From contig NW_008705579.1 in assembly GCF_000186865.1 (NCBI RefSeq), positions 259,931-323,930 of the forward strand: a DNA stretch of 64,000 bases, in the 5' to 3' direction. Source of the DNA: Aureococcus anophagefferens (Eukaryota > Sar > Pelagophyceae > Pelagomonadales > Pelagomonadaceae). Positions 1-64,000 of the stretch are shown here, piece by piece (position 1 is the first letter of the stretch; each line of letters starts with the position of its first letter). The position numbers and the translations under genes are program-made. The notes beneath the pieces are model-generated. The model did no database searches, was not told the DNA's origin, and saw nothing but the letters and a program-made list of their open reading frames with translations.

Positions 1-309
1 CCGTCGCAGCAGGGTGTCTCCATAGTCCGCGCGATCTGGGCCGTCGACCAGGCGACGACGGCCGCGCGGCGCGCGGAGTTCAACGCGTCGCACAAGATGT
101 CGAGAAGGGCAATCATCTACAACGCGATATTCATGCACATGAGCAACCGCGCGGTCCCCCTCGACCCGCTCACCTTCCTCCTCCACCTCGACGCCCACGA
201 CGTCTTCGAGATGGCCCTGCGCGACGCCGACATGCGCGTCCGGCCCATATACCGCAGCAGCAGCGCGGCGCCCGACGCGTCGTACAACACGGCCGTCGCG
301 CTCAATTGA
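1..309 (+). CDS. 3' end of an unidentified protein-coding gene (partial)
   Basis: Frame 1 is open from the first base to a TGA at 307-309, giving 102 residues without a start, so this is probably the last exon of a gene entering from the left. The composition is mixed and globular (for example FLLHLDAHDVFEMALRDAD), unlike the Arg/Pro/Ala-rich spurious frames elsewhere in this GC-rich DNA. No family was recognised. The stop codon abuts a duplicated scrap of the downstream coiled-coil gene, so the true 3' end may have been altered by that duplication. Confidence 0.35.
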   Translation, partial: PSQQGVSIVRAIWAVDQATTAARRAEFNASHKMSRRAIIYNAIFMHMSNRAVPLDPLTFLLHLDAHDVFEMALRDADMRVRPIYRSSSAAPDASYNTAVALN

Positions 310-418
310 GCTCGAGGCCATCGCCGCGCGCGTCGACGCCGCGGAGCAGGCCCAGCGCGACGGCGAGGCGCGCGTCGACGCCGCGGAGCAGGCCCAGCGC
401 GACGGCGAGGCGCGCGGC
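308..418 (+). repeat. Duplicated fragment of the giant coiled-coil gene
   Basis: About 66 bp starting at 308 matches 3861-3926 of the coiled-coil gene almost base for base (FEAIAARVDAAEQAQRDGEA in the parent). The last 45 bp (GARVDAAEQAQRDGE-type unit) then occurs a second time in tandem before the frame ends at a stop near 424. It looks like a partial segmental duplication plus a one-unit expansion, not a functional exon. Confidence 0.6.
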
Positions 419-1212
419 AAATGCTGATTGTCGCGGCGCGCCGACGACGATGCCGCTGCGACGCTTCTGTGATGCCATGCCTTCCGATGTTTAGCAGCGC
501 GGTCCGGCGTGCCGCTGGGCGACCTGGGCCACAACTTGCGACGAACCCGGGCCACGAGCTTGCGCGCGCGCGCGACGCCCCGATCCTCGCGCATCCTCGA
601 GAACCACTTTGTGAGCGCGTGGTCAGGCAGCAAGATGCCCTCGACCGTGCGCTCCACTCATTCCATATGCCTAGTAAGCGGCGCGCCTCTAGCGTCGCGT
701 GACGACGCTGACACGGATCCGCTGCTACCCGCCCGGCGCTGCCGTGACCCCGTCCCCGGGACGCGAGCTGGAGTGCTGGAGGCGGCTCGACGGGGAGGGC
801 GACGTCGAGTGGGCGGGCGATGTCGAGGGACCCGGCGTCGGGGCGGCAGCTCCGCTCTCCCAGAGCAGGGCGCACCGGACCGGTCCGCTGATGCCCTACC
901 GCGGCCCGGCACCGTGCCCGTCGCTCCCGGTTGCCCTCTGGGAGGCGCCGCTCCGTGGGCACGACGCGCCACTGGCGTCTGGGCTCTTACAAGGCGCGGG
1001 TGGCCACGGCCGTGCCACAGGGGCTGCTCTCGCGCCGGTTACGGAGGCCGCAGACGGAGGCGGACGGGCAGGTCCGCGGACCCCTCGCCTTGTGCGACGT
1101 GCTCTCTCTCTCTCTCTCTCTATTCTATTCTCTCTCTCTCCTTCTCTGTCAAAATCCCTATCACACGGCGGCCCCCTTCTCCCCTGAACCTCTGGAAACT
1201 GCCCATCCGTAG
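419..1212. other. No confident gene; probable 5' region or first intron of the coiled-coil gene
   Basis: No frame here has convincing protein character; open frames on both strands are Arg/Pro/Gly-rich by-products of high GC. A short minus-strand stretch around 515-650 reads like protein in one frame but lacks a start. The region ends at a plausible acceptor (CATCCGTAG at 1204-1212) preceding the first coiled-coil exon, so part of it may be intron. Confidence 0.4.
1102..1146. repeat. CT-rich microsatellite
   Basis: Runs of CT dinucleotides at 1102-1120 and 1129-1146 are separated by TATTCTATT. The tract lies about 70 bases upstream of the probable acceptor at 1212, where it could act as an extended polypyrimidine region or simply be a microsatellite. 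Confidence 0.8.
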
Positions 1213-4200
1213 GTCCACATCTCGCGACGCGCCCCGCGACGACGCCGCGCGCGTCGCCGCCGAGGTCAAAGCGTTCATCAAGGAGATCAAGGAAGAAGCG
1301 CCCCGGCGCGACGAGGACTACGACGCGGACAACGCCAACGAGATGAAACGAGAGCTCAAGTCCGTCACGGAGGCCCTGTCGTCGCTCGCCGGCAACCCGG
1401 ACGTCGCCGCGCTTCGGGCCGAAGTCGCGAGCCTGCGCGGCGCCCTGGCGTCCCCCGACGACCGCAAGCGCAAGGCCACGTACGCGAACCTGCAGAAAGA
1501 CGTCGACGAGCTCCGGTCCCGCCGCAAGAGCGCCGCGCGGTCCGCGAGCCCGAAGCCCGTCGACGAGCGGAAGCTCCTCGACGCCATGCAGGCGCAGTTT
1601 CGCGCGTACGCCGACGATCTCAAGCGCGAGATCAAGAGCGGCCACGACAGCGACGACGTCAAGCGCGAGCTCGCGAATCTCCACCGCGGCCTCGCCGACC
1701 TGAAGGAGTCGCCGCGGTTCCACGGGCCCGAGGCGGAGGCGCCGATCTCGGCCATCTTCAAGGAGATCGAGCAGCTCCGCGAGGAGCAGCGCCGCGTGCC
1801 CGAGGCCCAGCCGCCGGCCCAGGAGCCGCGGAAGCAGCGGCGCATGACCTACGACAAGATCGCCATGGACCTGGACCGCCTCAAGCTCGACGTCGCGGCG
1901 ACGGCCGAGCGCGAGCGGCACCTCGAGGAGCGCGAGGACCGGCTCGAGGACCGGCTGCTCAACAGCGGCCGCGGGCGGGACGACGACGCGGTGTCGACGG
2001 CCGTCGTCGCCCTCGAGAGCCGCCTGGGCGCCTACTTCGGCGCGCTCAAATCCGACCTGGAGCAGTCGAGCCGCCAGGCGTCCGCGCGCGACGAGGCGAC
2101 GAGCGAGCTGGAGAGCTTGAAGCGGCAGGCGCCGGCCAGCGTCTCTCGCGCGCCGTCGATCGCGCGAAGAGAGAGAGCGTGGGGGAGCGGACCTCTTTGG
2201 ACGGGCGCGCCGTCGACCGCGCGAAGAGAGAGTGCGGACGCGCCGCCGCGCAGGTCCAGGAGCTCCAGGTCGCGCGCCGCGTCGAGGAGCTCACGCCGCG
2301 GCCGGAGGAGGGCGCGGCGCTCCGCGCGATGGAGGCGAGGATCGTCGCCATGGCCGACGAGCTCCGCCACGCGCAGGAGGACGCGCGCCACGCCCAGGAG
2401 GACGCGCGCGAGGCCAAGGCCGGCGCGTCGCGGGACAACGAGTTCGGCCTGCTCCGCGGCGACGTCCGCGCGCTGTCGCAGACCGTCGAGTCGCTGTCGC
2501 CCCGCGGCGGCGGCCGCGCGCTCTTCGGCGACGCGCGCCACGAGGACCCGGACTTCGAGCGGCTCCGGCGCGACGTCGACCGCCTCTCCGGCGAGGACCG
2601 CCTCTCCGCGGACAAGCTCAAGGAGGCCGTGTCATCGTCCGTGGCCAAGGGCCTCGAGGCCGCGACGCCCCGCCGCGACGACCAGGCCTCGGAGCTCCAG
2701 CGGGCGCTCCTCGCGCAGTCGACCGCCCTCAACGCGCTTACGGAAGAGATCCGCCGCGACCGGGGCCGCGACGCGCCCGCGGGCACCGGCGAGCTCGAGC
2801 AGCTGCGACTCCGCTTCGAGGCCGTCGAGCGGCAGCAGCGCGAGACGCCGTCGGCCGCGGCCGACGACCGGCTCAAGGCGGAGCTGCTGAGCGCCATCAA
2901 GAGCGAGACGCAGGCGCGCGTCCGGCGTCGTTTTTCGCGTTTGGGGGCTTTGGGAGGACGAACGCGGGCGGGGAAGGGGAGTGGGCGATGGACCCCGTCT
3001 CCGCTCGTTCGAGAGAAGCCCCGATATCAACACAACAACCATGACGCGCTCCCCCCTACACAACGACCATGACCACAGGAGCTCAAGGCGCGCATGCTCG
3101 AGCGGGAGGGCTCCGCCGTGGCCCAGCTCCAGCAGCAGATCCTGCAGCTCAAGGACGACGTCGCCCGGAGCCAGAACCAGGGCGAGCGCGACGCGGGCCG
3201 CAAGGACCTCGAGTCCATGCACCGCCAGCTCGAGGATCTGAAGCGCGCGCCGCCCAGCACGGACGAGCCCTACCGCCTCCTCGAGCGCCAGTTCGTCGAG
3301 CACGCGCGGGCCATGCGCGCGGCGGCGTCCGACTCCGCTCGTCGGCGGGGACGCGCGTCGTTCGGGGAACCGTCGTCGACGGGGAGGCGCGTTCGTCGCC
3401 GAGGGACACGCGCGTGATGACGAGGAAGCGCGACGCTGCCGCGGGACGACGACGACGCCGCCGCCGTCGCGGGGCCGCAGTGGCTCGTCTTCAACCACCG
3501 CTCCGACGCAGGCGCGACGACCTCCGGAGCCTTCGCGACACGGCCGCCGAGGCCGGGTCGCGGTCGCCGCGGTCGCACGGCGAGTCCGTCGCCGCGGCGA
3601 GCCTCGAGCGCCAGCTGGAGAAGATCTCCGACGACATGGCCGAGCTCAAGTCCTCGAAGCGCGACGGCGACCCCCTGGCCCAGCTCCGCGCGCGGCCGGC
3701 GTCCGCCGCGTCGCGCCGGTCGTCTCGTCCGAGAGATCGCCGTCGACGGTTCGCCGGGGGAACCGTCGAGCACGAATACGACACAGGCGCGGACGTCGAC
3801 GGCGTCCAGGGCGCGATCCGCGCGATCCGCGACGCCGACGGCCGCACGGCCGCGCGGGGCGAGTTCGAGGCCATCGCCGCGCGCGTCGACGCCGCGGAGC
3901 AGGCCCAGCGCGACGGCGAGGCGCGCGTCCTCTCGGCCCTCGACGGCCAGCTCAAGGTGCGTGGTCTCTTCTGTTTTTCTCCCCCATCGAGTCGTCGAAA
4001 CATAGGTCGTGACCGACCAGATCGCCGAGCTCGGCCGGAAGCGCGAGCGGACGGCCCACAAAGACCTCGAGGACCGCGTGTCCGGCCACGTCGAGACGCT
4101 CAAACGCGAGGTCGACCTCGTCCGCGACGCGCCCAAGGAGAACGTGGCGCTGCGGCGCGCAGCGGCGTCCGCGATTCGAGCTTGGCGCCATCTGGTTTTC

Positions 4201-7200
4201 TCCGGCCTTCCGGCTTCGCTTCGCTCGTTGTTCGGCGCCCCTCGCGCCGTCGAGGGCGCAGACGAGGCGCGGGGACGAGAGGAACGGGTGCAAGCAAAAT
4301 GGCGTCTCTCCCACCGCACGGCCCGCTCGAAAAAGACCAACTCCTCTTCGATCGCCGAAAAGTTTGCCACAAACGAGTGGGGGGTCTTTTAGAATGGACC
4401 GCCTGGCGGGAGAGAACCCAATGTTGCTCACTCCGCCGCCCTCCAGGTCCGAGGTCACGAAGCTCTCCGAGGACGTGGCCGCGTTGAAGGCCCACGCGCA
4501 GCACGCGCGGTCCGCCGACGGCGTCGAGGACCGGCTCCGGTCGCTCGCGGAGACGGTCCAGAACCTGCCGACGTCGCTCTCCCGCGACGCGACGTCCGAC
4601 GCCGTCAAGCAGCTCTCGGAGACCGTGCTCGGCGAGCTCCGGCGGCGCGACGCGGCGCCCGTCGCGGCGCGGCCCGACGTCGACGAGAAGCTCGCGCTCC
4701 GCTTCGAGAGGCTCGAGCGCGCGCTCGAGAACGCCGTCGCCCAGCGGCCCGCCCGCGCCCCCGACGACGGCGCGCTCGAGCGGCGCCTCGGCGCCGTCGA
4801 CGCCGCCTTGGACGCCGTCAAGCGCGACGTCGCCGACGCCGTGGGCAAGCAGCGCGACGCGGCGGACGCGCTGGCCAGGAGCGTGGACGCGCAGCTGCGC
4901 GACGTCCGCAAGTCCGTCGACGACGGCCGCGCCGAGAGCGCGCGCTTGCTCGAAGCGACGACGGCGAAGCTGTCCGAGGAGCTGCGGGCCCACAAGTCGA
5001 CCAGCGGCGACGCGCGCGCGTCGATGGCCCTCGAGCTCAAGGCGATCCACGACGCCGTCGGCGCGCTCAAGGAGACCGTGCGCAGCGCGTCCGTCGAGGC
5101 GCCCCTGCGCGCGTTGGAGTCCCAGATCAACACGCAGACGTCGACCTTGCGAGAGACCATCGAGCGGGAGAGGGACGCGACGCGCGAGTCCACGCGCGAC
5201 CTCGTCCGCGAGGAGCTCCGCGGGCTCCGAGCGAAGACGTCGGACCTCCGCGAGGCCGTCGACGGCGGCGTCGTGTCCTCCGCGGCGGCGTGCGTTCCGG
5301 CGTCTTCTTCACGGCGCGCGAGCGAAACAACGACACGCCGCAGGTCCGGCTTCGAGACGCTCAGCAAGCGCCTCGACGACTTCGTCGAGGAAGTCCGGCG
5401 CGAGCTGCGCAAGGGCGGCGCCCTGGGCACGCCGCAGACGCCCGTGCGCTTCTCCGAGGACGCCCCGGAGATCCGCGACCTCGTGAAGCGCGTCGAGGCC
5501 GCCGAGGCGAGCGGGACCGCGAAGGTCGACGCTTTGCAGGAGCGCGTCAAGCTGCTCGCCGACGACGCGCGGCGCCACGAGGAGACGCGCTGGTCCGCGC
5601 GCGACCAGCAGACGACGCAGACCCTGAAGGACCTGGAGCGGCGCCTCGAGGATCTCCAACGGACGCAGTCCCGGGACCGCGAGTCGCCGCGGCTGCTCGA
5701 GAAGCGCCTCGACGACGTCGAGCGGCGCGTCCAGAGCTCGCCGACGCCCTACGACTCGTCGAAGCTCGAGGCGTCGTTCTCGTCGGCCCTCGAGCAGGGC
5801 AAGCGCGAGTCCGAGGCGCGGTCGGCGGCGCTCGAGCGGTCCTCGGACGCGCGCGTCGCGGCGCTCGAACGGGCCGCGGAGGCTCGATCGAAGGCGCTCG
5901 AGCAGTCCATCGCCGACCACGGCGCGCGGTTGACGGCGGAAATGACAAAACTCCGGGAGTCCACGGCGCGGGAGCGCGCCTCGGGCGAGGTCGCGGCGCT
6001 CGCGGCCAAGGTCGGCGAGCTCTCGGCCGCGCCGAGGACGGACGGCGCGAGCGACGCCGTCCGGCTCCTCGGCGAGCAGCTCAAGGAGCACGCGACGGCC
6101 GTGAAGGACACGCTCGAGGGCCTGACGGGCTGGCGCGACGAGCACACGAAGGAGGCGCTGCAGAAGTTGGACGCGCGCCTCGACGCGCTCGCGGCCGACG
6201 TCCGCGAGGCCGGCCGCGCGGCGCCCGCCCCCGCGGCGCCGTCGGCGCTCGAGGCCCAGGTCCAGGAGCACGCCGTCGCGCTCGCCGAGGCCATGCGCCA
6301 CCTCAAGGAGTCGTCCGCGCGCGACACCGCGAGCGACGAGCTCCGCGCGCTGGCGGCCAAGGTCGCGGCGCTGGCCGCGGCGCAGCAGGCGGCGTCGGAG
6401 AAGACCGTCCTCGCCGTGGAAGCGCAACTGAGAAGCCACGACGACCGCCTGAGAGATGCGCTCCAGGCGACGGCCCTCAACGACGTGTCGAGCCGCGAGG
6501 AGCTCAAGGGTCTGGAACGGCAGGTGTCCTCTTTGCGCGACGCGACGAAGGACGCGTTCGAGAAGCTCATCGTCCAGCACACGGCCTCGCTTCGCGAGGA
6601 CATGAGCAAGCTCCGGGAGTCGTCCGCGCGCGACCGCGCCGCCGACGATCTGGCGGCGCTCCGGAGCGACGTCGACGCGCTCTCGCGGAACCCGCGGTCC
6701 GACGAGTCCGTCGTCAAGGCCGTCGAGGCGCAGCTCGCGCTCCACAGGGCCCACGTCGACCGGGCCCTCGCCGACGCCACGGACGACGGCACGAAGGAGG
6801 CCCTCGCCCGGCTCCAGGCGCGCATGGACGACGTCGTCGAGGCGTCGCGGTCCGAGAAGCCGGCGCCGGCCGTCGACGAGCGCTTCGTGGAGGCGGCGAT
6901 CGCGAAGCACGGGGCGTCGCTCATGGCGGAGATGGGCCGCTTAAAAGACGCGGCGGCGCGGGAGAAGGCGTCGGACGAGATCCGCGTCCTCCGCGAGAAG
7001 CTCGAGAGCCGGCCGGCGGAGGACGGCGTCGTGCAAACTTTGGAGCGCCAGCTCGCGAGCCACACGGCGACGATCCAGTCCGCGCTCAAGGACCGCGCGG
7101 CGCCGTCCGAGGAATTGTTGGCGCTGAAGAGCGCCGCGGGAGCCGGCGTCTCGTGTTTTGTGAGAGATCTGGGGAGGGGCGAGAACCGCACTCACTCTGG

Positions 7201-10200
7201 CTTCCGGGGCCGCTGAAGATCGGGGCGAGCACCACACTCCCATAGGTCGAACAGCTGCAGCGAACCGCGTCGGACCGCGGCGCCGACGTCGCGCGCCTGG
7301 AGCGGGCCATCGAGACGCAGATCTCCCAGATCCGCGCGGACTTTCGCGACCTCGCGCGGTCGACGACCCGAGACGCCGCCGCGGCCGAAGTCCAATCCCT
7401 CAAGGAAAAGGTCGCCGAGCTCGCCGCGAGGAAGCCCGACGACCGCGCCGTCGTCGACGCCGTCGAGCGCCAGGCGGACCGGCTCGCCGCGGCGGTCAAG
7501 GACGCGGCCGCGGCGTCGCGCGGCCGCGACGGCGACGCGTTCCAGACTTTAGCCGCCGCCGTCGACGACCTCAAAAGGGCCGCGGCCGCGCCGCCGGACA
7601 CGAGCGCGCTCGCCAAGCAGATCGAGACGCACACGGCCGCGCTCCGCGCGTTTCGCAGCGTCGCGCAATTTGGGAAAGTTTTTGAAATGAAACTCGCAGG
7701 CGAGGAGATGCGCCACCTGCGGGAGTCGACGTCGCGCGACGCGGCCGCGGACGAGGTCAAGAACCTCCGCGAGAAGTTCCTCGAGTTCCAGGTCGCGGCG
7801 AACGCGCCCCGCGACGACCGCGACGCCGTCGCCCGCAACCTGGAGGCCCAGCTGGCCAAGCACACGTCCGCCGTCACCGCAGCGATCCGCGAGACGTCGC
7901 GGAGCGACGGCGCGAGGGACGACCTGAAGAGCCTCCAGCTCGATTTCCGCGCGCTCCAGGACACGGTGGCACGGGGCCTGGAGGACGCGCGGCGCGAGCG
8001 GCGCGCCGTGCACGAGGCGCCCGCGCCCGCGTCCGAGTCGCCGCGGCTGAAGGCGCTGGAGCGGTCCATCGCGGACATCGCCACGGGCCTCAAAGACGAC
8101 ATGGCGCGGCTCCGCGAGTCGACGGCGCGGGACCACGCCGCCGGCGCGTTGGCGTCGCTGTCGGAGAAGGTCTCCGCCCTGCAGTCGCGGCGCCCCGAGG
8201 AGCCGGCGTCGACGGTCGCCCGCAACCTGGAGGCGCAGCTCGCGCAGCACGCGGACCGCGTGCAGAACGCCATCCTCAACTCGAACACGCGCAGCGACGG
8301 CGTCAAGGACGAACTGCGGCATCTGCAGCAGACCATGCTGGACGTCCAGCGGCAGACGCGCGACGCGGCCGAGGGCAAGTACCAGGGCAGGACAAGAGAG
8401 CGAAATTCCCAACTTCAAAGCCTCATATCTCGGCCGTTTTCCACTCGTTTCGGCTGATTTTTGGACGAGCGATCATCTCTTGGAACGGCCTCGAAGCGTG
8501 GATGCTTTTTCCGGAACGCGCGCGCGCGGAACACTCACGTTGAAGCGACGTTGAATCTCTCTTTTCCTGCCCAGGCAAGCACGCGGACGTGTCGGCGTCC
8601 GTGCGAAACCTCGAGCAGCAGCTCGCGAGCCACAGCGCGTCGCTCCGCGACGAGATGAGGCACGTCACGGATGGCGCGGCGCGCAGCGCCGCCGCGGAGG
8701 AGCTACGGCGCCTCCACGAGACCGTCGCGGAGCTGAAGCGGCGCCCCGACGCCGAGGACGGGTCCGCCGTCGCCGTCAAGGCCCTCGAGCTTCAGCTCCA
8801 GCAGCACACGGCCACGATTCGCGACGCCATCACGTCGACGCGCAGCGGCGACCCTCGGGCCGACGAATTGCGGTCGCTCCAGCAGCAGGTCGTGGAACTT
8901 CGCGAGAAGAGTCGCGCGGACGCGGCGATCAGCGCCGCCATGGTCGCGATGACGCCCACGAAGGACGCGACCATGGAGCGCGAGTTCGAGAAGCACACGT
9001 CGGCGCTCCGCGCGTACGGCCGCGTCCGTGTGGCACGGTGTTCTTCATGCCGTTCTTCGCAGGCCTCGAGATGCGCGACCTCAGGGACGGCGCGGCGCGC
9101 GACCGCGCGTCCGAGGAGATCAAGATCCTCACGGACCGCGTCGGCGCGCTGTCGTCGTCCGACGACGGCGGCGCGTTGAAGGCTCTGGAAACGCAGCTCA
9201 ACCAGCACACGGTGGCGCTTCGCGAGGCGCGCTTCTCCGCGCGACTCGTTTCGCCCCGCGATCTCGTCGACGTCGCGCGTCGTAGGCCATCAAGGAGACG
9301 AACGCCGCCGGCGACGCGCGGAGCCGCGACGCGCGAGACGATCTGCGACGCCTCCAGGAGCAAGTCCTGGCGCTCCAAGAGAAACAAGCGCGGGCGTCGG
9401 CCGCGGCGATCGGCGAAATTCGCGACCAGGTCGGCGAGCTTCGACGGACCGCGGCGGACCAGGGGACCGCCGCGGGCAGGCTCGAGGCGTCCATCGCCGC
9501 GCAGACGGCCCAGCTGAAGGACGACGTGGGCCGCCTGCTCCGCGAGTCGACGCAGGCGGCCGCCGCGCTGTCGGAGAAGGCGTCGGCCGACGTCCGGCTC
9601 CTCGCGGAGAGGGTCTCGGCGCTCCAAGCCGCGACGAACCACGACAGCGCGGAGCGCGACGTCGTCAAGGTCCTGGAGGCCCAGCTCGCCGGCCACACGC
9701 AGTCGCTCCGCGAGGCCATCGTCGAGCGGCGCGGCGAGACGGAGGGCGAGCGCGCGCTGCGAGCGGAGCTCGAGGGCCTCAAGAGGTACGCGCTTCGCGT
9801 CCGCCGTACCTCAGATCACCCGTCTCCTTTAGGCACATGGACGAGCTGCGCGCCGCCGCGGCGAAGCCGCCGCCGGAGCCGTCGACGAAGGCGTTGGAGG
9901 AGGCCATCGCCGCGCACACGTCGTCGCTTCGCGAGGATTCCCGCGTCTCCTCGGCGAACGTTGAGAAGAAAAAAAACACGCGCCGCACCACAGGCGAGGA
10001 GATGCGCCACCTTCGCGAGTCGACGGCCCGGGACCGCGCCGCCGACGACCTGACGGCGCTCGCCGAAAAAGTCGCGCGGCTCGAGCAGGGCGCGCCGGGG
10101 CAGAAAGACGTCGCCGCGTCGTTGGAGGCGCAGCTCGCGCAGCACGCGAAGACGCTCACGGCGGCCATCGAGGGCGGGCGCGGCGAGGACCGGCGCGACG

Positions 10201-13127
10201 ACGAGCTCCGGCGCCTCCAGGCTCAGGTCGACGACGTGCGGCGCCAGGCCGAGGCGGCCGCGCGGCCCAAGACGGCGCCCGCGCCCGCGCCGACGGACGA
10301 CGAGACCAAGGCGGCCGTCGCCAAGCTCTCGGACCGCGTCGCGAGCGTCGTCGAGGAGCTCCGGGGCGACCGGAGCCGCGCCGCCGAGGCCGAGGCGCGG
10401 AGCCTCAAGGACGAGGTGAAGAGCCTCGAGGCTCGCCTCGAGAGTTCGGGCGGCGAGCGGAGCCGCGCGTCCGCGGAGAAGCTCGACGGCGCCCTCGCGC
10501 GCCAGCGCGAGGCGCTGGAGCAGGTCCTCCGGGACGCGACGCGGGATTTAAGGGACGAACTGCGGTCGACGGACGGCGCCGCGAAGGCGCGGGCCGCGGA
10601 CCTCGAGGGCAAGCTCTCGAGCGCCGCGGCGGCGGAGGCGTCGCGCGCGACGGAGCTCAAGCAGCAGCAGGACCTGATTCGCCAGGTCCAGAGCCAGCTC
10701 GAGGCGACGCAGCGCCAGCTCGACGATCTCCGGGGCGCCCACGACCGCGACGCGGCGTCCGCCGAGAAGGCGCGGCAAGCTCAGGAGACGACGGCGCGCG
10801 AGCTCGCGGAGCTCCGCCGCGAGCGCGAGCGCGAGGCCCTCTCGGCGGCGGCGGCGGAGCGCGCGGCGCTCGACTCGGCCATGAAGGCCCAGACGGCGGA
10901 GGTGGCCGCGCTCAAGCTCAAGCTCGCGGAGCGGGAGGCCGAGCCGCGGCCGTCGGGGACCGCCGCGTCCCTGGAAGCCATCCAGAAGCAGCTCGAGGAT
11001 CTCGCGTCGTCGCGGACGCGCCGGGGCCGGCGGCGCGACGGCGACTCGAGCGGCGACGAGGCGTCGGACCACCTGAAGCTGCTCCGCCGCGATCTCGCGG
11101 ATCTCAAGCGATCCCGGGAGGAGGACGCCGCGGCCGCGCGCGAAGCCCTGGAGGACATCGCCAAGCAGCTCGGCGACGTGCGCCAGAGCCAGGCGCCCCA
11201 GGTCGAGGACCACCACGACGAGGAGCTGCTGCTCCGGAGCCGCGGCGCGCGGGCGAACCGGCGGTCGCGGCAGCGGTACCAGGCCGACGACGACGAGTCG
11301 TCCCTCGGCAGCGGCCCCGCCGCCCGGCGGTCGCGGCGGCCCTACAACTCCAACGTGATCCACAACACGATCCACGCGGCCGCGCCCGCGGCCGCGCCGC
11401 GCGCGCCGCCCGTCTCCGACGCGCTCCGCGCCGAGCTCGACGACATCCGCGACGCCCAGGAGCGCAACGCGGCGGCGGCGCGCGCGGCCATGGACGTCGT
11501 CCAGCGCCAGCTCGGCGCCCTCGCGGGCCTCGACGCCTACGACGCGCCGCGGACCGCGCGGGGCCCCGGCCCGTCGCCGGCCGACGACGACCCCGACGAG
11601 GCCCTCGTGCCCCGCGAGCCGCTGCTGGCCGCGCGCGCGGGCGACGACGCCTACGCGGCGTCGTCGCTGGACGCCGTGCGCGGCCGTTTAGGGGCCATGC
11701 GCGAGCGGCGGTTCCGCGAGGCGCAGGACGCGGAGCGGCTCGAGCGCCGCGCGTTGCGGTCGACGATCCACGCGGCGCGCCGCGACGTCGCCGGCGAGGG
11801 CCAGGAACTGCGCCAGATGCTCGGCCTCATGCAGGACCAGCTCAAGACGCTGGACCGCGTCGTCGGGCTCGAGCCCTTCGCCGCGACGCCGCGCCGCGAC
11901 GAGCCGCGCGACGCGGTCTTCGAGGCGCCCGCGCCGCCGCCGGCCGACGACGCGCTCAAGACTTTGAAGCACATCCAGGCCCAGCTCGCCGACGCCCAGG
12001 CCGCGCGCAACGAGGAGGCCGCGAGCCGCGAGACGGCCGTGAAAGAGCTCGCCGCGGAGCTGGAAGTGTTAAAGCGCGAGAAGAAGGAGTCGGCCTGGAC
12101 GAGCGACGTCCTGGGCAAGGCGCGCGAGGACGCCGCGGAGACGTTGCGCCTGTCCATCGAGCCCCTCGCCGAGCGGCTCCAGGGTCTCGAGGAGGCGCGG
12201 GCGAAGGGCGAGGCCGGCGACGGCGCGCGGGACGAGGAGCGGCGGGCCAAGGCGGCCGACGACCTCCGGGCGTCCTTCGCGGCCGAGCGGTCGGGCTACG
12301 AGGCGCGCGTCGCCGCGTTGGAGCAGGACCTCGCCGCCGCGGAGGCGCGGGCGGCCAAGGCCCAGGAGGACAAGGCGGCCGCGGACGAGGACCGCGACGA
12401 CGCGGCGTCGCGGCTCGAGGCGCTCGAGCGCGCCGCGGCGGACCCGACGAAGGCTTTAGTGGACCGGAGTCGCGTCGTCGACGCCCTGCGCGCCCAGCTC
12501 GCCGACGCCGACGCCGCGAAAGATCGGGCCGAGCGCGCGACGGACGTCGACGGCTTCGCGCGCCAAGCGGCCGAGGACCTCGCGGCCGCGCGCCGCGAGG
12601 CCGGCGAGTGGCGGCGGCGCGCCGAGGGCGCGGACCGCGCCTGGGCGGACCTGAACCGCGACCGCGACGCGGCCCTCGCCGGCGAGCGGGGCGCGCGCGC
12701 GGAGCTCGAGGCGCGCGAGGCCGAGTTCCTCGGGACGCTCGCGGAGCGCGACGCGCGGTGCTCGAGCCTCCAGCGCGAGATCGCGCACCTCGCCCGCGAC
12801 GGCGAGGGCGACAAGCGCCGCGCCGACGCCGTCACCGTCCTCCGCGACGCGCTCCTGAAGACGCAGGCCGAGGACGTCGAACGCGCGCGGACCGCGCTCG
12901 CGCGGACGCGCGACCTCCTCGCGGCCCGCGACGCCCTCGCGCGCGCGGCGCCCGACGCCGACGCCGCGGCCTGGCGCGCCCGCGCCCGCGAGTACGAGGA
13001 CAAGTACCGGACCGCGGAGGCCCAGGGCGCCGTCGGCGACGTCCTCGCCGCGCGCGCGACCGCGGACCACCTCAACCTCGAGCTCGCCCGCGAGCGGCGG
13101 CGGACCAAGGCGCGGAAGGGCGGTTGA
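1213..13127 (+). CDS. Giant repetitive coiled-coil protein, about 3,459 codons, 15 inferred exons, 5' end unresolved
   Basis: Inferred exons: 1213-2128, 2254-2919, 3079-3314, 3512-3687, 3787-3956, 4006-4166, 4447-5289, 5344-7147, 7246-7645, 7700-8374, 8575-9009, 9063-9226, 9286-9785, 9833-9930 and 9994-13127. Every junction keeps phase, and the sum is 3,459 codons ending at a TGA. The product is almost wholly heptad-like, rich in Ala, Arg, Glu, Asp and Leu. Between about 4.4 and 10.2 kb it repeats a roughly 100-residue pattern with a core like LEAQLAxHTxxLREEMRHL and RESTARDxAxDEL. No motor, kinase or membrane segment was seen. Length and repeats suggest a cytoskeletal, centrosomal or axonemal scaffold, but that is inference. 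Introns are 47-280 nt, about half with GC donors; those at 5290 (54 nt) and 9931 (63 nt) are also open in frame. The 2129 and 3315 donors are uncertain, and no initiating ATG could be chosen. Confidence 0.7.
8375..8574 (+). mobile_element. Introner family 1, copy A, forming a whole intron in the coiled-coil gene
   Basis: A 200-nt GC-AG intron. The 8-bp duplication is GCAAGTAC at 8375-8382 and GCAAGCAC at 8575-8582 (7 of 8). The element has terminal inverted repeats (CAGGGCAGGACAAG at the left, CTTTTCCTGCCCAG at the right). The left duplication supplies the donor GCAAGT and the right terminal repeat supplies the acceptor CCCAG. Removal joins GAG-G to GC-AAG-CAC, giving EGKHADV with no lost or added residue. 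Orientation is sense relative to the gene. Confidence 0.9.
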
Positions 13128-13426
13128 GTCCTGTTTTGTGACTAAACTAGTGATATCTACGCTGGTTTCTGAGGTTGGACCGCGGCCGAGGCTCGTACGC
13201 GCGCGGGTCGAGACCTCGTGTTGGGGAGCGGCTCGCCGGCGACGCCGCCCGAGATGGCCGGAGCCGATCACCTTGCTCGGGCACCTTGTAGGAGCGGCTC
13301 ACAGCGTATTCTTCTTTTTTTTGGCGAGCGGCGCGCCGCGCCGCGGCGTCTGTGACTCGAAGTGAGAATTTGACTTTTTGCGACTCGTCGCGTCGCCGAG
13401 CGCCTCGCGGCCCACGGCCTTCGACG
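13128..13426. other. Intergenic; 3' end of the coiled-coil gene and promoter of the next gene
   Basis: No coding frame is supported. It contains a run of nine T within TTCTTCTTTTTTTTTGGCG near 13310-13324, which could serve as a core promoter or 3'-end signal, but no canonical polyadenylation motif or TATA box was found. Confidence 0.5.
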
Positions 13427-15762
13427 ATGCATGCAATCGCTCCCAATTCCCTCGCCCTCGAGGCCTCGGCGGCGCCGCCCGGCGACTCCGGCGGCGAGCA
13501 GCCGCCGGCGGATGCCTCGAGCCGGGCGATCGTGTTCTTCGACGCCCTCGCCTTCGACCCGACGGACCTCGTCGTCAACGACGCGTGCCCGGCGCTCGCG
13601 GAGCACCTGCGCATCGACCCGTCGACGCCGTGCACGATCCTCGGCGACGGCGACTCGCGGAGCGCGGCCGCGACGCGCTTGGCGTTCTTCGCCGTCGAGC
13701 TCGACGGGCGCGCGGGCTCCGTCTTCCACGTCGCCGACGACGCCACGCCCGGCGACGCGGCGGCGGCCCCCGACATCTTCGCCGAGACGGCGCAGCGCCT
13801 CGCGGCCCGGAGCAACGTCGCGCGCGGCCCCGGCGCCCGCGCGGTCGGCCGTCGCCCCGACGCCGCGAGTCGCAGGTACGCGCGCGTGACCGCGTCGTCC
13901 TGGCCCGCGCTGCGGCCCCGCGCGGCGTCGGCGGAGTTCGACGTCTTGCGACGGCGTCCGACGACGGGGGCGCCCGTTCGTCCGACGACGGGGGCGTTCG
14001 TCCGACGACGGGGGCGCCCGTTCGCCCGACGCTCGCCTGGAAACGCGGGGAGATCGGATCCTTGTAGGTCGCCTTCGCGCGGAGCGACCCCGCGGCGCTC
14101 ATGTCGCTGCGGCTGCGGGGGCTGGACCTCACGACGATGGCCGCGCACCTCCAGCGCGTGCGGCCGTGGACGACGGCCGCGGACGCGGAGCCCGTCTGGC
14201 TCGCGAACAAGCGCGCCGTGCTCGTCAGCGATCTGTACGCCTACGTGCGCACGGTCTGCCGCGGCGTGCTCGTGGACCTCGGCGCCGCGGAGCGCGCGGG
14301 CATCGTCTTCCGCGGCGGGTCGCCGCCCTACGAGTGGGTCATGGTCGCGTCGACGGCGTTTTCCGTGGCGCCGGAGGAGGCCGAGATCGACAAGGGCGAG
14401 GAGCTCCGCCTCTTCCGGCGCCTCGCGACGGAGCTGCGCACCTGGCTCCGCCACGCGCTGCCGCCGCCGCACGAGCTCGTGCTCTCGCGGTCGGGCATCG
14501 CGCCGTTCCTCCAGTCGCGCCTGGTTTTGCGCAACTACCAGTCCTGCGCGACGCCGACGACGTCCCACGTGCGCTACGCCGTCGCCGTCTTCGGCAAGGA
14601 GCTCGGGCTCGAGTGGTTCGCGAGCCGCGAGCGCAACGGTTTCTCCGGCCCGCGTCCGCAGAAACCCGTTTCGTCGAACGCGTCGATGATGACTTAAACT
14701 TCGTCTATCCGAAAAGAGAATGAGTGAAAAAAAACAGTCTGAGACGTTCATTTCGAGCGATCGCTTCCTCGATTTTTTCTTCCTCGCCGAACCCCTTGTC
14801 CTTCGCGCAGGCGCGTCCATCGTCCGCGCGGTCGGCGACGCGGGCCCGGCGCCCGCGCCCGAGCTCCTGCTCCAGGCCGAGAGCCCCGTCGACGGCGCCC
14901 GTCCCGGGCCCGCGTCCGCGAAGCGGTTTCGTCGAACGCGTCGATGATGACTTATGTATCTTGGTTCGAAAAGAGAATGAGTGAAAACATTCAGTCTGAG
15001 ACGTTCATTTCGAGCGATCGTTTCCTCGATGGCCTTCCTCCTCGCCGACCCCTGGTCCCCCGCGCAGGCGAGCTCCAGCGCGACCTCGCCGCGCAGCAGC
15101 TCGTCGACGACCTCCACGCGTGGCTCCGCCGGTCGGGCTGCACGGAGGTGTCGTGCGCGGACCTCGTGCCCTTCTACGGCGCGTTCCCGCGCTACCGGAA
15201 AGGGGGCGGCCAGGGCTCGGGCATCAAGCACGCCATCGTGCGCTTCGGCGGCGCCAAGCTCTCCTGGGTCGAGACGCGCGGCGGCGGCGACGCGCGCATC
15301 GTCCTCGCGCCCGTCGCCGCAGAGGCCCGGGGCCCGCCGCCGCCGCCGGCCTACGCGCCCTTCGCCGCGCCGCCGCCCTTCGCGCCGCCGCCGCCGCCGC
15401 CGCCGTCGCCGCCGGGCCTCGGGGCCGACGACGACGCCGCGCGGCTCGTCCGCGGCGTGCTCGACCTCGTCATCGGCGACGACGAGGTCGAGGCCTTCGC
15501 GACGCCCGTCAAGGGCTCGCCGCCGCCGTCGGAGACGTCGACGGCCGCCTCGTCGTCGGAGAGCTCCTTCGCCTCGGCGAGCTGGCCGTGGGCGCGCGCG
15601 GCGCTCACGCCCATCCCCGCGCCCGCGGCGCCGGGGCTGTCGCGGCTCCAGCCGCCGACGACGCCCTGGGACCAGGCCGCGGAGCGCTACCGCCCGCTCG
15701 ACGTCGGCTTCGCGCCCTTCCGCCTCCCGGCGCCGTCCCGCGAGGAGCCCTGCCCGACGTAG
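13427..15762 (+). CDS. Unknown protein with a duplicated ~70-residue helical/winged-helix-like domain
   Basis: The probable model is 13427-13843, 14068-14638, 14811-14894 and 15068-15762 (589 codons); the three acceptors are clear, the donors less so. The start is the first ATG in frame. Two related segments occur. One ends exon 2 (LATELRTWLRHALPPP ... HVRYAVAVFGKELGLEWF). The other is in exon 4 (LVDDLHAWLRRSG ... IKHAIVRFGGAKLSWVE). They share the pattern WLR, an SGIAPF/CADLVPF helix and a final basic-FG-L-W strand, like a small DNA/RNA-binding winged helix. That comparison is by eye only. The C-terminus is Pro-rich and then acidic. No family name can be given. Confidence 0.6.
13957..14024. 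repeat. 24/20-bp minisatellite inside an intron
   Basis: Three head-to-tail copies of TCCGACGACGGGGGCG followed by CCCGTTCG, or by a shortened TTCG in the middle copy, at 13957-13980, 13981-14000 and 14001-14024. They lie inside the first inferred intron of the preceding gene and explain its Arg/Pro/Thr-rich open frame. Confidence 0.85.
14639..15067 (+). repeat. Two homologous introns flanking an 84-nt exon
   Basis: Introns at about 14639-14810 and 14895-15067 share a core. Both contain GGCCCGCGTCCGC, then TTTCGTCGAACGCGTCGATG, then GAAAAGAGAATGAGTGAAAA, CAGTCTGAGACGTTCATTTC and GAGCGATCG, and both end in CGCGCAG. No 8-bp duplication was recognised at either. They are either two copies of a third introner-like family or a local duplication of intron plus exon. 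Exact donors are uncertain (14624, 14633 or 14639 for the first). Confidence 0.75.
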
Positions 15763-16023
15763 CCGGCGGCGCCGCGACGAGCTCGCGCCGAGAGACCTTC
15801 CCCCCCCGACCCGCGGACCATCGCCTCGCGCCGAGACACGCGGAGGAGGCCGGCCTGCCGGTGATTCCCACCCGTTCCCCGCCTTTTTTGTAACCACTTT
15901 TGACACCGGAGAGTCACGAGGGCGCGATGAGTCTCGGCGCTTTCAATTTCGGCACTCCATGACTTTCGGGCATCAAAGTGCCGTGAACGTGCCGCACGCG
16001 CTAAAAACGTCGGATCGCGGACG
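15763..16023. other. Intergenic
   Basis: The 260 bases between the two genes show no supported coding frame, RNA or repeat. Confidence 0.5.
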
Positions 16024-17661
16024 ATGCGGCCCTGCTACGTCGTCCTCGGCCTCGCGGCGGCCGCGCGCGGCGGCGCGCTCACGAAGTCGACGCTGCGCGT
16101 GCGCACGTGGTGGCGCCTCCTGCGCGAGTACGGCAGCATGAAGCGCGTCTACGCCGCCCACGCGGCCCAGGACTTCTTCGTCTACGGCACGCCGCCGGCG
16201 CGCTACGAGGACCTCGGCAGCCACGTCGCCTTCGCGCAGCTCGAGGCGTTGCGCGCGAGGAAGAACGACGGCGCCGCCTTCGCGTCGACCGTGACCTTCG
16301 CCGGCGACTTCCCCGTGCTGCCCACGTACCTGCCCATCGAGGAGGGCGCGGCCGCGTGCCTCGGCATCCTGGGCCTCGCCGCGGCGGACCTGCACGAGCT
16401 CCGCGGCGGCAGCCCCCAGGAGGTCACCGTGCGCCAGTCCGACGCGGGCTTGAGCACGGCGGGCTACATGTTCCTCGACGTCGAGCCCGACGGGAACTAC
16501 GGGGGCTGCAAGGGCTTCGAGGGCACCATCGACCAGGAGGGCAAGGTGAACCCCGTGCGCAAGGCCTACGAGGCCGGCGACGGCAGCCACGTCTTCCTGC
16601 ACGGCGGCTTCCCCAAGCTCAAGCGGGGCATTCTGGACTTTTTGGACGCGGCGCCGACCGTCGAGTCGATCGGCGCGGCCGTGAAAAAGTGGAAGGGCGC
16701 GGACCTCGAGGCGGCCATGCAGGCGAAGCAGCTCGCCGTGACGCTCTGCCGCACGCCCGCGGAGTGGCGCGCGTCGCCCCAGGGCCGCGTCGTCGCGGGG
16801 TTGGAGCCCGTGACGTTCTCGAGGGCGGAGGGCGACCACGCGGGCCACGTGCGCCGATTGAAGCCCGGCGTGCGGCCCCTGAGCGACGTCATCGTCGTCG
16901 ACTTCAGCCACGTCATCGCGTCGCCCATGGTCGGGCGCACGCTCGCGGATTTCGGCGCGACGGTCTTCAAGGTCGTGACGAAAAAACGGCCGCGGCGCGC
17001 GCTCTTCGACGAGGAGACGAACAACGGCAAGCAGCCCCTGGAGCTCGACCTCGCCGACGCCGCGGACCTCGCGCGGCTCTGGAGCCTGCTGGACGCCGCG
17101 GACGTCCTCGTCGACGGCTACACCGAGGGCGCGCTCGCGAAATTCGGCCTCGACGAGGCCGCCGTCTTCGCGCGGTGCCCGCACCTCGTCTTCCTGCGCG
17201 TGTCCTGCTACGGCCACGACGGCCCGCTGTCGGCGGCGAAGGGCTTCCAGCAGAACGCGAACTTCGCGACGGGCGTCGGCACGATCGCGGACGAGGACCT
17301 CCTGGGCTACCAGCTCACGTCGCAGACGGACTACGCGACGGGCTTTTTGGGCGCCTTCGGCGTCGTGCGCGCGCTCACGGAGCGCCAGCTCGCAGCGGAG
17401 CGCGGCGAGCTCGCGCCGATGCGCGTCCGCGCGTCGTTATGCCAGGCCGCGACGTGGATGGCCCAGTTCGGCGCGCGGCTCCCGACCTTCCGCGACTACG
17501 CGAAGCGCATCACGCGCCTCCTCTTCAAGCTCGACGGCCGCATGCGCGTCGACGGCAACCTCAAGTACCTCCCGTTGGCGCTGACCATGTCCGAGACGCC
17601 GCCCGCGCGCGTGACGGGCTTCGCCCGCTGGTGGACCGACGACGTCGTGCCGAAGCTCTAG
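16024..17661 (+). CDS. CaiB/BaiF family (class III) CoA-transferase
   Basis: A single-exon 545-residue protein. Class III CoA-transferases move CoA between carboxylic acids through an aspartyl-CoA intermediate. The C-terminal half carries the family's first strand and loop (VIVVDFSHVIASPMVGRTLA, then DFGATVFKV), a second nucleotide-fold stretch (ADVLVDGYTEGALAKFGLD), the CYGHDGPLS loop, and TDYATGF near residue 436. The Asp of TDYATG sits where the catalytic Asp of formyl-CoA transferase lies. The first ~280 residues (TYLPIEEGAAACLGILGLAA) look like a degenerate first half, as in eukaryotic double-domain members. The ATG gives MRPCYVVLGLAAAARGG, possibly a short targeting peptide. The substrate cannot be told. 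Confidence 0.8.
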   Translation: MRPCYVVLGLAAAARGGALTKSTLRVRTWWRLLREYGSMKRVYAAHAAQDFFVYGTPPARYEDLGSHVAFAQLEALRARKNDGAAFASTVTFAGDFPVLPTYLPIEEGAAACLGILGLAAADLHELRGGSPQEVTVRQSDAGLSTAGYMFLDVEPDGNYGGCKGFEGTIDQEGKVNPVRKAYEAGDGSHVFLHGGFPKLKRGILDFLDAAPTVESIGAAVKKWKGADLEAAMQAKQLAVTLCRTPAEWRASPQGRVVAGLEPVTFSRAEGDHAGHVRRLKPGVRPLSDVIVVDFSHVIASPMVGRTLADFGATVFKVVTKKRPRRALFDEETNNGKQPLELDLADAADLARLWSLLDAADVLVDGYTEGALAKFGLDEAAVFARCPHLVFLRVSCYGHDGPLSAAKGFQQNANFATGVGTIADEDLLGYQLTSQTDYATGFLGAFGVVRALTERQLAAERGELAPMRVRASLCQAATWMAQFGARLPTFRDYAKRITRLLFKLDGRMRVDGNLKYLPLALTMSETPPARVTGFARWWTDDVVPKL

Positions 17662-17849
17662 CGTCATCGTAAGCTTCGGGAGCGGCGGTGGCGCGAGCCA
17701 GACCTCAAGTATGACCTCAATACGGCGGATCTTGCCGCTCAAATCGAGCGACCACTTTGAGCTGGGACATCCGCTTTGCTTGCGTACAGCTCTCGACCAG
17801 ACCCTCCTCGCACACCGACACTCGCGCCTTGCGGCACAAATCGCAGACC

Positions 17850-18541
17850 ATGGGCGACAGCTGGGAGGACTTCGACGACGACGACGTCAAGCTTCCCGGC
17901 GCCGCCGTCGCGCCCGCGGCGTGGGATGACGAAGAGGAGGAGGATGAGATCGAGACGGTCGCCGCGCCGCAGCAGTCGTCGGCCAAGGCCGCCGCGGCGC
18001 GCCCCCGGCGTCCCGCATCCGCGCGGCGGCCGACGCGCCGCCGCGCGCGTCCGAGCGGCCGCGCGCCGGCTCGGGACGCGCTCGGCCCCGGGAATCGCCG
18101 CGGCCGCCGTCGCGCGCGCGCCGCCCCGCCGCACGCGTCCCGTCCCCGCAGGAGCCCGCGGAGGTCGACCCGAACATGGTGTCCATCAAGCTCGAGGACC
18201 TCAAGGACCACCTGAAACTGGTGACGACGCTGGGCGAGCGCTTCAAAGAGTGCAAGTCGAAGGACAACCACGTCTTCATGTTCGTCAAGGAGTTCCTCAA
18301 GGTCAACGACGCGAAGTTCACGTCGGCGGACCTCGCGGACCTCATCATCCTCCTCACGAACAACAAGAAGGCCAAGGACCTCCTCATCGAGAAGCCGACG
18401 GAGTCGAACAAGACGAAGAAGAGCAAGAAGAAGAGCAAGAAGGAGCAGCTCGAGCAGAACAAAAAGCACGCGGACCTCTTCGGCGAGGCCGAGGCGGGCG
18501 AGTACGACAACTACGAGGACCAATACGACGACTTCTTCTGA
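17850..18541 (+). CDS. Translation initiation factor eIF3 subunit J-like
   Basis: Two exons are proposed, 17850-17987 and 18152-18541 (175 residues). The acceptor CCCCGCAG is clear; the GC donor at 17988 is the in-phase choice. The N-terminus has the eIF3j signature: MGDSWEDFDDDDV followed by WDDEEEEDEIE. The C-terminal half has a helical domain (IKLEDLKDHLKLVTTLGERF ... FTSADLADLIILLTNNKKAK), a Lys-rich segment and the terminal EYDNYEDQYDDFF, matching the acidic aromatic tail of eIF3j/HCR1. It would act at the 40S decoding site. The protein is shorter than the usual 220-260 residues, lacking the long central charged helix. A missed exon in the 164-nt intron is possible. Confidence 0.65.
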
Positions 18542-18606
18542 TCACCTTCGCCCGCGCCGCCGCCGCCCCTGTGCCATAAAAAACCTCAATCAAACTTTGA
18601 AAACTT

Positions 18607-19650
18607 TTAGCCAACCGCCCTCGCGAGGTAGGCCGCGTGCTCGTCGTCCGTGAGGAGGCACGCGTCGAGGCGCGCCGCGATGGCCGCGGACGCGAGCCGC
18701 GGGCCGATGAAGCGCAGCTCGGACCGCGGGCCGCCGGGGCCCCAGGGCGCCGGCGGCTCGTCGGCGGGCGGCGCCTCGTCGAGCGTCACGTGGGAGCCCG
18801 AGTGGGACAGCGCGAAGCGCGTGTCGTGCGCGATCCAGAGGAAGCCGCGGCAGCGGAGCACGGAGCCCAGCGGGTCGTCGTCGGCGGCCTCCGCGCCGTC
18901 GCGCGCGCGGCCGAGCGTCTCGCCCGGCCGCGACACCGGCAGCTTCCGGACGACGGTGTCCACGAGCCGGTGCGGGTGGAAGGGCCGCGCCTGTTGCTCG
19001 TAGGTCCAGCAGTCGACGGCGCGGTCGGCCCGCGGCTTCTTCCGTTTCCTCCCGACGCCCTCGAAGGGCTTCTCCGGTTGCGTCGCCGGCTCCAACAGGA
19101 CGCCGTCCGCGCCGTCGACGATGTCCACGGCCGGGTGGAGCGCGCGACACAGATCTTCGAGCCAGGAATCCTCGGCGCCGAAGCGGTTCAGCGACACGCG
19201 GTGCGTCTGCTCGATCTGCTCCACGAGGACGTCGACGACGTGGCGCTTCTCGCCGTACGGTTGGCGCTCGTTGGACGTCCAGGCGGCCTGGAAGGCGCCG
19301 GGCTCGACGACGCAGGCGAAGGACACGGCGTCCGCGAGGCCCCGCGACGCCGACAGCAGGTGGTCCGGCTCGGAGAAGTTGTCCGTCTCCAGCGCGACGA
19401 CGGCGCACCCTCGACCCTCGACGGCGCGGACCGCGCGCGTCAGCGCGTCGGAGTCGCAGCAGACGCAGGCGCCGTCGCTGAGGTGCGCCAGCGGGATGGT
19501 CTCGGGCCAGTCCTGCGATTGGGCCGTCTGGCCGCGCAGGACGACGCCGAGGTTCGACGGATTGCCGAGGTTGGCTTGCTGTTCGGCGAGCTGCCTCAGG
19601 AGGTGCGACTTGCCCGAGCCGCGCGCGCCGACGACGAGCACGAGGCGCAT
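18607..19650 (-). CDS. CobW/G3E-family GTPase (COG0523-type)
   Basis: A single exon of 347 residues from the ATG at 19650; an in-frame ATG at 19749 would add 33 residues, but MRLVLVVGARGSGKS starts directly with the first strand and P-loop, so the shorter form is preferred. Walker A is GARGSGKS and the family's metal-binding CxCC motif is present as CVCCDSD around residue 55. G3E GTPases act as metal chaperones or insertases. The C-terminal part (FLWIAHDTRFALSHSGS) matches the CobW C-terminal domain. It lies convergent with the eIF3j-like gene, 65 bp apart, and divergent from the pyruvate carrier. Confidence 0.75.
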   Translation of the reverse strand: MRLVLVVGARGSGKSHLLRQLAEQQANLGNPSNLGVVLRGQTAQSQDWPETIPLAHLSDGACVCCDSDALTRAVRAVEGRGCAVVALETDNFSEPDHLLSASRGLADAVSFACVVEPGAFQAAWTSNERQPYGEKRHVVDVLVEQIEQTHRVSLNRFGAEDSWLEDLCRALHPAVDIVDGADGVLLEPATQPEKPFEGVGRKRKKPRADRAVDCWTYEQQARPFHPHRLVDTVVRKLPVSRPGETLGRARDGAEAADDDPLGSVLRCRGFLWIAHDTRFALSHSGSHVTLDEAPPADEPPAPWGPGGPRSELRFIGPRLASAAIAARLDACLLTDDEHAAYLARAVG

Positions 19651-19861
19651 TTTTGTAGTCGTGTGTGATGGTGGTGGGTTGCTTGCAAGTCGAGCTGGCC
19701 GCCAAGTGGCGCTCGCACCTCGGCACCTCGGGCCGGACGGAATTGCCACAGCACCATGCCCCTCTCTTGCAAAGGTCCACTGTGGCTTGGAAACTCAGAC
19801 AATCCAAAAGCCGCCACCAAGCTCGCGCCACGCCGCTCGACCTCGCAGCTCCCACCGAACC

Positions 19862-20668
19862 ATGGCGCTCCGAGCCGTGCAATCGATCCTGCGCCTGGAC
19901 CCGACGGCGCGCCTCGCGTCGCACATCGTGCGCCGCTTCGCGGACAAGGCGGCGCCGGCGGCGGAGCCCGCGGCCAAGCCCAAGGGCTGGTGGAGCAGCG
20001 CCGAGTTCTGGGGCGGCATGGGCGCGCTCGCCGGCTGGGGCATGACGGGCGCGGCCATCTACGACGCCCAGTTCTCCGGGCCCGAGAAGATCTCGCTGAC
20101 GATGACGCCGGTCATGATCGTCTACTCGAGCCTCTTCGCGCGGTGGGCGTTCGTCGTCAAGCCGCAGAACATGATGCTCGCGGCCTGCCACGCGTCGAAC
20201 GTCGTCGCCCAGACGAACCAGATGCGGCGCGCCATCGAGCACAAGCTGTCCCTGGGCCAGGACGCCGAGGTCCGCGACATCGGCGTGAAGGCCGGCGCGG
20301 GCGCGGCGGGCATCGCGGGCCTCGTCGTCGCGGGCCCGTCGCTCCAGGCGGCGATCGTCGGCGCGAACCTGGGCCCCGTGTCGACCTTCGCGGGCGCCGC
20401 CGCGGGGCCCTTCACGGTCCACTTCTGGGCGCCCATGTCCAAGTGGATGATCAGCGGCGCGTCGATGTTCGAGCTCGACCGGCCCGTGGAGAAGATCTCC
20501 CTCGCGCAGTACACGGCCCTCACGCTCACGGGCGCCTTCTTCTCGCGCTACTCGCTCCTCGTCAACCCCGTCAACTACATGCTCTGCTCCGTCAACATCG
20601 CCCTCTTCGGCTCCTCCGCGTGGCACCTCGGCCGCAAGGTCAAGGCCGACTACGTCGACCCGAAGTAG
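19862..20668 (+). CDS. Mitochondrial pyruvate carrier, MPC1 and MPC2 fused in one polypeptide
   Basis: A single exon of 268 residues. Two MPC domains lie in tandem. Residues ~28-118 are MPC1-like (FWGGMGALAGWGMTGAAIYD, then a helix ending ARWAFVVKPQNMMLAACH). Residues ~180-262 are MPC2-like (HFWAPMSKWMISGASMFELD, then FFSRYSLLVNPVNYMLCSVN). A Gly/Ala-rich probable transmembrane linker (GAGAAGIAGLVVAGP) joins them. MPC1 and MPC2 normally form an obligate heterodimer in the inner mitochondrial membrane that imports pyruvate; here the pair is covalent. The N-terminus MALRAVQSILRLDP with Arg and no acidic residue before position 13 fits a mitochondrial presequence. Confidence 0.85.
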   Translation: MALRAVQSILRLDPTARLASHIVRRFADKAAPAAEPAAKPKGWWSSAEFWGGMGALAGWGMTGAAIYDAQFSGPEKISLTMTPVMIVYSSLFARWAFVVKPQNMMLAACHASNVVAQTNQMRRAIEHKLSLGQDAEVRDIGVKAGAGAAGIAGLVVAGPSLQAAIVGANLGPVSTFAGAAAGPFTVHFWAPMSKWMISGASMFELDRPVEKISLAQYTALTLTGAFFSRYSLLVNPVNYMLCSVNIALFGSSAWHLGRKVKADYVDPK

Positions 20669-20985
20669 GGATGCGGCTGGGGCGCGCTCTAAGGTTATGT
20701 ATACTCGCGACCTGCGTCGCTTCGGATCCTAACATATCCGGGATATGCTAAACGCCTCTTCAACTTGGGCTTCAACCTCCAACCTTGCCTCAACACCGCC
20801 GCTTGCCCTCAGCTCAGGCTGGCGACGAAAATTTAATGTTAAACGTTGAGCTCCAGAATCTTGCGGGCAAGATGCGGCCGTACACCGTTTCCAACAATGC
20901 TGATGGAGCCTCGAAATTTGCCAGCGAACTTTGGCAGCGAAATTTGCCCGCGAGCAGCAAGCTCGCGTGCAGCGGCGGCGACACG
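20669..20985. other. Intergenic, locally AT-richer
   Basis: The 317 bases upstream of the secreted repeat protein show no supported gene. Composition is less GC-rich than the surroundings. TATGTATACTC at 20696-20706 and an ATATCC/GATATG pair near 20733-20745 are the only promoter-like marks. Confidence 0.4.
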
Positions 20986-22418
20986 ATGTCGACCCCCCGC
21001 GCTGCCCTCGGCATGCTGCTCCCGCTCGCGTTCCTCTTCGGCGGCGCCCACGGCTTCGGCTACAGCCAGACCGTCGACAATTGCGCGGAGACGCCCCACA
21101 CCTTCGACCGCTCGTGCTCAGCGGACTGCCCGCAGTGCACGCCGATCGCCGTCACCAACGTCGTGGCGCAGGACCTGAGCGACGCGTCCGGGTGCGTGTG
21201 CGTCGAGGGCTCCATCAGGGCCGGCTCAAGTTCTTCCGGCGACGACGACGGCGTCATTTGCGACGATGAACGAGAAGAAGAATTCTGCGACTGCGACGGC
21301 GACTGCGACGAGAACCCCGCGTGGTGCCAGTGCGACGAGGCGCAGGCCTGCTGTAGTGGTGATGCGTCGACGTGGACGCTCACGCCGTACGACGACTGCG
21401 CGTTCCTCGGGTCCATCGGCGACTATGCGGGCCTCCACACCGGCGCCGGAAACGACGTCGTGGACGTTCTAAAGACGGGTGAGAACAGCGAGATCGACGC
21501 CGGCGACGGCGACGACGAGGTCTCGATCGTCAACGCTTACGTGACGAGCGTCGTCGGCGGCGCCGGCGACGACACAATCTACATCGTCAGCACGGACTGC
21601 TATTATAGATGTGGCAAGGTCGACGGCGGCGGTGGCGACGACAAGATCACGATACTGCATAGCGAAACGAAGGAAATCTTCGGTGGCGCCGGCGACGATG
21701 CGATCTCCATCGGGTACGCTAAGGAAGGGAAAATCTACGGCGGCGACGGAGACGATACGATCGACCTGGTCTCCGGCGGATACGATACAGACAAAGAGCT
21801 CCTGCTCGACGGGGGCTATGGCGCCGCGCCCGCGCCGAGAGAGGCCCCGACGGTGGCCCAGTGTGTCCGAGTTTACCTTTGTGCTCCGTAGGCGACGACG
21901 TCATCACTGCGAAATATTTCCTCGGAACCATGCGTGGCGGCGCCGGGGACGACACGCTGAGTGCGCTGGCTGCCCGACGAGGGTCATTCTACGGGGATGA
22001 AAAAAAAGATGATGCAGACTCTGATGGAAGCGACACAATCGACGTGAGGGTCTGCCTGAACTGTGATGGCAAAGTTATCGCCGGCGGGGGCGGTGATGAC
22101 GTGGTCTCTATCGGCTACCTCAAAGACGACTACGACGACGGCCCAACAATGGACCTCGGAGACGGCGACGACACGATTACGATCGACGAGGTGAAGGCGG
22201 CGGACATTAAAATATCGGGCGGAGACGGAGACGACAACATGCACGTCAAGTACATGGACTTCGATTACGATGCTACAATCAAGGGGGGTGCGGGCGATGA
22301 CACGATCACCGTCGACTCGTACAAGGGGAAAGGATTATCTCTGCGCGGGGGGGACGGCGACGACGTGTGCACTCTTGAGGGGACCATGCTCACGGACGCC
22401 GACTGTGAGGAGGATTAG
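20986..22418 (+). CDS. Secreted protein with RTX-type (GGxGxDD) calcium-binding repeats
   Basis: Exons 20986-21820 and 21892-22418 (454 codons); the 71-nt intron has a GC donor (GCGCCGCG) and restores GYGDDVI. The ATG at 20986 begins a signal peptide (MSTPRAALGMLLPLAFLFGG, then AHGFG). A Cys-rich region follows (CDCDGDCDE, CQCDEAQACC), then about eleven repeats of the GGAGDDTI or GDGDDTI type, each followed by a short beta strand. Such nonapeptides bind calcium and form a beta-roll. No catalytic, lipase or pore-forming domain is present, so nothing here supports a toxin; an extracellular matrix, adhesion or ice/calcium-binding role is possible. The gene's base composition is slightly more balanced than its neighbours. 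Confidence 0.8.
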
Positions 22419-22675
22419 ATGCGTGACGCGCAGCCGCTGCCCCCATCCGCCTCCCCCTTGGACGCCCACTCCTAGCCCACTCCGTCCCCGACCGCCGCCG
22501 CCCGACCGCGCACCGCCACCGTCGCTGCCGCCGTCATCCACGCCCGTACCTCACCCGCCCACCCGTCCGCCGCCGTACTTACGGCACTAGTACGGGTAAG
22601 TGCCGTCGTCCTCCCTAGAACTGCACTGTCGATCCAGACTCAAGCTGGCTAATTTTACTCGTGAGAGCGGTGACA

Positions 22676-23407
22676 ATGGCCAGCTCGTCCTACCAGACGC
22701 TCGAAGAGATCGCGCGGGCGCACACGCAAAGAGAAGTGCTGCAGAACGCGGAGCGCGAGCGCGCTCAACAATCCATACCGACGCCGCGGCGTCCGGCGCC
22801 GCAGGCGCCACAAATGTTCGATCCGCCGCCTGTCGAGGCCACGGCCCCGGCGCCGGCGCCGGAGACGATCCCGCCGCCGCCGCCGGACACGCCGCGCGAC
22901 CCGCTCGACGCCGCGTGGCGCGCGCAGCTCGACCGGCCGCGCGGGCCCGGCGGCGAGGCGCTCGGCTGGGTGCCCGATCGGTCGGCGACGGCGTGCATGG
23001 TCTGCACCGCGCGCTTCACGCTCCTCCGGCGGCGGCACCACTGCCGGCGCTGCGGCGCCTGCGTCTGCGGGGACTGCTCCAAGGCGCGCCTGCCGCTGAA
23101 CCTCATGCCCGAGCGGCGCGCGCGCGGCCCGGGCGATCCGCACGCGCTCGCGCCGGTGCCCACGACGCGGCCGGGCGACCCGCCGCGGCCCGAGGCCCAA
23201 CCGGCCCTCGGCGCCCGCGTCGCCCAGCGCACCTACCGCACCGTCGCCAAGGACACGAACCTGGGCTACGTGCGGTGCTGCACGACGTGCGCGAAGGTCG
23301 TCGACGACAACCTCAAGGCCGTCATCCGGCGCCGCGCGGCGCCGCTGCGCCGGGGCACCTTCGACGAGACCGAGGAGGTCAAGGGCGACGGCGAGGTCGT
23401 CATCTAG
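22676..23407 (+). CDS. FYVE zinc-finger protein
   Basis: A single exon of 243 residues from the ATG at 22676. A Pro-rich middle is followed by a FYVE domain: WVPDRSATACMVC, then the signature RRRHHCRRCGACVCGDC, and the last Cys pair in VRCCTTCAKVV. All eight zinc ligands can be assigned. FYVE domains bind phosphatidylinositol 3-phosphate on endosomal membranes. The loop between the third and fourth Cys pairs is unusually long, holding a ~45-residue Pro/Arg-rich insertion. The N-terminal SYQTLEEIARAHTQREVLQN is probably a short coiled coil. Confidence 0.85.
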   Translation: MASSSYQTLEEIARAHTQREVLQNAERERAQQSIPTPRRPAPQAPQMFDPPPVEATAPAPAPETIPPPPPDTPRDPLDAAWRAQLDRPRGPGGEALGWVPDRSATACMVCTARFTLLRRRHHCRRCGACVCGDCSKARLPLNLMPERRARGPGDPHALAPVPTTRPGDPPRPEAQPALGARVAQRTYRTVAKDTNLGYVRCCTTCAKVVDDNLKAVIRRRAAPLRRGTFDETEEVKGDGEVVI

Positions 23408-23489
23408 GCGCCCGCCTGTGTTACTTTTGTGTGTGCGAGTCCTCGTTTCGTGCTCGTTGAACTGCTCCTTGAAGGTGCTGCCGCAATCG

Positions 23490-24032
23490 ATGGTCCGTGC
23501 GCTCCTTGCGCTAGCCGCGTGCTGCTGCCATGCGCTCCTGCCAGCGCAGCGCGTCGGTCGACCGAAGCGCGTCATCCTTCGCGCCGGCGACGACGACGAC
23601 CGGTCCTTCCCCGTGATGCCCGGCCAGTCGCGCGGCCGGATCTCCGAGGAGGTCGCGCGCGCGCGGACGTCCTGGCCGCACTGGGACGCGAAGGAGCGGC
23701 AGAAGCAGAAGGAGAAGGACGAGGCCATCCCGGCGAAGGTGGAGCGACCGAAGCTGCCCGGCGGCGGCGCGCCGCCGGCCGCCGCGGCGCGTCCGACGGC
23801 CGCGAAGGCGTACACGCTGCGCTCCTACCAGTCGCTCGTCGAGACGCGCGCGCGGCACGACGCGCTCCTCGCGCTCGTCGGCGCGACGGGGCGGCTCGCC
23901 GAGGCCGCGCGGCGGCCCGACGCGGCCGTCGACGACGAGCTCGCGGGCGTGCTGCGCGCCGTCGCGGAGTACGCGTCGGAGCGGGGCCTGGGCCTCGACG
24001 ACCTCGCGGCCGCGTCCATGGAGCGGCCCTAA
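23490..24032 (+). CDS. Small protein with N-terminal signal peptide, possibly plastid-targeted
   Basis: 180 residues in one exon. The N-terminus MVRALLALAACCCHALLPAQ is a signal peptide, followed by a basic stretch (RVGRPKRVILRAG) that could be a transit peptide, although no Phe follows the cleavage site. The mature part is helical: ARTSWPHWDAKERQKQKEKD, then a C-terminal bundle (YQSLVETRARHDALLALVG). No family is recognised. It ends 19 bp before the convergent SDR gene. Confidence 0.6.
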   Translation: MVRALLALAACCCHALLPAQRVGRPKRVILRAGDDDDRSFPVMPGQSRGRISEEVARARTSWPHWDAKERQKQKEKDEAIPAKVERPKLPGGGAPPAAAARPTAAKAYTLRSYQSLVETRARHDALLALVGATGRLAEAARRPDAAVDDELAGVLRAVAEYASERGLGLDDLAAASMERP

Positions 24033-24051
24033 AATGTCGCGCCTCCTCGGG

Positions 24052-25380
24052 TTAGTTCTCGACGAAGGGCGGCGCGAGGTCCTCGTGGAAGGGGAGGCCC
24101 GAGAAGATGAGGCTCCCGAGGAGCGCGTCGCCGTCCTTGACGAGCGCGGCGTCGCCGTCGCCGATGGGCGCCGGGCCCTCGGCCGTCGCCGCCTCGTAGG
24201 CCGCGTAGGCGTCGCGGACGGCGGCGAAGAGCACGTGCTCGTCGACGCCCGCGCGGACGGCCTCGCCGTCGACTTTCAGGCGCTTCGCGCCGTAGACGGC
24301 CTTGGGCGTGCCCGCGGCGACGGCGGCGTCGCGGCTCGCCGACGGCGTCTCCGGGAGGTCCGGGAAGGCGTCGCGCGTCGCGTCGGCGTCGAGGCGGTAG
24401 GGCGCGTCGCGGAAGGGGAACCGGAGCTTGGACCGCCAGTCGCCGTGCGGCACGTAGAGGGGCACGCGGAGCTTGTCGGCGCCGGCGGCGTGGGCCGACG
24501 CGCGCGCGAGCTGCGTGTACGTCGCCGCCTCGAGGTCCCAGGCGTTGACGCGGCCGAGGTTGTAGGCCGCGTGGCCCGCGCGGTCCGCGCGGACGGCCGC
24601 CTCGACGACGCTCGCGGCGTCCTCCGCGCGGCAGACGGACAGGAGCTGGGGCGGCAGGCCGCCCCGGGGGCCCGGCCCGGGCAGCGGGATGGCCGCGTCG
24701 CGCGCGACGCGGTCGAAGAAGTAGGACAGCGGGTGCGTGCCGTAGCGGAACGACTCCGCGCAGGCCGTCGCGCCTAAAACGGCCTGCGCGCGCACGGCGA
24801 CGGAGCCCGCCTTGAAGGACGACGCCGCCAGCACGACCTCCGCGTCGCCCAGGGGCACGTCGTTTCCGACGGCGGCGCCGGGCTCCGCGGCCGCGTCCTG
24901 CGACGACCAGTCGGTCACGAGCGCGTAGCGGACCGCGGCCGCGTCCCTCGCGGAGGCCAGGCGCTTGCCCATGCCGTCGCCGTCGCGCGTCGCGAGGTCG
25001 CAGACGGCGCGGGGCTTGTCGGAACCGAGGCGGCCGAAGAGCGTCGCGACCGCGTCGTCGTAGCCGCCGACGCCGTCTTTCGGCGTCGCGACCTCGACGC
25101 CCGCGAGCGCCCGCAGCGACGCGGCGTCGGCGTCGTCGCGGTCGCAGGCCACGCCCACGCCGCAGCCCTGCGCCGCGAGGCTCGCCGCGAGCTCGTAGCC
25201 GACGGCCGTCAGCGCGCTCCGGCTCCGCTGGAGGATGACGACGTCGAGGGGCTCGCCGACGGTCTCGTCGCCGACGGCGCGCCGGGCCGTCGTCGACGGG
25301 CGCCGGCGCGGCACCGGGAGCTGCAGCGCGTGCGCGGCGACGGACAGCAGCGCCGCGGCGAGCGCGGCTGCTCGTGCCAT
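24052..25380 (-). CDS. Atypical short-chain dehydrogenase/reductase, CSP41-like, probably plastid
   Basis: A single exon of 442 residues. The N-terminal signal peptide MARAAALAAALLSVAAHALQ is followed by an Arg/Thr-rich stretch, suggesting import into a secondary plastid. A Rossmann-like N-terminal half carries DVVILQRSRSALTAVGYELA. The middle has SFRYGTHPLSYFFDRVARD and PLPGPG ... LLSVCRAEDAASVVEAAV, then YNLGRVNAWDLEAATYTQLA. This resembles the order of conserved blocks in CSP41-type atypical SDRs, chloroplast RNA-binding relatives of nucleotide-sugar epimerases. The classical GxxGxxG motif and the Tyr-x3-Lys pair are not obvious, so catalysis is doubtful. Confidence 0.55.
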   Translation of the reverse strand: MARAAALAAALLSVAAHALQLPVPRRRPSTTARRAVGDETVGEPLDVVILQRSRSALTAVGYELAASLAAQGCGVGVACDRDDADAASLRALAGVEVATPKDGVGGYDDAVATLFGRLGSDKPRAVCDLATRDGDGMGKRLASARDAAAVRYALVTDWSSQDAAAEPGAAVGNDVPLGDAEVVLAASSFKAGSVAVRAQAVLGATACAESFRYGTHPLSYFFDRVARDAAIPLPGPGPRGGLPPQLLSVCRAEDAASVVEAAVRADRAGHAAYNLGRVNAWDLEAATYTQLARASAHAAGADKLRVPLYVPHGDWRSKLRFPFRDAPYRLDADATRDAFPDLPETPSASRDAAVAAGTPKAVYGAKRLKVDGEAVRAGVDEHVLFAAVRDAYAAYEAATAEGPAPIGDGDAALVKDGDALLGSLIFSGLPFHEDLAPPFVEN

Positions 25381-25431
25381 CGTCGGCGGCGTGTGGCACG
25401 AGATCGGCTGAGTCGGCAGACACGCTCGAGC

Positions 25432-25959
25432 AAGGCGGGGTTTGCTCCGGCGACGGCGTCCGATGGCCGACGCGCCCCCCGTCTAAACTGCGCGTTTTTG
25501 GCTAGCGGCCAGGGACGCCCGGTGGCTATACGTGACAAAAACAAGCGCTCGAATTGCGACGAATGGCTAGCCGTTTCGCTGGCTTGAGTACCAAACACGT
25601 ACGCGCGGGCCGGGAACGGAGACCTCCGAGGCCAAGCTTCCGACGCACGGCAGCCCGTGGCGGTCGGAGTGGCCTTCCATGACCCCTGGACGTAAGCCTG
25701 ACCGTCGGTGCCCCCATCGGAGGTGGTTCTGGCGTCGACCAAATTCCACCGCGCGGGCCTCGTCTCCGCGGGGCTGCCGCGGCGTACAAGTCCGTAGCCG
25801 CGGTGCGCGCCACCATCGATGGCGCTGGATACGCCCCTTGGTTTTGGGCGCGACGTGGGTGTGACGGCTGGGGAACGCCAGGAACGTGCAGTTTCGTCGA
25901 TCACCCCGCCGCGCACGCAGGGGCGCCGCCGGCGCCACTGGCGGAGCAAACCCCGCCTT
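25432..25959. mobile_element. 528-bp inverted-repeat element (MITE-like) between divergent genes
   Basis: The outer ends are perfect 18-bp inverted repeats: AAGGCGGGGTTTGCTCCG at 25432-25449 and its complement at 25942-25959. A second inner pair (AAACTGCGCGTTTTTGGC at 25485-25502, complement at 25877-25894) matches at 15 of 18 bases. No supported open frame lies inside. This layout is typical of a non-autonomous DNA transposon. Clear target-site duplications were not found. It fills most of the 641-bp promoter region shared by the SDR gene and the gene at 26022. Confidence 0.6.
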
Positions 25960-26021
25960 AGCGAGCGAGCCGGTTGCCACAGCGAAGCAGGGCATGGCCA
26001 GCCTCGTTCTGTGATCGTGCG

Positions 26022-26705
26022 ATGGACCTCGCGCAGCAGGCCTTCGACGCGCCGCCGTGCGCGCCGCGACCGCCAGCAAATGCCGACGACGTCGAAGCCA
26101 TGCGCCTGCAGATGGAGGCCCAGTTCGCGGCGCGGCTGCGCGCCGTCGAGGCCAAGCACGCCCGGGAGCTCGAGGCGGCGCAGCGGTCGGGCGCGCCCGG
26201 CGACGAGTACGATGCGAAGCCGCTCCCGCTGCTCAAGGCGACGCGCGCGCTGCTCGAGGCGCCGGACGACTCGGACGGCGAGGACGAGGACCCGTTCTCG
26301 GACCCCGCGCCCGACGACGCGCCGCGCGACGTCGCCGCGCTCTTGAGGGACGCGCGCGACGTGCCGTCGCACCGGCGCTACCCGCACTACGCCGTCGACC
26401 TCGTGCTCGTCGACCACGCGGCGGCGGCGCGCGACTGGGCCCGCGCGCGCGTCGCCGCGAGGCGCGTGCTCCGCGTCGCCGAGCGCTACGCGACGGACGC
26501 GGCGCCGCCGCCGGGCCTCGCGGCGCTCGCGGGCGACGTGCGGAGCCGCGAGCGCGCCGCCGCGCTCCCGTCGAGCGACCGCGCCGCCTTCGACGTCGCG
26601 CTGAACGGCGGCGACTTCGAGCTCGCCCGGGTCCTCGGGGAGCAGATCCTGGCGGCGCCGCGGCCGCCGAGCCCGCCGGTCGTCGAGGACGACGGCTGGG
26701 TCTGA
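26022..26705 (+). CDS. Helical hypothetical protein
   Basis: 227 residues from the ATG at 26022 (an in-frame ATG exists 48 bases upstream). It begins with a coiled-coil segment (DDVEAMRLQMEAQFAARLRA), then an acidic linker (DDSDGEDEDPFSDP), then alternating helices (HYAVDLVLVDHAAAARDWAR ... AFDVALNGGDFELARVLGEQ) that look like TPR-like pairs. It ends with the acidic tail VVEDDGWV. No family is recognised. Its divergent upstream region holds the inverted-repeat element. Confidence 0.6.
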   Translation: MDLAQQAFDAPPCAPRPPANADDVEAMRLQMEAQFAARLRAVEAKHARELEAAQRSGAPGDEYDAKPLPLLKATRALLEAPDDSDGEDEDPFSDPAPDDAPRDVAALLRDARDVPSHRRYPHYAVDLVLVDHAAAARDWARARVAARRVLRVAERYATDAAPPPGLAALAGDVRSRERAAALPSSDRAAFDVALNGGDFELARVLGEQILAAPRPPSPPVVEDDGWV

Positions 26706-26774
26706 TACGCACACGTCCGCAGCTCCGTTAAAAACCCCCGGCTTGGCGGGTCGCGGACCACGAAAAAGGAACCG

Positions 26775-27740
26775 CTAGCCCATCTGCTTGTCCTCGAAGG
26801 CGGCCGTGAGGAGGTCCTTGATGGGCCCGCTGTCCTGGCCGAGGACCATCTGGTAGGGCGCCATGCCGTCCGCGTCGAGGAGCGTCGGGTCCGCACCCGC
26901 GTTGAGGAGCACGGCGACGCACTTGAGCCGCCCCTCGACGGAGCGGTTCGACGCCGCGGCGACGTGGAGCGGCGTCGCGTTCGACAGCTGATTCACGGCG
27001 TCGACGACGGCGCCGCGATCCAGCAACACGCGGAGCACCTCGACGTTGCCCCACATGGCCGAGATGTGGAGGGGCGTCTGGCCCAGGGAGTTGGAGTAGG
27101 ACGCCGGGATGCCCTCGTCGAGGAAGCGGCTCACGGCCTCGACGTCGTTCTTCTGCGCCGCGGACAGAATCTTCGTGTTCGGGTCCATCGTCCGCGGCGG
27201 CAGGCCCGCGCCGGGCCGCACGGGCGCCGGCGGCGGCCGGTTCGTGTCCTCCTCGATCTGCTCCAGCAGGTCCATGGCCATGGCGCAGACGCCCGTGACG
27301 TCGCTCGCGCTCAGCGGCAATAGTTGTTCGGAGATGACCGCGGCGATCTTCTCGAGCGCCGCGTTTCCCGCCGCGGACAGCGGCGGCGGGCCGAGCTGGG
27401 ACGGCGGCACCCAGAGCGTGTCGTTGTGGCAGGCCATGAGCTCGTCGTGCATGTCCTCGAGCGTCGACGCGATGTCCTCGCGGCGCACGCGGTTCATCTC
27501 CATGGGTAGGCCCGTCATCGCTCGTCGCCCGTTGTAGAAGAGGAGCGCCAGCACGACGTCGATGGGGCTGCAGTCCGGGTCCCCGCAGGCCACCTCCCGC
27601 GCGTTGATCATCACGTGGTCCGCGCGCGCGTTCAAAGCGCCGCGGATGTCCGGCGGGAGCATCTCCTTGATCCAGCTCACGACGCGCGCCGTCGCGTCCT
27701 TGAGCGTGTTGTTCGCCGCGAGCTTCGCCGGGTCGAACAT
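26775..27740 (-). CDS. Ankyrin-repeat protein
   Basis: 321 residues from the ATG at 27740 (MFDPAKLAANNTLKDATARV). The N-terminal 180 residues are helical and not recognised (SPIDVVLALLFYNGRRAMTG). Residues ~190-315 hold three to four ankyrin repeats: KILSAAQKNDVEAVSRFLDE, LGQTPLHISAMWGNVEVLRV, and NATPLHVAAASNRSVEGRLK followed by VLLNAGADPTLLD. Ankyrin stacks mediate protein-protein contacts; the partner is unknown. The adjacent downstream gene on the opposite strand ends about 70 bp away. Confidence 0.8.
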   Translation of the reverse strand: MFDPAKLAANNTLKDATARVVSWIKEMLPPDIRGALNARADHVMINAREVACGDPDCSPIDVVLALLFYNGRRAMTGLPMEMNRVRREDIASTLEDMHDELMACHNDTLWVPPSQLGPPPLSAAGNAALEKIAAVISEQLLPLSASDVTGVCAMAMDLLEQIEEDTNRPPPAPVRPGAGLPPRTMDPNTKILSAAQKNDVEAVSRFLDEGIPASYSNSLGQTPLHISAMWGNVEVLRVLLDRGAVVDAVNQLSNATPLHVAAASNRSVEGRLKCVAVLLNAGADPTLLDADGMAPYQMVLGQDSGPIKDLLTAAFEDKQMG

Positions 27741-27961
27741 GGTCGTCGACGCGCGGGCGCCCGTGGCGGGAGCGGCGCGGCGGCTGGGTAGGGGAAGCGC
27801 CCAGCGACCGAGGGGTCGGTGGACCTGATGATTTGGACGAGCCCGCACCGGACGACCTCGCTCGAGGTCGAGGACGCGTCAAAACGCGGGTGGGCGCTCC
27901 GGACGGCCTCCCGACCGCCTGCGCGACGCCTCGGACGCGTCGCAGTCTACTCGGCTCGCGC

Positions 27962-29768
27962 CTAGATGTAGGCGGCGGTCTGGGCGTCGCCGACCCACGT
28001 GTCGAGGAACGCGTCGAAGTCGTCGTCGGACATGGCCGCGAGCTCGGCGTCACCCGGGAGCGGCGGCGCGAGGGGCGCGTTCTTGAGGACGTGCGCGATG
28101 AACGTGAGCGACGCGCGCGGGCGGAACTGGGGCACCATGTGGCCGCTGCCGTGGACCGTGGCGAACGATAGGCCGTGGTCGTAGTCGACGACGTGGCCGC
28201 CGAGCTGCGGCCCCGCGGCTTCCGTCGCGAGGTCCGGACCGAACAAGATGTCCTTCTCCTCCGTGATGAAGGCCGCGGCCGCCGCCGTCGCGTTGAAGAA
28301 CCAGGGCCGGTAGGCACTAACCTCGGCGAAGCCGACCGCCTTGATGGCCGTCCGCGTGCCCTCGTAGGACACGCAGGGGTCCGTGTCGCCGTTGAAGACG
28401 AGAATTGTGCCTGGGCAGCAAAAGGGTGCGAAATTCCCAACTTCAAAGGCTCCTATCTCGGTCGTTTTCCACTCGTTTCGGCTGATCTTTGGACGAGCGA
28501 TCATCTCTCGGAACGGTCTCGAAGCATGGATGCTTTTTCCGGAACGCGCGCGCGCGCGGAACACTCATGTTGAAGCGAACTTGAATCACTCTTTTCCTGC
28601 CCCGGATCGCGCCCGGCAGCTTCGGCGCCAAATACTCGTAGAAGTCGATCATGCTCGGGTGCTCGGCGTCGCGGGCGATGCCCGAGCACGCCGCGTAGGA
28701 CGACTCGTAGACCCAGGCGTCCGACGGCCCCGGCCAGTCCTTTGACGGCGCGTCGGACACGTGGAGCGCCGCGCGCACGTCCTCCGAGTTGAGCCACGAG
28801 GCCTGCTCGTAGTTGAGCGACCCGGGCACGTCCCAGCGCACGAGCGCCGACACGCCGTAGAGCGACACGTCGTTGATGAACCCCTTCGCCCAGGTCTGGG
28901 AGAAGGACCGCGACGTCGTCAGCAGGAACTTGCGGTGCGCCGCGAGGCACGTCGCGTTCTCGCTCTCCCGGAGCGTCGGCGCCGCCCGCAGGCCGCCCGC
29001 GGGGTCCACGTCGCGCGCCACGCGGCCGCCGCACTCGTTCCAGAGCAGCGTAAAATCGTCGTCGGGCACGAAGCCGTGCTTGTGGCCGTACCAGAGCATG
29101 TCCATGGAATCCTTCTGCGCGGCGTTGTCCGTGCACGGGTCGCCGACGGCCATGCCCACGAGATTCACGCGCGGCGTCGCGCCCGCGTCGTTGCCGTCGA
29201 CGAGCTCGCGGGCCAGCGTCGGGCAATACACGCCCGCGTAGGATTCGCCGGTGATGAAGAAGTCGTTGTCCGCGAGCTCGGGGAACTTGACGAAGAAGTC
29301 GCGGACGGCGTTCGCGTTCGCTTTCGCCGTGGTCTTGTCCGTCCAGCCGCAGTGGCCGCCGGTCTTCTGCGCCTCGCAGTAGGAGAAGCCCACGCCGCCG
29401 GGGGCCTCGAGCGCGAAGACGTTCGCGACCTTGGTCCACGACCACGGGTTCTCGACGAGCGCGCCGCCCTGGCCGACGAGCAGCGGGCCCGCCTCCTGCA
29501 TGAAGCCGAGGAGGGACGACGACCCGGGCCCGCCGTTGAGCCAGAGGACGACGGGCTTCGTGCGCCAGTCGTCCGCGCCCTCGTAGGCCGCGAACCAGTA
29601 GTGGAGGGTGCTCATGCCGCCGGACGTCGCGTTCCCGCCCTTGAGCCAGCCGGAGTACTGCGGGCTCGGGGGTTTGCCATAGCCCGGGAGGCTCGTAATG
29701 CGCTCCGCCGTCGGAGCTGCGGCCGCGAGGCCGAGGAGCGGAAGAAGAAGACGCGCTGCCATGGCCAT
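27962..29768 (-). CDS. Serine carboxypeptidase (peptidase family S10)
   Basis: Exons 29768-28613 and 28410-27962 (534 residues), separated by an introner. The precursor starts with a signal peptide (MAMAARLLLPLLGLAAAAPT). Family landmarks in order: PVVLWLNGGPGSSSLLG (substrate-binding loop), APGGVGFSY, GESYAGVYCPTLA with the nucleophile Ser near residue 175, VFNGDTDPCV with the catalytic Asp, and VHGSGHMVPQFRP with the catalytic His. The intron falls just before the Asp strand, joining LPG to TILVFNGDTDP. The enzyme would be secreted or lysosomal/vacuolar and release C-terminal residues from peptides. All three catalytic residues are intact. Confidence 0.9.
28411..28612 (+). mobile_element. 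Introner family 1, copy B, antisense intron in the carboxypeptidase gene
   Basis: A 202-nt intron of a minus-strand gene; the element itself reads forward on the plus strand, so it is antisense to the gene. Plus-strand ends are CTGGGCAGCAAAAG at 28411 and CTTTTCCTGCCCCG at 28591-28604. On the coding strand the donor side is GCGCGATC and the exon after the acceptor starts GCACAATT, a diverged duplication (5 of 8, all differences transitions). Splicing with the GC donor gives CTG-CCG-G/GC-ACA-ATT, in frame. Confidence 0.85.
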
Positions 29769-30145
29769 CTCAATAGCCAATGAGGTTTTGCCACAAGCAA
29801 GGCACCTTGAAGTCAAGTTTCCCAGTCGAAGCTTAGATTCGAAGCCTCACATCCGCCACGCCGATACCACCAAGCCCCGCATCATCCTCATCGTAGATTC
29901 GGGAAATTAGAAGGTCGGGTGGCCCCGCGCGTCGGGATGGGGACGCGCGCGGCTGATTGTTTCGTCGTTCGCGTCGGCGCCGCCGGCGAGGGCGCCTTGC
30001 TTTTCTTGGATGGGCGGCGCGGGGCCGCCGCGGCGCTCGCCGCCGGGGCGGTGACTCCGGGCGCCCGCGCGCGGACGCGCGGCGCGGCGCGTCCCGGAAC
30101 ACCGGATCCCCGGCGGAGCGCGCCCGCGCCGCCCTTTGGGCGCGC
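29769..30145. other. Intergenic
   Basis: The 377 bases between the carboxypeptidase start and the ARL3 stop hold no supported gene; open frames here are Arg/Pro-rich in all directions. GGGAAATTAG near 29900 and scattered AT-rich patches are the only departures from the GC background. Confidence 0.4.
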
Positions 30146-30974
30146 TCAGTCGGCGCCGTTGTTGAGCTGGTCGACGAGCCACTCCATGCCGTCCTGGAGG
30201 CCGACGCCCGTCTTCGCGGAGCACTTTTGGATCTTGAAGTTGCGGCCCTTGAGCACCGGGTTCACGTTCTCCTCGATCTCCTCCTCCTCCATGGCGTTCA
30301 TCAGATCGCACTTGTTCGCGAAGCAGAGCACGGGGATCTCCGACAGCTTCGCCTCGTCGACCTAGGGGGGGTCGGGCGTCGCGCGCGGCACCGGACCCCG
30401 AGGACCGCGGCGCGCGGCGCGCGCGGAAGCGGCGGCCGCCGCGCGCGCCCGACCGAAGGACGCGGCGGGACGCGCGAGCTGGCCGAGCTCCGTCGCCGTC
30501 TCCTCCATGCGCCTCGAGTCCGCCGAGTCGATGACGTAGACGAGCGCGTCGGTTTGGTCGAAATAGTTGCGCCAGTAGGGGCGGATCGACTTCTGGCCTC
30601 CGATGTCCCACACGTTGAGTTTGAAGCCGTCCTGCATGAGGGATTTGATGTTGAAGCCCTGCGTGGGCATGATGTGGGAGATGTCCTCCTCGCTCAGCTT
30701 CTTGAGGATCGTCGTCTTCCCGCTGTTGTCGAGGCCGAGCACGAGGATGCGCGCCTCGTTGTCCGTGCGCTTGAGCTTCCGCAGGAGTGTCTGCGCGCGG
30801 GGGGAGGACGCCTCGCGCCGGCCGCGCGCGGCGCCCCGGCGCGCGCGCCCCGGGCCCGCCCGGAACCGGCTGGGCGCGCCGCGCCGGCCCGTCCCCGGCC
30901 CCCGGGGGCTGCCCCGCTGCATTTTCCAGGGATGGTCGACGCCAGAGACGCGGGGGCCGCACGAGCAAGCCCAT
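30146..30974 (-). CDS. ARL3: ADP-ribosylation-factor-like GTPase, ARL3 type
   Basis: Three exons: 30974-30963 (only four codons, MGLL), 30790-30476 and 30361-30146, totalling 180 residues, close to the 182 of human ARL3. The first intron is GT-AG (172 nt), the second GC-AG (114 nt). Motifs: myristoylation-type MGLL start, P-loop GLDNSGKT, the ARL3-typical [16 protein letters not shown] effector region, WDIGGQ, and FANKCD. ARL3 releases lipidated cargo into cilia in cooperation with UNC119 and PDE6D-type carriers. Its presence implies a flagellated lineage or stage, or a retained non-ciliary role. Confidence 0.9.
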
Positions 30975-31216
30975 GGTGCCGAAGAGCGCTCGAGACACCT
31001 GCGGGCGGCGCGGAACGCTGAGGACGGCCAGGCCGCGGCGCGTCGGAGCGGGCGCGGGCGGCGCACGGACGCTACGGCCGGTGATGGGCAGCGAGGCGAG
31101 TTCGAAATGAAGCGGCTTACGGTGGACCGACTTGTGGATGTAGATGTTGACGCCAAGGCGTGGGCAAGGCCGCCCCACTCAAACGTCGATAAGCTCGACG
31201 CCCGTGTTCGTTCGGC

Positions 31217-33830
31217 ATGTCGACGTGCGAGGCCCACAAGCTGACCCCGACCCCGCGTCGGAAGCGCGGCCTGAGCGTCGCCGGCACGGCGAGCCGCCAC
31301 GTCTTCCTCGACCCGAGCCTCGTCGAGCTCGTGCTCGAGGCCTGCGTCTCCCTGAACGACGTCAAGCTCCTGTCCGGCGTGTCGCGCGCGACGCGGCGCG
31401 CGCGCTGGCCCTTCGAGACGCTGAGCGGCCACGTGGGCATCCGCGCCATGATCGCGCGCTCCGGCGACGACACGTCCTTCGAGAACTGGGCGCGGACGGC
31501 CGAGGCGCCCAAGCTCAGCGACGCGAACATCGCGGCGATGGTCGAGCAGCTCAGCAGCTACCGGGCCATGGCGGCCTCCGGCGGCTTGCTGCGCCAGCTC
31601 TGCCCCGGGTGCACGCAGACGCTGCGGGAGGGCCTCGGCGCGTCCTGCGCGCGCGCGGCCTTCTCGCTCGGCTACTCGTGCGTCCGCTCCGGGGCGGCAC
31701 AAGGGTGATTCAACTTCGCTTCAACGTGAGTGTTCCGCGCGCGCGCGTTCCGGAAAAAGCATCCACGCTTCGAGAGCGCTCCGAGGGATGATCGCTCGTC
31801 CAAAAATCAGCGGAAACGAGCGGAAACCGGCCGAGATAGAAGTTGGGAATTTCGCACCCTTTCCCCGCCCAGGTCCGCTCCGAGTCCGGCTGGTCGAACG
31901 CGCACGCGATCATCGGCGCCTGCGGCCACGCGAGCCTGTTCGCCGTGGCCTTCGGGGAGTCCGACGATTTAGACGCGTCGCGGAGCGCGGGCTGGGGCCC
32001 GAAGGAGGCGTGCGCGTGGGCGCTCGTGCAGCTGTTATCGGTGGCCAAGAAGCGCATGTCGTGCAAGGCTTTGGTGGCCCAGCTCCGCCAGCTCGGCGTC
32101 GCCCGGGCCTGCGCCGACGCCGTGCTGGCGCCCTTGCCGATGCTCGAGGCGGGCCAGTCGAAGCGCCGCGCGTCGTCCGTCGGCCGCGCGGCGCGCGCGG
32201 GCGACCACCTCCGCGCCGGCAGCCGCGACTACGCGACGTCCGACGCGTCGCGGGAGCTCGGCGCCCAGCTCCTCTACCTCACGTCCACGGGCGACCCGGA
32301 CTACGTGGATCAGGTGTCGGCCTGCCCGCTGGAGCGGCTCGTGTCGTTCGCGTGCGACTTTGGGCACAAATCGACGGACGGGCGGCCCGACGCCCGGCGC
32401 CGCGCGCGCCACGCGGCCCAGTTCGCCGTGACCCACGGGCTGCACCTGCCCCAGGACGACGACCGCTCCGCGAGCCGCAAGCTCAGCTTCGCGCGCCACG
32501 TCGTCGACGCCGCGCGCGAGGCCGTCGCCGACGCGGCGGCGGCGAAGCGGTGCACGGCCGAGGCGCGCGACCGCGTCGCGGCGTTGGCGCTCGTCGCCGA
32601 CTCCTGCCCCGACGAGCTCGTCAACGTCGGCGCGCCCCGGGTCTGCGCCGACGTCCTGCGGAACGCCGACGTGCTGCTGCCCGCGGCGACGTACGGCGAC
32701 GCCGCGTCGGACAAGGCCTTGCAGGCCGTCGCGGACGCGTCGGCGTGCCTCGAGCAGGTGTCGCTCTACCTCGCGGAGTGCGACGCCGCGGCGGCGGAGG
32801 ACGACGACGAGGAGCTGCTGAACCACATGCTCGACGGCGAGCACGGGCTCACGCCCCAGCAGCAGCAGCAGCTCCAGCAGCAAAGGGCGAACCGGACGTC
32901 CCGCCAGGCGGCCGCGCTCGTCGACTGCCCCGCGGCGCTCGCGCGCCGCGCCGTCGAGCATTTGGGTGGCCTGGGCCCGCCGCCGCGGACGCACCCGGGG
33001 CCCTGGCTCCACGCCGTCGACAGCCTCGCGGCGTTCGTCGCGTCGCGGGCCGGCGCGCCGCGCGACGCGGAGGCGCTCCTCGGCGACCGCGCGAACCTGG
33101 CCTTCGTGGACGTGCTCCTGAAGGTCGAGCGCCGCGCCCAGGCGCACCGGCCCTTGGACGACGACCGCTTCTTCTACGGCGCGGACCGCGTCGACCAGGG
33201 CAGCAAAAGAGAGCGAAATTCCCAACTTCAAAGGCTCATATCTCGGCCGTTTTCCGCTCGTTTCGGCTGATTTTTGGACGAGCGATCATCTCTCAGAACG
33301 GTCTCGAAGCGTGGATGCTTTTTCCGGAACGCGCGCGCGCGGATTACTCACGTTGAAGCGACGTTGAATCACCCTTTTGCTGCCCAGGCGTCGACACGAC
33401 GGTCTTCGGCGTCCTCTCGGCGCTCGCGAAGCTGCCCCGGGGCCGCGAGGAGCTCGTGAACCTGGGCGGCCACGACCTGCTCCCGGCCCTCGACGCCGCG
33501 CCCGACGCCGACGACCTCGACGACGACGACCTCCTCGACGACTTCCCCATCGGCCCGGGCGGCGACGCGGGCGACGACGACGACGACGACGACGACGACC
33601 TCGACTCCGACGGCGACGACGACGACGACGACGACAACATCTACCTCGTCCTCGACGGCGACGGCGAGGACGACGACGACGACCACGAGCAGGCCCTCCT
33701 CCAGATGGTCGCCGCCGCCGCGGAGAACGGCGAGGAGGGCATCCCCGACGCGGTCATGCAGATGGTCGCCGCGGCCGTCGGCGACGACGACGACGACGAG
33801 GAGCTCGACGACGACGACGACGAGGACTAG
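31217..33830 (+). CDS. Helical-repeat (armadillo/F-box-like) protein with acidic tail, two introner introns
   Basis: Exons 31217-31681, 31873-33187 and 33388-33830 (740 residues); both introns are family 1 introners in opposite orientations. Residues ~28-65 ([20 protein letters not shown], then VSRATRR) resemble an F-box-like helix set. The middle is all-helical and armadillo-like ([20 protein letters not shown] ... [20 protein letters not shown]). The last ~110 residues are dominated by Asp runs interrupted by a hydrophobic helix repeated as [20 protein letters not shown] and [10 protein letters not shown]. This suggests a scaffold or histone/ribosomal-protein chaperone-like acidic tail, but no function is assigned. 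Confidence 0.7.
31682..31872 (-). mobile_element. Introner family 1, copy C, antisense intron with perfect duplication
   Basis: A 191-nt GT-AG intron. The 8-bp duplication GTCCGCTC is identical at 31682-31689 and 31873-31880. The element is in reverse orientation: it starts CGGGGCGGCACAAGGGTG and ends CGCACCCTTTCCCCGCCCAG. Splicing joins TGC to GTC-CGC-TCC (CVRSESG). An internal CGTGAGTG gives a stronger-looking cryptic donor, after an in-frame stop. Confidence 0.92.
33188..33387 (+). mobile_element. Introner family 1, copy D, sense intron with perfect duplication
   Basis: A 200-nt GC-AG intron. The duplication GCGTCGAC is identical at 33188-33195 and 33388-33395. The ends are CAGGGCAGCAAAAG and CTTTTGCTGCCCAG, near-perfect inverted repeats. 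Splicing restores GAC-CGC-GTC-GAC-ACG (DRVDT). It lies in the same gene as copy C, in the opposite orientation. Confidence 0.92.
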
Positions 33831-33891
33831 GTAGTTCGCGCGTGAGTATGGGTGGTTGTGTGCTTCGTTTATTGCATCTGGGGTTGTGGAG

Positions 33892-35187
33892 TTAGCGCTC
33901 TCCAGGTAGATGATACATGAGCTGGCAGCGAGTGAGCGCCTCCCTGGCCTGCTCATATCCCCCGTCGGCCGCTCGCTCGTACCAGTTGATGGCCTTGATC
34001 AGATCTCGCCTACCAGATGTGTCGGTGACGATTTCCCTTCGTTTTCACGGTCAAAATCTCTCGAAAATCGTCACGGCCACAGGACGCTGGATCTCGCGGA
34101 ACGCCCTGGCCAAGCTCATGGCAGATACCAAGCGAGAAGAAGCTGCAAATATGTCCTTGCTCCGCCGCCCGCGTAAAATATTGCACAGCCTCGACGTGCA
34201 TCGCCTGCATGGCCAACAGCGCTCCAAGGTTCTGCTGCGCCATCGCAAGACCACTCTCCGCGGCCATGCGCATCAGCTGCGTCGCCTTCTTTAAGTCGCG
34301 CTTGACGCCGAGTCCGTGTTTGTACATTTGACCGAGATTCAGCATCGAGCCCACGTAACCGAGTTCAACCCCCCGTTTGAATATCTTGCATGCCTTTTTG
34401 TCATTTTTCACCAAACCCAGGTCCCCGGCCCGATACGCGTCTCCCAAACAGTCGACGGCTTCGGGAACGTCGTTCTCCACGTGACGACGAATCAGAGCTA
34501 GGTGGGCCGCGTCCGTTTTCGGATACGGCGCGCGACAAAGAGGGCACGGTACGTCGATGGAAAGCTTGCCTTCGCAAGACACGCAGATCATCCGACAACA
34601 GCAGGGGCGAAGCGAACTATGCTCATTCACATCCCAATTCTCGAGGCATATCGGGCACCGCGACCCGGCACGCGCGCACCACGGCTTCGGCTCCGGGTTC
34701 GCCTCGCGTCGCAGACGAGCGGCCTCGTGCTCCGCGGCGATGCGCGCGCGGACCTCGTCGGCGTGCGACCGGGGCGCAGGGCCGTAGACAGGGAGCGACG
34801 GCGGGGGCGTCGGGGCCTCCGCCCGCGCGGCCTCCGCCGCGCGCTCGTCTCGGATCTTCTTGCACGCCTTCCGGTGGCCGCGGTCGCGCCAGTCGATGCG
34901 TTGACAGTTCGTCGAGCAGTACCTGCCGGGTCGCGCGTTACGGCGCGCCCGGGCGGGCGCGTCGAGCCGCCCCCGACCCGTTCGCGCGCGTCGCACGCGC
35001 CGGGCGCGCACTGTGTCGTCCCGCAGGGGCAGTTGAGCTTGGCCTTCTCTCCGCATATCGTACAGGTCAGGCGGAGCCTGAGTGCTTTCGCCCGGGCCTT
35101 CTTCACTTCGTACTCCTTCTTCTTGTCGGCGAGAGCTTTGTCGCGCCAATTTGCCGTGTCATCCGCTAGCGCGTTTTCAGAGCTCAT
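33892..35187 (-). CDS. MYND zinc finger, RING-like and Sel1-repeat protein, paralogue 1 (three exons)
   Basis: Exons 35187-35012, 34922-34098 and 34009-33892 (372 residues). The MYND finger is split by intron 1: CTICGEKAKLNCPCGTTQ joins YCSTNCQRIDWRDRGHRKAC. A RING-like module follows (CPICLENWDVN, then PCCCRMICVSCE and CPLCRAPYPK), then four to five Sel1-like repeats (GSMLNLGQMYKHGLGVKRDL). MYND and RING modules mediate protein contacts and possibly ubiquitin transfer; Sel1 repeats form solenoids. Intron 2 (34010-34097, 88 nt) has a GC donor and a perfect 8-bp flanking duplication. Paralogue 2 immediately upstream has neither intron. Confidence 0.85.
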
Positions 35188-35324
35188 GGTGTTCCCGCGC
35201 GCGTCCTCGATGCGCTCAGTCCGAGGCAGTCGGTGGGTCGATCGTCGCCACAGCCCCGCTGGCCGGGCCTCCCTCCCTTCGATTGCAGCTTACCTAGGTA
35301 GCAGCTAGTTGACCCATCAGACGC

Positions 35325-35360
35325 CTCCCAATGACGCGCTCCGCCCCAAATAATGACGAG
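35325..35360 (+). repeat. Remnant matching the start of the PCIF1-like gene
   Basis: CCCAATGACGCGCTCCGCCC at about 35336-35355 matches CCCAATGAAGCGCTCCGCCC at the ATG of the PCIF1-like gene (36619-36638) with one difference. Nearby, TATCAAGGCGCGCGAG resembles the ATCAAGGCGCGCACAC found just before that ATG. It sits upstream of MYND paralogue 1, exactly where the PCIF1-like gene starts upstream of paralogue 2. It is therefore best read as debris from duplication of the whole divergent promoter block. Confidence 0.6.
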
Positions 35361-35379
35361 GAGGATAAGGAGAAGGCTA

Positions 35380-36507
35380 TCAAGGCGCGCGAGTGTGGCG
35401 CCTCCCCGGGCTTCGCGCGAGCCTATCAAGGCGCGCGAGCCCCTGCATGGCGCCGTCTTTGAACTGCGTGTTGGTCGCGCGAGTGTACCAGCGCCTGGCC
35501 TCATCCAGATCACGCTCGACACCCTCACCGCATTCGTAGCAGACGCCCATCGAGTTGAAGCTCATGTGCAGGCCGCGGTCCGCTGCGAGCTTGAAATACT
35601 TGAACGCCTCGACGTGATCTCGCGCGTCCCGTGGCCCGTCCGCGATCAATGCTCCTAAGTTCTGCGCCGCCATGGCAGAGCCCCCGTCCGAAGCCATGCG
35701 ATAGAGCTGCGTCGCCTTCCGACGGTCCAGCTTAACGCCCTCGCCTTGCGCGTATAGGGCTCCGAGATTCGTCATCGACTGCACGTTTCCAAGCTCCACA
35801 GCGCGACGGTAAAGCTTAGCGGCTTTCTTCGTCGATTTCTTGAGACCCATCGTGGCATTTTCATAGGCACTGCCCAACGCTCCAATCGCTTCGGGCACGT
35901 CGTTTTCCGCGTGGCGACGCAATCGAGCCAGCTGTTCCGCTTCAGTCCTGGCGCAAGGCGTTCGACAGAGAGGACACGCCTGGGGGTAGATTTTGTTTTC
36001 GCACGATCGGCAGACCGTGCGGCAGCAGCAGGGGCGAAGGACGGGCAAGAAATTCACGTCCCAGTTTTCCATGCAGATCGGGCATCGCGATCCAAGACGC
36101 GCCGACAGCGGCTCAGGCTCCGGGTTCGCCTCTCGCAGGGCACGAGCGGCCTCGTGTTCCGCGGCGATGCGCGCGCGGATCTCGTCGGCGTGCGACCGGG
36201 GCGCGGGGCCGTAGAACACGTCCCGCGGCGGCGACGGCGGGGGCGTCGGCGCCTCCGCGCGCGCCCGGATCTCCTTACAGACCTTCTTGTGGCCCCGCTC
36301 GCGCCAGTCGACCTTCTGGCAGGCGACCGTACAATATTGAGCCGTGCCGCAGGGGCATGGGAGTTTCGCCTTCTCGCCGCAGATGGTGCAGGTCAGGCGG
36401 AGCTTGGCGTTCTTCACCCGGGCCATCCGCTGTTCATACTCCCGCTTCTTCACCATCCACTCAGGCTCGTTCATCTCGCCGTCTCCCGTAGCCTTCTTGT
36501 CGCTCAT
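35380..36507 (-). CDS. MYND zinc finger, RING-like and Sel1-repeat protein, paralogue 2 (intronless)
   Basis: 375 residues in one exon. MYND: CTICGEKAKLPCPCG, then YCTVACQKVDW and GHKKVC. RING-like: CPICMENWDVNFLPVLRPCC, then CRSCENKIYPQACPLC. Residues ~190-350 are Sel1-like repeats (SMTNLGALYAQGEGVKLDRR, SFNSMGVCYECGEGVERDLD). It is collinear with paralogue 1 across its whole length and was evidently made by tandem duplication. The first 36 codons (EWMVKKREYEQRMARVKNAK) form a basic helix. It is divergent from the PCIF1-like gene, 114 bp apart. Confidence 0.88.
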   Translation of the reverse strand: MSDKKATGDGEMNEPEWMVKKREYEQRMARVKNAKLRLTCTICGEKAKLPCPCGTAQYCTVACQKVDWRERGHKKVCKEIRARAEAPTPPPSPPRDVFYGPAPRSHADEIRARIAAEHEAARALREANPEPEPLSARLGSRCPICMENWDVNFLPVLRPCCCRTVCRSCENKIYPQACPLCRTPCARTEAEQLARLRRHAENDVPEAIGALGSAYENATMGLKKSTKKAAKLYRRAVELGNVQSMTNLGALYAQGEGVKLDRRKATQLYRMASDGGSAMAAQNLGALIADGPRDARDHVEAFKYFKLAADRGLHMSFNSMGVCYECGEGVERDLDEARRWYTRATNTQFKDGAMQGLARLDRLARSPGRRHTRAP

Positions 36508-36621
36508 TTCGCGCCGCGAATTTCAAGCTGCTCCCAGTACATATAGATGGTCATCGCTGAAAGACCTTATTGCCACGGACCAAAAAGCTGGCTCATCAAG
36601 GCGCGCACACCGAGCCGCCCA

Positions 36622-37860
36622 ATGAAGCGCTCCGCCCCCCGAGACGACGCCGACAGCGGCAACAAAACGCCGCTCACGGCGGCCGACGCCTCGCTCTCCA
36701 AGAAAGCAAAAAAAAAGCTCGCCGATGCCCATTTTGAGGAGCGCTTCGCGCCGCCGCCCGACGAGCCCGTCTGGGACGAGACACACCACGAGGAGGACTT
36801 CTTCTGGGCGAGCGTCGGAATCAGCAAACCGCCACCGAAACACATAACACCGTCCGTCGCCGCGGAGCGCGCGCGGCGCGACGGCGTCGCTCGCGTCCGG
36901 AAGAACCTCTCCCGCCTCTGCGGCGACAGGTACCCGTCCATGGCCTTTGAGCGGTGGCACCTCGCCTGCGACGAAGGGGGCGATCCCGTCTTCCCTCGCG
37001 GCGGCGGCGATGAATTGAAGGCGGACCTCGTCGCGTCGAAGCACTCGGCGGCGGAAGCGGACGCCATCGTCGCCGAGCACGCGAGGGCCGTCGCCGCCGC
37101 GTGGGGCCGCGCGGCCGCGACGGCGTCGACCGCGCGGGCCACGACGGTCGCGCGCCGGGACGGCGGCGCCAGACACTTTTTCTGCGGCGACGCGACCGCG
37201 GAGCTCCCGGAAAAGGTGGACGCGAAACTCCGGGAGCTCGCGCGCCGCGCGGGGACGAAACCTACCGACGTCGACGCGTGCATCCTCGCGATGACGATGC
37301 GCTACGACGCCCTCGGCGGCAGCGGCTTCCAGGCCGCACTCCCGGGCGCCGCGTTCCGCGCGCTCCGCGACAGATTCGGCGTGAACTTCGAGTGCTTCGC
37401 GTCGCCGCTCAACGCCTACTACGAGCGCTACTGCTCGGCCCACGCCGACGTCGACGCGCCCTTCGGGTCCCTGGGCTCCTTCTACGACTTCTCGCCGCGG
37501 CGCGGCGCCTTCGAGTGCAACCCGCCGTTCGCGCCCGCGCCGCTGCTGCGGGCCGCGCGCCGCTGCGACGCGCTCCTCGCCGCCGCGGAGGCGCGACGGG
37601 ACGCGCTGGCCTTCGCCTTCGTCGCGCCGGTCTGGACGGACCAGGCCGCGTGGGCCGCGGTCGACGGCTCCCGCTTCAAGCGCGGCGCGGTCCGCGTGCC
37701 CCGCGAGGACCACGCGTGGCGCGACGCGCGGACCGCCAGGGCGCGGCGCGTGCCCGTCGACACGGCCATCTTCATCCTCGCGACGAGCGCCGCCGAGGCG
37801 GCCCACCCCTGCGACGCCGCGGCCCTCGGCGAGGTGCGCGCCGCGCTCCTCGTCCCGTAG
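36622..37860 (+). CDS. PCIF1-like cap-specific adenosine N6-methyltransferase homologue
   Basis: 412 residues from the ATG at 36622; an in-frame ATG at 36547 would add 25. In the C-terminal half the order of motifs matches PCIF1/CAPAM: MRYDALGGSGFQAALPGAAF, then FECFASPLNAYYERYCSAHA, FGSLGSFYDF, and the catalytic NPPF within AFECNPPFAPAPLL. PCIF1 methylates the N6 of 2'-O-methyladenosine next to the mRNA cap. The WW domain that links the animal enzyme to RNA polymerase II is not seen. A Lys-rich N-terminus (SLSKKAKKKLADAH) may be a nuclear signal. The duplicated fragment at 35325-35360 supports the start chosen. Confidence 0.7.
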   Translation: MKRSAPRDDADSGNKTPLTAADASLSKKAKKKLADAHFEERFAPPPDEPVWDETHHEEDFFWASVGISKPPPKHITPSVAAERARRDGVARVRKNLSRLCGDRYPSMAFERWHLACDEGGDPVFPRGGGDELKADLVASKHSAAEADAIVAEHARAVAAAWGRAAATASTARATTVARRDGGARHFFCGDATAELPEKVDAKLRELARRAGTKPTDVDACILAMTMRYDALGGSGFQAALPGAAFRALRDRFGVNFECFASPLNAYYERYCSAHADVDAPFGSLGSFYDFSPRRGAFECNPPFAPAPLLRAARRCDALLAAAEARRDALAFAFVAPVWTDQAAWAAVDGSRFKRGAVRVPREDHAWRDARTARARRVPVDTAIFILATSAAEAAHPCDAAALGEVRAALLVP

Positions 37861-37901
37861 TTTTTTGGGGGTCACAACATGATTACAACGAGCGCTCTTT
37901 T

Positions 37902-38420
37902 TCAGCTGAGGTCCGTGGCGGACAGGTCCTTCGTGTCGAAGCCCTGGTAAAAGTCCGTGTGGATCTGCTTCTCCGCGTGGCCCTCCTGGAACGGGTCGAT
38001 GGGCATCTCCGGCTCGACCTGAGGGGAGCGCGCGGCGTTCGAAAGCGCCGCGTCCAGGGCCCCGACGCGACGCGCGACGCGGCGAGGGGCGCGCAGCGCG
38101 CGGCGTCCGAAAGGCGACGCGTCCAGGCCCCCGACGCGACGCGCGACGCGGCGAGGGGCGCGCAGTTCGCGATGCGCGCGAAACGCGACGGAGGGTCCAC
38201 CGATGCGATGCGCGATGCGCGCGACGCGCGCGAGGGGCGCGCCTTTCACGATGCGCGCGACGCGGCGGAGGGGCCACCGATGCGATGGGCGAGGCGGCGA
38301 TTGCGGCGAGGGTCGCGCGGCATTCAGCGAGACGCGGCGCGGCGCGTTCGCGTTCGGGACGACGACCTCCGTCGGCTCGAAGTTCCGCGCGTCGACCATG
38401 TTCACCGAGCTGGGGTCCAT
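37902..38420 (-). CDS. Small conserved-looking protein of 67 residues, two exons
   Basis: Exons 38420-38334 and 38018-37902 around a 315-nt intron with a GTCTCG donor. The predicted protein runs MDPSSVNMVDARNFEPTEVV ... VEPEMPIDPFQEGHAEKQIH then TDFYQGFDTKDLS. The acidic-aromatic end with EKQIHTDFYQGF weakly recalls CSN9/CSNAP, the smallest COP9 signalosome subunit (EKxxHxDFxxxF), but this is a resemblance by eye. The intron is filled by GC-rich repeats whose translation gives a misleading 172-residue open frame. Confidence 0.45.
   Translation of the reverse strand: MDPSSVNMVDARNFEPTEVVVPNANAPRRVSLNAARPSPQSPPRPSHRWPLRRVARIVKGAPLARVARIAHRIGGPSVAFRAHRELRAPRRVARRVGGLDASPFGRRALRAPRRVARRVGALDAALSNAARSPQVEPEMPIDPFQEGHAEKQIHTDFYQGFDTKDLSATDLS
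38041..38290. repeat. GC-rich intronic tandem repeats, ~69-bp period
   Basis: Two close copies of a 69-bp unit (CGTCCAGG at 38051 and 38120, each followed by CCGACGCGACGCGCGACGCG and GCGAGGGGCGCGCAG) are followed by more diverged copies to about 38290. They lie in the intron of the small minus-strand gene and extend Arg/Ala-rich frames on both strands. Confidence 0.75.
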
Positions 38421-38710
38421 GCTGCTTGCGAAGTGGGGCGCGAGGCGCGCGGCGTCGTCGAGGGGCCGACCGAGCGGAGCTGCACAAATAGTTGACCTCG
38501 AGCTCCCGGCGGATTTATGTCAATGTTGCAATGTTGGCGCAGGTCTGAAACGAAAATGGTGCGAGCCCCGGCTGGAAGAAGCGCCCTCTAGGCGGCGGCG
38601 CTCACGGGACCGGCTGCCCCGGGCGCGCGGATCGGGTGCGCCACGGTCCGCGAAGCGGCGACGGGCGGTCCGCCACGACGACGAGCCCCGGCTGGCACGC
38701 GGTCGGCGAG

Positions 38711-41700
38711 ATGCAGGCGATGAGCAGCCCGCTCGCGGACCTCCAGGACAGCGTGTCGGCGCTCCACGTGACGCTGCGGCACCTCTGCCGGGCCCTCGAG
38801 GGGAACCTCGGCACCTGGCCCACGGGCGACCGCCTCGTCGCGGCGTCGTCGCTGCAGCGGCTCCTCGAGACGGACGCGCTGTTCAGCCTGCTCCAGGACC
38901 GCGCGCGCGGCGCCATCGCCGCCGCGCGCGAGGCGCGCGACTCCGGCGCGTCCGGCGCGTCCGGCGGCGAGGCGACGACGCCCGTCGGCGCCTACAAGAC
39001 GCTCGCGGACGTGCCGGCGGGCGTCACGCCCGCGAGCTTTCAGTCCGGCGCGTACGGCCGCCGCGGCAGCGGCGGCGCCGCGAGCTCCTACGGGGGCCGC
39101 GGCGGCAGTTTCCGGAGCGCCGTCTCCGAGGACGACCGGCCCGCGGCGCCGCCGGGCCGCCGGACGTCCATGGCCTCGCGCAAGTTCTCGACGGCGTCGT
39201 CGCGGCGGTTTTCCACGTTCAGCCGCCAGTCGAGCAACGCGTCCGTCGACGTCGTCGCCCAGGAGGTCATGCAGACCGAGTTCAGCGACATGGTCGACGG
39301 CCGCGCGGCCGCCGCGCGGCGCCAGTCGCGCGCGGCGCCGCGCGACTCGCCGCCCGCGTCGGACGCCGACGACAAGCCCCCCGAGAAGCCGCCCATGACC
39401 GAGGCCGCGCGCCTCGCCCTCATGTCCTACGCCGAGGAGATGCAGCGCGACGACGACAAGCGCAAGTCACAGATCGAGCGCAAGTCGCAGGTCGGGCGGG
39501 CCAGCTACGTCCGGAGCTCGTCCGCCGCGCGGCCGTCGAACGCGCGGCCGCGGCCGTCGCGCCTCGCGCCCGCCGCGTCGCCGAAGCGCGACGTCTCGCC
39601 CGAGAAGCCCAAGAAGGAAGAAAAAAAGCTCGCCAAGCACGCGCGCGCGGTCTCGCGGACGCTCCGCATGGCCAAATTGGCGACGTCGATGAAGAAGTCC
39701 ATGGCCAAGACCGCGCAGTCCGCGACGGGCACCGCGCGGCGCTTCTCGACGAAGCCCGGCGAGGGCCGGGCCTCCGCGACCGGCGGCTCGCCCTTCAGCC
39801 GGCGCATCTCGTCCGCGCAGGCGTCGTCCGCGGCGACGGAGCCGCGGCGCGCGTCGCGCGCGGCGAATCTGGACGTCATGAGCGAGGAGCACGAGGAGGA
39901 GGAGGAGAAGAGCTCGACGCCCAAGCTGCCCGAGCGGCTCCGCGCGTCCGTCATGGAGAAGGCCTCGCGGCCGTCGACGATCGCCGTCGCGCCGGAGCCG
40001 TCGAAGAAGGAGTCCGAGGCGTCCGAGGCGTCGGCCGTGGACCGCACGGCCGGCGGGGCGTTGGCGAAGAAGCTCGGCACGGGCGCCAACGGCGAGGACG
40101 TGTCCGTCGCCGTCGTCGACGCCGTCAACGAGTCCGCGCAGACGCCGGGGCGCGTCGCGCGGCTCTCCGAGGCGCGGCGCCTCCAGCACGGCGACGGCGA
40201 CGGCGGCGGCGGCCCGCTGAAGCGCATGATGTCCAAGGGCGTCATGAAGGTCGCGTCGCCCAAGGTCGAGCCCGAGCCGCCGGAGGAGCCCGAGAGCCCG
40301 TCGGACAAGTCCGAGGACGGCGGCGGCTCCGGCGCGCACGGCGTGTCCCACGACGCCTACCACGAGTTCATGCTCGACGGGTCGCCCACGGAACTGCTGC
40401 AGCACCTCCTGCCGGCGCTGGAGCACGGCCTGCGCGAGATCGCGAATTTGTACGTCGTCTTCATGGTGCCCGTGTTCTTGACGTTCCGCATGCCGACGGT
40501 GCTGCCCTGGGTCGTCGGCGTCTTCAACGTGCTCGTGGAGCTCTCCTGCGCGCGGGACTACTACGCCCAGGAGCGGGACCGGCGCACCCGCGGCGGCGAC
40601 GACGACGACGACGAGGAGGAGACGGACCGGCGCGGCCGCTACTTTCGCTTCTTCAACGTGACCGCGCTCGCGCCCGTCTGGACCGTCCAGTTCGCGCTGA
40701 GCCACGTCATGCCCCGGCGCATGGACGGCCTCCACCGCATCTTCACGGTGATCCAGACCGTGAAGCTCCTGCGCGTCGTCAAGCTGTCCAGGGACGCGGC
40801 CGTGTCGAAGTCGCAGGAGTCGCCGCTCATCATCCGGGGCCTGGGCATGGACCCCATCGTCTTCCGCATCGCCAAGCTCGTGGCCTTCTTCGTGCTCGTG
40901 CTCCACTACCTCGCCTGCGGCTACCACTTCGTCGGGCGCAAGTACGGCGAGCAGCACGACGAGGACGACCCGGGCTTCGACCTGTGTGGAATTCAACCAC
41001 TGGTTTGGGTGGTCCCGACCAAACTTGAGAATTCTCTAGCTCGGTCAAATCGAAGTCGATTCGGCTGATTTTTGGACGAATCGATTGCTCTTAGCGAGTT
41101 CTCGAAGCACGGCGGAAGTGCTCGTGTCAAAACATTCGCATACGCGCACATTGAAGTCGGGTTGAAGATTTGATTTGCACACAGGCTTCGACCCCATCGA
41201 CTGGGCGTACTACGCGCGCCACGGCCGGTCGCGCCACGTGGCCTGGAAGTGGGCCCAGTCCTACTACTGGGCGACCATGGCCGTCTTGGGCAACTACATG
41301 AAGCCCGAGAACGCGGCGCAGACCTACTACTCGACCGCGGCCGTGCTCGTCGGCATCTTCATGACGGCGACGATCACGGGCTCCGTGACGTCGCTGCTGG
41401 CGAACGCGGACGTCGTCGCCGCCCAGCACCGGGAGAAGCGGAGCCGCATGACGACGTACCTGCGCCACAACAAGGTGCCGGAGTCGCTGCGGGAGTCGAT
41501 CCACGCGTACTACGACTACCTCTGGAACGCGTCGTCCGTCACCGACGACGCGCTCTTCGGCGACCTGACGGAAACTTTAAAGCTCAAGCTCGCCCTCGCC
41601 GTGAAGCGCAAGTTCATCATGAGCTGCCCCCTCTTCAAGGCCCTGAACCCCTACGCGGTCATCAACCTCGTGCAGCGCCTCGAGCACCGCATCGCCGTGC

Positions 41701-42410
41701 CCGACCAGATCATCATGGCCGAGGACGAGCACGGCGACACGATGTACTTCTGCGTGCGCGGGAAGCTCGCCGTGACCATCCGGGAGAAGCAGACGAAGCA
41801 GCTCATCAAGGTCGCGGAACTCAAAACGGGCGACTACTTTGGCGAGGCGGCGATCATCACGGGCGCGCGCCGGTCCGCGACGATCACGGCGTTGAGCTTC
41901 TGCGAGCTCTTCATGCTGAGCAAGGCGGCCTTCTCCGCGGCGCGCCACGAGAACGCCGAGTTCTGCAAGGCCGTCGAGAGCCAGGTGAAGCAGCGCGACG
42001 TCCGGAACGTCTTGTCGGTGAAGCTCCGGCGCTTCAAGATCAAGATCCTCGCCTTCGTCGCCTTCCGCAACCCGCCGAGCCAGCAGGAGTTCCACAAGCG
42101 CGCCCAGGCCATGCGCGCCAAGAACCCGAACCTGTCCTCCATGTCGCTCCGGGGGTCGACGGCGCGCGGCTCCGGCGGCTCGGGCCGGCGGACCATGGGC
42201 ACGATGTCGAGCCGCGTCACCGCGCGCATGACCGTCCGCCTCGGCCTGCGGGGCACGCTCGGCTCCCAGCGCGCGTCGGGCCGCAAGAGCCGCGGCTCCC
42301 AGCCCAAGGGGCTCCTCTCGAAGCGCAACTCCATCTCCGAGGACTCCGACGCGGGCGACGACGACGACGACCTCGACGAGGACCTCGACGACGACGACCC
42401 CGAGGAGTAA
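38711..42410 (+). CDS. Cyclic-nucleotide-gated/HCN-type cation channel with ~570-residue N-terminal extension
   Basis: Exons 38711-40973 and 41185-42410 (1,162 residues). The first 570 residues are disordered, rich in Ser/Arg/Lys/Pro, with basic helices (KKLAKHARAVSRTLRMAKLA). The transmembrane core starts near residue 580 (LYVVFMVPVFLTFRMPTVLP). An S4-like segment is at ~670 (MDGLHRIFTVIQTVKLLRVV), S5 at ~715-735 (LVAFFVLVLHYLACGYHFVG), a pore region at ~773-793, S6 at ~795-815, then a C-linker and a cyclic-nucleotide-binding domain ending GDYFGEAAIITGARRSATIT. The pore reads YYWATMAVLGNYMKPEN, so the usual GYG or GFG filter is replaced by GNY. The intron between S5 and the pore is a family 2 introner. 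An upstream exon cannot be excluded. Confidence 0.85.
40974..41184 (+). mobile_element. Introner family 2, copy H, intron in the channel gene
   Basis: A 211-nt GC-AG intron. The duplication GCTTCGAC is identical at 40974-40981 and 41185-41192. The terminal repeats differ from family 1: CTGTGTGGAATTCAA and TTGATTTGCACACAG. The internal core ATTCGGCTGATTTTTGGACG, then CTCGAAGCAC, is shared with family 1 (TTTCGGCTGATTTTTGGACG). Splicing joins CCG-G to GC-TTC-GAC-CCC (GFDPIDW), exactly restoring the channel frame. Confidence 0.92.
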
Positions 42411-42492
42411 ACTGTAGTCGAGGGTGGTTCCGCGGCCCGGAGCGGCCGCGCGTGACCTAGTCCGCCGGCGGGCGAGGTCAGACCCCGCTCGC

Positions 42493-43656
42493 CTAGAGGC
42501 GGCCGCGGACCCAGCGGCGGAGCCGGCGGTCGCCTCCCACGGGCCCGTAGGCCGCGGCGAGGTCCTCGCCGTCGTCGACGCGGGGCCGCTCCTCGAGGGA
42601 CGCGCGGTTCATGCCCTGGAGGTCCGCCAGGTCCGCGGGCCTGGGCTTCGCGGCCGCGCCCCGGGCCGCGTCCGCGGCCTCGTACGAGTCGTCCGCGAGC
42701 TTCGCGCGGCCCTCGAGCGTGCCCCGGTTCGCGTCCGTGATGGCGTCGTAGCGCCGCTTGCGGTCGCGCTTCGCCTCCTCGGCCTCGAGGGCCGCGACCT
42801 CGGCGTTGCGCGCCGCGCGCGCCGCGTCCTCCTCGGGGGTGAACGCGCGCTTCTTCGGCGTCGGCGCCCTCGTATCCGCGAATCGCCCCGACAGGGCCGT
42901 GAAGATGCGCGGCAGCGCGACGCGGCAGTTGGCGTAGTTGGCGGCGGCGTCGGGCAGGCGGCCGCCGTAGTCGACGCGGCGGACGACGTCGACGGCCGCG
43001 TCGTCGCCGTCCTGCGCGACCTTCGCGTGGAACGTGAACAGCGCGCGCGGCCGCTTCTTCGACGGCCGGCGCATCTTGTGCTTGACGGATTTCACGACTA
43101 AGCGGCCCGCCTCCGGGTCGTGGCCCACGAGCGCGACGACCTCGCGGTCCGCGAGGGGCTCGGGGAATCGCGTGTACGCGTCGACGACTTTCAGGCGGCT
43201 CGCGCGGCTCGTCCACTCGCCGAAATCCTCGACCGTGTCGGCGCCGGCCGACTCGCTGAACCAGTCGCTGTCCAGCGCGAGGCGGATGCCCGCCTCGGAC
43301 GCGAGGAACTCGAGCACGGCCGCCGCGTCCGCGCGCCGGAGGGTGCCCCGCGCGCGCGTCGCGACGACCCGGCTCGACGCCATGGCCTCCGAGTCGCTCC
43401 CCGCGACGCGCCGCGCCTCGACGCTCAAACGCGAGAAGTTGGCGATGACGGTCCAGTTCGCCCGCGGCTCGCGGCGCATGCCCTCGAGCTCGTAGACCAT
43501 GGCCTCGGCGACGCGCTTGGCGTAGAAGGCCGACGTCATGTCGCCGACGCCGCCGAAGGCGCCGTCGCCGAGGGCGTTCCAGTGCAGCGGCGTCAGCAGC
43601 ACGCCGAGGAAGGCACCGCCGGCGACGAGCAGGATGGTTGTGGAGACGAGGCCCAT
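42493..43656 (-). CDS. Membrane-anchored START-like domain protein
   Basis: 387 residues in one exon. The N-terminus (MGLVSTTILLVAGGAFLGVL) is a signal anchor. Residues ~85-260 resemble a START lipid-transfer fold: helix (DAAAVLEFLASEAGIRLALD), WFSESAGADTVEDFGEWTSR, then strands DREVVALVGHDPEAGRLVVK and DVVRRVDYGGRLPDAAANYA, and a C-terminal helix. This is a fold-level impression without a diagnostic motif. The last 100 residues are charged and helical (EEDAARAARNAEVAALEAEE). It starts divergently from the BioD-like gene, 109 bp apart. Confidence 0.55.
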   Translation of the reverse strand: MGLVSTTILLVAGGAFLGVLLTPLHWNALGDGAFGGVGDMTSAFYAKRVAEAMVYELEGMRREPRANWTVIANFSRLSVEARRVAGSDSEAMASSRVVATRARGTLRRADAAAVLEFLASEAGIRLALDSDWFSESAGADTVEDFGEWTSRASRLKVVDAYTRFPEPLADREVVALVGHDPEAGRLVVKSVKHKMRRPSKKRPRALFTFHAKVAQDGDDAAVDVVRRVDYGGRLPDAAANYANCRVALPRIFTALSGRFADTRAPTPKKRAFTPEEDAARAARNAEVAALEAEEAKRDRKRRYDAITDANRGTLEGRAKLADDSYEAADAARGAAAKPRPADLADLQGMNRASLEERPRVDDGEDLAAAYGPVGGDRRLRRWVRGRL

Positions 43657-43765
43657 CTTTTGCGCTAGAAAGCCGTTTCAATAGCGCGCGCTTGAACCTC
43701 TCCTTGAACTTTGACGTGGACGCCGCACGCGAGGCCGACACAAAGAGGCCTCCTCGCCATCGGCC

Positions 43766-45170
43766 ATGTCGTTCGGCGGCGTCTACGTCGCGGCGACGCG
43801 GCAGCACGTGGGCAAGACGAGCAGCTCCCTGGGCCTCGTCGCCGGCCTGCAGCGCATCTTCACTGGGAAAGGCGTGGGCTTCATCAAGCCCATGGGCCAG
43901 TCCCACGTCGAGCACGTCAACGACGACGGCTCCCGGGTGCTCATCGACAAGGACTGCCCGCTCTTCAGCGACCTGCTGGGCTGCCGGGGCACGCCCACGG
44001 ACATGTCGCCGCTCGTCGTGCCGCGCGGCTACACGAAGGCCTTCGTGGACCTCGACGACGCGGGCCGCGCGCGGCGCCGCGGCGAGGAGCTCGCGCGCAT
44101 CCGCGCGGCCCACGGCCGCATCGCCGACGACTCGGAGTTCGTCGTCGCCGAGGGCACGGGCCACACGGCCGTCGGGTCCATCCTCGGCCTCAACAACGCG
44201 ACGCTCGCGACCGCGCTGGACCTGCCCATGCTCCTCGTCGTCAACGGCGGCGTCGGCTCGGCCTTCGACGAGTTCGCGCTGAACCACGCCCTCATCGACC
44301 GCACGGGCGGCGCGCTCGCCGGCGTCCTGGTCAACAAGGTCGCGCCGGACAAGATCGACACGGTGCGGACCTACCTCGGCGCGCTCCTGGACCGCCGGGG
44401 CGTGCCGCTGCTGGGCGTCGTCCCCGACCGCGCGTTCTTCTCGAGCCCGACCGTGGCCGACTACCTGCGCCTCTTCGAGACGGACGTCGTCGCGCCCGCG
44501 GCGGGCGACGTGCGGACGCGGCACTTCGAGGCCGTGCGGCTGGCCTGCGGGTCCACGGCGCACTTCCTGCGCAAGTTCAAGCGGTCGCACCCGGCGACGC
44601 TCTGGGTCATCCACCAGTCGCGCGCGGATCTGATCCTGGCGCTGGCGTCGGGCGCCGCGGCGCGCGAGCGCGAGTCGGGCGAGCCCTACGCGGGCGGCCG
44701 GGCAGCAAAAGAGAGCGAAATTCCCAACTTCAAAGGCTCATATCTCGGCCGTTTTCCACTCGTTTCGGCTGATTTTTGGACGAGCGATCATCTCTCGGAA
44801 CGGCCTCGAAGCGTAGATGCTTTTCCGGAACGCGCGCGCGCGGAACACTCACGTTGAAGCGACGTTGAATCACTCTTTTGCTGCCCAGGCGGGCGGCCTC
44901 GTGCTCACGGGGAGGCCCCACGAGCGGTACCCGGACGGCATGGACCCGGAGATCGCGGAGTTCGTGCTCAGCGCCGCGTCCTACCCGATCTTCCTCTCGC
45001 GCGAGGCCTCGGACCGCACCGTGTCCCTCATCGACCGCTTCACGGCGAAGCTCAGCGTCCAGGACGAGGTCCGCGCGCGCGCGGTCGTCGACCACTACTC
45101 GGACCACGTCGACTTCGGCCTCTTGTTGGACCGCGTCGAGAAGCACCGCGCGCGCGCCGCGGCGTACTAA
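43766..45170 (+). CDS. BioD/CobB-like P-loop protein with DRTGG-type domain (phosphotransacetylase N-terminal-like)
   Basis: Exons 43766-44689 and 44889-45170 (401 residues), joined across introner copy E. The start (MSFGGVYVAATRQHVGKTSS) contains a dethiobiotin-synthetase-type P-loop. Next come IKPMGQ, VVAEGTGHTAVGSILGLNNA and LPMLLVVNGGVGSAFDEFAL, then LAGVLVNKV and VPLLGVVPDRAFFSSPTVAD. The second domain resembles DRTGG (RHFEAVRLACGSTAHFLR ... GGLVLTGRPHERYPD). In bacteria this pair forms the N-terminal part of long phosphotransacetylases; stand-alone forms are of unknown function. The DRTGG-like domain is interrupted by the intron. Confidence 0.75.
44690..44888 (+). mobile_element. Introner family 1, copy E, sense intron with perfect duplication
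   Basis: A 199-nt GC-AG intron. GCGGGCGG is identical at 44690-44697 and 44889-44896. The ends are CCGGGCAGCAAAAG and CTTTTGCTGCCCAG. Splicing restores TAC-GCG-GGC-GGC-CTC (YAGGL). It is the closest in sequence to copy D, differing at only a few positions, so both look young. Confidence 0.92.
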
Positions 45171-45177
45171 CACGCGG

Positions 45178-46833
45178 TTACGCGAAGCCCTGGACCTTCC
45201 ACTCCCAGGCCGACTGGGCCGCGGTCGACTGCTCGTAGTCGTCCATGACGTCCGAGGTCGGCGGCGTGTTGAGCGCGTGGACCGCGAACTCCAGATCGCC
45301 GAGCGTCTTGCGGAACAGGCGATGGAGGTCCTGGAAGACGGCGAGCGACTTCTGGACCTCGCGCGCCGCGGAGAAGTGGCGCGCGAGGAGCGCGTCCTGG
45401 TCGTCGTAGCGACACGCGACGACGCGCCGCCAGCTCCGGGGCTTGAGCACGCCCGGCCGCCGCACGGGCTCGCTCAGGTCCACGACGACCTTGCCGAGGA
45501 GGTCGTCGGCGGACACGGCGTTGGCGCTGAACACGAAGGCCGACAGGTGGCCGACGTCGTGCCGCACGGGGAAGCACGCCTGGCAGAGGAACTTGGGCTC
45601 GCGGGATTTGAGCACCGGCGCCGTGACGATCTCGCGGTCGCCGTACTGCAGAACGACGTAGGGGTTCGGGCATCCGCCGCCGTGGCCGCTCAGGCCCCGC
45701 GCGGCGAAGATCTGGACGAAGAGCTGCGTCTCGAAGTCGTCGTCGTCGTCGGAAGCCTCGCTGTCGTCGTCCCAGGTCGCGTCGAAGTGCGCCTCCGCCA
45801 ACGACGACGGCCGCGCGCCGTCGTCGTCGTCGTCCTCGTCGTCGTCGTCGTCGGCGCTCAGGGCCGCGAGCGCGGCCGCGGACGCGCGCGTCGCCGCCTT
45901 CTCCGGCAGCGGCGGCAGGCGGCGGTGGAGCTCCGAGAGGTACGCGAGGAGCAGGGGCTCGATGGCGACGTCCTGGGCCGTGACGAGCTTGGGCACGTCG
46001 AAGGCCGCGTGGAGCGCCTCGAAGGCCGCCTCGCAGGTGGCCGCCGCGCCGTCGCCGCCGACGTCGCCCGCGCCCGCGGCTCTCGCGACGGCCGCGAACG
46101 CCGACCCGTCCCGGAAGAGCCCGACGAGCGACGCGGGCGCCGCGTCGACGTCGAGGCCGCCGGCCGCGGCGTAGGCCCGCGCCCAGTCGAGCAGGATCTG
46201 CTTCGGCCGGCGCATGGACTTGCGCACGGACCGACGCGCGTCGTCGACGCACGACGTCGCCCGCGCGAGGCCGGGCCGCGCGCCCGCGGGCCGCGCGACG
46301 CTGAAGCGCACGGACTTGCGCGCCGGCGGCTCCGGCGGCGCGTCCGCGAAGCCCACCTGCTTCGGCGGCGGCGGCGCTTCCGCCTCGTCGTCGTCCTCGA
46401 GCTTGAAGTCCGTCTTCGTCGCGTGGAGGATGACCGCGAAGAGCATCGCGAGGATCAGGTCGACGTTACCGTTGTAAATGTCCTCGCCGCCGACGCCCCG
46501 GAGCTGGATGCCGATGGCGTGCATGCGCTTGATCGCCGCCTCCAAATTCGCGAGCGCGCGGATGCGCGCGATGGCCGCCCTCGGCCCGTCGCGCTCTCCG
46601 AGGCCCTCGGCACTCACGGCCTTGGGGCCGCCGCCGAAGGCGCCGCCTACTTTCTCGACGAGGCGCCAGAGCACGACGCCGGACTTGAGGTCCTCGGCCA
46701 GGTCCACGACGACCTCCTCCTCGAGCCGCGCGTTGACCCAGCGCGTGAAGCCCTCGCTCTGGCGCGAGTTCCAGTCGTCGCGGCTCACCTTCTGCAGCGT
46801 CGACTTCGTGCGGTCCCGCGGCATGGGTGACAC
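45178..46833 (-). CDS. Calponin-homology (CH-CH) and C2 domain protein
   Basis: 551 residues in one exon; the first ATG is used, with another 9 bases later. Residues ~25-140 are an actin-binding-type CH domain (FTRWVNARLEEEVVVDLAED, LKSGVVLWRLVEKVGG, NLEAAIKRMHAIGIQLRGVG, IYNGNVDLILAMLFAVI). A second, poorer CH-like domain spans ~210-310 (ILLDWARAYAAAGG ... FDVPKLVTAQDVAIEPLLLA). After an acidic linker, residues ~365-470 are a C2-like beta-sandwich (LFVQIFAARGLSGHGGGCPN, PYVVLQYGDREIVTAPVLKS). The architecture suggests a calcium- or lipid-responsive actin linker. Confidence 0.8.
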   Translation of the reverse strand: MSPMPRDRTKSTLQKVSRDDWNSRQSEGFTRWVNARLEEEVVVDLAEDLKSGVVLWRLVEKVGGAFGGGPKAVSAEGLGERDGPRAAIARIRALANLEAAIKRMHAIGIQLRGVGGEDIYNGNVDLILAMLFAVILHATKTDFKLEDDDEAEAPPPPKQVGFADAPPEPPARKSVRFSVARPAGARPGLARATSCVDDARRSVRKSMRRPKQILLDWARAYAAAGGLDVDAAPASLVGLFRDGSAFAAVARAAGAGDVGGDGAAATCEAAFEALHAAFDVPKLVTAQDVAIEPLLLAYLSELHRRLPPLPEKAATRASAAALAALSADDDDDEDDDDDGARPSSLAEAHFDATWDDDSEASDDDDDFETQLFVQIFAARGLSGHGGGCPNPYVVLQYGDREIVTAPVLKSREPKFLCQACFPVRHDVGHLSAFVFSANAVSADDLLGKVVVDLSEPVRRPGVLKPRSWRRVVACRYDDQDALLARHFSAAREVQKSLAVFQDLHRLFRKTLGDLEFAVHALNTPPTSDVMDDYEQSTAAQSAWEWKVQGFA

Positions 46834-46999
46834 TCCCGAGCCGCTCTCAGGACGAGAGATGGGCTGCCCAGACTCTCCAGTCGTGCACGGGAAATATCAT
46901 CTCGTAAGATACACATTGAGCTTCGTTTATCAGCGCGGGCATAGAGGCGGCGGCTACCGACGCGCCCGTCATTTCGCCGCCCCGGCCGCCGGCGGGACC
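46834..46999. promoter_or_regulatory. Shared divergent promoter region
   Basis: 166 bases separate the starts of the CH-C2 gene (minus) and the coiled-coil gene (plus), so both must initiate here. The middle is less GC-rich (GGAAATATCATCTCGTAAGA near 46890). No defined factor site was recognised. Confidence 0.4.
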
Positions 47000-47792
47000 A
47001 TGTCGACGAGCAACTCGCTGCCCGGGGAGGCGCCCGGGGACTTCGATTCGAAGATGCTCGTCGCGAAGCAGAAGCGGAAGCAGGCGGAGCACGACCGCCA
47101 GCTTTTACTGAACCGCATCGCGCTCCTGAAGAAGGAGGAGGACCGGGCGTGCGGTCCCGCGGCGTCCCACATCGCGCGGCCCCGAATCCCACGGGCGCGC
47201 TCGCAGGTACAAGAAGATCCACAAGACGAAGTCGCGCGCCGAGGAGATCCTTCGCATCCGCATCGAGCACGAGCGGGAGACCGCGGAGCGCGAGGCGAAG
47301 CAGCGGCGCGAGCTGCGGAGACGGCAGCTCGAGGCGGAGATCAACATGGCCCAGGAGGAGCAGAGCCGCAAGAACCGCCAGGCCCAGATCTCCCTCATCC
47401 AGCAGCAGAAGCGCGAGGACGTGCACGCGGTCCGCGAGGAGGCCGCGCGCGCGCGCGAGGAGATCCGCGTCCAGCGCCTCAACGACGTCGTCGAGAAGCA
47501 GGAGAAGCGCGCCGCCATCAAGCAGCACGAGGACGAGGTCAAGCGCCGCCGCGCGGCGGAGCGGCGGGACGTGCTCCGCGCGAACCGACGCGACTACGAG
47601 GACAAGGTCGCGCGCGAGGTCGAGGAGACGGCCGTGCGCGAGCGCGAGGTCGTGCGCATGGAGCGCATCGAGATGAACCTCATCCAGAAGCTGAAGAAGA
47701 CGCAGATCATCCAGCAGCAGGCGTTCGAGGACCTCGAGCAGGCCCTCAACGGCGACCTGTCCCAGATGGCGCCGACCGACCAGGACCGATGA
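47000..47792 (+). CDS. Charged coiled-coil protein of 244 residues
   Basis: Exons 47000-47148 and 47207-47792; a 58-nt intron with donor GTGCGG and acceptor TCGCAG restores RAYKKIHKTK. After a disordered start (STSNSLPGEAPGDFDSKMLV) the protein is an almost continuous helix rich in Arg, Glu, Lys and Gln (ETAEREAKQRRELRRRQLEA). Such short basic coiled coils are common among flagellar and microtubule-associated proteins, but no family is recognised. Confidence 0.7.
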
Positions 47793-47977
47793 GTGCGACG
47801 CATGCGCCGCGTGGCCCAGGAGGGGGGGCGCCCGAGCGACTAACGACTCGATGCAGCGAGTCTCGCGACTCGACGAGGCGCGAGGTCCCGTCCCCGGCGA
47901 AGTTACGACCCGCGCGCGTCGCGCGGGCCGTCTTCGTCGTTGGCATCGCCGCCCGCCGCGCGGCGTCCGGGTTCCCT

Positions 47978-48523
47978 CTACTTGCTTTCCGCGTCGATGG
48001 GCGGCGCGTCGATGGCCTTCTTCGACGAGGCGGGCTCGACGGAGTCGAGGCCCTCCTTGAACTCCTTGGGCACGTCCTTGAGCTCGCCGGCGACCTTGCC
48101 AAAGTCCTTGGCCATGGAGCCGAGCTTCTCGGGCCTGCGCGGCGGGGGGAGTGAGGGGTCGCCGGCGGGCGTCGATGCGGGGCGCGGCGGCCGCGCCCGA
48201 GGACGAACGCCGCGATGCCGAGGCAGACCGCGAGCTCCGGCGGGCCGAGGCCGAAGAGGCTCATGGCGACGTTTCTGCGCGGGCAGCGACGGTTGTCTTC
48301 CGGGTCGCGCCGGCGCGGGCGGGGGAGGGCGCGCGCGCGGGCCGGCGAGGATCGGCGCGGCGACGCACCGGCTCGGCAGGGCGACGGGCGCGCGCGATCG
48401 GACGAACTGCTGCGGCGCGACGCTCCGCGCGCGCGCGCCGACGGGGGCGAGGCTCGGCCTCGCGACGAAGGCCGCCGCCGACGCGGCGAGGAGGATGATC
48501 CGCGCGAGGACTGCCATCGTCAA
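47978..48523 (-). CDS. tatA: Plastid twin-arginine translocase subunit TatA
   Basis: Three exons, 48523-48369, 48274-48197 and 48134-47978 (129 residues), with introns of 94 nt (GT-AG) and 62 nt (GC-AG). The precursor starts with a signal peptide ending in AAAF (AVLARIILLAASAAAFVARP), followed by a Ser/Arg-rich transit-like stretch. This is the bipartite leader with Phe at the cleavage site used for secondary red plastids. The mature part is MSLFGLGPPELAVCLGIAAF then VLGPEKLGSMAKDFGKVAGE: membrane helix, Gly-Pro hinge and amphipathic helix of TatA. Splicing at VLG/PEKLG rebuilds the family's most conserved block. Confidence 0.85.
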   Translation of the reverse strand: MTMAVLARIILLAASAAAFVARPSLAPVGARARSVAPQQFVRSRAPVALPSRCVAAPILAGPRARPPPPAPARPGRQPSLPAQKRRHEPLRPRPAGARGLPRHRGVRPRARPPRPASTPAGDPSLPPPRRPEKLGSMAKDFGKVAGELKDVPKEFKEGLDSVEPASSKKAIDAPPIDAESK

Positions 48524-48676
48524 TCGATGCTCTGTTTTTGCACCGAGGCCTTCAATCGAGCCATTCTGCTCGGTTCAACTAAAAAAGAAATGCACTGTTT
48601 TTTGTACCGCGGCTGCCGCACCGAGAGAGCATGGCGACGCCGCCGTGAGCGGCAGCGACGCCTCCACGGTCACGTC

Positions 48677-51600
48677 ATGAAGACGCCGCTGTCGCCGCTG
48701 TCGCCCGGCAGCGTCGGCTCGATCTACTCCGGCACGCCGCTCGAGTACGTCGAGACGTCGCCCGCCGGGGATGGTGCCGTGCGCATCGGCTGCTACGCGC
48801 TGAACCTCGGCGGTGCGCAACCCCCCGAGGACCTCGAGGCGTCGATCCCGGCGCAGGGCGGCGACCGGGACATCATCGCCGTGACGCTGCTCCAGAGCTC
48901 CTACCGCTGCAGCGCCGAGCTCCTGAACCGGTCGCGGCGCGCGTACGCGCGCGGCGACGGGAGCGAGCACCGCGAGGCGCCCGGCAGCCACAGCCCGCAC
49001 CGCGAGGCGTCGCTGGGGCCCGGCCGCGCCTGGTGCTGGGACGACGACGACAGCGACGAGCTCTGCGCCGACGTCTACCCCGAGTCCGCGGCCGTCGCCC
49101 GGGAGAGCGTCCGCGAGGCGCCCGAGGCGAGCACGATGATCAAGATCCTGACGGACGTCGTCGAGCGCCACTCCCACTTCGCAAAGTCGCCGGAGGCCAT
49201 GGACCTCGCCTACATGACGCTGGGCGCGCGCTGCCGCTTCAGCGGCCTCGACACGAAGACGCTCAACGCGCCGGCCGGCGCGGGAAAAGCGCGCGACGGT
49301 CCCAGAGGCTCCTCGAGCTCGGTCGCTTCCCACTCGTTTCGGCTGATGTTTGGACGAGCGATCATCTCTCGGAGCGGTCTCGACGCGTCGATGTTTTCTT
49401 TTCTGGAAAGCGCGCGCACCCGCGTTGAAGCGAATGACCGCCCAGGTGCTGGCGGCGGCGCACGACGCGCGCAAGGCCGCGGAGCATCTCGTGGACCCGG
49501 AGGCGCCGGCCCACGACCGCGCGCGCCACCTCGAGCGGCGGTCGAAGCTCCTGCGAGACGCGACGGCGGCCTACCTGAAGGCGCTCGAGGGCGCGCCCGG
49601 ATGCCTCGGCGCGTGGTACGGCCTCGGCCTCTGCCAGCGGGCGCTCGGCGACCTCGTCGCGTCGCTGCGCGCCTTCGACATGGTGCTCCGCGCGTCGGCG
49701 GACGGGTCCCTCGACGGCGGCGAGGCGCCGGGCGCGGCCTGGAACGCGCGCGCGCGGTCGCTGATCCGCGTCGGCCGGCCCGTCGAGGCCGCGGCGTCGT
49801 TCCGCGTCGCGCTCGCGTGCGCGCGGCGCCCCGTCTACGAGAGCAACCTGGCCATCCTCGAGGCCGCCGTGCGCGCCCACGCGGAGGCCCTCTCGGAGCG
49901 CAGCGACAAGGCCGTCGCCGAGGGGCCCTGGGTGACGCCGCCGGGCGTCGACCGCGGGGCGGGAAAAGGGTGATTCAACGTCGCTTCAACCGTGAGTGTT
50001 TCGCGCGCGCGCGTTCCGGAAAAAGCATCCACGCTTCGAGAACACTCCGAGAGATGATCGCTCGTCCAAGAATCAGCGGAAACGAGTGGAAAACGACCGA
50101 GAGAGGAGCCTCCAAAGTTGGGAATGTCGCACCCTTTTCCTTGCCCAGGTCGACTGCGGCCACCTGTACATCGCGGCGTCGCGCGAGTCCGACGATCTGC
50201 TGGCGAAGAAGGGCGGCGCGCGGCTCGTGAGCGCCGCGCGGCGCCACGCCCTGGGCCTGCGCCACAGCGCGCTGAAGAAGGACCTCGTGGCCTACGACGG
50301 CGAGCACGCGGCGGTCCGCGCGGCGGCGGCGGCCGCGCGGCCGGACGTCGTGCCCGACCCGGCGGTCGTCGGCGAGCCCCAGGTGTCCGTGCGCGCCTTC
50401 GGCGACGACCTGCGGCGCGGCGCCGAGCACCTGAGCCGGACGCTGCGCATCCACCTCGGCGGCGACTGGCGCGTCGTGGCCGCGGAGCGGAGCGGCGACT
50501 TCCGGTTCCGCGTCTACGCGCGGCCGCGCGTCGCCGCGGCGGCGTCGCGCGTGCAGACGTCCCTCGTCGCCGCGGTCATCGACGGCATGGCGCCGAGCGG
50601 CGGCGCCGTCGCGACGGCCTTCAAGTTCGAGACCTGGACGCTGGCCCTCGTCGGCGCGAACATTCTTCCGACGGGCGCGGCGCTCGAGGCCGCGGCCGCG
50701 GGCGACGGCGCGTCGTCGCCGCCGTCGTCGCCCACGGGGGCGGCGCGCACTCGGCCCGCGGCCATGGAGCGGCGGTCGAGCTGGTCGCCGGCCGGCGCGC
50801 CGCGGGAGCGCGCGCGCGCCGAGGCCGACCGCGTCGTGCCCGTGTCCAGGACGCGGTGCTGCGGCCGGAGCGCGCTCGCGAACCGCCTGCTCGCGGCGAC
50901 GCTCGCCGCGCTCAAGGTCGGCGACGAGCGCCGCGGGCCCAGCGAGCAGTTCAGCCACTGCGTCGTCTTCGGGCACCTCGGGTACGGCGCGCCGCACAGC
51001 GGCCGCCACGAGGACCCCCTCCTCGGCGAGATCAAGTGCTGCCGGGCCCTCGCGGGCTTCTCCTGCGACGCGTCGCCGCGGTTTTCGGCGCCGGACGGCG
51101 GCCCGACGCGGCCGCGGTCGCCCTTCGCGGCCGCGGCGGACGCGGGCGGAGGGCCGCTGCCGCTCCGCGTGGCCTGGCGGTCGTCGGCGACGGAGTTCCG
51201 GCGCCTCACGGTCGAGGCGTCGAGCCGCGCGCCCGTGGACGGCGCCACGTGCAGCGCGCGCGCGGCGCTCCTCGTCCGCGTGGACCCGCGGCCCCCGGCC
51301 GCGTACCTCGGCGGCGCGGACAAGCGGAAGATGCCCAAGCTCGTGCTCCGCGACGTCCACGTGACCTACCTGCCGAACAGCGCCTTCGGCGCGCCCATCC
51401 AGGCCTACTTTTTGCTGAGCATGGAGCCGCCGTCGCTGCTCTGGACCTGGATGACGCCGAAGCTGCGGTCGGGCATCTCGCAGGCGTTCCCGATGGCCCT
51501 CGCGACGATGAACCGCGCCGACGGCGGCGGCCCGGTCCCGAGCGAGGACGCGGGCGACGGCGACGGCGAGGGCCCGGGCGACGGCGCGAGCCCGCGGGCG

Positions 51601-52674
51601 CCGCCGCCGCTCGCGCGGTCGCGGTCCGAGAACTTCGGCGCGCGGTCGCCGTCGCCGCGCCGCGGCCGCGCGTCCTACGGCCCCGGCGACGCGAGCCCGG
51701 GCAAGCGGCCGAGCCTGCTCCTGCGGAGCGCGTCGACCTTCGCGCTCAAGACGCTCGACTCGTTCCAGGGCCGGCGGCGCCGGGGCCGCGCGGCGCCGGC
51801 GCCGCCGACGGGCGCGCCGCCGCGCTACTGCGCGTCCTGGCACAAGGACCAGTTCGTGCTGCGCCTGCGGCTGCGCGACTCGGCGTCGAAGTACGCCCGG
51901 GGCCGCCACAACGCCGTCGACAACGCGTCGGACTCGCTCGCGGCCGCGCTGCTCGTCGTGTCCATCTGGGCGCACGACCCGCACTACGCGGACAGCCTCG
52001 TCGGCGTCGCCCAGCTCGCGCCGGCGGCCGTGCTCAACGACTCGCCCCACGGCGCGCCGGCGCCCTTCTCCCAACTCGTCGTGCTGCACGGCCGCGCGGT
52101 GGCCGTGCTCCACGGGACGCTGGACCTCGTGACCCCGGACGACGCGTCGTTCCGCGGCGCGAAGCGCGCGACGCGGCGCCTCTCCAAGGAGTGCGCGCCG
52201 CTGGCCTTCGACCAGTACGCGACGCGCGCGTCGCCGCTCCTCCGGCTGAGCCACGGCACGCTGACGAAGCCCATGCCGCGGCCGTCGCTGCGGACCGCGG
52301 GCGACGCGGCGCTCCACGCGGGCCCGCGCGTGCGCTCCTTCCGGCGCCTGCCGCCGCCGCCGCCGCCGTCGCCGAGCGAGTCGTCCCTCGACGCGGCGTC
52401 GCCGCCGTCCGACGGCGAGCCGCGCGGCGCGGACGCCGACGAGGACGACGGCTTCCCGATGATCGCCGCGTCGGACGCGGTCGCCGCGCGCGCGCGCCTG
52501 CCCTGGAAGCACACGTGGACCGACGCCCACTTCAAGTGGATCGACCGGCTCGAGCCCATCGTGATCACCAAGGCCATCGACGAGGCCACGCAGGAGCGGC
52601 CGGGCGTCCTCCGCCGCCTCGCGATCTCCGCGAACGACCTCATGAAGCGGCGGTATTTCTACCGGAGCTACTAA
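48677..52674 (+). CDS. Large TPR-containing protein with possible degenerate phosphatase-like start, two introner introns
   Basis: Exons 48677-49267, 49446-49946 and 50149-52674 (1,205 residues), all phase 0, both introns being introners. Near residue 35 VRIGCYALNLGGAQPPEDLE then DIIAVTLLQSSYR recalls the first strands of inositol-polyphosphate 5-phosphatases (GTxNxNG ... DIIAxGLQE), but the Asn and Glu ligands are missing. Exon 2 has TPR-like pairs (LGAWYGLGLCQRALGDLVAS, LRAFDMVLR, AASFRVALAC). Exon 3 contains EQFSHCVVFGHLGYG, a possible second relic of that fold, long Ser/Pro/Arg-rich linkers and a region (VLRDVHVTYLPNSAFGAPIQ, YFLLSMEPPSLLWTW) not recognised. Function unknown. Confidence 0.65.
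49268..49445 (+). mobile_element. Introner family 1, copy F, diverged sense intron
   Basis: A 178-nt GC-AG intron. The core GGCTGATGTTTGGACGAGCG and ATCATCTCTCGGAGCGGTCT is still recognisable, but the ends have decayed (CGGCGCGGGAAAAG and GAATGACCGCCCAG). The target duplication has drifted to GCGCCGGC versus GTGCTGGC (6 of 8). Splicing joins CTC-AAC to GTG-CTG-GCG (LNVLAAA). It appears to be the oldest copy in the window. Confidence 0.85.
49947..50148 (-). mobile_element. Introner family 1, copy G, antisense intron
   Basis: A 202-nt GT-AG intron. GTCGACCG at 49947-49954 pairs with GTCGACTG at 50149-50156 (7 of 8). The element is reversed: it starts CGGGGCGGGAAAAGGGTG and ends CGCACCCTTTTCCTTGCCCAG-like, with acceptor TTGCCCAG. 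Splicing joins GGC to GTC-GAC-TGC (PGVDCGH). It also carries the internal CGTGAGTG cryptic donor. It lies 501 exonic bases after copy F. Confidence 0.9.
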
Positions 52675-52848
52675 TCTTGGGGTTTACGACCGGCGGGGCT
52701 AGCTTTCTCGGGCGCGCTCGGCGGGTGAGGTCGCCGACGCGATCTGGAGGAGGAGGGGCTCAGGATTTTGAGGGGGGTAAAACATCTCACGAGTTGAAGC
52801 TTGACGAAGCCTCGACGCGTCGCGCCGAGTTCGCGAGTGACCTGTGTA

Positions 52849-55800
52849 ATGGCAGACGCCGACATGGGCGACGCGGCTCAGGGCCTGATCGATCAGCCCG
52901 CAGGCGCCACCGCCCAAACACCATCGATGAACCTCGACGACGCCGGAGAAACGCCGCCGCCGGTTGCTTCTCCGGCGCCCGAGCCGCCGCCGGCGCCTCC
53001 ACCCCGGGCGCCTTCTCCGATGCCCCGGGTGCTCCGGCAGCTCGCCGACCACAACGCGAGGGGCTTCAACGACCCGTTTCCCGCGGGCGTCGTCGATCCG
53101 CGGCCGCGGGTCCGCCGCGCGGTCCTCGCCCTCGAGGCGCCTCCCGATCCGGCGCCTGCCGCGCAGACCCCTCCCGAAGCGCCGGCGCGCCGCGTCGCGG
53201 GGCCCGCGCCGGCGCTTCCGTCGCGCCCCGCCGGAGGCCCCGCGCCCGGCACGCGCTTCCTCGACGAGGGCACGGAGTGGGTCGTCTACCGTCGAGAGCG
53301 GCGCCGGAACTGGATGCCGGCGCCGATCAAGGCCTACGTCGACGTTGTTTACTACTATCCCGCGGGCGCTCCGGAGCCCACCGAGGAGTCCTATCTCGAC
53401 GAGTGCGAGTACTCAGGCGTCGACGAGGTCCTGGAGTGGATCGCGAAGACGCCGTCGAGTCTCTGCGCGCCAACGCCCGTCGCGGCTCCGGCCGCGGCTT
53501 CAGTGGTGCCACCGCCGACGCCGGCCTTGGCCGCGGGCCTGGGCCCCGCGCCGGGCACGCGATTCGTCGACGAGGGCAAGCTCTTCGTCGTCTTCCGCCA
53601 CGAGCCCCGCGTCGTCGCCACCGACGTCATGCGCAACATGGCCTCGAACGCGCTCGGATCCAAGGAGGTCCACAAGGAGCGCGACGTCGTCTACTACTAC
53701 GGGGCCGACTCTCGCGTGCCAGACGAGACGAGCTATCTCGACGTCTGCCACTTTAAGGGCGTCGTCGAGGTCTGCGAGCTGATCGCTAGCACGAAGGTCT
53801 ACACGTGCGAGCCCTGCGGCCGCGCGTTTTCCAATGCTTCCGCTTTAAACGGACACCAGACAAACTTGGTGTGTCGCGCCGCGCTGGACCGCCTTCGAGC
53901 TCCGCGGAAGCCCGCACCCGAAAAGGCAGCACCCGCTCGCAGCAAGGTCTACACATGCGAGCCCTGCGGCCGCACGTTTTCCCATGCTTCCGGTTTAAAC
54001 GGACACCAGACAAACTTGGTGTGTCGTGCCGCGCTGGATCGCCTTCGAGCGCAGCGGAAGCCCGCACCCGAAAAAGCAGCACCCGTTTTTGTTCGAGCGG
54101 CTACGTTCGTGGATGACGACGACGTCGATGGCGAAAGATGTCCTGTATGCTGCACAGTATCTGATTTGGAGAGCACGCCGTGCTGCGGCGGGCTGATTTG
54201 TAGCCCCTGTGTAAGCCGTACCTGCGAAAACGCTCGCAAGCTCTTCTCTTGCCCCTTTTGCAAAAGCCAGTCCGCTGAATTTTTGACTTTCGCCGAGGGC
54301 CTCGGCGCGGACCTGAAAAAGATGAAGCAGAAGGAGAGCTGGACCACAAAGCTTGCAGTTGCTGCCGAAGCTCCATCCTGCGCGTTGGGGAGCGCGTGCG
54401 CGTGCCCGAGAGGCCCGTACTTTGACGCGACCGGGCTTCCCGAGACTCGCGATCGAATCGGAACCGCGGCATGGCCACTCATGAAGTGCGTGACGTGCGG
54501 ACAGAGCTGTATTCACCAGTGTCGGCGCGAAGCTGCCTAGGAACCTATGACCCACTCGCAGGTATCCATGCCCAGTGCTTCGACGGCGACGACGCGTACG
54601 TCTGCGCTCCGTGCTTGGGCTTGGACGAGCTGCCGCGACGATCAAATGATGACCCGAAGCTCTCCTCGGAAGCGCTCGAGCCCGCCTTTCAACCTGGGGA
54701 TCAAGTCCGCGCGAAATGGGGACGCCATTGGTACACACGCGCGTCTTCGAACGTTGCCACGCGCTGGCTGACTCGTTCGTCTTTAGGTACGACGCCACGA
54801 TCCAGCGCATCGAGCCCGCGAAGACTTCTAGAAGATCGATGCTCTACACGGTGCTCTACGACGACGGCGAAGTCGGTGAGCACCGGTCGATTGACGACCT
54901 CCGCGTTCCAATCCGCAGCGATCGCACGGCTCCGGACCACCTCCTTTCGAACGACGCGTCGTTGGGTACTGCGTCGTCGTCTCCTCCGTCGGCTCCGGTT
55001 GAGGAGCACCATTGTTTGGCGTGCGGTAAATCATTTACGACGGCGGCCGGGCTCAAGGTGCACCTTTCATCTCTGTACAACCGCGCATGCCGGGAACTGC
55101 TCGGTCTACCAGAGCCGGAGTCGAGGAAGCCAAGGAAGACGACAATCCACCAATGCGAAGCGTGTCTACGCATCTACTCGCGGGCTCGAGATCTAGTTGG
55201 GCACCTTACACGGAGCGAGATTTGCCGTCAGAAGTTGGGCCTCCCGCCGAAACCAAAACCACAACCACAGCCGCGCAGTCACGCAGACGATGCGTCATTA
55301 ACAGCGACCGTCGCTACGATGCCGAAGCGCGTCACAAGACCTACGCTTCGTCAAGCGCGCGCAGAATTTGAGAGGATACTCAAGCTCCTCGGGAGCGACC
55401 TTGACGCGAAATCCTACTTTTCTAAACCAGTTGACGAGGTTCGCGACCATGCGCCGAACTACCACGCCGTCGTGCGCGATCCGATGGATCTCTCAACCGT
55501 CTCAGCCAAGCTCGTATCCGGAACGTATGATGGAGCTGAAGAAGTGTTTTCTGCAGACGTTCGTCTGATCTTTGACAACGCTGTGACTTACAACGCGAAT
55601 CCGGCGCACGTCGTCCATGTCGCTGCGTTACGGTTAAAGGCCACCTTCGATGACTTGATGAATCCCGCGTCGCCTGTGAAAGAAACTTTCATCTCGCGCA
55701 ATGGCCGACGTCTTGAATATCTCTGCAACATGCTCAACATCCAACGTTTCGGTAAGCCTGTTTTTGATGTGGACGAGACGGTTGACGAAACAGACGATGA

Positions 55801-57517
55801 ATCGAAGTCGGAGACAGCGCCGAAAACCGCCGCGCCCGTCTACAACCGCGCCTGGGTCGAGCGCAAGCTCCGGGACCTGGAGAAACCCGCGCCGAAGACA
55901 CGAGGAGAATTTTCTGAAAAACTCTTATTGCGCAATCTTCAGACGTATTTGTCATTATGTGGTGGAGATGGCGTCGCACTAACAGCTGGGTTCACCGTTA
56001 AGGCTGAGAAGACGTTCAACTCGCACGACAATTCTTACAACCAGAAAATCGTCTATTTCTCGGATGTTGGCAAAAGATTCGACGCTCGAACTAGGGTTGC
56101 GTCATGGTTCCGCCTCCCGCCAACCAGCAAGACTGGCCCACGCGTCGAACTCTTACTCAAACGAGGCGGCCCGCAGCCTGCTTGGCATCCCGCTGTCGTT
56201 ACGCGAATGGCGATCAAGAGCGATACGGTCGAGGTCCGGTTCGACGACAACGGGAAGTCGGCAAGAGTCGAGCTCGCACCGACCTCGGTCACTTGCGATG
56301 GCTCCGTAGACTTCTCCGCTGATGGGCCCGTGGCTTGGAGGAACGCGGACACGCGCGCGCTCTCCAAGCGCTGCGTCGATCTTCAATCACGATGCAAGGA
56401 GCTCGAAGCGGAAGCGCGCAAGCTGCGCGAGCGCGAGCAGAGACAGCAACGACTCGAGGTGACCTCGCCTTCCATCCTTGTGTCTATGCTCTGTGCTTTG
56501 TCAAAGGAGACGCAAGTCACTGTTGTTCGAGACGTGCACTGTCACGTACCTGCATGGGCAAAGAAGGAGCTGCAGCGGCTCCATGTGGAACTGGTAGAAG
56601 AAAAGCGGCGCGGCGCGATCAGCTCCGTGTCGCGCTTCTTCTTTCATGAGGCGACAAAACTTACGGGCTTCGACGTGTGGAACGGGGCGATCGTTCGCAA
56701 CGCCAGCGATGATGTAGCAGGCTACACCAATCTAGAAAACAAGGTCACCGAAGCTTGGAAACGCATGAAAGATGACGCGGAGATTCGCCGATGCAGATAC
56801 TACGCTGAGGCTCTTCTTCGAAGGCTCGGAGAGCTACCGTCTTCGCGCGTTCCGACGGCCGTCGCACCTTTGCGAGTCGTGTCGTCTTCTTATGATCGGC
56901 AGGTCGGCGCGGACGCGCTTCCGAGCGCGACGAACGTTGGCCCACAGCGCGGCGACGCGAAGCTTCGAGCCCTCGAGTCGCAGCGGCGCGAGTACGAGGA
57001 GCGGCGCCTCGCCGAATCCGCCGCGCTCGAGCCGCCGTCCGCCGACGCGCCCGCGAGCGAGCCGCGAGCTGAGTCGTCGCGGAAGCGTCCGCGGGACGAC
57101 GAGGGCCGCGACTCGCCGTCGCCGTCCGTCGGGGCCGCCGCGGCGCCCATGGAGGAGGACGCGGCGCCCGCCGTCGTGCTACCGGAAACCGTCGAGAACT
57201 CCGACGCGGCCCCGGCGCGCGACGCGGCCCCGGCGCGCGAGGCGAGCGCGGCGCCCACCGTCGAGGTGGCGCCCGCCGTCGACGCCGAGCCGGCGCCGCC
57301 GGCCGCCGAGCCCCGCGCGCCCGCCGCGGATTTAGAGGCGGCCGCGGAGACGCCGCCGCCGTCACCGCGTCCATGGAGCAGAGCGCGGAGACGAGCCCGC
57401 CGGCGCCGGTCGAGGACCGGGACGCGAAGAAGCAGCGCGTCGCCTCTCCCGAAGTCGCGCCGCCATCGTCGTCGCCGTCGAAGGACGCGGAGCGCGCCAT
57501 GGCCCCGGCCGCGCTGA
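52849..57517 (+). CDS. Multidomain chromatin-reader-like protein: C2H2, RING-like, Tudor-like, bromodomain, MBD-like
   Basis: Exons 52849-54508, 54562-54730 and 54787-57517 (1,519 residues); the introns of 53 and 56 nt are GT-AG with partial 8-bp duplications. Order: two copies of an unknown ~75-residue domain (PGTRFLDEGTEWVVYRRE, PGTRFVDEGKLFVVFRHE); two C2H2-like fingers (YTCEPCGRTFSHASGLNGHQ); a RING-like module (CPVCCTVSDLESTPCCGGLI) and Cys-rich extension; a Tudor-like stretch (FQPGDQVRAKW ... VLYDDGEVGEHRSID); two more fingers (CLACGKSFTTAAGLKVHLSS); a bromodomain near 818-890 (YHAVVRDPMDLSTVSAKLVS); an MBD-like segment (YNQKIVYFSDVGKRFDARTR); another Tudor-like stretch; coiled coil; and a low-complexity tail. 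The RING block is paralogous to the gene at 58363. The tail frame probably continues into the CDS at 57373. Confidence 0.75.
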
Positions 57518-57999
57518 AGGTTGGCGACACGTTTGAAAAGCGATTCCAGGGCTATGGCGCGGGAGACGCGGGACTCTTCGAAGGGCTCGTCACGGAAATC
57601 TTCCCGGAGGAGCAGAAAGTGAGAATTCTGTGGAGCGATGGCAACTGCTCCGTCATGTCCACGGCCGCCGTGATGAAGCTGTTGGACTCCGGCGCGCCGT
57701 CGCCGGCGGACCCGCTGACGCGTTCGGACGCGAGCTCGTTTATCGGAAAGCCGTCGGGGCTCTTGGGCTCCTTTTGGGACGGCTGTGCTGACAATGATTT
57801 GGACTTCATGTACCCCGTCGTAGTCACGCAAGTCGAGGCTCGACGCGTCCACGGCCGACTCGCCGTCATGGTCGGCGTGCGGCTGACGCGCCGGAAGGAC
57901 GCGAAGCACAACCCGCCGAGCGACGAACCGATTTGGATCGCGGAGAAGCTCTTCAAGGAATACCTCGCGGAGTTCCTCCGCCGCTCTCAGCCCCATTGA
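57373..57999 (+). CDS. Tudor-like domain protein, or the C-terminal end of the preceding gene
   Basis: A 208-residue open frame from ATG 57373. After a disordered, Pro/Ser-rich 50 residues comes LKVGDTFEKRFQGYGAGDAG, FEGLVTEIFPEEQKVRILWS and DGNCSVMSTAAVMKLL, a Tudor/chromo-barrel-like fold, then an unrecognised C-terminal domain (MYPVVVTQVEARRVHGRLAV). It overlaps the tail of the bromodomain gene in another frame. The linker character is continuous across the overlap. A 38-nt intron (57344-57381, GC-AG) would join the two, but that is shorter than any other intron here; a sequence frameshift is the alternative. Confidence 0.55.
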   Translation: MEQSAETSPPAPVEDRDAKKQRVASPEVAPPSSSPSKDAERAMAPAALKVGDTFEKRFQGYGAGDAGLFEGLVTEIFPEEQKVRILWSDGNCSVMSTAAVMKLLDSGAPSPADPLTRSDASSFIGKPSGLLGSFWDGCADNDLDFMYPVVVTQVEARRVHGRLAVMVGVRLTRRKDAKHNPPSDEPIWIAEKLFKEYLAEFLRRSQPH

Positions 58000-58362
58000 A
58001 TATGAAGCCCTCCCCGTGGGAGGCAATGGATCCCGTCTCTGCCGCGCGGATAAAGCGGCGCCCCGCGCGCCCACTATCCGTAAAGAGACTCAGGATATGT
58101 TAGCACGGCCTTCGCAGAAGTAGCAGCCTAATGTGACTATCTACGTTCGTTTCGATCCATCTGAGGTGCGGACTAGGAATTCCTAGTCGTGTGCGCCTCG
58201 ATCGCTGAACTCCTCTGCCGCAGAGAGAGCACGATTGAAGAGCGAGAGGCGGTCTGCGATCAACGCACAACAACGGGCCTTCCGCGCAAGTGCCGGGGAC
58301 GGTTTCACGGGCCCCGTGGCAGACTGGGCGGGCCTCGAGTCGGCCCTCGACCAGTAAAACAG
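58000..58362. other. Intergenic or 5' leader
   Basis: The 363 bases upstream of the RING/AP2 gene have no supported gene. The frame of that gene is open back to 58189, but only from a GTG, so an upstream exon is possible. GAATTCCTAG at 58177 and the locally lower GC fit a promoter. Confidence 0.4.
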
Positions 58363-61215
58363 ATGGATATCGGCGCCGACTGCCTCATCTGCAACGAGGC
58401 CGTGGAATTGGAGTCGAGCCCCTGCTGCGGCGGCCAGATCTGCGGTGACTGTGTGCGACGACACTGTGAGACCGCGCGAAAGCTCTTCGCGTGCCCGTTT
58501 TGTAAGACCAAGGACGAGGCGTTCTACTTGTTCGCGGCGTGCCTCGGCGCGGACCTCGACCTCACGACGCTGAAGGAGACGTGGAGCTCCGATTTGGCCG
58601 TCGCGCCGGAAGCTCGACGGTGCGCGCTCGGGAGCAGCGCCTGCGCCTGCCCGCGCGGCCCCTTGTTCGACTCGTCCGAAGTCATCCGCACGCGCGACGC
58701 GATCGCGTGGCCCTTGATCGATTGCCGGCTGTGCGGTCAGAGCTCCATCCACGTCGAGTGCAACGGCGGCGAGTCCTACGTCTGCGCTCCGTGCCTGGGC
58801 GACGACGGTCCTCCCGCTCGAGCCGAGCCGCCGCAGTCGGCGGCTCCGCGCCCCGCGCCCGCGTCGCCGCGCGTCGCCGCGCGCGCCGTCGACTCCGCGG
58901 ACGTCGATTCCGGAGGCCCGCTCTTCGAGGGCGACGCCATCGAGGCGCGCTGCCGCGGCGGGCCCTGGTACCCGGGCCGCGTCGCCTTCGTGCACGCGAG
59001 CGGCGCGATCGACGTGAGCTACGACGACGGCGACGAGGAGACGCGCGTGAAACGATCCTTCGTGCGGCCGCTCGCCCGGCGGCGCGCCGCCGTGCGCTCC
59101 GGCCTCGCCGGGGTGAGCACCGCGGTGATGTCGCCGGGCACGAAGATCAGCGTGTATTGGGACGGCGACGACGCCTTCTACGCGGGCACGGTGACGAGCC
59201 AGAGCCGCGAGACGGGCAAGGTCAAGATCTCCTACGTCGACCAGACCTCCGAGTGGCTCCAACTCGCGGCCAAGCCCCTCGCGCCCGGCGAGACCGGCCG
59301 CGACTTTATCCGGCTGGGCGGGCGCGGCGCCCCCTACCTCGTGCTCCGCGACGACGACGGCGAAGCGGCGGGCGCGCCGGCGGAGCCCGCGGAGCCGCGC
59401 GCGTCCGCGTCGCGCGCGCCGGGGCCCGCGACCGCTACGCCCGAGCCGCCCGCGGGCACGCGGCGGTCGACGCGCGTGCCGATCCCGTTTGGAAGCCTGG
59501 ACATGGCCGAGTATGCGAAGTCGACGCAGTCCGTGTACTCCGCGGACTACGCTGCGGCCGCGCCGGCGCCGGTTCTGGAGCCGTTTCCATGCATCAATTG
59601 TCGCCGCACCTTTGTTACTGCCCTTGGACTTCGGCAGCACCAGATCCACCCAAATAACTCCGCATGCCGTGAAGCTGCGGACCTCCCGGCGAAGACTCGC
59701 AAAGACTCTCCCGCTCCGACCGAGCAACGTATCGAGCTCGTTCAGGTCACGTCGCCGCGGCCGGTTGACGGGAGCGTCGTCGTGGCTGACGAGGAAGACG
59801 ACGAAGCCGCCGTCCCGCGGCCGTTCATGTGGGTCATCGACGCGGAGCAGGCCGCGGCGCCTCTCGCCCTCGCGGCGCCTCCCGGTCCGCGGCCCGTCGA
59901 AGAGAGCGTCGTCGCGACTGAAAACGACGACGACGAGGCCTCCGTCCCGCGGCCGTTCGTGTGGGTCATCGACGCGATAGACGCGAAGCGGATGCAGAAG
60001 CGGCCCGCGCCGGCGGCGGGCGTCCGGGCCTTTGGCTCGCCAGACGCCCCGGCCTCGTCCTTCGAGGTCTCGCGCGAGGCGCTCGCGCCCAAGGCCTTTT
60101 CGCTCGACGACGGCGCCAGGGCCAAGTGGGCCGCGGACGCGCCCGAGGTCGAGCCGAGGCCGGTCCTCTACGGCCCCTGGCCGCGCGGGGTCTCGTCGCC
60201 GCCGCGCCAGCCGAGTGCGGCGGCCGAGTGCGACGCCGCGCCGTCGTTGGCGACCTACGAGGGCTCGCGCCCGGACCACGTCTTCTGCACCCGCGACGGC
60301 CGCACGGGCTACCACGTCGACCACGCGGGCATCGCCGCGGCGCGGCGGCCGAGGAGCTGGTACGTGGGCGTCGCGCACAAATCCAGCCTTGTCAATCCTT
60401 GGACTGCATGTTGCAATAGCGGTGGTGTATATGAGTGGTGCGGCGCTCACGCGACGGAGGAGGAAGCCGCGCGGGCGTACGACGCGGCCGCGCGGAAGCG
60501 CGGCCGACCGGTCAATTTCCCCGAGGAGGGAGAGTCTCAGGCCCGGAGGAAACTGAGACGCCCGAATCGCGAGGCGGCGGTCGAGCCGAACCGGCTGCCC
60601 GCGGTCGAGCCGAGGCCGGTCCTCTACGGCCCCTGGCCGCGCGGGGTCTCGTCGCCGCCGCACCAGCCGAGTGCGACAGCCGAGTGCGACGCCGCGCCGT
60701 CGTTGGCGACCTACGAGGGCTCGCGCCCGGACCACGTCTTCTGCACCCGCGACGGCCGCACGGGCTATCACGTCGACCACGCGGGCATCGCCGCAGCCGC
60801 CTACGGCCCCTGGCCGCGCGGGGTCTCGTCGCCGCCGCGCCAGCCGAGTGCGGCGGCCGAGTGCGACGCCGCGCCGTCGTTGGCGACCTACGAGGGTTCG
60901 CGCCCGGACCACGTCTTCTGCACCCGCGACGGCCGCACGGGCTACCACGTCGACCACGCGGGCATCGCCGCGGCGCGGTGGCCGAGGAGCCGGTACGTGG
61001 GCGTCGCGCACAAATCCGGCCTTGTCAATCCTTGGACTGCATCGATTGGTTGTGAGAGCACAAGAGAGTGGTGCGGCGCTCACGCGACGGAGGAGGAAGC
61101 CGCGCGGGCGTACGACGCGGCCGCGCGGAAGCGCGGCCGACCGGTCAATTTCCCCGAGGAGGGAGAGTCTCAGGCCCGGAGGACACTGAGACGCCCGCCC
61201 CGCGAGCGGGAGTAG
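58363..61215 (+). CDS. RING, Tudor-like, C2H2 and double AP2-domain regulatory protein
   Basis: 950 residues, no intron required. The first ATG in frame is 58363. Order: RING-like CLICNEAVELESSPCCGGQI ... CPFCKTK with a Cys-rich extension (CGQSSIHVECNGGESYVCAP); two Tudor-like barrels (EARCRGGPWYPGRVAFVHAS, KISVYWDGDDAFYAGTVTSQ); one C2H2-like finger (CINCRRTFVTALGLRQHQIH); two acidic repeats ending PRPFMWVIDA and PRPFVWVIDA; then block R1, AP2, linker, R2, R3, AP2. The AP2/ERF domains are YVGVAHKSSLVNPWTACC ... EEAARAYDAAARKRGRPVNF and a second near-identical copy. AP2 domains bind DNA; RING modules often act in ubiquitination. The N-terminal third is paralogous to the preceding bromodomain gene. 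Confidence 0.85.
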   Translation: MDIGADCLICNEAVELESSPCCGGQICGDCVRRHCETARKLFACPFCKTKDEAFYLFAACLGADLDLTTLKETWSSDLAVAPEARRCALGSSACACPRGPLFDSSEVIRTRDAIAWPLIDCRLCGQSSIHVECNGGESYVCAPCLGDDGPPARAEPPQSAAPRPAPASPRVAARAVDSADVDSGGPLFEGDAIEARCRGGPWYPGRVAFVHASGAIDVSYDDGDEETRVKRSFVRPLARRRAAVRSGLAGVSTAVMSPGTKISVYWDGDDAFYAGTVTSQSRETGKVKISYVDQTSEWLQLAAKPLAPGETGRDFIRLGGRGAPYLVLRDDDGEAAGAPAEPAEPRASASRAPGPATATPEPPAGTRRSTRVPIPFGSLDMAEYAKSTQSVYSADYAAAAPAPVLEPFPCINCRRTFVTALGLRQHQIHPNNSACREAADLPAKTRKDSPAPTEQRIELVQVTSPRPVDGSVVVADEEDDEAAVPRPFMWVIDAEQAAAPLALAAPPGPRPVEESVVATENDDDEASVPRPFVWVIDAIDAKRMQKRPAPAAGVRAFGSPDAPASSFEVSREALAPKAFSLDDGARAKWAADAPEVEPRPVLYGPWPRGVSSPPRQPSAAAECDAAPSLATYEGSRPDHVFCTRDGRTGYHVDHAGIAAARRPRSWYVGVAHKSSLVNPWTACCNSGGVYEWCGAHATEEEAARAYDAAARKRGRPVNFPEEGESQARRKLRRPNREAAVEPNRLPAVEPRPVLYGPWPRGVSSPPHQPSATAECDAAPSLATYEGSRPDHVFCTRDGRTGYHVDHAGIAAAAYGPWPRGVSSPPRQPSAAAECDAAPSLATYEGSRPDHVFCTRDGRTGYHVDHAGIAAARWPRSRYVGVAHKSGLVNPWTASIGCESTREWCGAHATEEEAARAYDAAARKRGRPVNFPEEGESQARRTLRRPPRERE
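60169..61190 (+). repeat. Near-identical coding repeats: three ~177-bp blocks and two AP2 blocks
   Basis: Blocks at 60169-60345, 60624-60800 and 60802-60978 each begin TACGGCCCCTGGCCGCGCGG and encode YGPWPRGVSSPPRQPSA ... CTRDGRTGYHVDHAGIAA. They differ at only a handful of bases. AP2 blocks at ~60346-60555 and ~60979-61190 are also nearly identical except for a short central stretch (CCNSGGVYEW versus SIGCESTREW). The low synonymous divergence implies recent duplication or ongoing gene conversion. Confidence 0.9.
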
Positions 61216-61264
61216 GATTAGAGCCATTGGGAGTTCAACACATATATCCACCCCCTAGCGCGTC

Positions 61265-61984
61265 CTACCACCGCGCCGCGCCGTCGGCGAAGTTCTCCGT
61301 CCACGCGACGAACTGGCCCTGGTCCGCGACGTGCCGCGCGTGGCGGTCGTGCTTGCGGAGCGTGCCGTACCAGAGGTTCTTGACCTGGTTGTCCGTGCGC
61401 CCGGGGAGCAGCTTCGCGATCTGGCTCCACTTGTTGCCCAGGCGCATCTGCGCGTCGCGGATGATCTCGCGCTCGGCGTCGGTCCACGCGACGCGCGAGA
61501 TCGCCGGGTCCAAGTACTCGATCCAGCGCGTGCGGATCTGCTTCCCCGTGCGCGCGTCGTCCTCGGAGAGGCCCGCGTTGAACTCCGTCGCGACGTTGGC
61601 CCAGCGCTGCGTGCCGCCCTGGGCCTCGACGATGCGCTTGATCTTGTCGTCCTCCTCCCGGCTCCAGACGCGCCGCGACTTCGACGGCGCCGCCTGCGTC
61701 CGCCGTTGGGGCGGCTCCGCCGGGACGAAATTCTCCGCGGAGAGCACGGCGAGGAGGTCCTGGACGCCGGCCGCCGCCGTTGCGGGTGCCGGGACGCCGG
61801 CCGCGGCTCTTTCGGTCGGCGAGGAGCCGGACTCGGCACTTTCGGGTCCCTCGTCCTCCGACTCGCTCTCGTCGCTCCGCTCGCGCTTTCGCGTCGCTCC
61901 GATCGCCTCCCACGTCGTCTCTTCCGTGCGGAGGGGCGGCGCGGGCGGCGCGGGCACCGCGACCGCGACGAGCGAGGCGTCCAT
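61265..61984 (-). CDS. R2R3-type MYB DNA-binding protein
   Basis: 239 residues in one exon. After a disordered N-terminus, residues ~105-210 contain two MYB repeats. The first is [44 protein letters not shown]. The second is [40 protein letters not shown] then W. The GRTDNQVKN stretch is the classical R3 recognition helix. The regularly spaced Trp residues are present, although the first repeat has a short insertion ([11 protein letters not shown]). It is convergent with the AP2 gene, 49 bp apart, and divergent from the GH81 gene. Confidence 0.88.
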
Positions 61985-62213
61985 CGCGTTCGGCTCTCGA
62001 GGCTCGAGGCGCCGACGGTCTCACCACAGCGCGCGATCCGTCTGGCGAGCGCTGACGCTGTCCGGACGTCCATCGCGAGCCTCGTCGAGCTCAACAACCA
62101 CCGCGCCGCAGCGCTGCCGCCAGCGTCGCGCGCATCGCATCGCGCATTCATCAATTGCTCGCTGCGCGCCGCATCGCTGCACCGCGCTTGCACGCGCGCA
62201 CGCGTTGCACGCC

Positions 62214-64000
62214 ATGGGCCTCTTCAGCACGCCGCGCGCGACGATGGCGACGATGGGCGGCCTGGGCCTCGTGCTGCTGCTCGTCGTGCTGTCCTGGGCG
62301 CGATCGCCCTACGGCGCGCGCTGGTGGGACGGCCTCGGCGGCCCGCGGCGCGGCTTCGGCGTCGTCGGGCCGCATTTCCAGCCTCCGGACGCGTCGTTCT
62401 GGGGCGCCGACGCGGCGGCGCCGTACCCGACGGGCGCGTACTGGCTGAACGCGGCGCTCGGGTCGCAGCCCGTGCCCGTGGCGCCGTACCAGGTCGCCGC
62501 GCTGCCGCAGGGCTTCCAGCTCTCCTACAGCGCGCGGCGCCGCGTCGCGACGCTCGAAGCGCAGGTCGACCCCTTTGGCGTCGACTGGTTCGGCCTGCCC
62601 ATGGGCGGCGGGGACGGCGCGGAAGACGCCGCGGAGCGCGGCACGGCGCTCGTCGTCGCGCAGCAGGAGGCCGGCGGCGGCGGCTACATCGCCGCGGGCG
62701 ACGCGCTCGTCGGCCAGGGCTCGCTCTTCAACTACACGCTCGAGCGGCGGTCGCACCTCGGCGCGACGCTCCAGTACGGCGGCGCCCTAGGCGTCGTCCT
62801 CTGCAAGGGGTCGCCCCTCGTCGCCGTCGAAATCGCGGCCGCCCAGGCCGTCTTCCTCGCGCCGGGCGGCGCCACCGGCGGCCGCGTCGAAAGCCTCGAG
62901 GCCAAGGGCGGCGGCCTGCACAACGCGACGCTGACCGACGGGTCGTCCTGGGCCATCGCGCTCCTCGGCGACGCCTGCGACGTGGCCTCGACGTCCAAGG
63001 GCGTCGCCGTCGCCGCGGGCGACGGCGGCTGCGTCGCGCGCGTCGGCTTCCTCCACGCGGACGCGGACTGGGAATCCGTCGCGCGCGCGGCGAAAGCGTA
63101 CGCCGTCGGCGGCGAGCCGGCCTTCGACCCGTCCAAACCGGGCCGCTACGAGCTCCGCTGGGACAGGCGCGGCGACGGCGACCTCTACATGCTCGGCGCG
63201 CCGCACCACGTCGCCACGCTCGCGGGCGGCGCGGCGCTCGCCGGCCCGTCGGGCCTCGTCGGCGCCAAGGGCGAGCTCGCCTGGGTCGCGGGCGACGTCT
63301 GGGTCCTCGAGGAGGCGCTCCCGGACGTCGCCATAGCCTACGGCGGCGACCCCTTCCGGCCCCGGGACGCGGAGGCCGTCGTCGCGCAGGCGCGGCGCGA
63401 CGTCGCGCGGCTCGGCGCGTCGCCGTCGGCGCCCGCGCGACCGGGCTCCTACGGCGAGCTCTACTTCGAGGGCAAGGAGCTCGGGCGGCTCGCGCGGCTC
63501 GCCGTCGTCTGCGGCGACGCCGGCGACGACACGTGCCGCGACGTCGCCGTCGCGAATTTGGAGCGCCGCTTCTCCGCGTGGCTCCGCCGCGGCGACACGG
63601 TGGCCGTGGACCCGACCTGGGGCGGCGTCGTGAGCCGTGCGGGCTACCCGCTCAAATCCGGCGTCGCGGGCGCGACGGGCCAGCCCTTCGCGAACTACGG
63701 CAACGCGCTCTACAGCGACCACCACTTCCAGTTCGGCTACTTCGCCTACGCCGCGGCCGTGCTCGCGCACTTTGGGCGCGGCGACTTCGTCGACGCCTGG
63801 CGGGCCCGCCTCTTCGAGCTCGTCTTCGACTTCGCGAACCCGCCGGCGGCCTACGGCGGCGGCGACGCGCGGTTCCCGCGGCACGGCCGCCACAAGGACT
63901 GGTACGACGGCCACTCCTGGGCGACGGGGCTCGTGGCCTACGCGACGGGCAAGTCCCAGGAGAGCTCCTCGGAGAGCGCCCACGCCTACCTCGCCGTCGC
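62214..64000 (+). CDS. Endo-1,3-beta-glucanase, glycoside hydrolase family 81 (partial at window end)
   Basis: The frame is open from ATG 62214 to the window edge (595 codons), so the C-terminus is missing. A type II signal anchor (MGGLGLVLLLVVLSWA) follows a short cytoplasmic start, suggesting a membrane-bound or secreted enzyme. GH81 landmarks: GVVGPHFQPPD and PYPTGAYWLNAALG near the start, NALYSDHHFQFGYFAYAAAV with a conserved Asp, and DGHSWATGLVAYATGKSQES then SSESAHAY with the catalytic Glu region. GH81 enzymes cleave beta-1,3-glucans; in this lineage the natural substrate could be the storage glucan chrysolaminarin or cell-surface glucan. Confidence 0.9.
   Translation, partial: MGLFSTPRATMATMGGLGLVLLLVVLSWARSPYGARWWDGLGGPRRGFGVVGPHFQPPDASFWGADAAAPYPTGAYWLNAALGSQPVPVAPYQVAALPQGFQLSYSARRRVATLEAQVDPFGVDWFGLPMGGGDGAEDAAERGTALVVAQQEAGGGGYIAAGDALVGQGSLFNYTLERRSHLGATLQYGGALGVVLCKGSPLVAVEIAAAQAVFLAPGGATGGRVESLEAKGGGLHNATLTDGSSWAIALLGDACDVASTSKGVAVAAGDGGCVARVGFLHADADWESVARAAKAYAVGGEPAFDPSKPGRYELRWDRRGDGDLYMLGAPHHVATLAGGAALAGPSGLVGAKGELAWVAGDVWVLEEALPDVAIAYGGDPFRPRDAEAVVAQARRDVARLGASPSAPARPGSYGELYFEGKELGRLARLAVVCGDAGDDTCRDVAVANLERRFSAWLRRGDTVAVDPTWGGVVSRAGYPLKSGVAGATGQPFANYGNALYSDHHFQFGYFAYAAAVLAHFGRGDFVDAWRARLFELVFDFANPPAAYGGGDARFPRHGRHKDWYDGHSWATGLVAYATGKSQESSSESAHAYLAV

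Follow-up and report, generated by a model that had tools for sequence, protein, structure and literature searches.

A 64,000-nt stretch of the Aureococcus anophagefferens genome (contig NW_008705579.1; hereafter the window) carries seven apparent introns that are alike in length and share one internal core, which raises the question of whether a mobile element could have made them and where their splice sites would have come from. A sequence-only reading had described them as seven copies of one short DNA transposon, each a complete intron with terminal inverted repeats and 8-bp target duplications. We estimate a probability of about 0.95 that, as their sequences suggest, the seven are introners: non-autonomous inverted-repeat DNA transposons of ~192 bp that make introns.

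Seven similar putative introns in the window

All seven copies were present at the positions reported, the shared core was recognisable in each, and the introns measured within the 178–202 nt range given for them. The copies, together with one member of a sister family, are as follows (frame scores are for the left and right flanks):

8375..8574, plus strand: putative family-1 introner, intron of 200 nt; donor GCAAGTAC (left duplication), acceptor CCCAG; core in the sense of the gene; duplication 7/8; frame 53/47 bits, 0 stops.
28411..28612, minus strand: putative family-1 introner in a serine carboxypeptidase gene, intron of 202 nt; the donor, GCGCGATC, occupies 28612-28605 and the acceptor lies at 28411; core against the gene; duplication 5/8; frame 45/46 bits, 0 stops.
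31682..31872, plus strand: putative family-1 introner, intron of 191 nt; donor GTCCGCTC; core against the gene; duplication 8/8; frame 49/37 bits.
33188..33387, plus strand: putative family-1 introner in the same gene as the 31682 copy, intron of 200 nt; GC donor GCGTCGAC; core in the sense of the gene; duplication 8/8; frame 48/88 bits.
44690..44888, plus strand: putative family-1 introner in a BioD-like (AAA_26) gene, intron of 199 nt; GC donor GCGGGCGG; core in the sense of the gene; duplication 8/8; frame 50/63 bits.
49268..49445, plus strand: putative family-1 introner, a decayed copy, intron of 178 nt; donor GCGCCGGC, acceptor CCCAG; core in the sense of the gene; duplication 6/8; frame 62/57 bits, 0 stops.
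49947..50148, plus strand: putative family-1 introner in the same gene as the 49268 copy, intron of 202 nt; donor GTCGACCG; core opposite to the gene; duplication 7/8; frame 48/55 bits, 0 stops.
40974..41184, plus strand: putative family-2 introner (sister family), intron of 211 nt; duplication GCTTCGAC, ends CTGTGTGG..CACACAG, read by eye; 20-nt core in common with family 1.

The host gene lies on the plus strand for six copies and on the minus strand for the copy at 28411, so that position 28411 is the acceptor end of that intron. The core itself reads on the plus strand in the copies at 8375, 28411, 33188, 44690 and 49268, and on the minus strand in those at 31682 and 49947. Duplications were present at the copies as claimed, but they were exact in only three (31682, 33188 and 44690), with 7/8 matches at 8375 and 49947, 6/8 at 49268 and 5/8 at 28411. 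The inverted repeat likewise held in part: the acceptor end was CTGGGC in all seven, while the donor end read C[A/G/C]GG and never began with CT, so that the repeat is not perfect as it had been written.

Removing the element together with one copy of the target duplication restored the host frame, as had been proposed: in 7/7 copies, both flanks of the junction (240 nt each) then lay in a single, strongly coding frame free of stops. None of the seven introns has a length divisible by 3, and left unspliced, six would introduce stops, the exception being the decayed copy at 49268.

Copies across the genome

Counting copies in the genome, as the sequence-only reading had suggested, gave 1,855 exact matches to an 18-base core common to the two introner families (reversed control, 0) and 1,134 family-1 elements of the form CAGGGCAG..CTGCCCAG, with exact 8-base ends and 160–185 nt between them (control, 1). 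We then took 100 core-selected places on one contig (C1), which also holds family-2 copies, and examined 96; of the four set aside, two had short flanks and two were identical to another copy over 98 nt around the core. One of the identical copies (in L050), tested later, fitted the pattern (duplication 8/8, GC donor, 53 bits).

Coding sequence in a single frame was found on both sides of 88 of the 96 C1 copies, and a junction displaced by 1–2 nt, or one that retained both copies of the duplication, left only 0–1 of 96 passing. Eight copies failed the coding test, and in at least one C1 copy (L046) the duplication began with GY on neither strand. Duplications matched at 8/8 positions in 71 copies, 7/8 in 16, 6/8 in 8 and 5/8 in 1, and the inverted ends agreed at 8 or more of their first 12 positions in 87/96 and at 10 or more in 66/96, both being counts from a boundary caller biased toward matching duplications and matching ends. 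The same inner 7-mers occurred on the left and right in 46/80 copies, against 17.4 when shuffled. A start with GY was seen in 84 of the 88 coding copies, against 20.1% expected in coding DNA, and an end in CAG in 83; the six rows that violate one or both of these rules look like mis-called boundaries. In a second sample, selected by element ends and partly overlapping the 96 (n = 20), GY began all 20 introns, duplications carried 0–2 mismatches, and 18/20 scored above 15 bits on both flanks, with L010 and L021 weak on the right.

Copies lying mostly outside genes and lacking duplications would speak against the earlier reading, but the C1 copies were not mostly extragenic and nearly all had target duplications. 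Near-identical introns occur in many unrelated genes, as expected of a DNA-transposon-type introner, and, as in introners of that type, one splice site is carried by the element, the other comes from the duplication, and the frame is restored. The core ran with the gene in 51/88 coding copies and against it in 37/88, with the same ends and the same GY in both. Among 41 coding family-2 copies, 22 had T at both ends (11 per core orientation), and GY stayed at the sense 5′ side in either orientation, indicating that the filter follows the strand of the host gene and not that of the element.

These features bear on whether the copies could instead be ordinary old introns that gene conversion or the reverse splicing of intron RNA has made similar, with no DNA transposition. 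Reverse splicing would yield a single orientation and no 8-bp duplication, whereas the duplications here were exact in 71/96 copies, the ends are inverted, and both orientations are common. Although RNA-based routes have been put forward for fungal introners (Gozashti 2022, PMC9860276), we regard such an origin as scarcely credible for these copies.

Homologous proteins, the donor site and a proposed route of insertion

At the protein level, homologues ran uninterrupted through the sites at 44690, 28411, 31682 and 33188. For the copy at 28411, P0024 (532 aa, the length of the spliced model) and other homologues were continuous over the junction, and the contig encoding P0024 spans 1,628 nt, where an intron-bearing one would require 1,801 nt; the gene has carboxypeptidase matches in the PDB, the stretch over the junction alone scoring only 1.7 bits. 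P0144 (740 aa) matched the spliced model over both the 31682 and 33188 junctions, from a contig of 2,375 nt where 2,614 nt would be required with both introns, and the more distant homologues P0150 and P0152 were also continuous at both. The short contigs of P0144 and P0024 resemble transcripts, although they could also be intron-less alleles.

Among gene models of A. anophagefferens, those of JL720 and JL721 show the 33188 copy and those of JL722 show the 44690 copy, and three models place the donor differently, at an internal GT. JL722_14450 carries a 24-aa translation of the 44690 copy at that site, and JL720_367 and JL721_2240 carry one of the 33188 copy, each an exact translation of the first ~72 nt. 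Such inserts are what would be seen if the true 5′ splice site were the GTTTCG within the core, each sense copy then lengthening the protein by 24 residues (72 nt). All three models derive from genome annotation, however, and the donor is GC at both sites, a dinucleotide that gene finders tend not to accept. The insert is absent at 44690 from P0001 and from a second JL722 model (P0004), and at 33188 from P0144, JL722_14448 (P0147), P0150 and P0152. An internal-GT rule also fails for the 37 coding copies whose core runs against the gene; these copies have unchanged ends and GY. We consider an internal donor highly improbable. At least three published protein models of this species contain apparently artefactual 24-residue inserts of intron sequence.

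With the donor placed in the left duplication, the mechanism put forward by the sequence-only reading, in which short non-autonomous elements bounded by inverted repeats and 8-bp duplications take their donor from the left duplication and end in a CAG of their own, is supported by the in-frame copies (88/96), the GY starts (84/88) and the uninterrupted homologues at four sites. From the copies, their duplications and ends, the frame restoration, the GY/CAG constraint and the coding location, all read directly from the sequence, we infer the following route. Insertion would proceed by a cut-and-paste-type reaction, with a transposase presumably acting in trans, and would leave 8-bp target duplications. 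Where the target 8-mer reads GC or GT at its start on the coding strand, its left copy would serve as the 5′ splice site, and the 3′ splice site, a short pyrimidine-rich tract and a CAG, would come from the far end of the transposon. The element and one copy of the duplication would then be spliced out, leaving the mRNA unchanged, while genic insertions that lack a GY-start 8-mer, or an AG at the acceptor end, would presumably be purged.

Element ends, known relatives and GC donors

In family 1, a one-base asymmetry of the ends was kept in both core orientations. The donor end had A in 61/80 copies and T in none, and the acceptor end had T in 80/80, these copies having been chosen for a terminal AG; in the C1 sample, which was not selected for AG, the acceptor end was CTG in 83/88. 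A fixed asymmetry with the core lying either way suggests that the core was inverted between the terminal repeats, leaving the splice site in place, or that the asymmetry evolved in two lineages. When copies were labelled F (core with the gene) or R (core against it), the labels required 7 changes on a 48-copy tree (shuffled, 14.3) and 11 on an 80-copy tree (shuffled, 21.7), of which well-supported branches forced 1 and 4, respectively. Most branches were weak and a single R clade was not rejected by the AU test (p = 0.28), so that the label changes are no more than suggestive of core flipping. We also considered whether the donor-end A keeps the acceptor AG out of a terminal hairpin. This agrees with a single fold, that of the 33188 copy, which showed no excess stability (z = −0.44), and with the absence of T from 80 family-1 donor ends, but the T/T ends of family 2 make it unneeded.

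The autonomous parent that the earlier reading had hoped to trace was not found by a limited search. The pattern CWGGGCAGSAMAAG, whose subterminal base was set so as to leave ordinary introners out, occurred at 20 places in the genome (reversed control, 5): one was L071, in which the core is present, 18 of the other 19 also had the core, and the sole place without it (L119) looks like an introner with an internal deletion. The search thus turned up no longer element with these 14-base ends, but it would miss a parent that has the introner's subterminal bases or that matches it at no more than the first few bases of the ends. Transposase profiles gave 0 matches for hAT (PF05699 and PF14372; controls silent, which is not proof of absence), for KDZ (PF18758; control silent) and for MULE (PF10551; 3/14 controls ringing). 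Elements of the hAT type have ends that follow YARNG; the copies resemble hAT MITEs in their 8-bp duplications and their donor end CAGGG, which fits this rule, and differ in their acceptor end CTGGG, which breaks it, so that the two ends do not both conform. Separately, viral contigs contained two core matches, by eye without a surrounding introner.

The introner mechanism is already known in A. anophagefferens, reportedly from the work of Huff, Zilberman and Roy in Nature in 2016. As relayed by later papers (PMC10228655, PMC9612004 and PMC7789003), the Huff 2016 introners of this species are non-autonomous DNA transposons with direct and inverted repeats that, as here, carry one splice site, co-opt the other and insert in both orientations. 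A length of ~210 bp is characteristic of A. anophagefferens introners (PMC9481584), close to the ~200 nt seen here, and our copies are probably members of the published set. The Symbiodinium introners of Gozashti 2022 (PMC9860276, Fig. 2B) are of the same class, carrying the 3′ splice site and taking the 5′ site from the duplication, but with a duplication of 4 bp where ours is 8 bp; family 4 of Aureococcus sp. in the same survey is unlike our copies in carrying both sites and adding 12 nt. Amoebophrya introners (PMC7789003) also have inverted and direct repeats at the intron ends but differ in their 3–5 nt direct repeats, 8–20 nt inverted repeats and highly varied splice motifs. To this picture our analysis adds the share of GC donors, the end asymmetry, the 24-residue inserts in three gene models and the outcome of one limited search, which found no longer same-ended element.

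GC made up 60–63% of introner donors here, against 0–50% per family stated in PMC9860276, a majority that does not fit the canonical splicing motifs attributed to A. anophagefferens introners in PMC7789003. Coding DNA would be expected to give GC in 80% of donors, so GT appears mildly favoured. Little beyond GY seems to be required of the donor and the coding DNA is very GC-rich, which would explain the predominance of GC-AG among the introns so formed. In a 2011 study, 39.6% of A. anophagefferens introns were GC-AG, of an origin called "an enigma" despite a normal U1 5′ end (PMC3033335); our own search with the U1 snRNA profile RF00003 gave 0 matches with a silent control and is uninformative. 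We would give even odds to a combined account in which the GC-AG excess is a by-product of introners, whose donors are 8-mers of GC-rich coding DNA screened for little but GY, and in which the family-1 core was inverted between its own terminal repeats or two lineages evolved the same asymmetry. The old GC-AG puzzle would in this way become a simple testable question, and a long-contig assembly now backs a mechanism that makes introns by the thousand.

Introner introns in the window and their host genes

The sequence-only reading had claimed seven copies of one introner, a short non-autonomous DNA transposon acting as an intron, and on reading the sequence we found all seven at the starts claimed, along with one member of a second family.

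Introners of the window (family-1 ends refined from sequence)
8375-8574, plus-strand host gene, family-1 introner intron
28411-28612, minus-strand host gene, family-1 introner intron
31682-31872, plus-strand host gene, family-1 introner intron
33188-33387, plus-strand host gene, family-1 introner intron
44690-44888, plus-strand host gene, family-1 introner intron
49268-49445, plus-strand host gene, family-1 introner intron
49947-50148, plus-strand host gene, family-1 introner intron
40974-41184, family-2 introner, 203-bp element with ends CTGTGTGG/CCACACAG and a 20-nt core in common with family 1

Each predicted family-1 intron starts with the left copy of the 8-bp duplication (GC in 5/7, GT in 2/7) and ends at a CAG belonging to the element itself. 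Target duplications had been claimed for all seven; three are exact, while the other four carry mismatches (one in two copies, two in one and three in one). Exact restoration of the host frame was borne out by a codon model trained on the long open frames of the window (contig C19; window G+C 70.8%): after removal, both flanks were coding in the identical frame, with zero stops in the joined exons, in all seven. Read unspliced, six of the seven acquire stops, and no intron length is divisible by 3. The window also holds near-identical direct repeats within one region (60168-61206; 242 nt at 98% and 141 nt at 97%) and a tandem pair of 150 nt each with 92% identity (53784-54083).

The protein of the BioD-like gene hosting 44690 is 99% identical over the aligned part to the A. 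anophagefferens model JL722_14450, that of the gene shared by 31682 and 33188 is 99% identical to JL720_367, and that of the serine carboxypeptidase gene hosting 28411 is 93% identical to an A. anophagefferens peptidase model whose exons differ. JL720_367 and JL721_2240 carry 24-residue inserts at 33188-33259, as does JL722_14450 at 44690-44761, each a letter-for-letter translation of the introner start, with the models joined at an internal GT. Since the inserts translate these copies, the 33188 copy is present in strains JL720 and JL721 and the 44690 copy in JL722; the 33188 insert is missing from JL722_14448, and that of 44690 from a second JL722 model (P0004). Such translated inserts are possibly a broader annotation error at GC-donor introners.

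Two homologous proteins bear on splicing. P0144 (740 aa) lies on a 2,375-nt contig encoding the spliced protein, for which 2,614 nt would be needed with introns. The contig of P0024 (532 aa) is 1,628 nt long and likewise encodes the spliced protein, where 1,801 nt would be needed with its intron. Judged by these lengths, both contigs are probably transcripts, which would mean that GC donors are used at both 33188 and 28411; they may instead be intron-less alleles. At the 28411 site, P0024 has A where the window exon has T, and the left duplication copy inside the intron (GCGCGATC) would code for A, as expected if that copy retained the original codon.

The published accounts, in the parts available to us, describe A. 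anophagefferens introners with direct and inverted repeats whose length is constant (PMC7789003), one co-opted splice site (PMC9612004) and both insertion orientations (PMC10228655). The window copies share these repeats, the single co-opted site and both orientations; the mechanism is therefore already known in kind, and these very copies very probably are as well.

Copies across the genome

The core 18-mer CGGCTGATTTTTGGACGA, common to both families, had 934 + 921 matches in the 49.05-Mb genome and its reversed control 0. Family-1 elements are mostly 192 bp with ends CNGGGCAG, and family-2 elements mostly 203 bp with ends of CTGTGTGG type. A genome-wide count, which the sequence-only reading had proposed, gave 577 + 557 = 1,134 elements whose ends match family 1 exactly (CAGGGCAG to CTGCCCAG, 160-185 bases between), against 1 match for the control pattern.

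Of the 1,855 core places, the 100 listed ones lie on contig C1, which was not used in training; we analysed 96 of them, chosen independently of their ends. The remaining four comprise two whose flanks were too short and two that duplicate another copy over the 98 nt surrounding the core; one of the four (in stretch L050) was tested afterwards and fits, having an 8/8 duplication, a GC donor and 53 bits. Across the 96, duplications matched at 8/8 positions in 71 copies, at 7/8 in 16, at 6/8 in 8 and at 5/8 in a single copy; because the boundary caller prefers matching duplications and ends, the weaker scores are upper bounds. Both flanks were coding in a single frame in 88/96, compared with 0-1/96 when the right exon was moved by 1 or 2 nt or both duplications were retained. 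For the sampled copies, these counts contradict the alternative of elements lying mostly outside genes without duplications.

Among the 88 coding copies the duplication starts with GC in 53, GT in 31 and another pair in 4, and 83 have a CAG acceptor. Six rows violate the GY (G then C or T) donor rule, the CAG rule or both; they look like boundary mis-calls and were scored as misses. The eight failing copies include two close to threshold with GY and CAG present (L010, L044), one with both present and the coding signal absent (L084), two with ambiguous ends (L045, L083) and one whose duplication lacks GY on either strand (L046). We also recognised by eye the ends of a family-1 copy of ~120 nt with its core deleted (L119, 303-425).

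Donor constraint and element ends

GY occupied the first two duplication positions in 84/88 coding C1 copies, against 20.1% expected from window coding DNA. By raw frequency, positions 3-8 showed no strong donor consensus, the highest value being G at position 3 (41/88). Family-2 ends were T/T in 22/41 coding copies, 11 per core orientation, and GY nevertheless remained at the sense 5′ side; the filter therefore follows the host transcript strand and not the transposon. Selection for splicing predicts such a host-strand filter; transposase target preference does not. On C1, family-2 core orientations were roughly equal, with an acceptor-type end frequently at both sides.

Family-1 elements have T as the second base on the acceptor side, as AG requires, and A on the donor side, whichever the core orientation. 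Among 48 C1 copies, 24 were left A/right T and 14 left T/right A, the others having a donor-end G or C (one mis-called). In an 80-copy set chosen to end in AG, the donor end carried A 61 times, G 14 times, C 5 times and never T; T occurred in 1/47 rows assigned to family 1 by a rough rule, and that row (L076) has a family-2-type core. Genome-wide, the 1,134 asymmetric pairs compare with 13 T/T places (by reading, 6 true 192-base elements and 7 shifted matches) and 0 A/A. The core runs against the gene in at least 34, counted by eye among the matches listed of the 1,134. The inner seven bases were identical between both ends of one copy in 46/80, against a shuffled mean of 17.4 and maximum of 29; the ends are therefore kept alike. 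End-to-end exchange or template switching could explain both this likeness and core inversion, and sequence trees are compatible with, although no proof of, repeated orientation switches.

GC donors and the GC-AG intron excess

GC made up 60% (47/79) to 63% (53/84) of GY donors in two copy sets, against 80% of GY in coding DNA, so that GT is over-represented (p = 3e-5 and 3e-4), at odds of just 2.3-2.7 fold. We take Micromonas RCC299 to be M. commoda. In the parts of a 2011 survey available to us, GC-AG introns amounted to 39.6% in A. anophagefferens, 22.2% in Micromonas pusilla and 2.7% in RCC299; the U1 5′ end was consensus in all three, and the excess was partly attributed to genomic G+C, its origin being termed "an enigma" (PMC3033335). 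Partial texts also give introner counts of 3,566 for M. pusilla and 44 for M. commoda (Gozashti 2022, PMC9860276), and 49.9 Mb with 70.5% G+C for A. anophagefferens strain CCMP1851 (PMC11237714). A link between introners and the GC-AG excess was absent from the available parts of PMC3033335, PMC3488318, PMC6310983, PMC7789003 and PMC10228655, though it may exist elsewhere in print. We infer that introners sampling GC-rich coding 8-mers would explain the GC-AG pattern across A. anophagefferens and Micromonas.
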